The position numbers were made by a program, and so were the translations under genes. DNA of 64,000 nucleotides from Actinostola sp. cb2023 (taxonomy: Eukaryota; Cnidaria; Anthozoa; Actiniaria; Actinostolidae), in the NCBI GenBank assembly GCA_033675265.1, contig JAUJYZ010000191.1, positions 170,823 through 234,822 on the forward strand, written 5' to 3'. Shown here one piece after another: positions 1 to 64,000 of the stretch (positions are counted from its first letter, which is position 1; every line of letters starts with the position of its first letter). The notes beneath the pieces were generated by a model. The model worked only from the letters and a program-made list of their open reading frames with translations. It was not told the DNA's origin and searched no databases.

Positions 1-60
1 TACCTAATTGAATAATCATTGTCATGTTGAAAATCATGAAAGCACTATTTCTTTAATATT
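1..60. mobile_element. Partial MITE, same family as 37757-38044
   Basis: The window opens with an imperfect copy of the arm found at 37,757 (shared GTTGAAAATCATGAAAG). The rest is outside the window or decayed. Confidence 0.4.
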
Positions 61-131
61 AATTTGACCAGTATACATTTATTCATTCATTCATTCATTT
101 TTTCATTCATTTATTTGTTTATGACAATTAG

Positions 132-3100
132 GTGCATGTGAGGTCACCAGAATACTCCTTGAAGCTGGTGCTGATGTCGATGCTAAAAACAACCTTGGAA
201 AAACAGCAGCACAACTGGGAGCCTTTGTTGGTTGGTTTGTAGTATTAAACAATAGCCTACTGTATCTACATGTACAGGATTAAATATTAGAGTGCTGAGT
301 GTTTTAAATCAGTAATAACTTCCTTTACAACACATACATGTACAAAATAATGTAATACATCATTTACCTCTTTTAGTCTAGCAAATCACTTCAAATCTTC
401 AAATTGTCCAGGAGTCAAAGCGTTGACATGTTACATTCTCATACCCAGACCCTTCTTAGCTTTCTAACGAAAAATCGAACGCTCTGGTGAGAGTCAAATC
501 AGAAGACCCAGATTCTAGGTCATCAGATACATTTGTATGCGCATGCTCAATATTTTCTAACTTAATTAACTGAAATGTATGAAGTTTATTTGTTTGAGTA
601 TTGGCGAGAACTTCGCTGAAGTCCGCCATTTTGTCACCGGAAGTTAGAAAATATTGAGCATGTGCATATCTGATGACCTAGAAATCTGGGTCTTCAGGTT
701 TGTCTCTTACCAGAGCCTTTGATTTTTCGTTAGAATTAAAGCTGGGTCTGAGTATAAAAATGTAACATTAATTGCCATATACATTCATTGTATGAACAAT
801 GTCTTGAAGCTCAGTAATTTGTTAATGTTTGTGTATAGTGACATTAGTATTAGTCATCCAAATGATAGTATTAGTTTACATTAATAATTAGTATTAATAT
901 TCATGATATTACACACTATTTATTTCCTCTTTTCTTCTGTGGATACACTTTAAATTTGCTCGTTTCTAGGACAACACGAGTGCGTCAGCCTTTTAAATAA
1001 TTATATTTCACAAGACGATCTTCTTTACTACACAAAACCACAAGGTACATGTATGTTAAATACACTTGCCATATTTTCTCAATTCGACACCCCCAGCATT
1101 AATGCAAAACTCAACAGACTGCGTTGACCTGGCATTTAATCAAGTCCAAGGTTAATTCAGAGCCCAGTGTCTGTATTTGAGAAAATATGGTTTACTACAC
1201 ACAAACATGTAGCCACATGTCAGTTTTCCTGTCATTGCTGTCATTCAAATGTTGTCGAGCAGGGTGTGTTGTGTTTTTATAATGAACACAGACAATATTG
1301 TATGTCATGGACATTGTACGAACATGTATAGGCAATGCCAGTTTATACCAGTTTTCTGTCTCGCGATACGAGTTTATCGTCTATTGTCTTGCGATACGAG
1401 TTTATCATCTCACGATACGATTTGTATATTGTCTCGCGATACAAGTTTATCATCTCACGATACTATAAATTTTACCATCTTGCAATACAAGTTTCTCGTC
1501 TCGTATCGCGAAAGCCTGGTAAGTACTGTACTTTTGAGCGGTACTGTAGAATGTATAATGTAGGAAATGCAATTAATGATAGGGACCTTAAGCAACAGGA
1601 CGACGACATCGAGGATGACGAAGTTCAAATAAAGTGTTTTGTTGTTTATTCTTTTCATGATTGTTTCATTCTCCACGTTTTCACTAAATTTGCTCCGCCT
1701 TTCACGAATGACATGTCTTTTTGTGGTCCGGTTAACTGAAAACAACTATCTGCATAACGAACTGACATTCTCGTTCTCTTTGTGTCATCAAACATAGGCA
1801 TTTCATGTCGTTGTTTAGCACAGAATGCCTGAAGTTACGAACAAATTGAGCTCATTCCATTCATGCCAACAACAAGTTATTGAATTTTGTAAGTAGCGCT
1901 ATTGTTTCTCTGACGTCGTCGTCATCCTATCCGTCCTCAATGCTTAAGGTCCCTGATGAAATCTCTATCATCAACAATAGATGAGCCTGGAGGTTAAGGT
2001 GCCTTAAACTTGTTGGAGCCAGACCACAGCCTCTGTGCGACACTAGGAGGTATCCATGGTAACCCTGTCACATTGTACTTGTATAACATGCAAGTATTTC
2101 TATCTATCTGTAGGTTTTGAAAAGGAAGGGAAACTACAGTCAAAGCTTGTACCATTGCTATATAAATATATCACGATAACCACTGTTAACCCCATTAAGG
2201 TAAAATAAATATATGTGTGTATGTACAGCGATTTGCAAAAATTCTGTAAAAATCAAATATATCAATATATCGGGTGCAATTGTGGGTACAATTTCCATCA
2301 TAAAATTGATGAATAAGTCCTCTAAAGTTCCATTTTTTCAGTTTTTTTTCCCACATACATGCTACAAAGGTTACTTGGGTTTAGATTCAGGTTTAATAAT
2401 AGCTAAAATCAAAGAATTAGGATTATGAAAATTACTATATATTGATATAATATCGATATATTGGGATTTTACAGAATTTTTGCAAATCGCTGTATAATGC
2501 TTATAATATAATTAAATACATGTATACATGTATGTTAGTAAGTTGTACCTATTTCATGGGATCATTTCAAATACATTGTAGAATACTGTAGTGGCACATG
2601 TATTCCTTGCTGCATGCACCCATTACTTGTACAAGAGGCATCTACATTGTACATGCAGGGGTTTCTGAAAAAATTTAAAGTAGCTGTACGATGTGCTCAA
2701 AGTAGCCATATACTCAATTTTGTTTTTTAGATCTAGACAATAATTAGTTAAAAAAGTACATACATGTAATGCAAGGGTACATGTAGTTCAAAGAATCAAA
2801 CGAACAATGACTCTGCTAAACTAACCAATGATGTCTTCACCAGTGTTTTTCTTTCCTGGCAGCTAATATATTTTCTAAAAGAGCACATGGATTTAATAGA
2901 AAACTATAAGTCTGTCAGTAAAGTACTGGACCTTAAATGTGAAAAATACATGAAGCAAAGACCCATGAATGAAGTCCTAGCGATGAAGATGCATTGCTAT
3001 GGTTACACTGTCAAGAAGTGTGGAAGATGGCACGAGGGTTTGGATGGAAAAGATGGCATAGAAGGGCTTTTAAAATTGTAAGTAGAACAGTCTGTCATGC

Positions 3101-5328
3101 TGACTTTCACAAGCAACTATTCAATGTATATAGTCATAGAGCAGCAGCCTAGTCCCAGGTGTTAGCTCTCCTAACCGAGCGTGAAGCATGAGAGCCTCCC
3201 TCTGTGAAAGCCTGGAACTAGGCTGATAGACCAGATGTTGTGGTCTCCCTGTGGTGATATAGAAGTGAGAGAAACCTGGAGATGGAAGACCAAAGGGAAG
3301 AGGGATGGAAGTCGTTAAAGGTTAGGGCCAGGGCTGTTTACCTGTGGTAAGAGTTTCTATGGCAAGTGGGTTACCTGTGGTCAGGGTTACTAAGGCGATC
3401 GGGTTACCTGTGGTCAGGGTTTCTACGGTGAGTGGGTTACCTGTGGTCAGGGTTTTCTACGGCAAGTGGGTTACCTGTGGTCAGGGTTACTAAGGCGATT
3501 GGGTTACCTGTGGTCAGGGTTACTGTGGTGAGTGGGCTACCTGTGGTCAGGGTTTCTATGTTGAGTGGGATACCTGTGGTCAATGTTACTAAGGCGATTG
3601 GGTTACCTGTGGTCAGGGTTACTGTGGTGATTGGGCTACCTGTGGTCAGGGTTTCTATGTTGAGTGGGATACCTGTGGTCAATGTTACTAAGGCGATTGG
3701 GTTACATGTGGTCAGGGTTACTGTGGTGAGTGAACTGCCTGTAGTCAGGGTTACTGTGGTGAGTGAACTGCCTGTAGTCAGGGTTACTGTGGTGAGTGAA
3801 CTGCCTGTAGTCAGGGTTACTAAGGCGATTGGGTTACCTGTGTTCAGGGTTACTGTGGTGAGTGGGTTACCTGTGGTCAGGGTTTCTACAGTGAGTGGGT
3901 TACCTGTGGTCAGGGTTTCTACAGTGAGTGGGTTACCTTTGGTCAGGGATTCTACAGTGAGTGGGTTACCTGTGGTCAGGGATACTATGGTGAGTGGGTT
4001 ACCTGTGGTCAGGGTTTGTACAGTGAGTGGGTTACCTGTGGTCAGGGTTTCTATGGTGAGTGGGTTACCTGTGGTCAGGGTTTGTATGGTGAGTGGGTTA
4101 CCTGTGGTCAGGGTTTCTACAGTGAGTGGGTTACCTGTGGTCAGGGATACTATGGTGAGTGGGTTACCTATGGTCAGGGTTTCTACAGTGAGTGGGTTAC
4201 CTGTGGTCAGGGTTTCTACAGTGAGTGGGTTACCTTTGGTCAGGGATTCTACAGTGAGTGGGTTACCTGTGGTCAGGGATACTATGGTGAGTGGGTTGCC
4301 TGTGGTCAGGGTTTGTACGGTGAGTGGGTTACCTGTGGTCAGGGTTTCTACAGTGAGTGGGTTACCTGTGGTCAGGGATACTATGGTGAGTGGGTTACCT
4401 ATGGTCAGGGTTTCTACAGTGAGTGGGTTACCTGTGGTCAGGGTTTCTACAGTGAGTGGGTTACCTTTGGTCAGGGATTCTACAGTGAGTGGGTTACCTG
4501 TGGTCAGGGATACTATGGTGAGTGGGTTGCCTGTGGTCAGGGATACTATGGTGAGTGGGTTGCCTGTGGTCAAGGTTTGTACGGTGAGTGGGTCACCTGT
4601 GGTCAGGGTTTCTTCTGCGAGTGGGTTACCTGTGGTCATGGTTTCTTCTGCGAGTGGGTTACCTGTGGTCATGGTTTCTTCTGCGAGTGGGTTACCTGTG
4701 GTCATGGTTTCTTCTGCGTGGGTTACCTGTGGTCATGGTTTCTTCTGCGAGTGGGTTACCTGTGGTCAGGGTTTCTTCTGCGAGTGGGTTACCTGTGGTC
4801 AGAGTTTTGGACCGAGGGATATACATGTAGTCAGAGATGGAGAGAATTTGGCCACTTTGCCACTAATTCCTTCCCTGCCCTTGTAGTTTGGTAAGAGGTC
4901 GACCATCAGATGGGTTTCCCCTGGGCATCGAAGACTTTATTCGTCAGTCCATCAAAGAGTTTGCCTACCCACAGTATACTCTATTTCAACAACTTGTGTC
5001 GACGCTATCTCCTGTTGAAAGGGTAGGTGGAATATTGTTATGCTTGGATTCTATTTTGTTGATCAATGGATTTAAGTTATCTTATGATGATAGCTTATTA
5101 TATGGTAGGTATTATATATGGTAGCTTATTATAGCCACATACCTGAAATATCTCAATAGACTTTTTGCTGAAATACAAACATGTGGTTCTATGTAATTAT
5201 TACTTACTAGCTATAGTACTATATATTTATCTAGTGTACCAAATTAGTTTGCAAAAAGCTATACATTGACACTGAAATATTATTTATTTATTAAAAAATA
5301 TATATATATTTTTTTTATTATTATTATA

Positions 5329-5398
<70 letters not shown>

Positions 5399-7724
5399 TT
5401 ATTAGGGTAATGAGCCAACAGCCTTAACAATTCTTACTCAAGCAATCAACGGTATACAAAGGTAAATATTGGGATATTTTAATAGGTAAATAATGCCATT
5501 GTCGTCAAAGATCAAATTATGTGAATATAGCTCAAAGAGTGCAACCTAGTTTGAACTTCCCTCCTTAGAGATGTTCGCCTATTCGGCTCGGAGGACTATC
5601 CGTCCAAAGTTCAATTTTGTTTCTCATTAAAAAGGTTGTATGCTAATGTTTTACCCATAATTATCAGAGAGTTGGGTTCATTACGGTGCACATTCTGGCC
5701 ATGTAGTTGCATTGTAATTCCTGTATTTCTTGTTTCTCAGTGCTGATTTTTCTAAGTGTTGTACGGTTTGCGGAGAAAATAAATCGGTGAAGAGATGTGC
5801 ACCGTGTAAGAAGGTAAGTCCATGGGGCTACCAAATGGCGAAGGAAACCGATCGTCCTTTTTTTGCAGGTTTCTGTTCTCAGGAGAGTCGGAGGAAACCT
5901 TTTTGCAGATTAGAAACGGGTGTAAAGATTTAGTTTGATAAGATAAATAGACAGGAATACGCCAAGAGAAACACTCTGACGGTATTGTCATCTCCTTACT
6001 CTTCCTTCACCTCGTCCCCCAAGTAAGACTATTTCAGAAACAATGACAGTGTAAGTTATGTTTTTATATCTACACAAATAATATTTGTGTACATTCAAAA
6101 TTATTTGAAAAAACTATAATGTCCTCATTTAGTGGTTGTGCAACTGCTGTTCCAGTACGACACTTAAATAGAGGTTCATTTGCGTTATAACGTGCTCCTT
6201 GGTCGGCTGTCTGCCTTGCGTTTGGCCATTACAAAAAAGAGCAGGGGACTGGGACCAAGTCCGTAAAACTAATTCAATAAGAAACTAGCAAAAGTGGGCA
6301 TCATTTTCTGAGAGAGCAGACCAAACTTAGCTAATCTGGAAAGTTTGGTGAACTTTGGCTTAATATTGACGATGCTACAGGGCATCAAAGATGTACATTT
6401 TCCCATACAAACTCTCTATTTTTTTACGTTGTCTACCCAAACCATACATTCACTGTAAAATTTCAAAATTTCAAAAGTTTATAATTCCGACAGAATTCAC
6501 TCAAATCGCATCAAACTTTGCACATATGATAATTTCAACATGTTTTTTCATGTCATAAACTTAATTTCGTAATTACATTAATTCTAATAAACTCGCTCCC
6601 AGTCCCCTGCTCTTTTTTGTAATGAGCAGAGTGCAATTCCTGCACGTTGATCAGGCTATTCAATTGCAGACAAGAAATAATACAATTAAGACTGACTCTG
6701 GCTACCAGGTTAAGGCAAAGCAGTGTAAAGGGCTCCCTGCAAGAACGGAGTAAATGACATGTGATCAAAACCCAAATTCTCTTTTGAAATGGGCGTGTAA
6801 CACCTGTCACGTGACTTTTTAAATGTTCACCGCAGACAAACGAAAATATCATAACTGGAAAGAGCATGCTAAAGTTAGTAAAAGTGGAAAGTTTGAAGGG
6901 AAATACGTAAATAGGGCAATAGTTACAGGCATTCAAACTTTGCGCGAAAAACCCATACAAATCCTTGTCAAAGCGGGAAACTTTGAAAGCCGTAGCGTTT
7001 TTCTTATTTGCTTGATTCTTTTCAAATTTTCAAATTTGACTAATTTTAGCCAGTATGCTCTTTCAAGTTATAGTATTTTCGTTTGTCTTCGGTGAAAATT
7101 TAAAAAGTCACGTGACAGGCGTTACACGCCCATTGAACTGAAGAATCTCTAGGAGAATTTAGATTAAGATTACAATGTAATGCAAGCCAAGGAAGTTGGA
7201 ATTGATTGTTCTTTTTGCAGGTCGGTTACTGTTCAATAGACTGTCAGAAGATTCACTGGAGCACCCACAAAAAGCACTGCAAGAGACTGGCTGAAGAGTA
7301 TAAACAGGAGCTTGCTGAACAAGAAGAAATGAGAAAACGCGACGAGGAAAGAAGAGCAAAGGAAGAAGAAGAGAAGCAAAGGAAAGAGAAAGATGACACT
7401 GCTCATGAAGACACAGAACATGATAATGATCTAAAGGAAAATGGAGTCGAGAATTTCAAGAGTGACGACAGCCCTTCAACAGATAGCAAGGTAGAGGGTG
7501 ACGACAGCCCTTCAACAGATAGCAAGATAGAGGGTGACGACAGCCCTTCAACAGATAGCAAGGTAGAGGGTGACGGCAGCCCTTCAACAGATAGCAAGGT
7601 AGAGGGTGACGACAGCCCTTCAACAGATAGCAAGATAGAGGGTGACGACAGCGTAAAGCAAAAAGAGGCAGATAAAGAGATGGCAGATTTAAATAATGGC
7701 TTAAATGACCTTGGTACGACATAG
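132..7724 (+). CDS. ANKMY2: ANKMY2, ankyrin-repeat and MYND zinc-finger protein (3' part)
   Basis: Eight coding exons are visible: 132-230, 970-1044, 2114-2199, 2863-3077, 4887-5022, 5406-5461, 5741-5813 and 7221-7724. All have GT/AG borders and matching phases. The first encodes the end of an ankyrin repeat (LLEAGADVDAKNNLGKTA). Later exons carry segments I recognise from vertebrate ANKMY2, such as MKQRPMNEVLAMKMH, GRPSDGFP and LTQAI. The MYND finger is split between exons 7 and 8: CTVC and CAPC, then YCSIDC and the H-x3-C of HKKHC. The tail is charged and ends at a TAG at 7722-7724. Known family role: a protein linked to ciliary and Hedgehog signalling. The 5' exons lie left of the window. 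No coding break is seen, so I expect a functional host gene. The acidic tail repeat is lineage-specific. Confidence 0.93.
430..765. mobile_element. Foldback MITE in ANKMY2 intron
   Basis: The arm at about 440-530 (CATACCCAGACCC... to ...GGTCATCAGATA) is the reverse complement, with mismatches, of 665-755. The arms are about 90 bp and the loop about 130 bp. Confidence 0.75.
1340..1515. repeat. Short tandem repeat with CGCGATACGAGTTTAT core
   Basis: Several degenerate units of roughly 20-24 bp share CTCGCGATACGAGTTTATC. They lie in an ANKMY2 intron. Short open frames here do not look like genes. Confidence 0.6.
1581..1954. mobile_element. MITE with AGGGACCTTAAGCA ends
   Basis: Inverted termini AGGGACCTTAAGCA and TGCTTAAGGTCCCT, continuing inward with GACGACGA and TCGTCGTC. 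The element is 374 bp and lies in an ANKMY2 intron. Confidence 0.7.
2225..2493. mobile_element. MITE family A (ACAGCGATTTGCAAAAATTC ends), copy 1
   Basis: About 27-bp inverted ends start ACAGCGATTTGCAAAAATTC and are flanked by TA. The interior has ATATATCAATATATCGGG. It sits 26 bp after an ANKMY2 exon and covers a small artefactual ORF. Other copies: 12308-12567 and 43502-43765. Confidence 0.85.
3340..4805 (+). repeat. 33-bp minisatellite in ANKMY2 intron
   Basis: Roughly 44 copies of a 33-bp unit around GGGTTACCTGTGGTCAGGG lie between the exons ending 3077 and starting 4887. Because the unit is a multiple of three, long frames stay open on both strands (484 codons on +, 422 on -). They encode only 11-residue repeats such as EWVTCGQGFYS and are not genes. 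Variants are organised in higher-order blocks, for example around 3900-4110 and 4110-4560. Confidence 0.95.
5281..5403. repeat. ATT/TTA microsatellite
   Basis: A tract of ATT units that ends only 2 bp before the ANKMY2 exon at 5406, so it probably forms the polypyrimidine-side context of that acceptor. Confidence 0.9.
6227..6624. mobile_element. Foldback MITE, ATTACAAAAAAGAGCAGGGG ends
   Basis: The arm 6227-6254 (CATTACAAAAAAGAGCAGGG...) is inverted at 6597-6624. The element is about 400 bp, in an ANKMY2 intron. Confidence 0.75.
6788..7134. mobile_element. Foldback MITE, AATGGGCGTGTAACACCTGT ends
   Basis: The left arm of about 45 bp (AATGGGCGTGTAAC... CACGTGACTTTTTAAA) is inverted at 7085-7134. 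The element is 347 bp, in the last ANKMY2 intron. Open frames inside it are artefacts. Confidence 0.85.
7463..7650 (+). repeat. 36-bp coding tandem repeat in ANKMY2 tail
   Basis: Five near-identical 36-bp units encode the acidic 12-residue repeat DDSPSTDSKVEG (variants DSKIEG and DGSPST). They lie in frame in the last exon after the MYND finger. The repeat is probably disordered and of variable copy number. Confidence 0.9.
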
Positions 7725-7755
7725 AATGAGTACATAAGAGAGATATAAGATATTT

Positions 7756-7761
7756 AATAAA
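7756..7761 (+). terminator. Polyadenylation signal of ANKMY2
   Basis: AATAAA lies 32 bp after the ANKMY2 stop codon. A foldback repeat begins about 40 bp further on, so the 3' UTR is probably very short. Confidence 0.6.
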
Positions 7762-7799
7762 CCATGACTATTGTTAGCTACGACAAGAGGTGAAATTCG

Positions 7800-8049
7800 A
7801 ATACTCCAGTTTCGAGTTGTTTACGCACCGCTGTACTCCTTGACAAAAGACGCGTTTGCTCAGCCTTAGCCTCAATCCAGAGAATAACCCGTGAATTTAA
7901 AAATGGTATATATTGTTGAATGTCAATAACTTTTTCGCGTTCTCGTCGGCATTTGTGCATAATTTACACTGCATTGAGGTTAAGCTTGAGAAAACGCGTC
8001 TTTTGTCAAGGAGTACAGCGGTGTCTAAACAACTCGAAACTGGAGTATT
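7800..8049. mobile_element. Foldback MITE just downstream of ANKMY2
   Basis: Arms of about 60 bp (AATACTCCAGTTTCGAGTTG... GACAAAAGACGCG) are inverted with the end at 8049. Confidence 0.85.
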
Positions 8050-8233
8050 GGAGATTTGAGCAGGGTGAGAACGACGCAAATGGAGAGCGAGGCTCTCTTG
8101 TCGGAGTTTCGCGAATAAGCAGGTTTTAGCTATGACTTTTTGAACTTAGATAGATATTATTTATGTAAACTGTTACTTCATCCTTGAAGAATTCGACCGG
8201 AGAAATAAATTATATCCATTTAGCATTTGCTAA

Positions 8234-8625
8234 TACGAGTGGAGGACTAGATTCGAATCATGATCGCAAAGCATCTATGCATTGTTTCGATGGACAGCTC
8301 CGCTATATTTGGGTCATGTCTTCGTGTAGATGGCCATTGTTCTATTGTCGTTCTATGTATTGTTTTTTTTACATAAAGAACAATTGCCAGGACAATTTGT
8401 GCAGTTACATAAAGACCTTGCCCATATTTGATGTACTCTGGAGCTTCAAAATAAACCTATTGACGGCGGATATCAACTCTAGAGCTTATGTTGCGGCCTG
8501 GGAATAGCATTCTCTGCCAGAAAAATGTCTGTCTTCCTTTACAGAGCACGCCATGTTTGATTTTGTCCATACAAAAAATCCATAGATGCTTTGCGGTCGC
8601 GATTCGGACTCAGTCTTCCGCTCGT
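8234..8625. mobile_element. Foldback MITE, ACGAGTGGAGGACTAG ends
   Basis: The arm 8234-8282 (through GCAAAGCATCTATG) is inverted, with mismatches, at 8581-8625. The element is about 390 bp. Confidence 0.75.
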
Positions 8626-8806
8626 TTAGGTAAAATCGAATTTTAAAGAATAAAATTAGTTTAGATTCAAGGGCTTGTGGTCGTTATAAATTGTTTAAAA
8701 AAATTTGTTCAGTGAAATTTGTTCGACTTTTTCATCGCTTCTTTTAGCAACTGTCTTCATTATGTAGGAATTGTTTCTATAAACTGTACATGTTATTGGT
8801 TATAAT

Positions 8807-9742
8807 TTAGCGGAAAAGCTGTTTCCTTATTGCTTTTCTAAATTCCCTACTTCGAATGCAGTAAATCCACGGGTTGAGCGCTGAATGAAGAAACGAAATG
8901 ATGGCTACCCACAGCCACACTGTCTGGAGTTGGGCAGCATAGCAGTAATCTGTAGTGCCCAGCAACATGGCATACACAATCAACTGTGGGAAAAATAGCA
9001 CGAAGAACAATCCGCTCACTATTATCGCTGTAATTGTCGCTTTTTTGTTCCTCGCTGATTCCCTGTACCTTACAGGCGCAGTTTGTGACTGCGAGGAAGG
9101 GATGACCGAGATCTCGTGGATTAATCTCACCTGCCGACGTGCTGCAATTGCCAGTTTGATGTTGCAGAATAGTATAACGACAAAAGGTATCGCCACCACC
9201 AAGACAAAACAGCTGACCCAGAAGATCTCCCTTGAAGCATCGTCTCGGCAACCGAACAAAGTACCAGCAAAAGCAAACGAGAAAAGCCAGATCGATGTGA
9301 TGGACACAACGCAGTGACGATTGGTGACCAGTTGATGGTATCTTAGCGAGAATGTCACTGCAATGTAACGGTCGATGCTCACGGCACACAGGCTGAGGGT
9401 TGTTGCCGTCAAAGTTAACACCCAGCAATAGTTTTCTATTCGTGGTAATATGGTGAAGAAATTTGGAGGAAGCTGGTCGTCGAGATAGTTATACAAAGCC
9501 ACTATGATGATGTACAGTGGGTTCATGGTGCATCCCACTAGAAGATCTGCAAACGACAGAGATGCTAAAAAGTACATGGAAATGTTTCGAAGTGAGCGGG
9601 TTTTCTCCACAGCCAATAGGACTAGAATGTTTCCACCCGTGGCCAAAACACAGCAAACTGAGTGAAGACACAGTTGAATGGCTTGAGAAGGCATTGAAAG
9701 GGCCCAATCAGGACAATCAAAAAACGATTCGTTCGCCGCCAT
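8807..9742 (-). CDS. Class A (rhodopsin-like) GPCR, intronless
   Basis: One uninterrupted 311-residue frame with seven hydrophobic segments. Landmarks by residue: N38 (helix 1), D66 in SFADLL (helix 2), DRY at 124-126 (helix 3), W152 (helix 4), P186 (helix 5), P252 (helix 6), and NPWIY at 290-294 (helix 7), followed by a basic helix-8 stretch. It is short, with no signal peptide, a 20-residue N-terminus containing NES, and a short tail. Two departures: the helix-6 CWxP motif reads LFFP, so the toggle Trp is Phe250; and no Cys lies 24 residues before the DRY Asp, the usual disulphide position. Intronless receptors of this kind are, to my knowledge, greatly expanded in cnidarians. The ligand cannot be told from sequence. 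Confidence 0.9.
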   Translation of the reverse strand: MAANESFFDCPDWALSMPSQAIQLCLHSVCCVLATGGNILVLLAVEKTRSLRNISMYFLASLSFADLLVGCTMNPLYIIIVALYNYLDDQLPPNFFTILPRIENYCWVLTLTATTLSLCAVSIDRYIAVTFSLRYHQLVTNRHCVVSITSIWLFSFAFAGTLFGCRDDASREIFWVSCFVLVVAIPFVVILFCNIKLAIAARRQVRLIHEISVIPSSQSQTAPVRYRESARNKKATITAIIVSGLFFVLFFPQLIVYAMLLGTTDYCYAAQLQTVWLWVAIISFLHSALNPWIYCIRSREFRKAIRKQLFR

Positions 9743-12307
9743 CTTGTCTTATCCTTTGCTAAATATGATTTAGCCAAATGGAGCCAGTGAGTGCGCTACT
9801 GTTCGGATTTATTGTAGAGTCTTAGCTACATCAAGTAGCTTTCGTCGACAACGCCATCAGCAGAGACTGATTGTCTGAATAAGTAGTTACGTCGTTAAGG
9901 CGATCAAGCATGGATGTGTAGGTTTACAACAAAAGCTCTTTCAATTCAGAGCATTAATTCTTGGGTTTGAGTCCATTAAAATAAAAGGCCAAGATTACTG
10001 AACCTTGCTGTTTTCTGGACTGTTAATAGTGGGAAATCTGCGAGAAATAAATAATTAATAGAGTACATAAAAGGGATGTGTAATTGAAGATCTGGCGTAT
10101 TGGACTATTATAATTACTTGTCTGGCAAGGAACTACTATGTCTCGTGCTTTGACGGCCTTTTTGTTCAATGTCAAACATGAGTGGATAGAAAAGCACTCG
10201 CAGTTCATCAACACACACAAAAAAAACACGGCGATTTTGTTCTTGTAAAGTAAAAGCCATCATCTCTGACAAACTCCCGTTTTACGAAAGTCAAATAACA
10301 TCCGTGATGTGCGTAATTTAAATGCGGACAATCGGAACCAAAACAGTTTCTTCCCTTCAGTTGTCTCATCATCTCAACGTAAATGCAGACAATACAAAAG
10401 ATAGATCGAAAACCGTGTTTGTTTTAACCTCTTAAAAGTTATACCTTCAGTATTGTTATTGTATTCCCGTCAGTTATTTTGGTTAGGTATACAGCACTGG
10501 CAAAGCATTGAAATGACAAAATAATTAAATCTATATAGTGCCCCTCTAGATTAAACAACAGCATGACTGTATATATCAGTCTATGTCAACACGGACAAAA
10601 GTAATTTGTAGCCATTAATTTCCTCGGCCATTTGATCGCTGATTTTTGATCAATTTGATTGAAGTGTATTCTTTTTTTACTATACCGGCAGCTACCAAAA
10701 ACTACACTGGGTGCTGGGGAATAACGTATTCAAAGAAACCTTGTTTCACTATGAAGAATTAGAAGTGATATTGTATTGAAGAACATCAGAACAAACATGG
10801 TTCGGGCATGGTTCACATTGCGCATTCTGCATGTTCTTTCTCTTCGGTGCGCAGTGCGGCGGGTGAATTTCCTCATGTTTTTTTTAATCGGTATGTGTTT
10901 TTGATTTGTTTTACTGGCCTGTGCCATTTCGATTCCGGTCCTCTTGTTAGATTATTTCAAAAACAAACTCAGGAACAGAAATTACAAAATAAATATATTT
11001 TCAATTAACGCCTCAAATGAAATGATTGTAAAATGGATACTGAAGTGATGTCGCACCCTTAGGGCTGGTTCACATCGGAAGCGTAAGGAGCGCTGTATGA
11101 CGAGCGTGAACCAAAACATAATAAAAAAACGTTTTACCCCCAAAACGGACCAATTCTGAATGACAATTAGTTTCTTGATAAGTAGGTCATGATTTTTTTT
11201 ATGGGCAAATACCCCTAAAGGTTTTAATAACACTTTGTCAACTACAATAACATAACATAAGGTACCAATTCTAAATGACAAGTAGGTCATACTGTACTCT
11301 TTTTCCATTCCGTAAACTCTATTAGGGAGGGGATGCGAGGTGCCAGTGGAAATAATAAACGCTGTTAATTTACCGGTATAAATTCGTGTAAATTGTGTGT
11401 AAATGTCCAAAATCATGTACACTTAATATACAAAAGAAAATACAGCGGATAAGAACCACGCGCGTCCTCGCTCTTCGCCGGTGTAAATTTTGTTTAGATG
11501 AAATTTGCGTGCAGGTTTTGGACGCTTACATACAATTTACACTGACAGAATTACACCGGCCACTCCAGGAGCACGGAAGATACTATATATGGTTCATGAG
11601 TGAGCGTAGTGAATACAGTTTATTACTGACGGACATGATCAATTAGCTGATAGTGGTGGATCGTTAAGGATTTTCGGGGATTGTTACCCGGTTCGTATAA
11701 AGGTTATAATTGTATTGTTATTGTATTCATATGCAGCCCGAAAAAGTCATCCATCGTACAGTTGTAAAGCGCAATGAGACAATGTGAAATGCACTATATA
11801 AGAACGACCATATTATTATTATATTATTATTCTGCCAAGGCCTGGTGGTTCGAACTTGGGCGAGCCCTTAAAACTTAATGGCGGGTTACGATATTGTTAT
11901 TTAGGTGTTCGATCGGAGGTTCTAACGGAGCTCCCCCTGAGATTAGTAAACTAATTTTATAGCTAACGGTTCAGGCTGTCAATCCACGAGTAACGACTAT
12001 ACACATGAAGAACAACAACAAATCGACCCAAAGAAGACAAAACTCCGGCATTGAAAGTAATCCTGAAGATGGACGCTTAGTCAGAAAGCTCGACAATAAC
12101 AATCAATAGGTTGAAGATACGTATAAATTTTAGCGATCTTAATCTTGTTATATATCAAAATGTTCCTTGAAACTGTCGGTAGTTGAAAGCGACTTTGTCG
12201 AAAAAAAAGTATGCTGAAATACTCGACACGATGTGTATCATTACCACCAATGCAATGTCCTCCATTTTAGGCCACCTATACATGCACACGTATATATACG
12301 TTAGTAT
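9743..12307. other. No gene recognised
   Basis: Six-frame reading shows only short frames without recognisable domains. Positions 11057-11108 hold a short GGTTCAC/GTGAACC inverted motif, probably repeat debris. Positions 11757-11830 are described separately. Confidence 0.6.
11757..11830 (+). repeat. SINE/LINE-like 3' tail ending in TTA repeats
   Basis: GTTGTAAAGCGCAATGAGAC, then GCACTATATAAGAACG and a run of ATT units. This resembles the conserved 3' end of several animal LINE/SINE families (GTAAAGCGC ... GCTATATAA followed by ATT repeats). The body upstream was not delimited. Confidence 0.45.
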
Positions 12308-12567
12308 ACAGTGATTTGCAAAAATTCTGTAAAATCCCAATATATCGTATATATATCGATATATAGTAATTTGCATAATCCCAATTCTTTGATTTTAGCT
12401 ATTATTAAGCCTGAATCTAAACCCAAGTAACCTTTGTAGTATGTATATATGTGGAAAAAAATAACTGAAAAAATGGAACTTTAGAGGGCTTATTCATCAA
12501 TTTTATGATGGAAATTACCCGATATATTGATATATTTGATTTTTACAGAATTTTTGCAAATTGCTGT
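12308..12567. mobile_element. MITE family A, copy 2
   Basis: Ends ACAGTGATTTGCAAAAATTC and the complement at 12,567, flanked by TA. The interior matches the copy at 2225-2493 in inverted order. Confidence 0.85.
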
Positions 12568-14188
12568 ATCATTATCATAATTATAATATTTATATTATGA
12601 TATTGTTATTGCGCTATTTCCTAATTAAAAATTCATAGCGCTTACAATATCACTAAAGTAATTAGAAGAAAAAATAATATTAGTATTCGTGATTGAAAAC
12701 GAATAGTCTATATTACGAATCGAATCGTACGCGTTTTCGAATCACGTTTGTATCCACCCATCCACTGAAGCTTTGGGGAACTTGTAAGCGTTTGCCGCGA
12801 AAAAATCTCCGCGATTTCGAATGGTTTACGTGGAATTAATGGAAATTGAAGGCCTAAAAATCATTTTCAAGTGAAAAATGAATCGCTATTCATGGCTCCC
12901 TCCGTTCACATCCTCGATACGGCTTTATTCAAGCATTTCCCCCTCCATTTTGGCCTACGAAGTCGATTCGAAAACACTCGGCCTTTTGACCGAACTGACT
13001 TCAGTTTTCAAAACAAATCATTTTACGTGTTGGCGGGGCCTGAACTGTTTTCTATTTCAAATTCGTTCACTTGTTGTTCCGTTGTAGTCATTTGCTTAAA
13101 AACAATAATTAATTTCACAGATTTCAATTTTGGGGATGGAATCGGCGAAGATTTGTTGCAGCTCGTTTTAAATTTGTTAGTATTGCCGGATTGTTGACGT
13201 TAAAAGCATCTAAAACATACCTACCGATATCTTCTTCTTACCAGTGATTGCGATGCTTCAAGTTCAAGAGTCTGATCGGCCAAGAGGCTCCAGGTAAAGA
13301 TATTTACAATTGAACCAAACGTAACGTCGCTACACTGTTCTCGACCTTGTTCGTGAGCGATTCAAATGCAATTAGACCATCTGGCGGCAAGTTCATTGAA
13401 AAGTGGGAAAGCTAGGAAGCCGAAGTAGGGGGCTAAGAAAGACAACAAATAAACACTTCTGTTCATTAATATTTCCATCCCCCCACTTAATTGAACTTTC
13501 GATTGGGTTAATTTGAAGTTATGCACCAATCACATGGTTGTTAGATCTCTGCTAGCATGATCATGACGTGTACAATTCATTCCCAATTGTTTTTGTATGA
13601 GTGCCGATTCGGATGTAGTACGTATGCGCAAACGGAGGTATACTTTGATGAGATCGTCGAAACCCTGCAGTTTCTTGCTTGCCTTGTATTTTTATTTTTC
13701 AGGTTATTTTTAAACTTTCAATATTTAAGAATCTTCAAACTTTCAAAATATCATCCACTTGAATTGTGATTAACATATTTCTGACTGACATAACTCGTTT
13801 ACTTTCTTAACTTAACACTGATAACAGGCGTAGGCCGATGTTGATCGACCTGCATGCGAGATATAGATTAATAAATTGTTGAATGGTGTCATGAATAACT
13901 CAAGAGAACATCAACGCCGAAAAAAAACAAGAAGATGGATAAATTAATGTCTTTCCTGAGATCCCGTCTACACGCAATGGTACGTTTTTATTTTAAATAT
14001 ATATTTTTCCATCCGTTTTCAAACTGATTCGAAAACGGCTTTTTTGCTAGAACGCTTATTCGTTTTCACAATTTATTGAAGTTTTTATTGAAGTTTTAAT
14101 TAAAGTTTTTTTTTTGAAGTTTTCATTCAACTTTCTATTGCAATGTTTAATTTATTGAAGTTTTTATTGAAGTTTCTGAAAAATAAAG
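12568..14188. other. No gene recognised
   Basis: Short frames only; the longest (12871-13197, +) has no recognisable domain. Repeated TTTATTGAAGTTT words occur at 14070-14170. Confidence 0.5.
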
Positions 14189-14339
<151 letters not shown>

Positions 14340-14695
14340 AAACACTCAGTTCTTTCCCAAAGTCAAAGCGACAAATAGTGTTCTTGGCTTGTTTTCTATG
14401 TTGCTGCAATTTCTAAATTATTTCAGTACCATTTAATTAATTTAAAAGTGTGAATATGAATGGCGGCAGTTTTTAGTCTTACTTCAGTTTCCTAGAAATA
14501 TTAATTCATAATTAAAAGTTATCACTTCGTACACTGTCTGACTAGTCTCTGTTTACGCAGTGTGCTCGGTACACTGACTGAGTAATCTTATCTCTTAATT
14601 CTATAGCCCTACTCAGACAAGCTAGTTTATAGAACTGGGCTATGATCGATGAGAGCTGTCATAGCAATCTCGGCGCGTTCACGCGTATACGTTTT

Positions 14696-14809
14696 TACTC
14701 GGGCCCTTCCGAAGGAAGCCCGAGTTAGAAAATACACTTTATTTTTTTTTTTTTATTTTTATTATTACTCGGGCCCTTCCGAAGGAAGCCCGAGTTAGAA
14801 AATACACTT

Positions 14810-14845
<36 letters not shown>

Positions 14846-15995
14846 CAGGTGAAGGAATGACAAAAAAATGCGAAGAATGCGATGTATTTGATCCTATCGA
14901 GTTTCAAGATTTCTCATCATAGATCTTCAAGCTATTAAGTTCAGGATTGTAGTTGATCATTCCACGATGAAGCTAAGGCGCGTTTGCTTTTGTTATAAAT
15001 GAAACGACATCTTTCAGAGTGGGCCCACACGAATAGCCGTATGCTTTTGTCTGTGAAATGAGCCTGTTTAAAGCCCGTGTTTTATCGGCTGTTCTATAAC
15101 GCCTTTCCACGAACTCGAACTCATATCCAAAAATGAATTGAAAAGCAAATGAACATGACCTCGCTATGCGATGTTTGTTGCTTAATTGTAATATTACGTG
15201 TACAGTTATGTCCTTGAGTATTTATAATTAAACTCACGACCAGCGATGTAGCAACATCTATTGACAGAAAGCTATATGTACAGAAGTCATGCAAACAATC
15301 GAACCAGTCGAGTTATTTTCAGTAACTCACGATGGATGTTTATTTTATTCCACGTTTGAAAAATTCGTGTTCTTTTCAGTAAGATGACAGTTGTAAAGTG
15401 ATCCTTATCTGAGTCATACATCTATTAGGCGACCTAATTTTAGAACCGTTGATTTAAAACCGAATTTCCACGCTCAAAACAGGTCAGTGAACGGCAAAAA
15501 TACAATCGAAATCAAAACGTCCTTAGATTTTAGGGATCTATTACAGAAGAAGACGCTCAATGACGAGGGAGAATTGTGTCTGACTCATAGATAAAGATCT
15601 CCGCGGACTCTTGTTATAATTAAACTCACGACCAACGCCGGTCATGTATAACTCCATCTATTGACAGAAAGCTATATGTACAGAAGTCATGCAAACAGTC
15701 GAGCCAGTCGAGTTATTTTCAGTAACTCATGATGGATGTTTATTTTATTCCACGTTTGAAAAATTCAGAAGGAAAAGGAATAGTAAAAATCGTACTTCAA
15801 AACTACATCAAAGCATTTAAGGAAAGCAAGGTCAATAGTTCGTAAATCGAGATCGTATAGCCCTTCATCTGGCAGACATATAGTCTCCCTCGTCACGCAA
15901 CTGTCAGTCATTGTCAGGTCTCTCCTCACGCAACTGACATTGTCCTTTTCATAAGCCCGAGTGTACGCTCATTGAGCGTCTTGTTTATTTGCTGC
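14696..15995 (+). mobile_element. Dispersed element, left copy (CTCGGGCCC start)
   Basis: Starts with a small palindrome (CTCGGGCCC...GGGCCCGAG type) followed by GAGTTAGAAAATACACTT, present twice (14698 and 14767) around T-rich tracts. The body shares GATCTTCAAGCTATTAA, CTCCCTCGTCACGCAACTGT and the tail GCTCATTGAGCGTCTTGTT with 49408-50240. Both copies are in the same orientation. No coding capacity was seen. Confidence 0.55.
15228..15765 (+). repeat. Direct duplication of ~140 bp
   Basis: Positions 15228-15367 (AATTAAACTCACGACCAGCG ... CCACGTTTGAAAAATTC) recur at 15615-15765 with about 90% similarity by eye, 387 bp apart. Confidence 0.8.
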
Positions 15996-16887
15996 GAAGC
16001 CGTAAGGCGAGCAGCAACACTATTCTTGACGGTTTCCCTGTGTTTATGTTGGGATCCCTGTGTGCTAGATGCCAGCAAAAATCTCGATTTGTGTTTGTCC
16101 TGCCGGATTTTTCGGAACGTGGTCGGATCAACTTCGACAATGCTCGGACAGCAGTATACAGCATGCAGTACATGTGTCCAGCGGGGTTCATCATAAATGA
16201 TTACATACATTGTACGTTCAAAACACCTTGTAGACGATTAGTTCGTTGTTGTTTTGACCGAGGTATTCGCAGTGTAATTATGTCAAAGTCAAACTTATTT
16301 ATTGCCGGAAGCATTCATCAAGGCTACGAACGCTTTAGTGACATTTCACGGGGAAGACGATGTTTTTTATGAGTTTTTCAGCCGCCTATGATTCTATGAT
16401 TTGCTCAGAATTTACCAATCGAACAATGGACCGGTAGATCATGATGTTTGTCGAAGGAGATCGACTTTATCTGGATGCTCTTCGAAGTAGATCCATCCCT
16501 GACACAGAGGTGTTGTCCCTAAACTATCTGCCCATTATGGCATATTGGTCTTTGGAGACTAACAGTAATTATTATTTGCCTATTACGGCACAAACACATG
16601 ATTGTGATGATTCGCTTTTGGGCTGAATCACAAACAATTCTGTAACTGCATAATTATAACTTACCATATTACATTACTACAGGTTAACGCAGAATTGATT
16701 ATCTCATATGATGTACACAATAACAGAATGCTAGATACATGTATCCTAAAGGCTATGTGCACGGTGTTGACACCCAAGCGATAGTGAGCCAGATGAACGG
16801 TTCAAAACACTTTTTTCTTGTAAATGTTAGGAGGTTATCTCGAATTTTTTTTTATAGAATCATTAATTAGCATCTAAATATTTATTA

Positions 16888-16893
16888 GGAATG
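16888..16893. repeat. Target-site duplication, left
   Basis: GGAATG directly before the TIR. It recurs directly after the right TIR. The shared string is TAGGAATG if the terminal TA is counted. Confidence 0.75.
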
Positions 16894-17717
16894 TACGGAA
16901 GCCCAGGAGGGCCACTGGTGGGTTTTCGTTTTTGTTTTCGGTTTTTTGCTTTTCATTTTTCGCTTTTTGCTTTTCATTTTTCGCTTTTTGCTTTTCGTTT
17001 TTGTTTTTGTTTTTGTTTTCGGTTTTTTGCTTTTCATTTTTCGCTTTTTGCTTTTCATTTTTCGCTTTTTGCTTTTCGTTTTGGTTTTGGTTTTTGTTTT
17101 TGTTTTCGGTTTTTTGCTTTTCACTTTTCGCTTTTTGCTTTTCGTTTTTGTTTTTGTTTTCGGTTTTTTGCTTTTCATTTTTCGCTTTTTGCTTTTCATT
17201 TTTCGCTTTTTGCTTTTCATTTTTCGTTTTTTGCTTTTCAATTTTCGCTTTTTGATTTTGGTTTTGGTTTTGGTTTTGGGGATTTGGTTTTTGTTTTTGT
17301 TTTTGTTTTCGGTTTTTTGCTTTTCATTTTTCGCGTTTTGCTTTTCATTTTGGTTTTTGTTTTTGTTTTCGGTTTTTTGCTTTTCATTTTTTGCTTTTCG
17401 GTTTTTTGTTGTTGTTGTTGTTGTTGTTGTTGTTTTTTTTTTGTTTTTTTTTGTTTAACCCAAAAGACAAAAGCAAAAACCAAAACCGAAAAGACAAAAG
17501 CAAAAACCAAAACGACGAAACCAAAAACCAAAAAGACAAAAACAAAAAGCAAAAAGACAAAAACAAAAACAAAAAGACAAAAGCAAAAAGCAAAAAGACA
17601 AAAACAAAAACCAAAAAGGCAAAAACAAAAACCAAAACCATGAGTGGCCCTCCTGGGCCGGTCCATGGTGCCTTGCGAGCCACGTGATGAACAAACATGG
17701 CGGACGGCTTCGTGTTG
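16894..17717 (+). repeat. Left terminal inverted repeat, ~824 bp
   Basis: Starts TACGGAAGCCCAGGAGGG and ends at CGGCTTCGTGTTGT, matching the complement of 46826-47644 throughout. The outer 560 bp are T-rich tandem words (CTTTTTGC, TTTTCATTTTTCG, TTTTTGTTTTTG). The inner ~190 bp are A-rich (AAAAGACAAAAACAAAAAGC). CCCAGGAGGGCCACT near the outer end is inverted as AGTGGCCCTCCTGGG at 17644-17659, so each TIR is itself a foldback. A GC-rich ~60-bp inner segment ends with ACATGGCGGACGG. Confidence 0.9.
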
Positions 17718-17836
17718 TGAAGTCAAGTTCAAACGTTTGCCCCTAAAAGGTATGAACGTACGTATTTAATTAAGTTCATATGTAGCGAAGCTATACTAAC
17801 AATCCTCTATCCTCTATCCTCTATGTTAGTTTTGAA

Positions 17837-18100
17837 ATGGAATCCAAACATGTCTATATTGGTGATGTTACCCCAGGTAAAAATGTGCTCTAGTCTGTTG
17901 TAGCATAGTAAGCTTAAGCTTATATATTCAGTTAAATATATTTATCTATACAGTGTCACGAATATAACTTATTGTATTCTTCTAACACATCATTTGCAGA
18001 ACTACAAATTTCATTGGTGGACATGGTAAAGAAAAACAAAACGAATGAAATCATTGTAGATTATGCATTTGATGCACGATTTGGGGACAAAAACTTTTAG
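17837..18100 (+). CDS. Possible small two-exon gene of unknown function
   Basis: Exons 17837-17876 and 18000-18100 (GT/AG borders, matching phase) give 46 residues starting MESKHVYIGDVTP and ending DARFGDKNF with TAG. It begins about 120 bp inside the left TIR and reads inward, so the TIR could act as its promoter. No family was recognised. It could equally be a terminal fragment of a decayed gene or chance. Confidence 0.3.
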
Positions 18101-18870
18101 GGTAAAGATTGTTACACGTAACAAGGTGTAACTCGGTAACTCGGCCCAGTCCATACTCGTCAAAACACGTCCAGACCAACCTCGTTTCAAACATCTTGCT
18201 GTTTGGCATTGGATCTGTCGTTGTTTGGCGTTGGATCGAAGTAATCACGTCAATAGATTCTTGTATCAATATTTTGGTACATTGTATAACTATTTTGGGA
18301 TGCCATACTAGTAATTTACGAGCAGCAGCGAAGATCAACACAAGGTAAACGAATTATTTTTATTTGTCTTGTCAGTTCAAGTTTTCCTTCAATTTTGTGA
18401 GGTATCATTTCTACAATTTCAGAACCTTAGAACTCGATTTCAGTGTAATGACGTCTCTTTGGAGGAAAAGCATTGTTTATATGAGATTTTTTCAAAGTTG
18501 TAAGCTTTCATACATTTGTATTTATACTTATAATACATCGAATACTTATAATACATCGATTGGCCATATCATGGAGGTACGTAAAATAGCTTTACTACTA
18601 TCAACCAGATAATTAAAATGTAAGCTTACGAATTATTGTAGACAAGAGAGACTGAAAGTACCCTGGGTGCCAGGAGTTTATCGTTCTCGCTCCAGGAGTC
18701 GCCTATATTAAACTCATACATAGGTCCCTCGGCACCTACAAACTTTGATTTCGGCCTTTGCAAATTTGTCTCTGCATGTTTGCCTTGCAATGTTTTCGCC
18801 TCGAAAATGACAAGCACAATGATACTAACTTTAGAACCTCTGCCTCTGGAGCCCAGGGCAGAATGATTTT
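18101..18870. other. Between left-end ORF and transposase stop
   Basis: No gene recognised. Positions 18625-18850 read like ordinary dispersed repeat; no paired ends found. Confidence 0.4.
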
Positions 18871-21800
18871 TCAGGTTTTCTTGCCGTGTACCTTAGGTAA
18901 AACGGGTTTTTTATTATGTTTATAGCAAAGTACAGTGTACTTATTTCTCCTTCTCACCATGCGGTGGAGATAGAACATGTGATGTATTTTAGGCATTGCA
19001 CATAGGATCTTTTTGTATCTGGAAAGCCAAACAAATGTTTGTTCTGCGGCCATGGTGTTGCCCTCTGGGATATCCTCTTTCAGCTTGGATGGATTATACT
19101 TTATTTTGCACTCTTTGTCCTTATGATTCTTCAAATGAAGACAATCAATTATTTTATTGATCGATTGCCAGGCTTTGTTCCATGGTGATGGCCATGGCAA
19201 ATCTTTTCGACATATTTTCATACCATCTAAATGGCACATATTATCATATGAAAGGAAAATCTTGCTCCAATTGAAAGGATTCAAACTCTTCAAAATAGTG
19301 AAGAGCCAAGTCAGAACTATCAAGAACACCTGAGAGGGACTTTCAGACCTAAACAAGGAACAAAGAAATATTGAATAAGAAATTAATGAAATTTGATACA
19401 TGCATCTGTTCTATTATCTCCATTCATACATGTCTGATATACAGTCATTTGCAAAAATTCTGGCCGCTACGAAATATCAATATATCAATATATTGGGTGC
19501 ATTATGGGTAATTAAATAATCGAAAATTCCCCTTAAAGCGGGTTAACGCTTGGATTAGTGATGCACCCAATATATTGATATATCGTGGCGGCCAGAAATT
19601 TTGCAAATGACTGTTAATGTAATAATAATAATATTATATTTTGACTATTATGTTGTTATATAATGTTAATAACACTTTATTAAAACTTACTTGTAAAGAG
19701 GACTCCACTTGTCTATGAAACCCCCACCCCTTACAATAAACAGGTGACCTCTCGACCATTTTTGAAGTCTGGCTTTTGCACCTGTATCCTTATTACAGGT
19801 TGTGGGATTTGGTTCTGTACAGTCACCAAGTACATTATTTACTTCATCCTGCTGGTTCTCTATGAACTCAGTATTACCTAGATTACAAAAAGGGATAATG
19901 TTTAAGTTTTTCATTTCTTGTTTCTATAAAATAAGGATGACATTTACACTATGAACCATAGCGTGAATATCTAAAATACCCCCAGAATATGTTTACTGTA
20001 TTGTAAAAAATTGTAACCACAGTACTTAACAGAACAACTTTGAATCTTTGAATCTCATTTCAATATACAACCTGTCTAAGAAGCACCCAATATGTCTTGT
20101 TTCAAAACTAGCATTAATAAGATATAGCTTAGAAAAAAATAGCTTTTAAAAACTGGACATGTGTAGATTGTCTGATTGATGTCCACTTACTTTCCAATCA
20201 GACAATATGTTCGTCACAATTCATTAAAAGTGTGTGTGTGTGTGTGTGTGGGGGGGGGGGGGGAGGTTGTGTGTGTGTGTGTGTGTGGCGGGGGGGGGGG
20301 GGGGGGGGGGGGTTAGGGTGGGTTGTAAAAAACTTTGCGATGGTCTGCCAGTAGAGTACATACACATGCTTAATTTTGTGTATAAAAGGATCTCACCTTG
20401 GGACTCAACTGCACTTTTCCCAGCTGATGTCTCACTTTCAATAACTCGCAACACCTTCTCAATGGCAGCAATTTCTTTCTCCTCCACAGTTGGGTCGTCA
20501 TCAGCTGAAGTCGCTGAACTATTGTCTGGGTTACTTGTTACTACGTGGTATTCAATAGAAAAGAATGTCAAATATTCATTTGTATATTTTTAATTTACTT
20601 TACATGTTTTTCATCAGCAGAAAATAAGGTGATCTTCCATTTTGTGCTAATCAACATCCATAACTGTATTGTTGTTTTGTGCTAATCAACATCCATAACT
20701 GTATTGTTGTAGAGGTTTTAAATTGACCTTGACTTGCTCTACCTACCTACCTACCTACCTACCTACCTACCTACCTACCTACCTACCTACCTACCTACCT
20801 ACCTACCTACCTACCTACCTACCTACCTACCTACCTACCTACCTACCTACCTACCTACCTACCTACCTACCTACCTACCTACCTACCTACCTACCTACCT
20901 ACCTACCTACCTAGAGTTAATATTGATACAATCTAATGGTCAATGTGTAATAATCAAATGAAAACAAAATAACACAATGGAATTAGGATGTACCATTGTG
21001 TATTAGACTAATATCTATTTCACAGGTTAAATAAAATCACTCTACCTACCTACCTATTTAGAGAAGGTAATTTAGAAAAGCGTAAAATAGTACTAACTTT
21101 AAATAGTGTAATTTCTATTGTTTCATAAGTGCTAATTAGATATTTAGTATTCACGCTTTTCTAGTGAATTGCACTCTACTGGACATCACTGTAGATTGAC
21201 AAATGGCATATGTTCTATTTTACCTGCCTGGACACCACAGTATTTTAAAAATCCCCTCAAGTCTGTTGGTACTTTTGGATGTTTTTTCGTAAGGTAAGCA
21301 TTGTGCTCTGTGCAAAATGCTCTGCCTGGTTCTGGTGACAGTACACAGACATTTGGGTAATTCAGAAGAGGTAGCCCCTTGACGATATTCTGTTAAAAAG
21401 TGTAAAAAAAAAGAAATGAATATTTAGGGTATATGTGATCAGTTCCCATGCATACCCATGTATGTCCCATGTATGTTTCAATAAATATGTAAAACTACTA
21501 CTATACCTTGCGGTGCATCATACAATGAGCAAAGTTTAGCTTCCACTGCCCATCCACAACCCAAAGTCTTCCACAACCTACAAATGATATCATCAATCGT
21601 TTTAATGTCTCAGACCATGCAGGCACCATCATCTGTAACTATAACCAAGTGGGGACATAAAGAACCACTGAGGATTTACAAACAAACCCTGGCCTTGCAT
21701 GGCCATAATTGTCCGATGGATATGAAAGTAATAGTTTATTTCCCCCCACTTTTGCAGATGTCTCATTTAGCACTAGCTATTAATAAAATATTGTGACATA

Positions 21801-23812
21801 CCACGTCTCTTGCACAGATCAGAGCATTCTTCCGAGGGGTGATTGTATATAGTTTTTGATCTCAGTGAGTCCATATGGTCCATCACTTTCTCTCTGTCTG
21901 GGTTTCTTTTATACATACTAAACAGGTCTAGTTGTCTAATCTCCCGAGCTTCATTTTCTACTTCCCCATTCCAGAATCCAGAGGCTGCCTGTTTTTCTGT
22001 ATACTCACGATCTGCACAATATGATAGCAACACAAAATAAAGAAACATAAGATTATTTTGATGATAACGTTATATTTATATTATAATTATTTTAAAAATT
22101 GCATAACTTGAATATTTTTGTGCTGTTGTTGGTGGTGGTCAGGTGGAGGAGGTCGTTTGTATTCATTCGTTTTTTGATCTCGATAAAAGGTTCCTAATTT
22201 GCAGCAGTAGGGGATCCCCCCAGTGATAACGTATCAACGACAAAAGCTACCAGAATGTTACCTTTTTCATTTGAAATAAGTCCAAAAGCATCGTTAAATG
22301 CAGTTGAAAACCCAACAAAACTGACCCAACAATGGTTCCTGAAAATAATTATTCGATCGTTAATTAAACTCCGTATATACCTATTTCGAAAAAGGTTGTG
22401 GGAGAGAAATAGATGGGAGAATGGTCATATTCATGATCATGACTGGGGAAATGAGTAATGGAAATAGAGGTGAAAGTTGAAGGAAAATTTGAAAAGAATG
22501 TGTATTAAGCTGTTCTTTTACTGCGGTTCTCAGTATTATGCGAACTCGGACATTCAACAGTCGGCTGGAAGTTGGTTTTTCGCTGCCGTCAATCAAATTC
22601 AAAACTCAAACAAATTCAAAACTAAATACATTCTTCGACCAAATGATCCATAATTTAGCTCAAAATCATTAAGCTATTTGGTTTCCATTTAGTGGGTCTT
22701 CTGACTTTTATTTTTAAGTTTGCTAATTTTTATGTTGATAATTGACGGCAGCGAAAAACCAAGTTCGCATAATTACTGAGAATCGCAGTAAATATTTGTT
22801 GGGAAATTTACTTACGCCAATGAACAATGAAATTCGAACATTTGTCGAGAGAGATAACACGTGTCTGTGGCCTCTACATATGGACGTTGGTGCTCATAAA
22901 GTGACCATCCCGCTTGTGCCGTGCCATACTTGTCGTAATTATGGGAAGTTGCACATGCCTGACAACGTAATAATAATAATAAATTCTTAAAAACGCATAT
23001 ATATAACTGACTAACCTAACTAAAAACGCATATAAACTAACTAACCTGGCAACGTAAGGTCATCTTGTATCCTGGCACATGGCCGTTCAACGTATAAACG
23101 TCTACGTTTGTCTGATGGTGCACTGACAAAGAACTTAGACACTTTTGGCATACTTTCGTCGGAGGGCTAAGGACTATCAGGTTTCCTTCTGGGCTTTTAG
23201 GCGAGGGAAGACCAGTAAGGAGGGTCAGAGCCTGAAAACAAATATTAATACAAAGTGCTTTATATAGGCCATGTTCAAAGGAGAACGCAAGTCGATGCAA
23301 GTAAGCTTAATTTCATTGATCAGATGTCATTGTGCTCGGTTGCGCAAGTTTTTAGAAAACTTTGACGAAAATCATCCCGATCAAAGGAAAAGGAGAAAGG
23401 CTACTTTTCTTTGATTTACTTTGAGTAGAAAGGACATTTGACCAGTATGAAAACCGAGAAAAATAAACTTGCGAAGACTTTCGCAATAAGCTTAACTGAC
23501 CTTGTTCACCATTGATTCATCTTGTTCTTTTAGATCAAGGGTTTTCACTAGTTGCTTTACCAATTTAGCAGTTATGACCGTGGTGCATTGAACTATCTCT
23601 CTCAGTTTGATGACTACAGAAAGGCCAAGCTGTGAGACCAGCCAACTCTCGACGGCACGTGTCGAGTCCGCAGCAGCATTGATGTCGAAGTCATCTTCTA
23701 AAGTACAGCGCTCAAATTCACGATATGTACTCTGAAAAGCTACCTCATCCTCCACAGAAGACTTTAAACTGTCTATAAAATCGTTCACGCTGACTTTTTT
23801 GCGTTTTGACAT
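18871..23812 (-). CDS. KDZ-like DDE transposase with CxC zinc ribbon, 657 aa
   Basis: Ten exons, in order of transcription: 23501-23812, 23046-23231, 22816-22958, 22262-22338, 21802-22011, 21507-21577, 21224-21389, 20397-20540, 19691-19877, 18871-19348. All have GT/AG borders, the phases are consistent, and the 657-codon frame has no stop. Two CxxC pairs (C132-C135 and C165-C168) form a zinc ribbon like the cysteine clusters of KDZ transposases. Candidate catalytic residues are D318 (LWVVDGQWK), D534 (LSYDNMCH) and E601 ([11 protein letters not shown]), followed by RRRNKYT. This order and spacing fit the Kyakuja-Dileera-Zisupton superfamily. Expected role: nuclear cut-and-paste transposition at the TIRs. 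The start is the first ATG, with an acidic N-terminus. Introns hold MITEs and microsatellites, but coding sequence looks undamaged. Confidence 0.85.
19441..19614. mobile_element. MITE family B (ACAGTCATTTGCAAAAATTC ends), copy 1
   Basis: Ends ACAGTCATTTGCAAAAATTC, then TGGCCGC, inverted at 19,614. Lies in the last intron of the transposase. Core ATATATCAATATATTGGGTG is shared with family A. Confidence 0.85.
20229..20314. repeat. GT and poly-G tract in transposase intron
   Basis: (GT)n, G runs of 11-22 and again (GT)n. It lies just past a transposase splice donor. Confidence 0.95.
20739..20913. repeat. CTAC tetranucleotide tract, ~44 units
   Basis: Uninterrupted CTAC repeats in a transposase intron; small degraded runs recur at 21040-21053. 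Confidence 0.98.
21059..21178. mobile_element. Small MITE (AATTTAGAAAAGCG ends)
   Basis: AATTTAGAAAAGCGT is inverted as ACGCTTTTCTAGTGAATT; interior has AATAGTACTAA. Relative of 32047-32191 and 40061-40204. Confidence 0.65.
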
Positions 23813-25089
23813 TTTTTCAAAGCTAAAGAAACTGATTTTAAAATTATTCCGTCTCTGGCGACTCTGGCAAGTTGCCGGTTTGCTACACGTACGTGACCCC
23901 CATGCAGGGGGAGATACTCAGGGGTTTGAAATTAGCGGCTTGGGACTTTTTGGGTTATAAATTTTCTGGTGGCCTTTTTTTGATAGAAATGATTTTGGCA
24001 AGGACTTTTTGGGGGTTTGATAAAAATGATATCCTAACCATTCTCGATTTTATATAAAACGATTTAATTTATGCATCAGAAATGTTATTGTTTATATTAT
24101 CAGAAAACCAGTTTGTAGTATAAAGTCCATAGTCTGCCTAATGTTTTGTGACAGATGTACGATGAACAAATAAAAGTGGACGCATAAACTATCTCGCATT
24201 CTCTTGGTGTTTTTACTTTATTTTTTTTATGCGGAGAAAAAATTGAGTTTTTGGGGTTATGTTCTGGGCCGTTGGACTTTTTGGGGATCTTGTTTTTGCG
24301 TAATGGACTTTTTGGGGGTTAAAAAGTTAGGCCTCATTCGCAATGAGCACTGTACTATCACTATTACTAGTGGGGCGGATCTAGAATTTTGAAATGGGGT
24401 TCCCGCATGGTCATCCGTAAATTTTTGATTTCTAAGCCTCTGAAAAAAGCTCAGGCCGACTGAAACGCCATTTCCTGCACTTTGCAGCCGTTCTGTTTCG
24501 GGATCCTTGTGCTCCCTCGAGCATTTATATGAGTGCTTATAAATCGATTTCATTCTACTGTTTTGAGCGACAAAATCGAAGGACTAAGGGGGGGCTCCCA
24601 CGGTATCAAAAGACATAGTGCCCAGGACCCATGTATGACCTCACCAAATGCACATCAAAAATCATAGCAAAAATATGCAACAGCCAACACATCAGCCAAG
24701 GAAATATTTTATTGCATACTGTATACTGGGATATACTTTATAAAATAATATGCCTGACAAAGTAACCCAATGGCCCGACCAAAACAAAAAAAAAGACTTT
24801 CAGAATGGCAATCACTACCTGGAACTGACTTACATGTACATGTAAGTAAGGTAATAATATTATCGGTCAAACATTGATTGTTGAAAGGGAATAGTATTTT
24901 GAACCTACAGTTAGCTAGCACATATAAAATAAACTGTAAATACAACCATTCAGATCTCCTCTACTAGTCGTGGCAATTAATTACCAAAATATAAACTGAT
25001 CATGTCAGTATCGTACAGTATATATATATACGTACAGTGGACATGCACTCATATTAACACATGTCAATAGATGTAGTTCATTACAGTTG
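23813..25089. other. Spacer between transposase start and ATPase stop
   Basis: Presumed transposase promoter. The words GACTTTTTGGG and TTTTTGGGG recur at 23945-24015 and 24245-24320, hinting at a decayed tandem or inverted repeat. No gene recognised. Confidence 0.45.
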
Positions 25090-25958
25090 TCATGTCCTCT
25101 TCTTCATGCTTTTCTTGCATGTGGGGCAGTACCTAGGAATGCAAATAAATAGATGTTATTGGCTGATGACATCTAGTTAGCACACAATGTTTTGCTTTGT
25201 ATTTTAAGAAGTTCAAGTTAATAATTTAGGACTCATTTGACATGCATTTTGGGGGGTTTTGTGATGCCATATCCAGGATAGAAGAATCTAGACAATCGAT
25301 ACTTACCAAGGATTTGCCTTAGGAACAGACTGAAGATTGAGACACTTAAGATGAAAATACCTATTTCCCGGACACTGAAATTAAAAATGAAAATTTGTGA
25401 CAACTTTGGGGAATTGAATAGATTAATTATAATGTAATAATACAGTATTTAGTAATGTTGTTGCATTCCCATTGCATAAATATGAGCCTGACATTACCTT
25501 TTCTTTTTTCCCCTTGTTCTCGCAGATTACCATGGTGTTTTCTTCCTCTTCAGTAGGTTTTCTCTGCAAAGATTAAGTTACAAACTAGGGTCATATCACA
25601 GTGATTATATATATAGGTAAAGGGGTTGAAGGTATGAGTCATGATCCGATCAAAAAAGGCTTGTAGCATGTGCAAATTAAGATTCAGCTGTAGATGTGAT
25701 TTGTGATTTATGATTTATAAAATATATAGAAAATATGTTACAAATTTTTTTCAAATAATTTTCTTTAATATTAATCCAATCCAATACCTGCTTGCAGAGA
25801 CAATACTTGTAAACTTGCTTTTCTGTTATCAGATAAAAGGAAAACATATTAGTGATTACTTTATTACTTTACTTTACTTTACACTTAACTTTACGTTACT
25901 TTACTAAAATACTTTACTAAACACACTTTACTTTACTTTACTTACTTTACACTTTACT

Positions 25959-26150
25959 TTGCTTTCCTTTGCAATGCTTTGCTTTGCTTTGCTTTGCTTT
26001 GCTTTGCTATGCTATGCTTTCTTTGCTTTGCTTTGCTTTGCTTTGCTTTGCTTTGCTTTGCTTTGCTTTGCTTTGCTTTGCTTTGCTTTGCTTTGCTTTG
26101 CTTTGCTTTGCTTTGCTTTGCTTTGCTTTGCTTTGCTTTCCTTTGCTTTA
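25959..26150. repeat. CTTTG pentanucleotide tract
   Basis: About 35 TTTGC/CTTTG units in an ATPase intron, preceded by TTACTTTAC words at 25865-25955. Confidence 0.97.
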
Positions 26151-26557
26151 CTTAATATACTAACCTTTACTTCTCCTAATTTTTCCATGCTGATGATCTG
26201 CTAGTGGATGCTGCCTTTTTCTGCTTGTTGTCCTTCTTGTTGTACATGTACTGGCTATGTCCAATTCTCCATACTCTACTGTGAAAATGATGCAATTCGG
26301 CTTATTGATATTAAGATCACGATATAATGTACATGTCTGCAACAAAACTTAGACTTGTTCAAGTCATATGTCTCCAAGAATGCCTCCATAAAGGAATTCA
26401 TTTATTGTCATTCACAAATTATGTAGAAATATTTTCAAGGTTGCAGGACTCCTTCAATCTTCAATTATTTAAAGACCATGACTGAGGTCGACAATTTAAA
26501 AAAAGGTCACACAACATTTATTTACCTTCTAAAGAAATTCCACTATCATCTAATGCA

Positions 26558-29052
26558 AGTTCATCTTGGCTGAAGTCATCTGGAGTCTGGGTATTACTAG
26601 CATCTTGCATTTGGCTGAAGTCATCTGGAGTCTGAGTCTGGGTATTACTAGCATCTTGCATTTGGCTGAAGTCATCTGGAGTCTGAGTCTGGGTATTACC
26701 CTTGCGAAATAAACCTTGGAATTCCTAGGAATTCCTAGGATAATCCTAGGAATTCCTAGGATTTTGTTCCTAGGAATTCCTAGGAATTCCTAAGAATTCC
26801 TAGGAATAATGGTGTGAATTTTCACGGTAATTCGGACTCGGAATTCCTAGGAATTCCTAGGAATTCCAAACATAAAAATATCAGCTTTGGAATTCCTAGG
26901 AATTCCTAGGAATTCCAAATCTCTACCAGTGATTCAATCTGGTCCCAACATTCCTAGGAATTCCTAGGAATTCCTAGGAATACTTGGGAATTCTTAGGAA
27001 TAAATGGGAATTTGTTCTTAATACATATAAAAAAAGCTAGAAACCAGTGATTAAAAGCAGAAATTTAATGTGAATTAATTTCCCTGCATGTATAAATATA
27101 TTTTCATTGACATAAAAAATACAATAAAATTATTAGAAGGCATTCACTTGGATTCAATGCTATCGAAATCACTTTTTGAATTATTTTGTACAGACTGATG
27201 TCAGTTCTCTTAGCTTTTTGTTGACCTCTTGACTATAATGTCCACCACCGGCCATAATGACTTTATTGGATTTGTTATGCTTCATTCTATTGAAGAAAAA
27301 CATAAAAGTTTTAAAGCATATCATCATAATCTACCAGAGAATATTGTTAGTTGTTATGGAAGGATCACAGGAAAGCTCAATAACTTAATATTGATCAGTG
27401 CATACAGTACATTCATTAATAACTGAAAGCACTCAGAACTGAAATACGATGTAAGAATACTTCTATACAACGTAGTTTCTTGAGCTGTGTAAGCTAATGT
27501 AGATTCAGGTATTAAAAACCACTGTTCAAATCTCTTTCAGTGAGTATTTAAGTATAAAGTTAAAAATCATTGCTGTTGAACTCTCGACTGGTTCATTTGC
27601 GAAATTAATACTTAATCGGCATTCATAATCAGAGAAAAACAGTCTTAATATGTTCTGTTGTAAGCAAAGTATTTCAACAAAGTATTGGTTTGTTCATTAT
27701 CTAAGAATACTTTGATCTGATCTACTGTAAATCAGGCCGTTTTGGCTACATTTGAATGGGTATAGAATCGAATCTTACCTTGTGAATTCAGCACAATTTC
27801 TTGTATTTCACCGCATATTTGTCAAGAAATAACACTCTGCAACACATGTCAATTGTTCCATGTCGTTCTCCAGGGATTTAGTAGAAGAAAAGAGTGATTA
27901 TTCGACTAATAGTTTCCACTACACGTTTATGTTAACGTTTCTCAAGCGAAGAATAACAACATGGCGGGTCACAAGAATTCAAAACCGTGTCAGTAGCCAA
28001 TCAGAGTGAAGCTATGCAGGATATATGCTCCAAATATGGAGCTTGGAACTAGACTCCCTCGGCCATACAAAGTTGCTGTGAAATTTCCTAAGTGTCTCGT
28101 CAGGCGTTTTTCGTAGCAAAAATAAAGGCAAACTTTTCAAATTGAAAAATAACAAACTTCAAAGGAGAATTTGAATTTAATCAGCTAAGATGATTCTTTG
28201 AAAATCATGAAATATATTTTGACTGCCGGACATTTTTTTAAATACGGTATTTTGAAGACTTGTAGCGGGCTTATTAAATGCGCTTGTAGACATCCCTAAG
28301 AATTATAAAAACCAATTCTCAAAAGTTTTCTTTTCAGTCTTTGAATTATTGGCCATGGGTTATTCCTAAGAATTCCTAACAATTCTCAGTTGGTTTTAGA
28401 GCATTCTCAAAAATTCCCAGCAATTCCAAGGTTTTCAGTTCAACCTAATTTGCATGTCTTGGAATTATTTGGAATTCCTAGGAATTCCAAACAATTCCAA
28501 GTTGGTGTGAAAGCATTCTCAAAAATTCCCAGCAATTCCAAGGTTTTCAGTTCAATCTAATTTGCATGACTTGCAATTATTTGGAATTCCTAGGAATTCC
28601 TAGGAATTCCTAGGAATTCCAAGGTTTCTGGGAATCCATTTCGCAAGGGTACTAGCATCTTGCATTTGGCTGAAGTCATCTGGAGTCTGAGTCTGGGTAT
28701 TACTAGCATCTTGCATTTGGCTGAAGTCATCTGGAGTCTGAGTCTGGGTATTACTAGCATCTTGCATTTGGCTGAAGTCATCTGGAGTCTGAGTCTGGGT
28801 ATTACTAGCATCTTGCATTTGGCTGAAGTCATCTGGAGTCTGAGTCTGGGTATTACTAGCATCTTGCATTTGGCTGAAGTTATCTGGAGTCTGAGTCTGG
28901 GTATTACTAGCATCTTGCATTTGGCTGAAGTTATCTGGAGTCTGAGTCTGGGTATTACTAGCATCTTGCATTTGGCTGAAGTTATCTGGAGTCTGAGTCT
29001 GGGTATTACTAGCATCTTGCATTTGGCTGAAGTCATCTTGAGTGTTTGGTTT
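26558..29052 (-). repeat. 51-bp coding tandem repeat of the ATPase gene
   Basis: About ten in-frame copies of a 51-bp unit encode the 17-residue repeat DDFSQMQDASNTQTQTP. Eight lie at 28652-29040 and the rest at 26560-26698, beyond the inserted element. Some units read DN in place of DD. Confidence 0.93.
26699..28649. mobile_element. 1.95-kb TA-flanked element with AATTCCTAGG palindrome arrays
   Basis: Inverted ends CCCTTGCGAAAT / ATTTCGCAAGGG are flanked by TA on both sides (26697-26698 and 28650-28651), exactly inside a 51-bp coding repeat. Arrays of the palindrome GGAATTCCTAGGAATTCC fill 26714-27000 and 28480-28620; the middle is AT-rich and non-coding. It looks like a non-autonomous TA-targeting DNA transposon. 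Confidence 0.85.
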
Positions 29053-32046
29053 AATACCAAAGGCTGCAATATTAATATAATATAATATATTAAGGTAATA
29101 TTATATTACAAATATTATATATTATATATTATTATTATTATTATTCCTTTATGTACTGTTAGCTAATTCACTAAAAACGTATAACAATTAAGCTGTGAGT
29201 TTATTGAACTGAAATGAGGTTTCCGTCAGTCAATTATGATAGTAGTGAATATTAGAGTAATATACAAATGATAATTTTTACAACAACTCATAATATTCTT
29301 GCTCTCTTAAATTGCATGGCATTAGTAGATAAATTTATAAACCTGTTTAGTTAAACCATCTTCAACCATGTTTAAGCCTTGGTGTGAATGGGGTATAAGA
29401 TGAAACTTATACCCACCATCATTTTTGAATAATAATTTATTGTTACATGTACATACATATTATTATAATTTAATACCATTTGAAAATATTTTCCAACTCT
29501 CTTTGCTGAAAGCAGAATGCTTCACTGTAATGCACGTTCTTGCAACAACACTGCAGGTGCTTTGTCCAGCTGCTCTTGTTATTTGCACTCCATCAGCAGT
29601 CTTGTTAAAGAATTGTCTCTTGCCACTGACCTCACCAATCTTTAGTGTTCTTATCTCATTTCTGATTCTGTCCTCAGAAGGGGTTGAGGTGCCTGTTCTT
29701 TGAATAATGGCAAGGAGCCACTTAATGGAAACTGCAACGCCTCTGTACTTTATGCCATCTTTGGATTTGTACGTTATGTCAGGGTTAATACAGGTAACCA
29801 ACTATTTAGAAAGTATAGTCAGAATGTTAATATATTTCACTTCATCTAATTTATGTCTGTATAATTCATTGTACACACCAGTGTGTATTAATTAGTCAAT
29901 AAATTACTCATGAACACTGTCTTGTTTCTTTACATTTTAGGTGTAATAAAATATGTATGTATATCCATGTACCAGTATGTAACTTACTTGAGGCACTGAC
30001 ACCTTTAATTCTTTTATACATCTTACAGTCCACTCAATTATTAAAGGTTCACTTGAGTCGTCAGAAATATTGCCGATGGTGCATGCAGATATTGACTGGT
30101 ATGGCTTTATAGCTTGAGGGTAAATGACTTTCTTCATGAATGAGAATGCCATATCACGTGACAAACCTTCAATCCCTTCAGTGGAATCGATTACCTAAAA
30201 AACAATGAAAAATGTAATAATAATATAATATTATGCCATGGCACCTATGTACAACAGCAATGATTTATGTGATCAACTAGGAATAACAACTAGGAATACC
30301 TAGGCAATATTTTAAATTTAATGTTCATTAAAACCAAATCCTCAATTTATAGCTACATGAAATTGTTGTGCTTATAATCTCACTCAGTACCTTTTCGGCT
30401 ATGCACACAAGAAGGGCATAATTCTTCGCACATCTATCATCGACATCTGGTAACTTGTTTGAAATGGTATGCACCATATTGGCTACTTCGTTGTCGCAGA
30501 TGTCGTCGATGCATTGGGATAACCCAATCATCACACCTACAGCCCTGGATGCGCGTTTTAGGACTTCCTCCTGTTCTGATTCAGCCTTCTGCTGCTCTAA
30601 CACGCCATTTGGACTCCTTTTGCCCTCTGTAAAGGGGATCAGTACAACTCTTCCCAGCACCCTGAAATGTAAAATTGATTATTTTCATATGCAGAATATC
30701 TCTCAAGGAGTTATAGTTGCAGGTAATAATGTCATATTTTAGTTGAGTGTCTTAAATGATGTTTTCTTCTCCCTTTCCCATGCTATAGGGATTTTCTCCA
30801 GATACTTAGTGTTGCATTTGTATTACAGAGAATAATAGAATGTAAAGAGGGATCAGTGTATGTGGAGTATACATGTAGGAGGCCCCGGTGAGCTATAAAA
30901 TATTACAATTTAGTAGTTGTTTATTTCCCCCCTCTTTATCCTTTTTGTACCTGCATTGCACATAAGCTATTTTTCATTCATCCTAAAATACTAGATTTTT
31001 GTACCATTCACCACTGAGATGTTATATCACTGATGTCCTGTCCAGGTGATGACCTTTAGTTGGACTCATATAGATTTTTCCCTCATTCTTTCTAGTAAAA
31101 TTAATTTTTATGTTAACGTACGTACCTTGGATCATTTTCAAGACCATCTAGGACCTCCCAATTTACCGTGAGTATGGGGCATGTACGGGGTGTGCATTCC
31201 ATCCGACATGTCCCATCTTTTCCTTTATTGTAATAGTTTAAAGCAATGTCTTCGATGACCTTTGGCTTTTTGATGTCGTCAATTACAGGTGGGAAGGTTG
31301 ACCTGCTGCATAGTCGGGGTATGAACCTTTCTTTTACTGTGCTGAAGAATCCATTATTATTGTTTCCAATGAGACTCAATGCAGCTTTGGCACATCGGCT
31401 TTTGCCAAGGCGGTTGGTGCCACAAAGGATGGGTACTGGACAATACTCCTGGCTAGATGTTATGCTTTCATAATGAAGTCCCAGCAGCATGCCAGCTAAA
31501 ATAATAAAATGATTATTATTATTCAAGTAATTGGAAGCCAAAGTAGTTTTAAATTAGATATTGTTAATATTGTAATTTCCTTTTGTTAATATCTTGGAAT
31601 ATGCTAAAATGAAAAACGTGATGAATGTCGTCTGGATTTGAATTGATTGCATGAAATATTTTAAATATAAAATATCAATAGATCATGACTTATACATAAA
31701 TACGGTTCATTGTTTGATTGAGTAGCATGCACATTCTATCATTTAAATGGATATTTTTGCATGGTATTATAAGCATTATATTATTTAATATTACTATTAT
31801 TAGTATTATTACTTCTTTATGTATAATTGTTTAATTTATCATTATCATTGTTATTACTATTATTATTATCATTATTATTATCATCATTAATGTGATTACT
31901 GCTTACAAGGGGTATATAACTAACTACTCCCTGTTTATATGTGATATGCATTGCTGCAGTTGTCTAGTTTATTCTGTAACTAAATAGCTATAGCTAGATA
32001 ACTAAATAACTAAAATTATTTATATTTTATATATATTTTTTATTAT

Positions 32047-32191
32047 TAGAGTTCAATTTAGAAAAGTGTGAATTAGTACTAAATTTAAATAGTACTAAAT
32101 AGTGCTATTTCTATTGTTTTCTATTGTTTCATTAGTGCTATTTAGTACTAATTAGTTATTTAGTTTTCAAGCTTTTCTAAATTGCACTCTA
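32047..32191. mobile_element. Small MITE in ATPase intron
   Basis: AGAGTTCAATTTAGAAAAG is inverted as CTTTTCTAAATTGCACTCT; interior has repeated TTAGTACTAA and CTATTGTTT. Confidence 0.75.
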
Positions 32192-34099
32192 TTAAATCCA
32201 TGTAGTAAATTTTCGTTCGTTCACTGTTGCTAGCCAATCAGAGGCCGCGAACGACGTTTTTCACGTGTGAGAAATATCGTTCGTCCAATCAGAGACCGCG
32301 AACGACGTTTCTTCACTGTTGATGGGTTTCCCGCCGTCTGTGTCGCGCGTGTCTAGTCTCAGTGGCGGCTGCTTGCTTCATTCAACAAGATGTGTTGGAG
32401 TAGCTAGTTGTTTTTATTAGTTATTTTCTGCAAAAATGGAGGTGAATCGATTCGCAAATATCGATGTTTCAGTTGGAGATTACGTTGATGGCCTTTAAAA
32501 CCGAAACACGAAAAGACTAGAGACGTCGTAAGCTTAAAACCTCATTCAACGAGGTCGAGCGAATAATGAAGACTTCGAGAAGAGCTTGACAAGTTTACAA
32601 ATCTAAAACAAGAAAAGGTGGACAAGAATACGAATCAGCCAGTACTGAGTTTCCCAAGTTTAATTGCAAGCATAGACAAACATTACAGTGTCAAAACTAC
32701 ACGGCAAGTACCTCGCTAAAAATACAATTGAGAGAAAGTTTTGTCTCGATTTAAGAAATCATATTTATTTAATCCTGTAAAGCCGGCAAACGGCTACGAA
32801 TAAAAGTAGAACCTGGCACTATGAGTTCATTTTATTTGAATGTTGTTGTCTATTATCAATTTTTGAACAATTTTCACTTTGCAGGTCATGTTTTTCTCGT
32901 CTAAACTAAAGATTCACAAATATTTTGCGTCATCAGTCGACAAAGTATTAGCTCATAAGTTTTAGGAGTTATATGCAAATGAGCAACCGAAGTTTCGCCG
33001 AGAATTTCAAACAGTTTTCGTGTGGGTTTTGAAATCTCAGTATGTATATAATAAACACAATACAGCATGGAAAATGAGTATTCTCTATATACGTACCAAT
33101 GGTGAAAATGCCTGCCATTGTGTTGTGGTGCACTGTTTGCATCATTGACTTCACCACATCTGTTAATGCCAATGAATACAATGGTAGCTCCACACTGATG
33201 GGAATGGGGTTGTATTTAATGCCATCATCTAACTCGAAGACTTCTTTTGTCCAAACTATTTCTTGATGGTCCTCTGCGATGATAGCACCACCACTGGTTA
33301 ATTGTAATTGTGGGCCAAGAACCCATATATCTGTATTGGGTTGCCTCCCAATACAAGAAGCTGCCTTGAAGGTGGCAGTCTTACCAGAAAGTCTGCATTT
33401 TCTGTTGAATTATAAATGTTAGACCTATTTAAGCTTAAGTTAACTTTTATTGAAATCGAAAAACAACCATGTGTTTTTGTTGGATAAGCTTAATTTCCCC
33501 TCACACTTGACATTTAACGTAAGCTTTAATATCATATGTACACCATGCGTTTTTGTTGTTGAATGTCCTCTTTCTTGTTTTGACTCTGTTCAACTAGGTG
33601 GTTCAAACTTACCGAAAATATGTCTTCATCAGGTATTTTAAGAAATGCTTATATTCGTTTTTGTCGAAGTCGCATGTCAAGACTCCGGAGCCAAATGTGG
33701 CGTTCAGCTCTTCCAAAAACTTTGCCACTCCTCCTGTTTGTGCTTTTTGCAGTCGAAAGTAGCACGTCCTAAAGGAAGGAAATGTAAATTTAAGCTTAGT
33801 ATGGCCGCTGGAGGGTTTAGCGATCGACAAGAAGTGTCTTTATCTTCATGCTCTACCTGCATTCTTCTCTTAACGAACAGTGAACCTTTGCCAAGAATCC
33901 AGAATTCGCTCCAGCATCGACATGTTTTAATATTTCAATCGAAAAACTAGCTTTTTCTTCGAACTGTACTTGTCCGTTTTTGGTTCTGTAGTTGATTCCT
34001 ATTGTTTTATCGTTGATAACAAAGTCGTAGCTTTCAGCCATGGCTTCGGAAAAGACGAAATGAGTACAAGCGCGAAGTCGCGAAGGCAAATATCCTTTC

Positions 34100-34185
34100 A
34101 GAATGACATTCGCGCCAAAGTTTTTCATTGGTTCTTCATTCGCGCCAAAATTTCAGAATTCGCGCCAAAGTTTTTCATTGGTATA
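34100..34185. promoter_or_regulatory. Shared promoter with three E2F-like sites and two CCAAT boxes
   Basis: Three copies of ATTCGCGCCAAA (34108-34119, 34138-34149, 34158-34169) contain the E2F consensus TTTGGCGC on the minus strand. Two are followed 7 bp later by CATTGG, an inverted CCAAT box. The block lies just upstream of the ATPase start (ATG at 34039-34041, -) and before the first integrase exon found at 34297 (+). E2F control would couple expression to S phase; that is inference from motif only. Confidence 0.55.
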
Positions 34186-35577
34186 AGATTATGTGCAACG
34201 AAATTTTGGTCTTCAATGGAGGTATAAATAAGTTATTAGCTTTCATTTCATTGGGGTAAACAGTAAACATAATATCATAAATGTGTGTACATTAAGTGTC
34301 AGGACTCTGAAGAGGAGGCTCAGGGCACTGGGTATTGAGCGTCATGGGTCTGTTCCAGAGAGAGCCATTCTGAATGCTATAAAGGTACAATGTATAAAAC
34401 ATACCCGGTACTGTCACTAATAAAGAAGACACTAGCTAGTTGATTGTATTATATATAATAGTGCATTTGTACAAAAATGCTGCAAATATATTGTACTGAA
34501 ATATTGTTTGGTGCATTCAGCCAGCTGTGATACTTATTTGCTTCTTTTAGATTGAAATGGATGGGCCCAGCCAAAATATTGGCTACAGGCACATGCATCA
34601 GCGTCTGAGAATAAGGCATGATCTACCTGTGAAAAGGTACCGACATTTCCTCTTGGAAAAGGAAGTACATTAATTATTTTGTTGGCAATAGCTTTTTTAA
34701 TTCTTTATTTTTTTTATACCTATAAAGAAATGATGTGTACCAAGGAATGAAACTGCTTGACCCACAAGGACTGAAAGACAGGCAAAAGCATGTTTGCAAA
34801 AGACGGGAATATGTATCTGTTGTAAGTATTTTCATTTCTTTTTCATAATTCATAGACAATATAAGACATGTACATACATTTGTAAACAACACTTAATTCA
34901 AGTACTTGATGTTGTACAGTGTGAAATGTGTGGCTTATAATAGCTGAGATTTTATGGTAGTTTTACAAACATATTTCCTTTTCTTCCCCCACTTAGGGAA
35001 GCAATTGGATATGGCATCTTGATGGCCATGACAAATTAAAGCCATACGGCTTTGCTATTCATGCTGCCATTGATGGTTTTTTTCTCGTAAAATCATATGG
35101 TGTCATGTTGATGCCACAAATAATGACCCAACATACATTGCTAAATATTATTATGAATATGTTAAAGAAAATAAAGGTATGTTGATGTAGAGGTTCTCAA
35201 TCCCTTCTTTACAGTGTGGACACTCGAACCGTGAACACTTCGAGTTTTTTTCTAACTTTTTTTTTCGATCTTTCTATTGCCTCATAGCCTCTCAAATGGA
35301 GCATTGAGTTTAAATACACTTAGTAATCAAAATATCTCATTTTTCTGATCAATTTGCTCAATCGATAATTTATCTTTATGTGTTAGAAAAAACCTATGTG
35401 TTCACGGTTCGAGTGTCCACACTGTAATATATATGTCACATTTGAAATTCAAGAATACAGTAATAATTCATCAAAATTATAGTAAAAAAGTAGTTACAAA
35501 TAATGTACATACATGTACATACATGATCTGCAAGAGAACAGTAACTTCCATGGGGTATTCATTATTTAGAGTGGGTT

Positions 35578-35706
35578 ATCAGGATTTACCTGCACGAGTT
35601 CAATGAACGAGAAATTTAAATACTGCACGAGGCGTAGCCGAGTGTAGTATGAGAAAATTTTGAGTTCATTGTTAGTGAACGAGTGAAGGTAAAATCCTGA
35701 TAACTC
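35578..35706. mobile_element. Small palindromic repeat in integrase intron
   Basis: TATCAGGATTTACCTGCACG is inverted, with mismatches, as AAGGTAAAATCCTGATAA. No duplication defined. Confidence 0.5.
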
Positions 35707-36227
35707 GCGAGGAAAGAGGGCGTTAACATTTTTATTATTCAATTTGAATACATTGCGGAGGCAAGCTGATACTACACTGTAACTAATACTAATACCGTGG
35801 TACACCACGATAATGACGTCGCCACGTCATAACTACGTGTCACGTGGTACAAACCAACCAGAAGATCGGAATTTGTACAATGTATGAAAATTGAATAATA
35901 ATTTATGATATCACATTGAATTATCTATTTGCTTATAGTTATTCCTTCAATGACAAGGTCTGATGCTGGCACAGAAAATGGTCTTTTGGCTATATGTCAA
36001 ATGTTTCTTAGAAGGCATGGCACTGACAACCTTGCTGGTCAAAACAGCCATGTCTATGGCAGTTCCATGAGAAATCAGGTACAAAAACGTCAAAATAGTA
36101 AACAGTATTAAAAAGGAATCAATAATTAGAGAAAAAACATAAATTCAATGAAGTGGAACTCTGGCACATTGTTTCTCTCTTTCTAATATTATTTATTTAA
36201 TATATACCGGTAGTGCTTTTTCCTTAA

Positions 36228-36576
36228 CCCCTTGACTGCCTATATGATGTACTGAGTACAAGTTAGTGACGTCTTGAGAGTTACATCTCACACACCCTTT
36301 TGACGTACTGAATACATCATCATGATGACAGATTATTTATTTGTTTATTTTGCTTTGCCTGGGTAAATTTTAAGGAAAATAAAGTTACATCTCACACGTG
36401 ACCTACTGAGTACATGTCAAGATTTAGTAAAAATGTATGCGAACACCTGCGTATCAAATACAAATTCCTTTGGCATTACAGATGTATAGTAGGGGACTAG
36501 TTTATATATTTTCAAGACACATTGTCCACCATTTCTTCTGGCACAGGGAATACCAAACGTGCTGGCAGTCAAGGAG
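36228..36576. mobile_element. TTAA-flanked MITE in integrase intron
   Basis: CCCCTTGACTGCC and GGCAGTCAAGGAG ends are flanked by TTAA (36224-36227 and 36577-36580), suggesting piggyBac-type mobilisation. Confidence 0.75.
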
Positions 36577-36719
36577 TTAAATGCCCAAAGGCATTAACAA
36601 TCAAAAATATATTTTCTTTTTTTAATAACACACAAGAGGATTGAAGCATACTGGCACAATTTACGTGAGCACAACTCCTCATACTGGGAGACAACATTTG
36701 AGGTACATTTTGTGTATAT

Positions 36720-37005
36720 ACAGCTATTTCAAAAAACGTTGATACTGAATACTGTTTCTAAATGGGAAAAACTAAGTAGCACTCATCTATTGTTTTTTAT
36801 GTGTTATTCATTATATTTTTATGAATATATTACATCAACTGTGCTACGTAGCAACACCCGATTCTAAATAACTGTATTCCAAGACCGAAATGCATTTTGG
36901 GACTCGTGTAATATTGTCTAAAGTAATATAAATAATAATAATTTATTTTTAGTGTATTCCATCAGAATACACTATTCAGTTTTCAACGTTTTTTGAAATA
37001 GCTGT
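36720..37005. mobile_element. MITE family C (ACAGCTATTTCAAAAAACG ends)
   Basis: Inverted ends ACAGCTATTTCAAAAAACGTTGA flanked by TA, in an integrase intron. Relatives: 43378-43501 and 54436-54707. Confidence 0.85.
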
Positions 37006-37458
37006 ATACATTAAATTAATTATGTTTTATTGACAATTTTATAATGTTGTGTGTCCCTCTGAATGGAGTACCAGTGATATATTTTTGACAATTTGAGCAC
37101 AAATCTAGATCTCTATCTTGAGACAAATGGTGTTTTTTAAATCACAGGCTCTTGTTGCCGAGGGGCTGCTTGTTAAAGATGATCCACTGCACAAGTAGGT
37201 CTCCTTAAAAACCCACCATACATGTATAAGTTTTTTACTAAATAATTGTGATAATGTTCATTCCGATACTTTTTTGTAGGGCATGTTTACAGTATGTTTA
37301 TATGCCTCTGTTAAGAAAAGAAATGGACAACTTTGTAGAGGAACACAACTGCCACAGGATACGCAAGCAGCGGGGAAGGCAAACACCCCAAGGCATACCT
37401 GAAGATCTTTATTACTTCCCAGAACGTGCAGGTTTTTATTTTTTATTCCTCTGAAGGA

Positions 37459-37617
37459 ATGGTCAATTCTCAGCACGTGTCCATCGAGTTATGGATGCAC
37501 ACAGGAGGCTGCTAAGCACAAGAAAAGTTTAAGTACGCCTCGTGCGACTGTAGCTTCTTAGCAGCCCACCAAGTGCATCCATAACTCAATGGACTCGCAG
37601 CTGAAGCGTTGACCATT
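37459..37617. mobile_element. Palindromic MITE in integrase intron
   Basis: AATGGTCAA... CGAGTTATGGATGCAC is inverted at 37573-37617; centre has GCTGCTAAG/CTTAGCAGC. Confidence 0.75.
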
Positions 37618-37756
37618 TCTTTTATAACAGTCACTGCAAATTCAAATAAAGCAATATTATTTCCCAAATGATTTCAGAGAGCGCGCTATGCCAATGACGC
37701 CAGCATTCGTCCATTGAGTTATGGATGCACGCTAATTAGCCAATCAGAGCTGTGTT

Positions 37757-38044
37757 ATATATAGCTAATTGCATAATCGTTGTTGGGTTGAAAATCATGA
37801 AAGCTATGACCAAAAGGAATTCTGGGAAATTAAAACTCTCAAATAACACCGTCAAATCATCGACCATTTTGTCCAGACTTGTAGGATCTTAGTTAAATAG
37901 CTCATATATTTTCAAAACTACGAGAACATTGAATATATCTGCATGTAATGTGGCTCATGGACTGATTTCCCATCCATCCCTGCGGTCTCAGCTTCTATGA
38001 TTTATGATTTTCAACCTGACAACGATTATGCAATTAGCTATATG
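37757..38044. mobile_element. MITE (TAGCTAATTGCATAATCG ends)
   Basis: Arms of about 45 bp, inverted; the same family as the fragment at the start of the window. Confidence 0.75.
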
Positions 38045-39286
38045 CATTATATCAATGCTATAAAATTATTTTCGTTACTCCCAGAACCTCAGAAAATAAA
38101 AAAATAAAAAAAGAACATGAAATGCTGATACTAAGTGTACAATTATTATTATTGTACAAGGTTGGCAGAATATTACGATTATTTAATTACTAAGTTGCCA
38201 ATTGATGCAGAAGGCATATATTCACAATATTTTGCTCAACCTCTTCTAATAATAATCTTATTGTTTTATCGTTCATATTATTTTCTCTTGCTGAAGCAAC
38301 GATCCTGGAAATTGAACTGCCATTGTCGAGGAGAACCAAACTGCATTTCAGCAGAGCATTATTCATAGAACATTATTTGCAGTGATGTAGTTGGCAGTAG
38401 TTGACCAATGAAAATCATGGAGAGAATAATGTGAAAGATCATTGCAATGATTGTCAACCAAAACATATTAGAGCATAATGGATCATTAGGACTCAGGCTC
38501 TGGGACTAGGACGTTGTTGTTTTTACATTTATTCCGTCATCATTCTGTACTTTTGCAATAAAATGTTCTTCTAGAAATGGATGGATTCCTATATTTTTAT
38601 TAGGGAATAACATGATGCAACAACTTAGCTCCATTCTCAGATTTAACGGCTGGGTGGTAACACAGGTAGCCTGGCCCCTAATGTTCCATTAGGGCTTTAA
38701 TTTTTTTTTTCTAAAATCAAATGTGTACTTTCTCATTTATAAGGTTTTAAAGAAGCTGGCTTTGTTCCAGAAAAAGATGACATTGAATACTTAGGTTGTC
38801 ATCATGGTTTGGAACATGATTTGCCGACATACTTCTTGCCTGAATTGCAAGACATCGCAGGAAATGTTTTGCAGAATATTACAGTGGACAATGCCAAGCA
38901 AGACTACAAAACACTTTTATCCCATTTAGAAGCTTATATCCAAAGGGACATGGCATAACATAACAATTTATTACAAATGTTAGAATATGGTCTAGCCACA
39001 CCCACTTAGCAAATCAGCACCAAGTATCTTAGTTTTCTATATTCCATAGTGTCACATGGAGGCAAGTGGCATGAAGTACTATATAAATACAGTATGTAAA
39101 AAGGTACATGGATACCAAGTGGCATGAAGTACTATATAAATACAGTATGTAAAAAGGTACATGGCATGTATCCAAAGGTACAAAAGTTACATGTATGGAT
39201 CAGCTAGGGTAGTTCTCAAAGACAGAAGGTACTTTTTGGAATTTCATTTTGCTCTACTGAAACAAAAATAATACATGTAAAGGTTT

Positions 39287-39292
39287 AATAAA
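39287..39292 (+). terminator. Possible polyadenylation signal of the integrase gene
   Basis: AATAAA about 330 bp after the integrase stop, and 15 bp from the convergent alpha-kinase stop codon. Confidence 0.4.
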
Positions 39293-39306
39293 AAGTTGTG
39301 ATTGTG

Positions 39307-42300
39307 TTACAGTACTGAACATGTTAAAGCACACAACTCACCTGGTGCAAATGCTTTCAGTTTTAACATTTGGCATATCTTGTTGCATGTATGGTTGGTT
39401 CTGAATTTTGTGATTGCCTCACTGCCCACATTTCCAATTCCAAAGTACCTGGTAAAATATTGTGTTAATGAGCTGAAGATAAATGTCAAATTGTGATTCT
39501 ACTAGGGGTATCGAATGGTCACGGCGAGACTTTGCGAGACTCCGATACAAGGCATATTTTTGCGAGCCCAAGACGTTTCACCGATTTCCTTTGTTTTCAA
39601 AATTCGAGACAGACAGTTTTTTTGTGAAAAAACGAGACTTCCAGATGTGCGAAATTTGACCGAAATTTTGCGAGACTGACCATTCGACACCCCTTCTACT
39701 TGATAGCCACATACCCCTTTTCCAGTGTTGCTACTTCAACATCTGTCAAAGTTAAACCCACACCTATAACAACAAATGTGAACATTATTGGCTACATTGC
39801 ATTTATAAAACTTCGGCTCATATAGTGTATCTATACCACCAATACAACACAGTCTCTCGTTTTATAAATACATAAATTTATATACTGCATATATTGAAAT
39901 TATTGATATACTTTTGTATTTTATATAATACACCTGTTTTCAAAAACGTCCATTTACAAAATAGTAAAAAGGAATTAATTAGAGATAAAAGAAATGCACT
40001 TGAGCTGAACTGTGGCTCATTGTTTCTCTAATTAATCCCTTTTTACTATTTCGTATTTTGTAGAGTGCAAACCATATGTCCGTGAACCAGTACTAACTAA
40101 TAGTACTAAATAGCACTGATGAAACAATAGAAAACAATAGAGATAACACTATTTAGTGCTATTTAGTAATAGTACTATTTCACGGACATATGGTTTGCAC
40201 TCTAAATGGACAACGTTTTTGAAAACAGGTGTATACCGTATATAGCTATATTTAATTAGTATTAGATGAATGTGACTATTTTATATGTTTATTTATTTAT
40301 ATCTTGTTTTATTTAGGGCCTAGATGAAAATTACCACACCTGTAATTCTAGTTACCCTCTGTAAAGAAAGTGTTATTATTATTATTTTACCTTGTAAATC
40401 TGTCAGCAGCAACTTGCCCTCGTTGTATTCCAATGACCAATGCGCCAAGGCCAAGCACACATGGCCATCATCTGTGGACAAACCTGTTTCAGTGGCAATA
40501 CCACTGTTGTTGAGGTATTTTACATATCGCCCTTCCAGTTTTTTCTCCATCATCAGCACTTCTTTGTCAGTTGGATTTACCAGTAGGAAACAGGATATGA
40601 CCCTGGAAGAGTTATAACTAGCTGTTGAATATTGCAAGTGAAGTGCTGCAAGGCTATTATTCTCTACTTTCTCATAGCACATAATGCTTTGCGCCTTGGG
40701 GGGTAATACAAAAGAAAATCGGAGCTTAGAGTGCAGACATTAAAACCGTGAAACAGTGCCAACTTTAACCATGTAATAATTTTATTATGCAAAACCATTT
40801 TCTTCTGCAAAGCACAAGGATAGAATATACATTTTATAATATACATTCAGAATTATCTGATTGGCTGTTTCCTGTGTTTGCATCAGGCTGTGCAGACATG
40901 GCGTTTCGTTGGTGCTATTTAGCACTACCTAGTTTGTACTGTTTCACGGTTTTAGTGTTTGCACTATGCTTCAGTACAAGGGTAATATAGCATTTGCATA
41001 TTTAACAGATAGAAGGCGAAGTCGAGCCTTCTATCGGCAGATAGTTGGCAAGGGGCGCTAGCCCTGAGTCAACTATCAGAGCCGATAGAAGGTGAGAGTG
41101 AGCCTTCTATCTGTTTTAGAATACCACAACTGACTACATGTATCTATAAAACATATTTTCATGTGTGTTTTCATTTTTTATTGATCATGAATATTCAAAT
41201 TTTAAACTGCTATAGTAGGCAGTTGTGGTATTCTAAAAGGTACTATACATGTAAAAGTACTTACTCAGGTAAATTGACATTGCATGCATGTTTATTTGCA
41301 CATAACGTAAACTGTCTTACAATGTGTTGGACCACCATTTGTGTCTGGACTTCCTACAAGAATAATAACAATAAAAAGTAATGAATAATTTATGGATTAT
41401 CCACACATTGCTTCCCTGTTCTTTTTACTCTGACTTCCTCTGGAAAAACTTTGTTCTACATGTACAAATGGTGTTATTTCATATTGTTCTTTCATAACTA
41501 GGCATACATGCATCGTACATCTTTTAGTTTTCTCCCACCTTCATTGCTAAACCTTGGATGTTCTTCCCTTTTTCTTTTGCTTGCTCTTGGACTTCGTTTG
41601 TGTATTTTTTTATGACAACAGTGTCATTCACTTTGAAGCCTCTCAAATGGGGATTTGCATTTTTTATGGCCAGTGTTGCATTAAAGGCACTTCTCATTCC
41701 ACCTGTGCTGAATGGAACAAGTTCTCTGTCTTGCAGTGATATGAGTCCCAGTGAAGGCCAATTTTTTGAAGTCACATCAAAGGTTAAAACCTTGAAAACC
41801 TCATCTATCATGTACACATGCAAGAAAAGAAAATTCATGTGTGCACATACAATTTGAGACTTTTGGTTGAAAGGGGTATTATAGTGAACAAGGATGATTA
41901 CTAACTTTATAATAATAAGCTTTATTTTGTTCACTCACACTGTACTCACTACACCACTACATTCTAATATTCTATGCACACAACTCTCAGCTCACTCGTT
42001 CAGATCTCTTGGCAACTTTTACAAAATAACGAATACCAATTATTAACTGCTAATGAAATCAATGCACAGTACATACCATCATTAAATATTTGAAATGGAT
42101 AGATACTTCTGCCAGCCTCTAACAGTTCACTCTTGGTTATGGAACAAGATATTTCTAATCAATTTGAACAAATGATATGAATTGAGTAATCAGAATAGTT
42201 CAAAACTTTTGAAAAGGGTCCCACCTGCTATGCTGCTGGCCACCTCGTTTTTGCAATCATGCTGAACTTGAGCCACACTGAGAATTTGTTGAGGCTCAGA

Positions 42301-45300
42301 ACTATGTGTGGATGATGTACAATGATGCTTGCTTGACTGTTTCATACTTTAATCAAACATTAATTCACATTAACCATTTTGGACTAATATTTTTAAGTGT
42401 AAATGTAGTTTTGAGTGATTGTGAACATCAATACCTTCTCATGGATGATGGTGGTGGTTCGGACATGCTGTCTTCCTCACTGCTAACGACAGAGTCCTCA
42501 TGTTCAGATCTCTACAACACATGAAAATATATTTTAGTTATTTACAATTTAGTTATTGTCTAGTGAATTCAATACTCTATAAACACAATAATATTTAATA
42601 ATAACAATAATAACAACAACAACAACAACAACTTTATTTAGGTGTCAAAATAAACAATAATATTGTAGAGATGTAATAGTGATGGCACTTAACCTGTGAA
42701 ACAGATTATCAGCCATGTACATCTGTAGATATTAATAAACTGTAAAAATGCCATTGTTTTCTTTTGTTTTGATTTGACTACATGTACATGTATTAGTCAC
42801 TAATTAAGGTAGAACAGAACAATAGCAGACCCAGACTTGTTCATGATACTCCAGATTGTACTTCCACCCATGACAAGGAAGGTCCCATACTAGACGCCTT
42901 CAAAAACATTACAGACATGTACATTGTACATGTAGTACATACATGTATATGTATATGTATAGATGCATTATGTGTTGTTTATAGTAAAATGAAGAGCAAA
43001 GAAAGTCTGCAATTGGCATACAATTATTGTACCTCTTCATAGCAACATGAAAATGATGTCTTGTTGTGTGTAAACGAGGGGTCGGTCACAATAGCTTTAC
43101 CGTCAAGGAGGTACAGCACTAACCCCTGGTTTACACTGTCTTGGTAGTCTTCCTCCTTGATGTTGAGAAATGTTGAAGCACATGCCTTCAGTACATTTTC
43201 TATAGTTGTATGTTTACCAAATGTTACCTGAAAGAAAAGGCAAAATAAAGTATGTAACATTATTTGTTATTATCATTGTTATATGCATATATTATATACA
43301 GTAAGTGGGAAATAATGGCCAAAGCATAAATTTGTGCCATGTAAGCTGTGATGATGTGAAAAAAAAATTATACATGTACCTATTTCAAAACACGTTGACA
43401 ACGGTCAATCTGAATTGGAAGATCGGAATCTTTCGAAAATTCTGAAAATTCACATCATCCATTTCAGATCGCCCGTTGTCAACGTTTATTGAAATAGGTG
43501 TACAGCGATTTGCAAAAATTCTGTAAAAATCAATATCGATCGATATATCAATATATCGGGTGCATTGTGGGTAATTTGCATCATAAAATGGCTGAATAAG
43601 CCCTCTAAAGTTTTTTTTTTCCAATTGTTTTTTCACATACACACTACAAAGGTTAATTGGGTTTAGATTCAGGTTTAATAATAGCTAAAAAAACAAAGAA
43701 TTAGGATTATGCAAATTACTATATATCGATGTATTAAATTTCACAGAATTTTTGCAAATCGCTGTATGTAAGCAATGATCAATAAATAAATAAATAAGGA
43801 CTAGCCAGTTAGGGCAATCATGTTTATTTTTAAAACCTGGGTTTGATCTCCAACATCATGGTACGTCTTCTTCTTGCCTTTTCTTAACATTTTCTTTTCT
43901 TTAAGTTGTATCTTTATAGTCTATTATTAAATAAAATGTATTAAAAACATGTTATGCAATTATTGCACACTGACCATTACTATAATTGAGAAATTTTTAC
44001 CTTTCTAAAATTTGCCTCATTTTGGGCTGTCTTGGGACCTTTTCCCTTCTTGGAGCTTCGACCAGCAGAAGAACTACACTGAATCTTACGTTTCAGCTTG
44101 TGCTGGTCGATCATGCCTTGAAAACCTAAAGACATGAAATGCAAGACTACATGTAAACTTTCTGAAATTATTAATTACCTGTAAACAACACTACTTGACT
44201 TACTTTTTGCCTTCTCTCCTGCACTTCCCAGACCAAACTGGACATTCCTATGGGCTGTAGATATTATTTGTTAAATAATTTAGAAATCACTTGGTGGAAT
44301 AGTTCCCATCCACTAACAAGACTGTGGATTGATTGACCACAATAGGCGACTTGCACTAAGAGGTCACGTGACCCTAACTCCCATAAATCGAACAGCAGTG
44401 TCAAAATGAACTCCAGAAATGAAAAGAGCAGCTCGAAATTGGTAAAGGGCGAAGTTTCAGCTCATAATGTCTGACACAGGAGAAATGACATTAAAAATAT
44501 TATCAATCGTTTTCTAAGATTTTGTTTGGAAAATGCATTCGATTTATGGGAGTTAGGGTCACGTGACCTCTTAGTGCAAGTCTTATAAACTTTCTGAAAT
44601 TATGAATTACCTGTAACCACTGCACTGCTTGTACATGAAGTTGACTTCCTCCCACCAAACTGGACATTTCTACCCAGCTGGAGATTCCTGTTGGCTGTAA
44701 ATAATAATGACATGTATTTGTTGAAGAATTAAAAATCACTTGGTGGAATTTATCAGTTCCCACTAACATGAAACAGTAGAACCCCACTAATTGGAACTAA
44801 TTTTATTTTCCCTTGGGAGTTCGAGATAGCAGGGTTCTACTGTAAACTGTGTATCGATTGTGATTCCCCAGTGTAACCAATCAATAAAATCATGGATTTT
44901 AATATTGACCAGTTAGCACATTTAAATGTAGCCTGATTTTCAGACAGCTCATGTGTCATATGCTCTCGCTTCCTCCCCAATCCCCATCTGATTGCCCTTG
45001 TAGGAAGTCATGTTCTGCTAGTGTTTGAATTCCGACCAATCAGAGCGAACCTTTTAGTTTTCTCAAAGTGAGGTACATGTATGCAAAGAATTTGCACCTA
45101 AATGACAGACGATTAACACGCTAGGTTTTTATGAGCCAGATTTAGTAGCTTAGTGAAGAAAAGGGAAGAAATCAGCCTGATTTCAAATGAAATACATGGA
45201 TGTTGTACGTTCAGATATACAGTCATTTGCAAAAATTATGGCCGCCATGATATATCAATATATCGGGTGCATTATGGGTAATTGAATAATACTTTTTGAG

Positions 45301-46456
45301 ATTCCTAACTTATTAAATGAAGCAAAATTTACAAACAAGAAACGTAAGACTAAAATAAACATTATACCACATATTTCTACCAACTTTGCTGGCGTTAACC
45401 AGCTTTTAGGGGAATTTTCTATTATTTAATTACCCATAATGCACCCGATATATTGATATATTGATATTTCGTAGCGGCCAGAAATTTTGCAAATGACTGT
45501 ATACATTGTATATATTGTTATGGAGCCAAAGGTGCTCGGGGCTGGATTCTTGTTCTGAGAGAAGGTCAACTCAACGGGTCAACAAATCGAAGCATGTATT
45601 AACTCCCGTCCATACAAGTGATTTCATTGGCTCCTGAAGAAACAGAGGATCATGACCCCAGAGGTGGGGGGAGGGGGGATCATGGGGGTACTCCCCTATG
45701 TATGCTATAAACGGGTATGTGTCGCGGGATAGGGTATGGAAAATTGAATATTTAGGTCTGGAATAGGGTCAGGGTTTTGAGGTGTCCGCGGCACATCCCT
45801 ACCCAAAAATTCCCAGAGTACCACCACCCCCCCTCCCCCCGGGATCATGACATCAAGAACATGACTTCCTACGAGGGCAAATCAGACAGGGATTGGGGAG
45901 GAAGCGAGAGCATATGACACATGAGCCGTCTGGAAATCAGGCTAGTTAGCACACAGTGTCCTTTGATTCAAGGTTAGCTAATAAAAGCTAATAAGTATTA
46001 TCTGAGCATCCATTATAACAGTACCTTCAACAGATGTTCTTCCCATGCCTTTGTGGTCAACTGCCAGATGGCCACAAGAATAACAATCATTAGTCCCGGA
46101 CACACTTATATACTCCAGGCACTGACAAGCCAGAGAACCAATGCATCCTGTCTTGGGCTCCTGTATTTTAGAACAAACACAGTACTATGATTACTATTCT
46201 AGATACCTACAAATATTAAAATTATCTCAATTAACTTAAGTATACCTACATGTTTTGAAGAGGGGCAAGCACAGTTTCTACAATTGTTCGACTCCTTCTG
46301 TTCATCGTAGGAGACGCACGAGCAATTGTTGCACTTTCCACGTGTAACACCCTTGTGATCCACTGTTAAAAGGAAAATCACAATTGTCAAACAATGGAAG
46401 TCTTACACAAACCGACATATACACTTACCTTGAAATGGAAGTGTGTTTTGTTCCAT
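39307..46456 (-). CDS. Alpha-kinase with N-terminal CxC cysteine clusters, 573 aa
   Basis: Fifteen exons, in order: 46429-46456, 46250-46362, 46025-46160, 44611-44694, 44204-44254, 44001-44125, 43033-43227, 42435-42511, 42225-42301, 42077-42154, 41539-41804, 41265-41353, 40391-40602, 39715-39763, 39307-39448. Phases all agree and no stop interrupts. Residues 10-85 hold two Cys clusters (C20, C23, C25, C37, C40, C42, H47; then C53, C59, C61, C73, C76). Residues 322-573 fit the atypical alpha-kinase fold: PFSTGGMR (352-359), candidate ATP Lys K387, LLLTDLQG with D508 and Q510, D518, GIGNVG (530-535), and the structural zinc ligands H494, H546, C548 and C552. It should phosphorylate Ser/Thr; the target is unknown. 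The last exon could instead splice at a GTGAGT near 39337. Confidence 0.82.
39504..39694. mobile_element. MITE with 6-bp duplication in kinase intron
   Basis: AGGGGTATCGAATGGTCA / TGACCATTCGACACCCCT ends with direct repeats TCTACT at 39498-39503 and 39695-39700; interior repeats GCGAGAC. Confidence 0.85.
39930..40232. mobile_element. MITE (ACACCTGTTTTCAAAAACG ends) carrying a nested MITE
   Basis: Inverted ends ACACCTGTTTTCAAAAACGT. Inside, 40061-40204 is a second inverted element (TAGAGTGCAAACCATATGTC ends). Confidence 0.8.
40061..40204. mobile_element. Nested MITE (TAGAGTGCAAACCATATGTC ends)
   Basis: Arms of about 25 bp; interior TAGTACTAAATAG words, shared with 32047-32191. Confidence 0.8.
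40728..40967. mobile_element. MITE in kinase intron (AGAGTGCAGACATTAAAACCG ends)
   Basis: Imperfect inverted ends containing AAAACCGTGAAACAGT / ACTGTTTCACGGTTTT. Confidence 0.65.
41000..41240. repeat. Palindromic clusters in kinase intron
   Basis: GATAGAAGGCGAAG... CCTTCTATC words repeat at 41008-41105; ATACCACAACTG at 41122 is inverted near 41225. Confidence 0.55.
43378..43501. mobile_element. MITE family C relative, abutting family A copy
   Basis: ACCTATTTCAAAACACGTTGA ... inverted GAAATAGGTGT. Its right end touches the next MITE, which starts at 43502. Confidence 0.75.
43502..43765. mobile_element. MITE family A, copy 3
   Basis: ACAGCGATTTGCAAAAATTC ends; interior TCAATATATCGGGTGCATTG; kinase intron. 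Confidence 0.85.
44348..44582. mobile_element. Foldback MITE with ~45-bp near-perfect ends
   Basis: GACTTGCACTAAGAGGTCAC... inverted at 44538-44582, in a kinase intron. Confidence 0.85.
45220..45500. mobile_element. MITE family B, copy 2
   Basis: ACAGTCATTTGCAAAAATTA ... GGCCGCC ends, inverted at 45500; core GGGTGCATTATGGGTAATT on both sides. Confidence 0.85.
45662..45842. mobile_element. MITE with GGGGGAGGGG ends
   Basis: GTGGGGGGAGGGGGGATCATG ends inverted as CCCCCCTCCCCCCGGGATCATG; shares TACTCCC, GGGTAT and GGCAC words with 58835-59555. Confidence 0.65.
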
Positions 46457-46825
46457 TTGTCTACAACTAGGGACGCAACTAAGTACTGCAACAAGTTCTG
46501 AGCACTACACAGTAACTAAAGCTAACACGAGGCACGAAGGTAGCTGAAGGTGTTGGTGTGTTTTCTCGCGATCAAATTAAAATTGTTTATTAACTACATT
46601 GTAGTCTGTAGAGTAAGCTAACTTATTAAGTCTCACACCAAGTTACATAAAACTTACCTGTGTTTCCTGAGTACTTACGTGCATGAATATCGATGAAGAG
46701 TTATGAAATGATAACAGGACATTCATTAACCAGATTGAGTTAGCCATAATCTTCTAGTATTACCCTGCGAGCAGAGGTTTTTCGCAGGGTACACATTCAT
46801 CAGTAATCGAATAGAAATCCGAGAT

Positions 46826-47644
46826 ACAGCACGAAGCCGTCCGCCATGTTTGTTCATCACGTGGCTCGCAAGGCACCATGGACCGGCCCAGGAGGGCCAC
46901 TCATGGTTTTGGTTTTTTGTTTTTGCCTTTTTGGTTTTTGTTTTTGTCTTTTTGCTTTTTGCTTTTGTCTTTTTGTTTTTTGTTTTTGTCTTTTTGCTTT
47001 TTGTTTTTGTCTTTTTGGTTTTTGGTTTCGTCGTTTTGGTTTTTGCTTTTGTCTTTTCGGTTTTGGTTTTTGCTTTTGTCTTTTGGGTTAAACAAAAAAA
47101 AAAAAAAAAAAACAACAACAACAACAACAACAACAACATAAAAAACCGAAAAGCAAAAAATGAAAAGCAAAAAACCGAAAACAAAAACAAAAACCAAAAT
47201 GAAAAGCAAAACGCGAAAAATGAAAAGCAAAAAACCGAAAACAAAAACAAAAACAAAAACCAAATCCCCAAAACCAAAACCAAAACCAAAAGCAAAAAGC
47301 GAAAAAAAATGAAAAGCAAAAAACGAAAAATGAAAAGCAAAAAGCGAAAAATGAAAAGCAAAAAGCGAAAAATGAAAAGCAAAAAACCGAAAACAAAAAC
47401 AAAAACGAAAAGCAAAAAGCGAAAAGTGAAAAGCAAAAAACCGAAAACAAAAACCAAAACCAAAACCAAAACGAAAAGCAAAAAGCGAAAAATGAAAAGC
47501 AAAAAGCGAAAAATGAAAAGCAAAAAACCGAAAACAAAAACAAAAACCAAAAAGCGAAAAATGAAAAGCAAAAAGCGAAAAATGAAAAGCAAAAAACCGA
47601 AAACAAAAACGAAAACCCACCAGTGGCCCTCCTGGGCTTCCGTA
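46826..47644 (-). repeat. Right terminal inverted repeat, ~819 bp
   Basis: Reverse complement of the left TIR, differing by small repeat-number changes and scattered bases. The inner edge is ACAGCACGAAGCCGTCCGCC and the outer edge ends GGGCTTCCGTA. On the minus strand an ATG (ATGGCGGACGG) opens a 15-codon frame running out of the TIR. Confidence 0.9.
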
Positions 47645-47650
47645 GGAATG
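47645..47650. repeat. Target-site duplication, right
   Basis: GGAATG directly after the right TIR, identical to 16888-16893. Confidence 0.75.
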
Positions 47651-49289
47651 CTTAGTTTTGAAAGTACATAGAAATAAGAACGAAAAAAATGATCAATTTG
47701 TAGAGAAATGTATAAATCGTGCGTTACATTACGACAATCAGAATATTGTAAATAACAATTTCGCTTTTACGCGAAATCAAAAATAAATCACGCCATAGGT
47801 ATCGACATAAATTGTTCTTTTCATCCAAGTAATAAGTTATTGCATGCAAGCGGACATAAAATTAATCACAAACTTTTTCGGTATCAAAACATTTGTCCTC
47901 CTATCGGCATGGTGAAAACTAAATCACGGATATCATCCGAGTAGCCAAATAATCAGTAAAACTTACCGACAGAAAACTTAGACATATCATCTCTTATCCA
48001 GAATCCATGCTTTTCGATTGATTGGCTTGGTTAAATGCATGTAAATTGCGATTTTTATGTACCGTAAACATGATGTCCGCCATTAAGTTATCTTCTATCG
48101 ATTTCAGTTAAACACACGCTGGAGCGCATCAAATTTGCACGCTCAAAGGTGCGCTAGAGCGTGCTTAAACCACAAAATAAACACACGCTCAGAGCGTGCT
48201 TCTCCAAGTAGATAAGAGCGGGTCTGGCACCCGTAACGCACGGTCATGCGTGCACGCTCTGACCGGGTTCAGCGTGTTCGAAGCACGCTGTGAAAAGGTA
48301 TAAAATAATAGAACAGTAATTGTTACTTTCCTTATCAAATAAACTTATTCTTTATCCTACGCGTTTCATCTGTAATCAACAGACTTCCTCAGGGAGTTTA
48401 TTTGTATAAAGTCCGCTCGTAAAGATAAACAAGTTTACACGTCATGGCGCATGTTTACGTCAGGTATCTATTGCGATAAAATGCTCATCCAAAGCTTTCC
48501 TCTACATCCGTCCTTAGCTGCTACGTCTATATTCCAAGACTCACAAATAAAATATGCAAAAGTCAGTAAAAAAAAAATAGATAATTAGATTCAGTGCTAG
48601 AAAACGGCGAACGCCGAAGTTGTGTCAATTTCCTTAATTTGCATGTTTCTGTAATACCGCGGCCACGTACTCGTCATTTCTCTACTCTCAGTAAAAGTTG
48701 GAACGTTTTTGGAACGTTTTTGGTTTCGACTAAATACTAAGATTATCACAGTTACATTGTAGCGGCACTCTTTGAGAATGACGAATATTACAATAGATTC
48801 ATCTACAGTATAGATTATTCCAAGTCTAGCCGTAAATTTTTGCCAAAACCCGTACAAAAGGGCTAGTTGAGAATCTTAGAATCTAAAAATCAATATCTAC
48901 AGTAGCACTATCGGCAATTTCTTTCCACGACTTACAAACACGAGACAAGACAGAATACTCATAATATACCGGGAATATAAAGAATATACAGTGTTACATT
49001 AATTTGTCCGGTAAATCCAAAATTGAAATTGGACTCATCGTTGAGGGCTTGTTGAAATCACAACTGAGATACTTTCTTTAGCGTTTATTAATGAAAATTA
49101 TCTATGTACATTGTACATTTTATTTAATATACGCAGAGCGGGTTTCGAGGCCCGCTCAGCGTGTTTACCTTCAGCGGGTTAGAGCGTGCAATTTGAAACT
49201 CGTTATCAATTGGAATGCACGCTGAGCGGGTCAGTAATTCAAAAACACCCGCTAAGTGCGCTGAGGTGCGCTGAGGCACGCTTGTAACA
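47651..49289. other. Right part of outer element; GCGTGC motif clusters
   Basis: Clusters of GAGCGTGC/GCACGCT and AGCGGGT motifs at 48110-48300 and 49130-49310 in both orientations, separated by AT-rich DNA. No gene recognised. Confidence 0.6.
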
Positions 49290-49407
49290 CGCTTGGGTAT
49301 CAACTCCGTGCACATAGCCTTAACGCATGAACTGACACCATACATTGTTTGTTACTGTTATTGTTATTGCATTTTGTTCTTCCAAGAAGTGTGCAGAATT
49401 ATGCATT

Positions 49408-50240
49408 ATTACTCGGGCCCAGGCCGCAGGCCGCCCGAGTTAGAAAATGCGGATTTCGGTAGTAGTAGTAGTAGTAGTAGTAGTAGTTTTGTTCGGCTCC
49501 AAAATGACGAGTATGCGAGGTATTTAATCGTATCCGGAGTTTCAAGATTACTCAGCAGATTTGAAAAGATAAACGAGAAACAGGACTCAAGTAGATTTTG
49601 AATCTTAGTTTTGAAAGCAGCTGTAGATCTTCAAGCTATTAAAAGGTCAGGATTCTAGTTCATCGTTCAATGACTAGAAGTGATAAAAGGACTAGAAGCT
49701 CGCTTAAAATATTTTTTTTTTTAAACAAACCTGAGGCCGTTATCGGAACCATCTGACCTATGCAACCTCAAGACGTATCATGTTCGTACTCACCGGACTA
49801 ATAGTCTCCCTCGTCACTCAACTGTCACTGATTGTCATGACGTCAGAGAAATTATATTGTATTGAAGAAGATGTCCTTGTTTTATTCGACGTTCGAACCG
49901 TAACTCGAACCCGAACTCGATTCCAAACTCGACGTTTCGGGATCTGAAGCTAGAGAGGGGGCCTTTACACAAACTCATCAAAATCAAATCAATTGAACTC
50001 AAAGTCAAAAGGTAATCAAATGAACTCAAAGGCAAATCAAATGAACTCGACACATACATGTATATACATAGTCTCCCTCGTCACGCAACTGTCAGTCATT
50101 GTCAGGTCTCTCCTCGCGCAGCTGACATTGTCCTTGTTCTTCAACCAACTGGCATTCATTTTCAAGTACTTCCTCGAACAACTGACATTTTCCTTTTCAC
50201 AATGCCCGAGTCGGAACGCTCATTGAGCGTCTTGTTATCA
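49408..50240 (+). mobile_element. Dispersed element, right copy (CTCGGGCCC start)
   Basis: Start palindrome ACTCGGGCCCAGGCCGCAGG then GAGTTAGAAAATGCGG, (TAG)n, GATCTTCAAGCTATTAA, CTCCCTCGTCACGCAACTGT, and tail GCTCATTGAGCGTCTTGTT. Same orientation as 14696-15995. Confidence 0.55.
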
Positions 50241-50361
50241 ATACATTTCAGCAATAGACCATTAGTTGTCTCTTGAGACTTGAGTTGAGTTAAAAAATAT
50301 ATGTTGCGTTCAACTGATGATTGCATTATTTTGCTATTAGTGATAGCCAACAAAATGTTAA

Positions 50362-52317
50362 AGTGCCTATAACCCCCAGTTTGATGTCAATTTTAATAAA
50401 AAGTACTTGATTTTATAAGATGTTCTGCGAAAAAGATTTTCGATTCTGAGCAATCCTTGATTTGTTATGAATTTTTGAAATATTTATTTTGAGGTCCCAC
50501 TTGTCTTTTTGAAGACTGGGTCGAGTGACGTCTACTGAACCACTCGAAAGCGGCTTCCAATTTCACATATGTATACTAGGAATTTTATCCAAAGAACAAG
50601 GACTTTTGCTTCTGAATTTCGAGCATTGAACGACAGAAAAACGATTAGGATCCCTTGAAAAGTAATCCATAGTATCCTTATAATGGCTACTACAGAGCAA
50701 TTACGAGTATAAAATATAGTCTTTACGGCCTGCATTATGAACGTGAAACTCAGGTCGGTGAAGTATGTTTACACCCCGCGGGTTCACTATCCAGTACTGA
50801 AGTCATCGATCAAAAGCAAAAATAATCATGGAAAACAGTCTGGGAAAACAGATAACACGAAGACAATATGTTGTATGAGCAATACATGTGTCCATGATAC
50901 AAGAAAACTAACACATCGGACATATTCATCGTATATTCATCATATCGACATACGGTACGTACAGCTATGCATGTAGACATGCATGTACATATGACTCTAT
51001 ATTTATGTGAAGTCCCGTTTGGGTCGAATTCCGTACATGAAACTGTTTTACCTCTACTATATTTCTAAGGGTAACTGAGGATAATTTTTTATAATTTCTT
51101 GTGTACAATCACTTTTTGCACATTTATTTGCCGTATGTCCGTAAACAATAACAATTTTATAATAGTCCAAGTCGGTATTTGGGTCTATTACGTTGTTAGT
51201 CTCCCTCGCAGCCGTATTTTAGTGTCTGCCTGAGAAGTGTATTGTACTACAGAACCAACAACGGAGAGATGACAACTGTGATTTACAATAAAGATAGAAT
51301 TAAAAACAGTGAACACATTTATTTGCGATATTTACTTTATATTATCATGTTAAAATATGAAGTATTTTTCAATAAATTCTATACCCGGTCTATAACAAAA
51401 GAACAATTATTACTCTTCTTTTTTGTTTCAGATAAACCCACTGAGTATGTCGGTAATAAATAGTGATGTCAGAGAATCCACATACAACAATGCTGAATGC
51501 TAGCTATTGGGATCGAATACAAAATTGTAGATTGAAATACAGCTTGTATGCGTACAGTAACAATTTAATTGTGTGTATTTCGGTGATATAAACCTCACTC
51601 CCATGCAGTGTTGATATGCAACCTTTATAGGTATAAACATAAAATATGTATTAGATAAAAAGCTTGAGCTTTTATTACGGTTCGGCACAAATCCCACCGT
51701 TATCGAGTTTAGGTCTCAGCGGCAGTGATTTCGCCGTCCTTTAGCTGGTCGGTCATCGCCTGAGATAGGAATAAATGAAGACCAATACCTTCTTGAAGGT
51801 TTGGGTAATTGTTACATCCATAAACCATGCATCTAGTTGACTTTTTTACAAGCGATCAATCTAATTTTTGAAGTCCTGTAGCTAGCGTTGTGCCAAAGGG
51901 ATTCACCCGGCCATTTGCATTAATAATAATTTGTTCAGCCGTATATATAGGGCTCAAAATGTAGCTTATTATTGACAGTAAGATTATAGAATACTGTGTA
52001 CTGCTCTATGCCGCAATTAAATTCAATATGGGCTCCTGATAGACCTGAATAAAGTGAAATCTCTCAGAAGTTCTAGTGATTTTGGGATACGTTCGGTTGT
52101 TGTTGTCCCTACTGGACGTCACAACCGAGCTCGGCCCAGTCTCCCAACATCATTGATCCCGGGTCTGCAACCGCTCGGAAAAAGCCGTTTTTAACTACTT
52201 TCAAAAATTCATAACAAATCAAGGATTGCTCGGAATCGAAAATCGTTTTCGCAGAACATCTTATAAAATCAAGTACTTTTTATTGAAATTGACATCAAAA
52301 TGGGGGTTATAGGCACT
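50362..52317. mobile_element. 1.96-kb TTAA-flanked element with ~120-bp inverted ends
   Basis: AGTGCCTATAACCCCCAGTT opens the left arm; its complement closes the right arm. TTAA lies at 50358-50361 and 52318-52321. The interior has no long frame, so it is probably a non-autonomous piggyBac-type element. Confidence 0.85.
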
Positions 52318-52321
52318 TTAA

Positions 52322-53640
52322 CTGACAACATATGCCATTATAATGATACTAGTGGTGTAATAGGTCACATATTGCTCATCACATACTTCTCGCAGCACTT
52401 CGCTTGCTTAAAGCAATGACTAGTATTAATTCAATATAGATCGATGGAGTTTGTTACAGGATTTCTTTAAAATACATTTTCATCTCGTAATGTACTTTTT
52501 TGTTCTCATCACATTTTGACTTCATCTCTGCATCTATAAAAAAAGAGTACAGACACACGGCGAAATGGAATCTATTTGTTTTATATAATATTTTGAGGAT
52601 TGCGTGATTTTGTGACGTCATCTGTGTGTCTGTACTCTAATAACGCACCTGAGCGTACACAATCCTCGGTAACCCAGGGCTACTCACTCAGTGGGGCCGA
52701 GGGCCGGGAATCGGGACTTGCGATCACCACAAAAACTACTTGGAAACTATTTTTAAAGTAATGCGATCGTACATTTGTGCGCATCACTTCTGCACACGTA
52801 TTTTTATTGGATGGGCTACCTGTGGAATGACTTTTCCAATATGGTGGACACGAGGGGAATGTTGCGAAATCTATTTCAGTGACCTACCATGCTTTTTCCT
52901 GTAAGTGTATGTGAGTGGCACACGGTATGTCAAAGGGGAATATTGCGAAATCTAGTTCAGTGACCTACCGTGCTTTTTCCTGTAAGAGTAAGTGAGTGGC
53001 ACACGGTATGTCAAAGGGGAATATTGCGAAATCTATTTCAGTGACCTACCGTGCTTTTTCCTGTAAGTGTATGTGAGTGGCACACGGTTTGTCAAAGGGG
53101 AATATTGCGAAATCTAGTTCAGTGACCTACCGTGCTTTCTCCTCCTGTAAGTGTATGTATACTAAAGCTAAGATTGTACAGTCTTAACGTACGTATTGCA
53201 ATATACTCATGCTAATGTGTGTTAAACCTTTATTCGTTGATATTAAATATATACAACTGTTGCATTTGCCTGTTACTTTTCACCTATAGAAGATCCTTTT
53301 ATACCTTCCCGTCGTCCGCAAATGGCCCTAGCTGCCCTGCCCTGCCCTGTCCCCCCACCCATGTGAAATAAGCGGGGATGATCGTAGGAATGTTTGAATT
53401 AAACCTCTAAAGGAGACCATTCCGGTCGTGGCTTTAGCGTTATTTGACCCCTAACAATAATTATAACAACGTTATTTGAAAATTAAGATGACAATAGTTA
53501 CAAAAATTGTGTTAACAGGGAGGAACTGAATCCCCGTATGAAGTTTATAATAAATTATAAGTTACAAATCTATATATGAATACAAACTATAAAATATTAA
53601 AATTATGGACTGAAATATAAGATACCTGATCTATAAAATA
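52322..53640. other. No gene recognised
   Basis: Positions 52545-52640 contain a weak inverted ACAGACACACGG / CTGTGTGTCTGTAC motif. The tandem array at 52858-53150 is listed separately. Otherwise AT-rich. Confidence 0.5.
52858..53150 (+). repeat. Tandem repeat, ~81 bp x 3.6
   Basis: Units start near AATATTGCGAAATCTA and contain CAGTGACCTACCGTGC and GAGTGGCACACGGTATGTC. Confidence 0.9.
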
Positions 53641-53648
53641 CTAAACAA

Positions 53649-53941
53649 TATACAGTCAATGTCATTAAATGTTGTCCAGATAAAAAGAGATTAACACTAC
53701 AATAAATGTCACGTCTCATTCTATATTCGTTTTGCGCGCGAGTAATCTTAATTTCAAAAGCATAAATCACCTCTGCCTGTGAAAACAGGCATTGTTAAAA
53801 CTCTGTTCTCACACTGAGGTGATGTTTGCTTTTGAAATTAAAATTCCACCAGTGCAAAACGAATAAATTATGAGACACGTGACATTTATTGTAGTGTGAA
53901 TCTCTTTTTATCTGTACAACATTAATGACATTGACTGTATA
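53649..53941. mobile_element. Foldback MITE with ~130-bp arms
   Basis: ATACAGTCAATGTCATTAA... inverted at the right end. The arms cover most of the element (CACTACAATAAATGTCACG, TTTCAAAAGCA), so transcripts would form a long hairpin. Confidence 0.85.
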
Positions 53942-54344
53942 CCATTCTAAACCAGAAATATTACAGATTTGCTGCTTGATTGGTCTAGACCACCAACACA
54001 ATGTAGTTTTGATATCAATTTCTCTGATATGTGTAATTATACTAATAAAAACAATTTGGCTCGGTTAATATTCACCAATAATCACTTATAATTATTAAAT
54101 ATGACGTAATTTTTGACCAATCAGAACGCACGCATCGGTATATTCGACAGTGTAATTGTCATTTCTAAGTCGACGTCGTACATTTGCAAACTGACAGTGA
54201 AGTTATTACTCAATTCGCTCACAATGAAAAGTCAAAAAAGAAATCTTTATTTACACACGATAAAGCCTAAACCTGTTTTCCACGAGCGCTGTGATTATCG
54301 TAGCAGGTGATTTTACTTTTGAAGGCTTTTTTTTTATATGTCAG

Positions 54345-54920
54345 TGGGAAGACTGTTCTATGAGATTGCTCCACGGTATCTGTAACTGATCTAGTCGTTT
54401 CTATTCATTACCAAACCTGTACACGTTTACCATATACAGCTATTTCAAAAAAGGTTGGTGAAGGTTTTGTTGCATCTTGCATGTTGCATCTTGCATACCA
54501 AGCCCGAAATGCACTATGGGCGATGTGAATGGAGTCAGCGAAAGGTTACAACAATATGGACTTTATCTTCGCAATGTGAAGCCGGCATATTTTCTTCTGT
54601 ATGTGCATGCTGACATTATTTACATATGATCCACAATACATTTCGGGCTTGGTATGCAACATGCAAGATGCAAGAAAACTGGCACCAACCTTTTTTGAAA
54701 TAGCTGTATATAGAGTATACAGTATATGTCAGAGGGAAGACTGTTCTATGAGATTGCTCCACGGTATCTGTAAATCTAGTCGTTTCTATTCACTGCCAAA
54801 CCTGTACACGTTTACCATATATATAGAGTATACAGTATGTGTCAGAGGGAAGACTATTCTATGAAATTACTCCACGGTATCTGTAAATCTAGTCGTTTCT
54901 ATTCACTGCCAAACCTGTAT
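54345..54920 (-). repeat. Three ~95-bp copies of the TRIM 3' end
   Basis: TGTCAGAGGGAAGACTGTTC ... CTGCCAAACCTGTACAC at about 54340, 54727 and 54838. The third is continuous with the TRIM frame. A MITE separates copies 1 and 2. Confidence 0.85.
54436..54707. mobile_element. MITE family C, copy with TGCATCTTGCATGTTGC interior
   Basis: ACAGCTATTTCAAAAAAGGTTGG ends flanked by TA; subterminal ATACCAAGCCCGAAATGCA is inverted too. Confidence 0.85.
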
Positions 54921-57140
54921 ACATTCACCATCGCATTGCACTACAATGACTTTACCACCTCGTGTAACAGCGACATCAATAGGTCCATTCATTTGACCAA
55001 GACGAGAACCATGGCTTCCAAAGGAACTTATAAAATCACCCTCGTGTGTGAACACTTGAACACGGTGGTTATTACTATCACAGACAAGAATCATGTCTGC
55101 ACCATAAACAGCAAGTCCATATACATGTACACCATCAAACTCACCGTCTCTCTTCCCTTTCTCTCCAAATTTATGCAAGAAATCACCATTCTCATCAAAA
55201 ACGCAGATACAGTTGTCTTTGTAATAAGATATAAAGTATTTACCGTTATGATAAGCAAACCCAAAAAGATACCGCAGATTAATGACAGGCGGGTTGATTT
55301 CAATTCCTTTGACAAAATGTCCAGTTTGTTTGGCAAACAACTTTATATGGGTTTTGTTTGCATCGACAGTGCGCGCTAGTCTAAACACGCCAAATTGTGA
55401 TCCGTTACGCACATGTCTAAAAGTTCCACCCCTTTTTGCTTGTAAACAGTTCTTAGGTAAGTACCGTCCAGGCCAAACTCTTGTATCCTACCATTACCAT
55501 CTAGGTTATCGCAAATATTCTGTTTTCATTGAAGACTACACCACGTGGACGACTCAGTTCACCGTCTCACCTCGCACGTACATTCCATCAACAGTGAATA
55601 TTGCAATGCTGTGATTACCATAGTCAGTGATAGCCAGTATCTCTCCGCTATCACTTAGTGTTACTCTAGTGGGGAGAAAGCCCTTTGCTGTTGTTTCTTT
55701 TCCAAAAACTCTCACACTTTGAAACTCTGCTCTAACATCAATTGTGTATACTTGCTGTGGAGAGTTTTTGATCGCTTTTCCTCCAATGCTCACCAGAATT
55801 GTGTACGGTGAAGGTTTCTCTGCGCTGTACGTGACGTTGTATTTTCCAGTTTCACTTTCAGTGACTTCATTTTCCACCTCGTTGCCGTCAATATCTTTGA
55901 TTTGTACATCAATGGAGCCTTTATTCGTGGAGCAAACTTGTCCTTCTGCATTTTTTGTCACGATGCGAAATTGATTAACAAAACCACATCTGACGTAATT
56001 GCGACATTCTATAGAGCAACGTGACGGGTCTGTCACGCTCTCCACAATCTTGCCAAGTTCTTGTCTGACGTATTTCATGGGTAGTTGGTAATCTACATGC
56101 TTGGCGGGCTTGGTCGACAAGATCGATTTCCTTTCTAGCAAAGTGTTGCATATCTCTTGAAGGGTTCGATAGCTTTCTAGAATTTGAAGCGTCAAGTTTT
56201 TTTCTTCCATTGTGTGACACTGATGTTGAAAGTCAGCGAACTGTTGGATGACAGTGTTCAGTTCACTTTGCTCTTCATCGTTTGTTGTTTGGTCTTGACG
56301 AAGCATTTCGTCCAACGTTCTCATCGTTGCGTTGTGATGATCTTGTAAGATCTTCATTTGAGCTTCTTTCTCGTCGTCAACTTTCTTCTTTGCCGCGTTA
56401 ATTTCGTTTTCAAATCTAGACATGTTTTGCTTGGACAATTGTAATTCTTTCTTGTATTGTTCCTTCAACGGATTCAATCGATTCATGTCACGTCTAATAA
56501 CTTGCTTAGCATCTTGAGCTGCTTCTTCTACGCTCACCTTGTCATGAGTACTGTGAGTTGTTGCGGCACACTTCTGGCAGATGCATTTCAAGCAAGTCTG
56601 ACAGTAGTATTCCAGCTTGTTTTTCTCATGGAATTTCTCCTTACAAAACGCGTGATTGTAGATGTAGCTGTTCAAATGTTCTTGGTTGAACTCAGACAAC
56701 ATCGTGACTTGATGATCGCGAAATGTTTTCAAGGTTTTGTGGGAGTTGGCGCAATCCTCACAAACGATACCTCCGCATTGAGAGCAAAACTTTGCAACTA
56801 ACATCACATGGTTTGCACAGGAAACACATTCTGGCAGTTCCCGTTGGTTCTGTTCCTCAGCTTTTCTCCCCATCACATTATACAGCTGCAACAGTGAGTT
56901 AAGGCTGAAGGAAGAAGGTAGCTTCGAGACATCACCTCCTTGCACGTCAACTGGAGCTCTACAAGTAGGACACGTCAGTCGCTTTCTTTGGTTTTTGCAC
57001 GTTTCGTTCCACTTTGCGATGCAATTAAAGCAGAAACTGTGAAGACACTGAAGTGTTTTGGGCTCTGTAAATATGTCATTACAAATAGAACACGTTAATT
57101 CCTTCTCCAAGTCTCGAACGAACGCATTAAGTTCCGCCAT
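54903..57140 (-). pseudogene. TRIM-NHL (TRIM2/3/71-like) E3 ligase, frameshifted
   Basis: A single exon starting at ATG 57140. RING: C17, C20, C32, H34, C37, C40, C57, C60. B-box regions at about 104-145 and 166-207 (FCSQCGGIVCEDC, YYCQTCLKCICQKC). Coiled coil at about 210-350, filamin-like domain at about 390-490, then NHL repeats. The first frame ends after 528 codons (55554). Homologous NHL sequence continues to 54903 in other frames, with shifts near 55553, 55505 and 55375 (LSRPRGVVF, then GNGRIQEFGLDGTYLR, then SQFGVFRLARTVDANK). Three shifts in under 200 bp argue for a decayed gene, although the RING and B-boxes are intact and a truncated ligase could still be made. Such intronless TRIM genes are often multi-copy. 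Confidence 0.85.
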
Positions 57141-58544
57141 TCTTCTGTTGTTTAGCTTTAGTGGGATTGTTCTTCGACCGAGTTCCGAGAAGTCGATATG
57201 TCAGATGGATATCCATTACCATAGCAACGATGACGTCTGAAGGTCACACACCGTTGCGAACAACTTTGTGAAATCCGGCTGAGAGTAAATACGAAGTAAT
57301 TTGTTGAGGTATAGGGTATTGTGTTGGAACTACTCAGGTCTGGGTAGAGTACAAACAATGTGTTTTCCTGTGAAACAGTGCTAGAGTGGTTTACATTCAC
57401 GTATAATACAGATTAGTACACTTTATTGCACAGGAAGCCCGAGTAATTAATGAAATCATTTGCTCGTGTGAGTCAGTATTATCATTTTTAGGATAAGATT
57501 GGGAGGGGAGGGGAGGGGGTTTTTGCGCCCTCACGAAATGATGTCTTGCCCAGCTAATTTAGGAAACAGGGGAAAACCCGAATCATAGCTCAGTGACCTT
57601 GTGTCAGTGTGTTTACAACTAAGTGGTAATGTATAGTATGGATGTCTACATTTTGCTTAGGTTGCACTTCCAGATTCAGTGATAAACCTTCAAAGATTAT
57701 GTAATAAATACGCTATGTACAAGCCAACGTACGTTGTTTACCTTTTATTGAATACGTTGTTTACCGTTTATTGAATACTTGTAACCTGTCCAGACATGTT
57801 TGAAACAAACAAAGACGTACCTTAACACGCATGGACATAATGGGATATGTCACGCGATACTTTAGCCTTGGCATTCCTCGAGTAATGCGTTAGCCGATAT
57901 CTTTGTGTTGGCCACTATTTTGTAAGATTGGCATATTTTTCCATTCAACCAATCAACGTTGGAAAATGCGCCGTCCAACCTGATTGAGTTAACCAAAACA
58001 CTCGTCCCGTTGTGGCATGTCTGGCTAAACATTATAAAAGGAATTCACTTATTAGGAAAAGTGTTGTTGATCTAGAAGCAGCGTCAGAGTGACTAGCATT
58101 GTATTTTATTGGGCAACTTGTAATAAACCAGAAGAACCGATCCTTACTGTCGTGCTTGCCTACGCGCCGACTAAGTGGTCCCCTAAAAATAGCAGTCTTT
58201 CGATCGTTCTTTTCTCTTGCTCTCCCTTCGTTATCGCTCTTTTATCCCTTTCTCTTTATATCTTATAGCTTCTCTCCTTCCACCCATCATCATCTTCTCA
58301 CTTCCACTTCCCACTAATCATTTTCCACTTTTCACTTCCGCTTCTCACTTCCACTTTTCATTTCTCACTTTCCACTTCTCACTTCCACTTCCCACTAGTC
58401 ACTTTCCACTTCCGCTTCTCACTTCCACTTCTCTTCTTCTCTTCTCTTTCCCCCCTTCCCTTCTCTCCTAGTCCCCTTCCTTCGTTTATACACATACCAT
58501 ATGTATCTTAATTATCTCCTAATCTATTTTTCTGTATTCTTCAG
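57141..58544. other. No gene recognised; CT-rich tract
   Basis: Positions 58190-58470 repeat CACTTCCACTTCTCACTT words (pyrimidine-rich). 57400-58100 is ordinary AT-rich DNA. Confidence 0.55.
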
Positions 58545-58709
58545 GTCAAAGCCATCTACCTCAGCCCAACTCAGTTCTCAATCGAAGACGGACTCGTGAC
58601 ACCGACTCTAAAATTCAAACGTCCTGCTTTGGCTGTTCATTTCGATGACAAGATCAAAACAGTTGTACGAAGAGATCGAAACTGGGCCACAGAAGAAGAA
58701 TCCGTCTGA
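58545..58709 (+). pseudogene. ACSL: Orphan last exon of long-chain acyl-CoA synthetase
   Basis: After a good acceptor (TTCTTCAG) the frame reads VKAIYLSPTQFSIEDG and LVTPTLKFKRPAL, the conserved C-terminal segment of ACSL enzymes (fatty acid + CoA + ATP to acyl-CoA). It ends with TGA after 55 codons. The exon looks intact, but no upstream ACSL exon on this strand was found back to 9.8 kb. I therefore take it as a remnant; distant upstream exons are possible but unlikely. Confidence 0.6.
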
Positions 58710-58834
58710 TAAGAAAGGCTGGTAGCTGGGTGAGGCACTCAGCTACATCGATTCGCTGAACGGGGTCTCCACTGCAGTCTATTCCACGTCTATCGTACGG
58801 GTCTCAGTTATACCAACTTATCGTCCATGTATAA

Positions 58835-59555
58835 CGCCCGGGAGTAGGGGGAGAAGGGGGGGGGGGGGGGGGTGGCGGGGTGGGGTACTTGATCCGTTTT
58901 TGGGTATAGGGGTGCCGCTGAGAGTTTGAAACCCTTACCCTGTTTAGGACAAAAAAAACTAAAATACATACCCTGTTAGGAACCTGTTTAGACACAATTT
59001 TAACGCGTTTAATTGCCCTATATCACTATGACGTCACATCAAAACAATCTATTGTTTAAACGCTAAGGATCATGATCGCGAGAAGGGGACAAAACAGCAA
59101 CAACACAAAGGATTTCGCAAATAAATGTATTTTACAGACCGTCTGAAAGTGATAAAAGTCACCAAACACAGTACATATTGTGGGAAAAGCATCGATAAAC
59201 ATAATATCTGGAAACTAGCCAATTTGAAATCAAGCAAACCGCAGCAGAGCAGATTTAGTTCAAACTTCTATTGTTCTTCACGATTCTGTCCACCTCATAA
59301 ATAAACCGTTGCGTCATAATGGTATAGGGCAATTGGCAATTGCAATAAATTATTATCTTGGATCTCGGATGGTTAAATACCGGATAAAACCATATTAAAC
59401 GACGATCATCGTGCATTACCATACCCTGTTTAGGACAGACTCACATAAAATTATATACCCTGTTCAGGGCAGAGTGGCCAAAAACCATACCATGTCCAGC
59501 GGCACGTCCCCCGTATAGCCCATATATGGGAGTACCCCCTCCCCCGGGGGATAAA
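58835..59555. mobile_element. Element with G-rich ends, relative of 45662-45842
   Basis: AACGCCCGGGAGTAGGGGGAG ... ends inverted as GAGTACCCCCTCCCCCGGGGG. TACCCTGTTTAGGAC recurs four times. About 720 bp, with a G run at 58857-58872. Confidence 0.7.
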
Positions 59556-60319
59556 CGTGACATATCGTTGTAAGCCGTATAATAGACCATGTGTCCGAGC
59601 CCATCGTGCCTGATAATATCGACTTTAAGTAACGCAGTATTATCTCAGTTTACAACAAATCGTTTCGCAGTCGATTTACTTTTGTGCACGCAAAGCATCA
59701 TGGGTTCAGACATAGAGTCTTTCAAACGTACGAATTACAATATACTCATGTTAATACCAGTATACGTTAAACCGGGACCTTTATTCGTTGATATTAAAGA
59801 TATACAACTGTTGCATTTGCCTGAATGATCCGAGCTGCCCTGCCTCTAGACTTTCTCAAAGTCGCTCCCTCATTCTCGCGACGCTATCAGAATAAAAAGT
59901 GTGATCGACTTGTGGCAAGTCTACCCTGCCCCCTCCATCGCATCGTGATTGACGGTTCACAGACAGCTATATAATATTTGTGTTGTGTCGCAGAAAACTT
60001 TTGCAAAATGCGCCAAGCGCTTCCCGCCATTACGGTATCCCTGTGTTTCTTGAGCCCCGGTCAGTGGTTTCCTTCATAAAAATACACATTTTATCGTGTT
60101 TGTGAACACTTCGCGTGTTTTGGTCACAAATTTACTGTTTTTACTGCTCAAAATGAAGTACAAACCTTTGCACGACTGTTCTTGTGCCATATCCTACGTG
60201 TTCCAGCGCTAGGCGGGTGTTTTGAGCGCCAAAATCCCGCTCAGGGACATTTCCCCTGCATCTCAAGTACTTTAGTTGTGTTTTTGAGGCAAGTTTGTGC
60301 TTGATTCAAAGTTTGAATC
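59556..60319. other. Upstream of MINDY4 exon 1
   Basis: No gene recognised. Positions 60010-60250, with several GCGCCA/GCGC motifs, are presumably the MINDY4 promoter and 5' UTR. Confidence 0.4.
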
Positions 60320-61726
60320 ATGGATGACATCGAGTCACTGACTGCTTCACTTGTTCGTGAATATCTGAGCAGAAAGGTGAGAAGTAATGATACTATCTTA
60401 CAAATTCAACGTATTTTACAAGTATTTCTGTTTGGTGATGAGAAATACCAAGTATTAAAGACGACTGCGGTGTTGTAAGTGTCACTAATTAATGGCACAG
60501 GCAGCCCAACCATTGTTTCTGAGGCTAATTAATAATTATTTTTAAAAAAAATATTTGCATGCACGCGTCTTTTTTTATGGGTTTCCTGTGGTAGAGCGTG
60601 CGCGCATGCAATACGTAAGGTTGGGTTTCCTGTGCATAAAAATGTATGATGTTGGGATCCCTGTGCGCATTACGCGCGTCCCGCAGTACATGTGTATATT
60701 GCTGCGGGCACGTCCCGCAGGACATACACAGGGATCCCAACATTATACATTTCTATGCACAGGGAGCCCAATATAATACGTATCGCGCGCGTGCTCTACC
60801 ACAGGAAACCCATCAAAAAAAGGACGTGCGCATGCAAATATATATTTTTAATAATTATTAATTAGCCACAGAAACAATGGTTGGGCTGCCTGTGTTAATG
60901 GCTACAAAAATAACGTATTCTGTCTGGAAGTATAACTTATTACACTGTTTGGTCGTCAAAACTAGGCTTTCTAGAGGACGGGTAGTACATGTACATTTAA
61001 TTCTTCACCAGATGAAGTAACTTAAAGGGGGTTAACTTAAATATGGGGATACAGTTCCCCCTTTTGACACCCTTTTTTGCCATTATTGTCATCTTTATTT
61101 GCAAGTAAAGTTGTTATGATGTCATAGATTTTATGGATGTTTCTGTCCATACATGTTTACTTAGGCCGTGTTTACACTTGATCACTTTGCTACTAGAATG
61201 TACAAATCAGAAAACTAAGGTTAACCGCTCAAGAAACAATAGTTTTCTAATTTCTACCAAGGTTTGGTATTTCGTTTACTTCTAAGTGTAAACACCGCCT
61301 GATAATGTTGTGATGTATATAAGGGGCTTAAACATGCCTTACAAGTTATGGATCAAGAAATGCCACGGAATGAGAACAGGTAAATGTGTGTCCACCTCTG
61401 CAATTGTTGTGGTCAAGGTTATTGTTCAAAGTACAATGTACAAAGTACAATATTATTGCACACACAACGTACTCTTGTCAATATTGCTGACAATGCTGCA
61501 CACTGTGTCTTCACCTTTTGAAACTCAAGCTTGGTTTTTAAAAGTCCATGAATGTTATTGTCTGCCTTCAAATGTCAGGCAAACAGTGCCATTCTGCAAC
61601 GTCACCAATAAATTACAATGTAACGTGGTTTCATTGTGTTCAAATTGTATTATTCTTACAGTAACTGATCAGTAACCGCGCACAGCTTGCCAAAGAAGTG
61701 CACATTGAGAAACTGATCAAGAAAAA
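60320..61726 (+). pseudogene. MINDY4: MINDY4 (FAM188B) exons 1-3, cut off
   Basis: Exons 60320-60376 (MDDIESLTASLVREYLSRK, LisH-like), 61324-61379 (GLKHALQVMDQEMPRNEN) and 61673 to about 61726 (NRAQLAKEVHIEKLIKK) keep phase and match, as I recall it, the N-terminus of MINDY4, a Lys48-specific deubiquitinase. At about 61727 the sequence changes to an ACSL exon and the MINDY4 frame hits TAG at 61737. No catalytic domain is present. Confidence 0.7.
60495..60894. mobile_element. 400-bp near-perfect palindrome (CACAGGCAGCCCAACC ends)
   Basis: The arms span almost the whole element, with nested CCTGTG/CACAGG words and centre CGTCCCGCAG. Direct repeats TTAATGG at 60488-60494 and 60895-60901. MINDY4 intron 1. 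Confidence 0.85.
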
Positions 61727-61822
61727 CTACTGGAGCTAGGATGTGTTCCTTCACAAAATACTTATGTTGGAATTTGGTCCAAAAACTGTGTGGAGGTGAG
61801 GCTAATTAAACACACTTGAAAC

Positions 61823-61924
61823 CACAGGCAGCCCAACCATTGTTTCTGAGGCTACTACTAATAAAGCACAGGGAGCCCAATATACTGTATAGACATAGAA
61901 GCGTTTTTACTTGGGCTGCCTGTG
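61823..61924. mobile_element. Short relative of the 400-bp palindrome
   Basis: CACAGGCAGCCCAACCATTG start and CTTGGGCTGCCTGTG end; 102 bp, in an ACSL intron. Confidence 0.8.
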
Positions 61925-62503
61925 ATATGTCGTTTCTTGGATTTCGTAAATTTGCATTAGAAATGAGCATATCTTGCACAATGCGAGAGAAAAATTGGAG
62001 GAAATGGTTCACTTTTACACTTCGGATTTCTGGGGGAAAAAACATGAAAAAATCCCCGGAATATAACCGGTCTGTAGCAAATGTTGGAAGACTGGGTTCG
62101 AGTGTTTTGGTTGGCTGAATTAGTTACATGTTTTTCGAGGTGTTTGCCCTCGATGAAAGACTAGTGGAAATATCACTTGCATGGATTCAAGCACTCGGAC
62201 CCAGCCTTCCACTGTATTCTCGCTTCTCATTTTTTTCGGTACTAGTCTCCCTTTGCGTTTCTGAGGAATCCTGGCCCTGGGAAAGTGGATTCGACTTCCG
62301 TGGTTGAAATCAACAAATATTCCATTTATGATGTCATGATCAAACGTTCTTTTTGTTGTCTATTTCTCCAGTGGTTCTTGACGGACATTGGCTGTCAGAT
62401 GTTCTCCATGGTAACCGTGCCTATCTAGGACTCACACGGTCCCGATGCTTGTATTTATATCATACAAAAAGGTTTGGCATAACTGACTGTTTGAATAGTG
62501 AAG

Positions 62504-63705
62504 CCTGTGTGGTGCTGTGTGGTCTATGTGGTGCTGTGTGGTGCTGTGTCGTCTATGTGGTGCTGTGTGGTCTATGTGGTCCTGTGTGTTCTGCGTGGTG
62601 CTGTATGGTGCTGTGTGGTCTATGTGGTCCTGTGTGTTCTGTGTGGTGCTGTATGGTGCTGTGTCCTCTATGTGGTGCTGTGTGGTCTATGTGGTCCTGT
62701 GTGTTCTGCGTGGTGCTGTGTGGTGCTGTGTGGTCTATGTGGTCCTGTGTGTTCTGTGTGGTGCTGTATGGTGCTGTGTGTTCTGTGTGGTGCTGTATGG
62801 TGCTGTGTGGTCTGTGTGGTGCTGTGTGGTCTGTATGGTGCTGTGTGTTCTGTGTGGTGCTGTATGGTGCTGTGTGGTCTGTGTGGTGCTGTGTGGTCTG
62901 TATGGTGCTGTGTGTTCTGTGTGGTGCTGTATGGTGCTGTGTGGTCTGTGTGGTGCTGTGTGGTCTGTATGGTGCTGTGTGTTCTGTGTGGTGCTGTATG
63001 GTGCTGTGTGGTCTGTGTGGTGCTGTGTGGTCTGTATGGTGCTGTGTGGTTCTGTGTGGTGCTGTATGGTGCTGTGTGGTCTGTGTGGTGCTGTGTGGTC
63101 TGTATGGTGCTGTGTGTTCTGTGTGGTCTATGTGGTGCTGTGTGGTCTATGTGGTGCTGTGTGGTCTATGTGGTGCTGTGTGGTCTATGTGGTGCTGTGT
63201 GGTGCTGTGTGGTCTATGTGGTGCTGTGTGGTCTATGTGGTGCTGTGTGGTCTATGTGGTGCTGTGTGGTCTGTGTGGTGCTGTGTGGTCTATGTGGTGC
63301 TGTGTGGTCTGTGTGGTGCTGTGTGGTCTATGTGGTGCTGTGTGGTCTATGTGGTGCTGTGTGGTCTATGTGGTGCTGTGTGGTCTATGTGGTGCTGTGT
63401 GGTCTATGTGGTGCTGTGTGGTCTATGTGGTGCTGTGTGGTCTATGTGGTGCTGTGTGGTGCTGTGTGGTCTATGTGGTGCTGTGTGGTCTATGTGGTGC
63501 TGTGTGTGGTCTATGTGGTGCTGTGTGGTCTATGTGGTGCTGTGTGGTCTATGTGGTGCTGTGTGGTCTATGTGGTGCTGTGTGGTCTGTGTGGTGCTGT
63601 GTGGTCTATGTAGTGCTGTGTGGTCCTGTGTGGTGCTGTGTGGTCTATGTGGTGCTGTGTGGTCTATGTTGTGCTGTGTGGTGCTGTGTGGTGCTTTGTA
63701 CTGAA
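62504..63705 (+). repeat. 19-bp minisatellite, GTGCTGTGTGGTCTATGTG
   Basis: About 60 units with variants (TCTGTATG, TTCTGTGTG) in higher-order blocks. All three forward frames are open for 370-460 codons because of base composition; these are not genes. Confidence 0.96.
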
Positions 63706-63956
63706 CTACTTTCTAACGTTGTCTTTCTACAGCCGGTCTAGAGGTCATTCTGTGCAGCTCAAACAAAGTTAATTTTCTACTTGAAAAGACAAAGGAATGT
63801 GAAACATTGAAAACCATTGTAGTGATTGGGGGTCCTGTGGATGGCTGTACAGTGACTGAGTCAGAGGAACTGGGAATTAGAATTGAGACATTCGAGGACA
63901 CTGAGGTATCATTGCTACCATGATTGGTTGATTGGACTTTTCCTTTGTACTTCTTG

Positions 63957-64000
63957 CCTTCCTACCTTCCTTCCTTCCTCTTTCATTCTCTTCCTTCCTC
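63957..64000. repeat. CCTT-rich tract at window end
   Basis: Imperfect CTTC/CCTT repeats. Confidence 0.8.

Follow-up and report, generated by a model that had tools for sequence, protein, structure and literature searches.

The window, a 64,000-nucleotide stretch of contig JAUJYZ010000191.1 (positions 170,823 to 234,822) from the actiniarian Actinostola sp. cb2023, contains four genes, here called A to D, between long terminal inverted repeats (TIRs). The left TIR (16894..17718, + strand), with the tip TACGGAAGCCCAGG, and the right TIR (46826..47644, - strand) align in inverted orientation, 16894-17718 against 47644-46826, with 97.1% identity over 832 aligned columns, 4 mismatches, 20 gaps and identical tips, and GGAATG lies directly outside both of them as a 6-bp target site duplication (16888..16893 and 47645..47650). 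An initial sequence-only reading of this DNA had described 0.82-kb inverted ends with identical tips, GGAATG on either outer side and a TIR-bounded unit with one pre-insertion site, all of which we find. With up to 2 mismatches allowed, the 424-Mb assembly contains 113 copies of the 23-bp tip TACGGAAGCCCAGGAGGGCCACT, 55 of them forward and 58 reverse, whereas the reversed pattern, searched as a control in the same assembly, has 0 occurrences, so that the tip is a genuine transposon end.

Two of the four genes face each other within this unit. Gene C, on the + strand, encodes an integrase-type transposase in two separated parts, namely exon 1 with the start of exon 2 (17837..18065, from collinearity with the copy L039, its start being approximate) and the integrase-core exons (34186..38958). 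A scan of the undisturbed copy on contig C859 assigns it to PF24764 (rva_4, E 1.8e-24), which upholds the integrase called at first sight; the rve profile PF00665 reaches only E 0.013, below the family cut-off. Gene D (39342..46684, - strand) is convergent with gene C and combines a cysteine-rich N-terminus with an alpha-kinase domain (PF02816, E 1.4e-34), as had been predicted; its outermost exons are uncertain, and the gene finder had fused it with gene B in one prediction that we divided into two. The window copy of the transposase is broken in the gene models: besides the interruption of exon 2, a 2-bp length change in a T run of the catalytic exon disrupts the frame. A transposase supplied in trans by sister copies could nevertheless move the outer TIRs, which are intact.

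The same TIRs recur as at least 39 convergent pairs among the matches listed in the tip search, and their lengths are informative. The earlier reading had treated the whole as a single four-gene transposon that should recur with the same TIR pair and gene order, yet among the 39 listed pairs the window is the only one at 30.75 kb, 3 measuring 15.1-15.2 kb and 35 measuring 0.23-6.2 kb. TIR copies with duplications of their own are the rule, a perfect 6-bp duplication being present in 24 of the 25 pairs examined among those 39 (L056 is the exception), or in 22 of 23 distinct pairs once C859, C1482a and C1482b are counted as the same insertion. The 15-kb copies hold the integrase and alpha-kinase genes and have neither the KDZ nor the ATPase gene described below, outer-element copies are 99.2-99.8% identical to each other, and genome searches found no second place with all four genes together.

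The IS3EU group of transposons has the termini TAYGG..CCRTA (PMC12730594), and IS3EU ends, 6-bp duplications and a convergent transposase and alpha-kinase have been described in PMC12730594 and PMC10045372. The outer element ends in TACGG..CCGTA, which fits this motif, and shares with IS3EU/GingerRoot elements the 6-bp duplications, TIRs of more than 30 bp, an integrase-core transposase and a facing alpha-kinase. Judged by its ends, its duplications and the opposed gene pair, it is an IS3EU element, differing in its animal host, its low-complexity 0.82-kb TIRs and its length of about 14.6 kb. In fungal TET+ IS3EU elements, the alpha-kinase gene likewise runs opposite to the transposase (PMC12730594); in contrast to these, no TET/JBP gene appears in the gene models made of the outer element. 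Among the matches listed, papers on the genomes of killifish, aphid, beetle and oyster already use the term IS3EU, so the presence of such an element in an animal is in itself no novelty; of the gene set once proposed as new, the outer transposase and alpha-kinase are already published for fungi (PMC12730594). Polintons/Mavericks also have 6-bp duplications, long TIRs, an integrase and comparable size, but the window models encode an alpha-kinase as well as KDZ-type and PHD proteins; a Polinton was rejected, no polymerase, capsid or protease family being matched in the gene models scanned.

The remaining genes, A and B, lie between two exact copies of an 8-bp repeat, AGATTATG, at 18058..18065, within exon 2 of gene C, and at 34186..34193, a repeat that the initial reading does not mention. 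The three 15-kb copies of the outer element (L039/L040, L041/L042 and L043/L044, 15.1-15.2 kb) are 99.2-99.8% identical over window positions 34186-47616 but have no counterpart of 18066-34185, and their common flank indicates that they represent one single insertion; a 2.97-kb derivative, L048, with its own duplication ctaaat, also lacks 18066-34185. In all of these, position 18065 is joined to 34186 across a single AGATTATG, where the window has two, and transposase exon 2, as modelled for L039 and L043, is continuous across the junction. It follows from these insertion-free copies that a 16.12-kb element (18066..34185, 16,120 bp, no TIRs found) jumped into the transposase exon 2 of the 14.62-kb outer element. 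We are thus highly confident of a nest, in which a CxC5-KDZ element sits within an IS3EU transposon and its gene pair recurs as KDZ with ATPase-PHD.

The same junctions could be read the other way round, the 30.75-kb four-gene element being ancestral and the 15-kb and 3-kb copies having arisen by deletion through recombination between the AGATTATG repeats, for which an 8-bp repeat provides the microhomology and with which the single GGAATG duplication around the entire unit agrees. This is very improbable, as the identical junction is present in two independent insertions and yields a restored open transposase exon, while contig C1263 begins at exactly the same base within foreign DNA and C1489 has genes A and B but neither C nor D. 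An assembly error fusing unrelated elements, conceivable in an assembly with contig duplicates (C859, C1482 twice, C1033/C1371), can be set aside almost entirely, since exact 6-bp and 8-bp duplications are not expected at an assembly join. The single 30.75-kb transposon is accordingly rejected on the insertion-free copies, the single AGATTATG, the intact exon 2, the C1489 locus free of outer sequence and the left end at C1263. In this nest, the 14.62-kb IS3EU transposon landed at GGAATG, and the 16.12-kb CxC5-KDZ element, before or after that landing, cut into its transposase exon 2, duplicating AGATTATG. The IS3EU landing site may itself lie inside a third element, to which one pair of 32-bp inverted ends points (16749..16780, + strand, and 49290..49321, - strand; 94% identity); the outer element that had been claimed to bracket the unit is plausible from this repeat, but no target duplication is readable at its ends.

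The inner element ends in CA..TA, its right end being ...TCATTGGTATA, and blastn with word size 7 gave no inverted match between its two end regions. Its left end is found at two sites, the window and C1263, the latter being 100% identical over 1,224 bp starting exactly at 18066 and set in different flanking DNA. TG stands at the end of both left flanks, and the inner duplication may accordingly be 6-8 bp, with 8 bp the simplest reading. The right end is based on one insertion; C1489, which encodes residues 3-389 of the KDZ protein and residues 1-339 of the ATPase, with the order and strand of the window and no detectable outer-element sequence, lacks 18066-21085 and the rest of the KDZ gene and diverges about 6 bases before that end.

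Gene A (18871..23812, - strand, an open model of 645 aa in 10 exons) carries the CxC cysteine cluster PF18718 (E 4.7e-11), which bears out the KDZ-like transposase of the initial reading as a CxC5-KDZ protein. We take D318/D522/E589 to be its candidate DDE residues. The KDZ domain profile PF18758 does not match gene A, nor is it among the 20 genome places that this profile finds; 3 of 7 aligned or related proteins match (P0004, P0010 and P0011, E 5.2e-8 to 5.9e-6), and P0001, P0003, P0006 and P0012 do not. Within the KDZ group, 8-bp duplications are reported for Zisupton and Dileera, while Kyakuja is without TIRs, starts with CA and has CA..TG ends with 7-bp duplications (PMC12730594). The inner element resembles this group (Zisupton, Dileera, Kyakuja) in its CxC cluster and DDE domain, and differs in its CA..TA ends, the failure to find TIRs, its 16-kb length and its P-loop-PHD protein. 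Neither Zisupton proper, whose ends do not fit and whose TIRs were not found by blastn at word size 7, nor Kyakuja proper, with CA..TG rather than CA..TA, accommodates it.

Gene B (25090..34041, - strand) encodes a P-loop protein with a repeat-rich linker, whose exons are uncertain, and a C-terminal PHD finger. The P-loop motif lies in exon 31126-31495 and is presumably a Walker motif, as read by eye; the PHD exons lie between 25822 and 25090. The PHD-tailed ATPase first proposed holds for its tail, with all eight ligands present and a PF00628 match at E 1e-4 whose score of 22.7 bits falls slightly short of the 24-bit cut-off, but its ATPase part, probably correctly so named, takes the label from motifs alone. 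This P-loop matches no family model, and scans of the ATPase part against Pfam, PHROGs and the PDB gave no significant match, the best (one at E 0.26, and PDB matches at E 2, 0.31 and 0.85) being taken as chance. A first protein search found one relative, P0013 (8,000 candidates scored), for which AlphaFold2 gives a mean pLDDT of 33.6, and a search with ATPase residues 110-400 found none among 2,056 candidates. Over their full length, the ATPases of the window and of C1033 align at 29%, the C1033 protein having a Tudor-like C-terminal end at E 0.032 only.

The KDZ and ATPase-reader gene pair recurs in this genome. Taking an ATPase locus as linked when it has an A-like KDZ gene no more than 20 kb away, with 68 of 84 candidates scored in one linkage search, we find linkage at 5 of 11 distinct ATPase loci, namely C1307 (the window), C1489, C1033 (recurring inverted on C1371), C559 and C727, where the two genes are about 15 kb apart. 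These form three sequence families, C1307 with C1489, C1033 with C727 (most of their ATPase pieces being 94-99% alike), and C559, the pairs on C1033/C1371, C559 and C727 being diverged from that of the window; at C1033, C559 and C727 no element ends were found. The ATPase-PHD gene could instead belong to the host and be unrelated, or could travel with KDZ as a chance passenger, in keeping with the 6 ATPase loci without a nearby A-like match (C53, C555 twice, C1489:7k, C1293 and C206), the 8 of 13 A-like loci at which no ATPase was detected (C752, C1014/C430, C414, C449, C219/C649, C444, C708 and C1263) and the variable gene order among linked loci, where A and B lie on the same strand (window, C1489), convergent (C1033, C727) or divergent (C559). 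Against this stand the 5 of 11 linked loci in three diverged families, a number reached in 0 of 20,000 random placements in a model that ignores old-transposon clustering and the common descent of copies, and we consider the host-gene or passenger reading less likely than not.

That the ATPase-PHD protein has some direct role in transposition is a tentative reading, to which we give a little under an even chance. As a transposition partner it would bind ATP and touch chromatin via its C-terminal reader, and would steer or license the KDZ transposase. The broader proposal, that animal CxC5-KDZ transposons are two-component systems of a DDE transposase and a hitherto unrecognised P-loop ATPase ending in an exchangeable chromatin reader (PHD, or Tudor-like at C1033), is speculative and on present evidence improbable. 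Tn7/Mu-type systems combine a transposase with an ATPase target selector. The likeness, in that a P-loop protein accompanies a DDE transposase, is one of analogy only, and the inner element differs in that its ATPase part has no significant match in Pfam, PHROGs or the PDB. Among the open-access matches listed, no paper on a KDZ element of an animal that carries a P-loop ATPase-PHD gene was found; ATPase, PHD and CxC have 0 occurrences in the main text of PMC12730594, and 'KDZ transposase' occurs once in a cnidarian paper (PMC9926710).

Recognising the nest does away with a spurious giant transposon, and it documents an IS3EU element with an alpha-kinase in an animal genome. Identity of 100% over 1,224 bp between inner copies and of 99.2-99.8% between outer copies suggests recent activity, so that mobility may be testable. 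If true, the two-component reading would supply a eukaryotic counterpart to the ATPase-guided target choice of Tn7 and Mu, and the KDZ and ATPase-reader pair could explain chromatin choice by a eukaryotic DDE transposon.

The stretch from 16894 to 47644, taken in the sequence-only reading for a single, possibly new, four-gene TIR transposon of 30.75 kb, is instead a nested pair, in which an outer element of 14.62 kb that fits a known kind, IS3EU, holds a second element of 16,120 bp (18066-34185). The TIRs (16894-17718 and 47644-46826), tips and flanking 6-bp duplication (GGAATG) lie exactly where that reading had placed them. The outer tip occurs 113 times in the 424-Mb assembly, with no occurrence of a reversed-pattern control, and there are at least 39 convergent TIR pairs; among the matches listed, 35 span 0.23-6.2 kb, three 15.1-15.2 kb and the window's own 30,751 bp. 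A perfect 6-bp duplication flanks 24 of the 25 pairs checked, the window included, the exception being L056, an IS3EU-tipped pair whose flanks have only 4 bp in common. A repeat of ~835 bp at 49405-50237 also lies within IS3EU-tipped elements of contigs C79, C1054 and C1395 (97-98%). Elsewhere, the window contains an unbroken rhodopsin-type GPCR frame (8807-9748, minus strand; PF00001, E 9.5e-34) and a TRIM-like open frame (55554-57200, minus strand) with RING, B-box and filamin matches and a weak NHL match.

The outer element agrees with IS3EU in all features tested. Gene C, on the plus strand, encodes an integrase core (PF24764, E 1.8e-24) and is convergent with the alpha-kinase gene D (PF02816, E 1.4e-34). 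In published accounts, IS3EU elements have TA..TA ends and usually 6-bp duplications, with 45 families in Repbase in May 2022 (PMC10045372), while the fungal TET+ IS3EU have 6-bp duplications, TAYGG..CCRTA ends and an alpha-kinase oriented oppositely to the transposase (Kojima 2025, PMC12730594). A meeting report derives two fungal transposon groups with five to six conserved proteins, Entons and Intons, from En/Spm and IS3EU (PMC3520738).

Two defects break gene C in the window: the insert, and a T run in its catalytic exon whose length differs by 2 bp from that in the copies C859 and C1482b. The kinase predicted from the C1482a copy departs from the window's reading frame. The insert is absent from outer-element copies on C859, C1482 and C1466. 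The 15-kb copies align to 16893-18065 and 34186-47644 without any of the sequence between; identity is ~96-98% where the TIRs are of low complexity and 99.2-99.8% across 34186-47616. These copies are counted as one insertion because they have a common flank and duplication. This insertion occurs as an inverted duplicate on C1482 (L041-L044) and again on C859 (L039-L040), these repeats probably being haplotigs or an inverted duplication. The 2.97-kb copy L048, which lies at a different site and has an internal deletion, shares their junction. A single AGATTATG stands at each of four junctions (L039, L042, L043 and L048), and AGATTATG occurs twice in the window, flanking the 16,120 bp. Transposase exon 2 runs continuously across the insertion point in the L039 and L043 gene models, so the insert breaks coding sequence.

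Inner-element sequence also occurs by itself. On C1263, a left end identical over 1,224 bp (100%) lies in other flanking DNA, with no further inner-element sequence within the 20.1 kb examined. On C1489, a collinear copy (85-97% identity excluding tandem repeats) lacks the counterpart of 18066-21085, repeats that of 21086-22117 and holds parts of both inner genes (KDZ residues 3-389, ATPase 1-339), with stops in the gene pieces. No outer-element sequence was detected in either stretch. Given the single-AGATTATG junctions, the uninterrupted exon and these two copies, insertion into the outer element is far better supported than deletion in the shorter copies. At L069 (C88), 69 bp match the inner left end at 93%, preceded by TATACC, the same letters as the start of the inverted right end, a possible sign of a related family that has short inverted tips.

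Gene A (645 aa, 10 exons, open throughout) is, by its sequence, a metazoan CxC5-KDZ transposase. Its 12 homologs, among them Oculina, Montipora, Patiria, Acanthaster, Mytilus, Amphimedon and Halichondria, span, where named, corals, sea stars, a mussel and sponges, and the motifs DG.WKL, YD..C and EQ.F, which we take to be the candidate DDE residues, are kept in an alignment of seven sequences. A short inverted-repeat element between its exons (19438-19614; related copy at 45392-45503) accounts for most of at least 163 matches in a genome search (best 40 of 2,133 candidates). In gene B, the motifs GTNRLGKS and VIDD, presumably Walker A and B, are followed by repeats and a PHD finger with 8 of 8 ligands; an intron repeat of ~885 bp (32193-33077) matches at least 30 other places (best 40 of 1,517 candidates). 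The putative ATPase on C1033 (958 aa) has the same layout of N-domain, P-loop part, repetitive linker and C-terminal domain, the last weakly Tudor-like (PF21743, E 0.032), at 29% identity to the window's over aligned stretches of 563 and 579 residues. The only relative of gene B found beyond this genome is P0013.

Genome searches gave 18 matches with P0013, at least 72 with gene A (best 68 of 84 candidates) and 47 with the C1033 ATPase. A-like and ATPase genes lie within 20 kb of each other at five distinct loci (C1307, which is the window's own, C1489, C1033, C559 and C727), the pair on C1371 being treated as a duplicate since it is an inverted repeat occurrence of that on C1033. The five represent three sequence families, because C1307 and C1489, and C1033 and C727, are closely related. 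Six more ATPase loci, several with stops in their pieces, have no A-like match nearby, and at eight of 13 A-like loci no ATPase was detected among the matches listed. When 13 A-like and 11 ATPase loci were placed at random 20,000 times, five or more linked loci never arose (maximum two), under a model that takes no account of transposon clustering or common descent.

Both elements would be mobilised by cut-and-paste DDE chemistry, the IS3EU transposase moving non-autonomous TIR copies in trans, and the alpha-kinase may regulate the transposase or host factors. The ATPase-PHD protein may work with the KDZ transposase on target or chromatin and, provided that it proves to be part of the inner element, the latter would constitute a new variant of KDZ elements.
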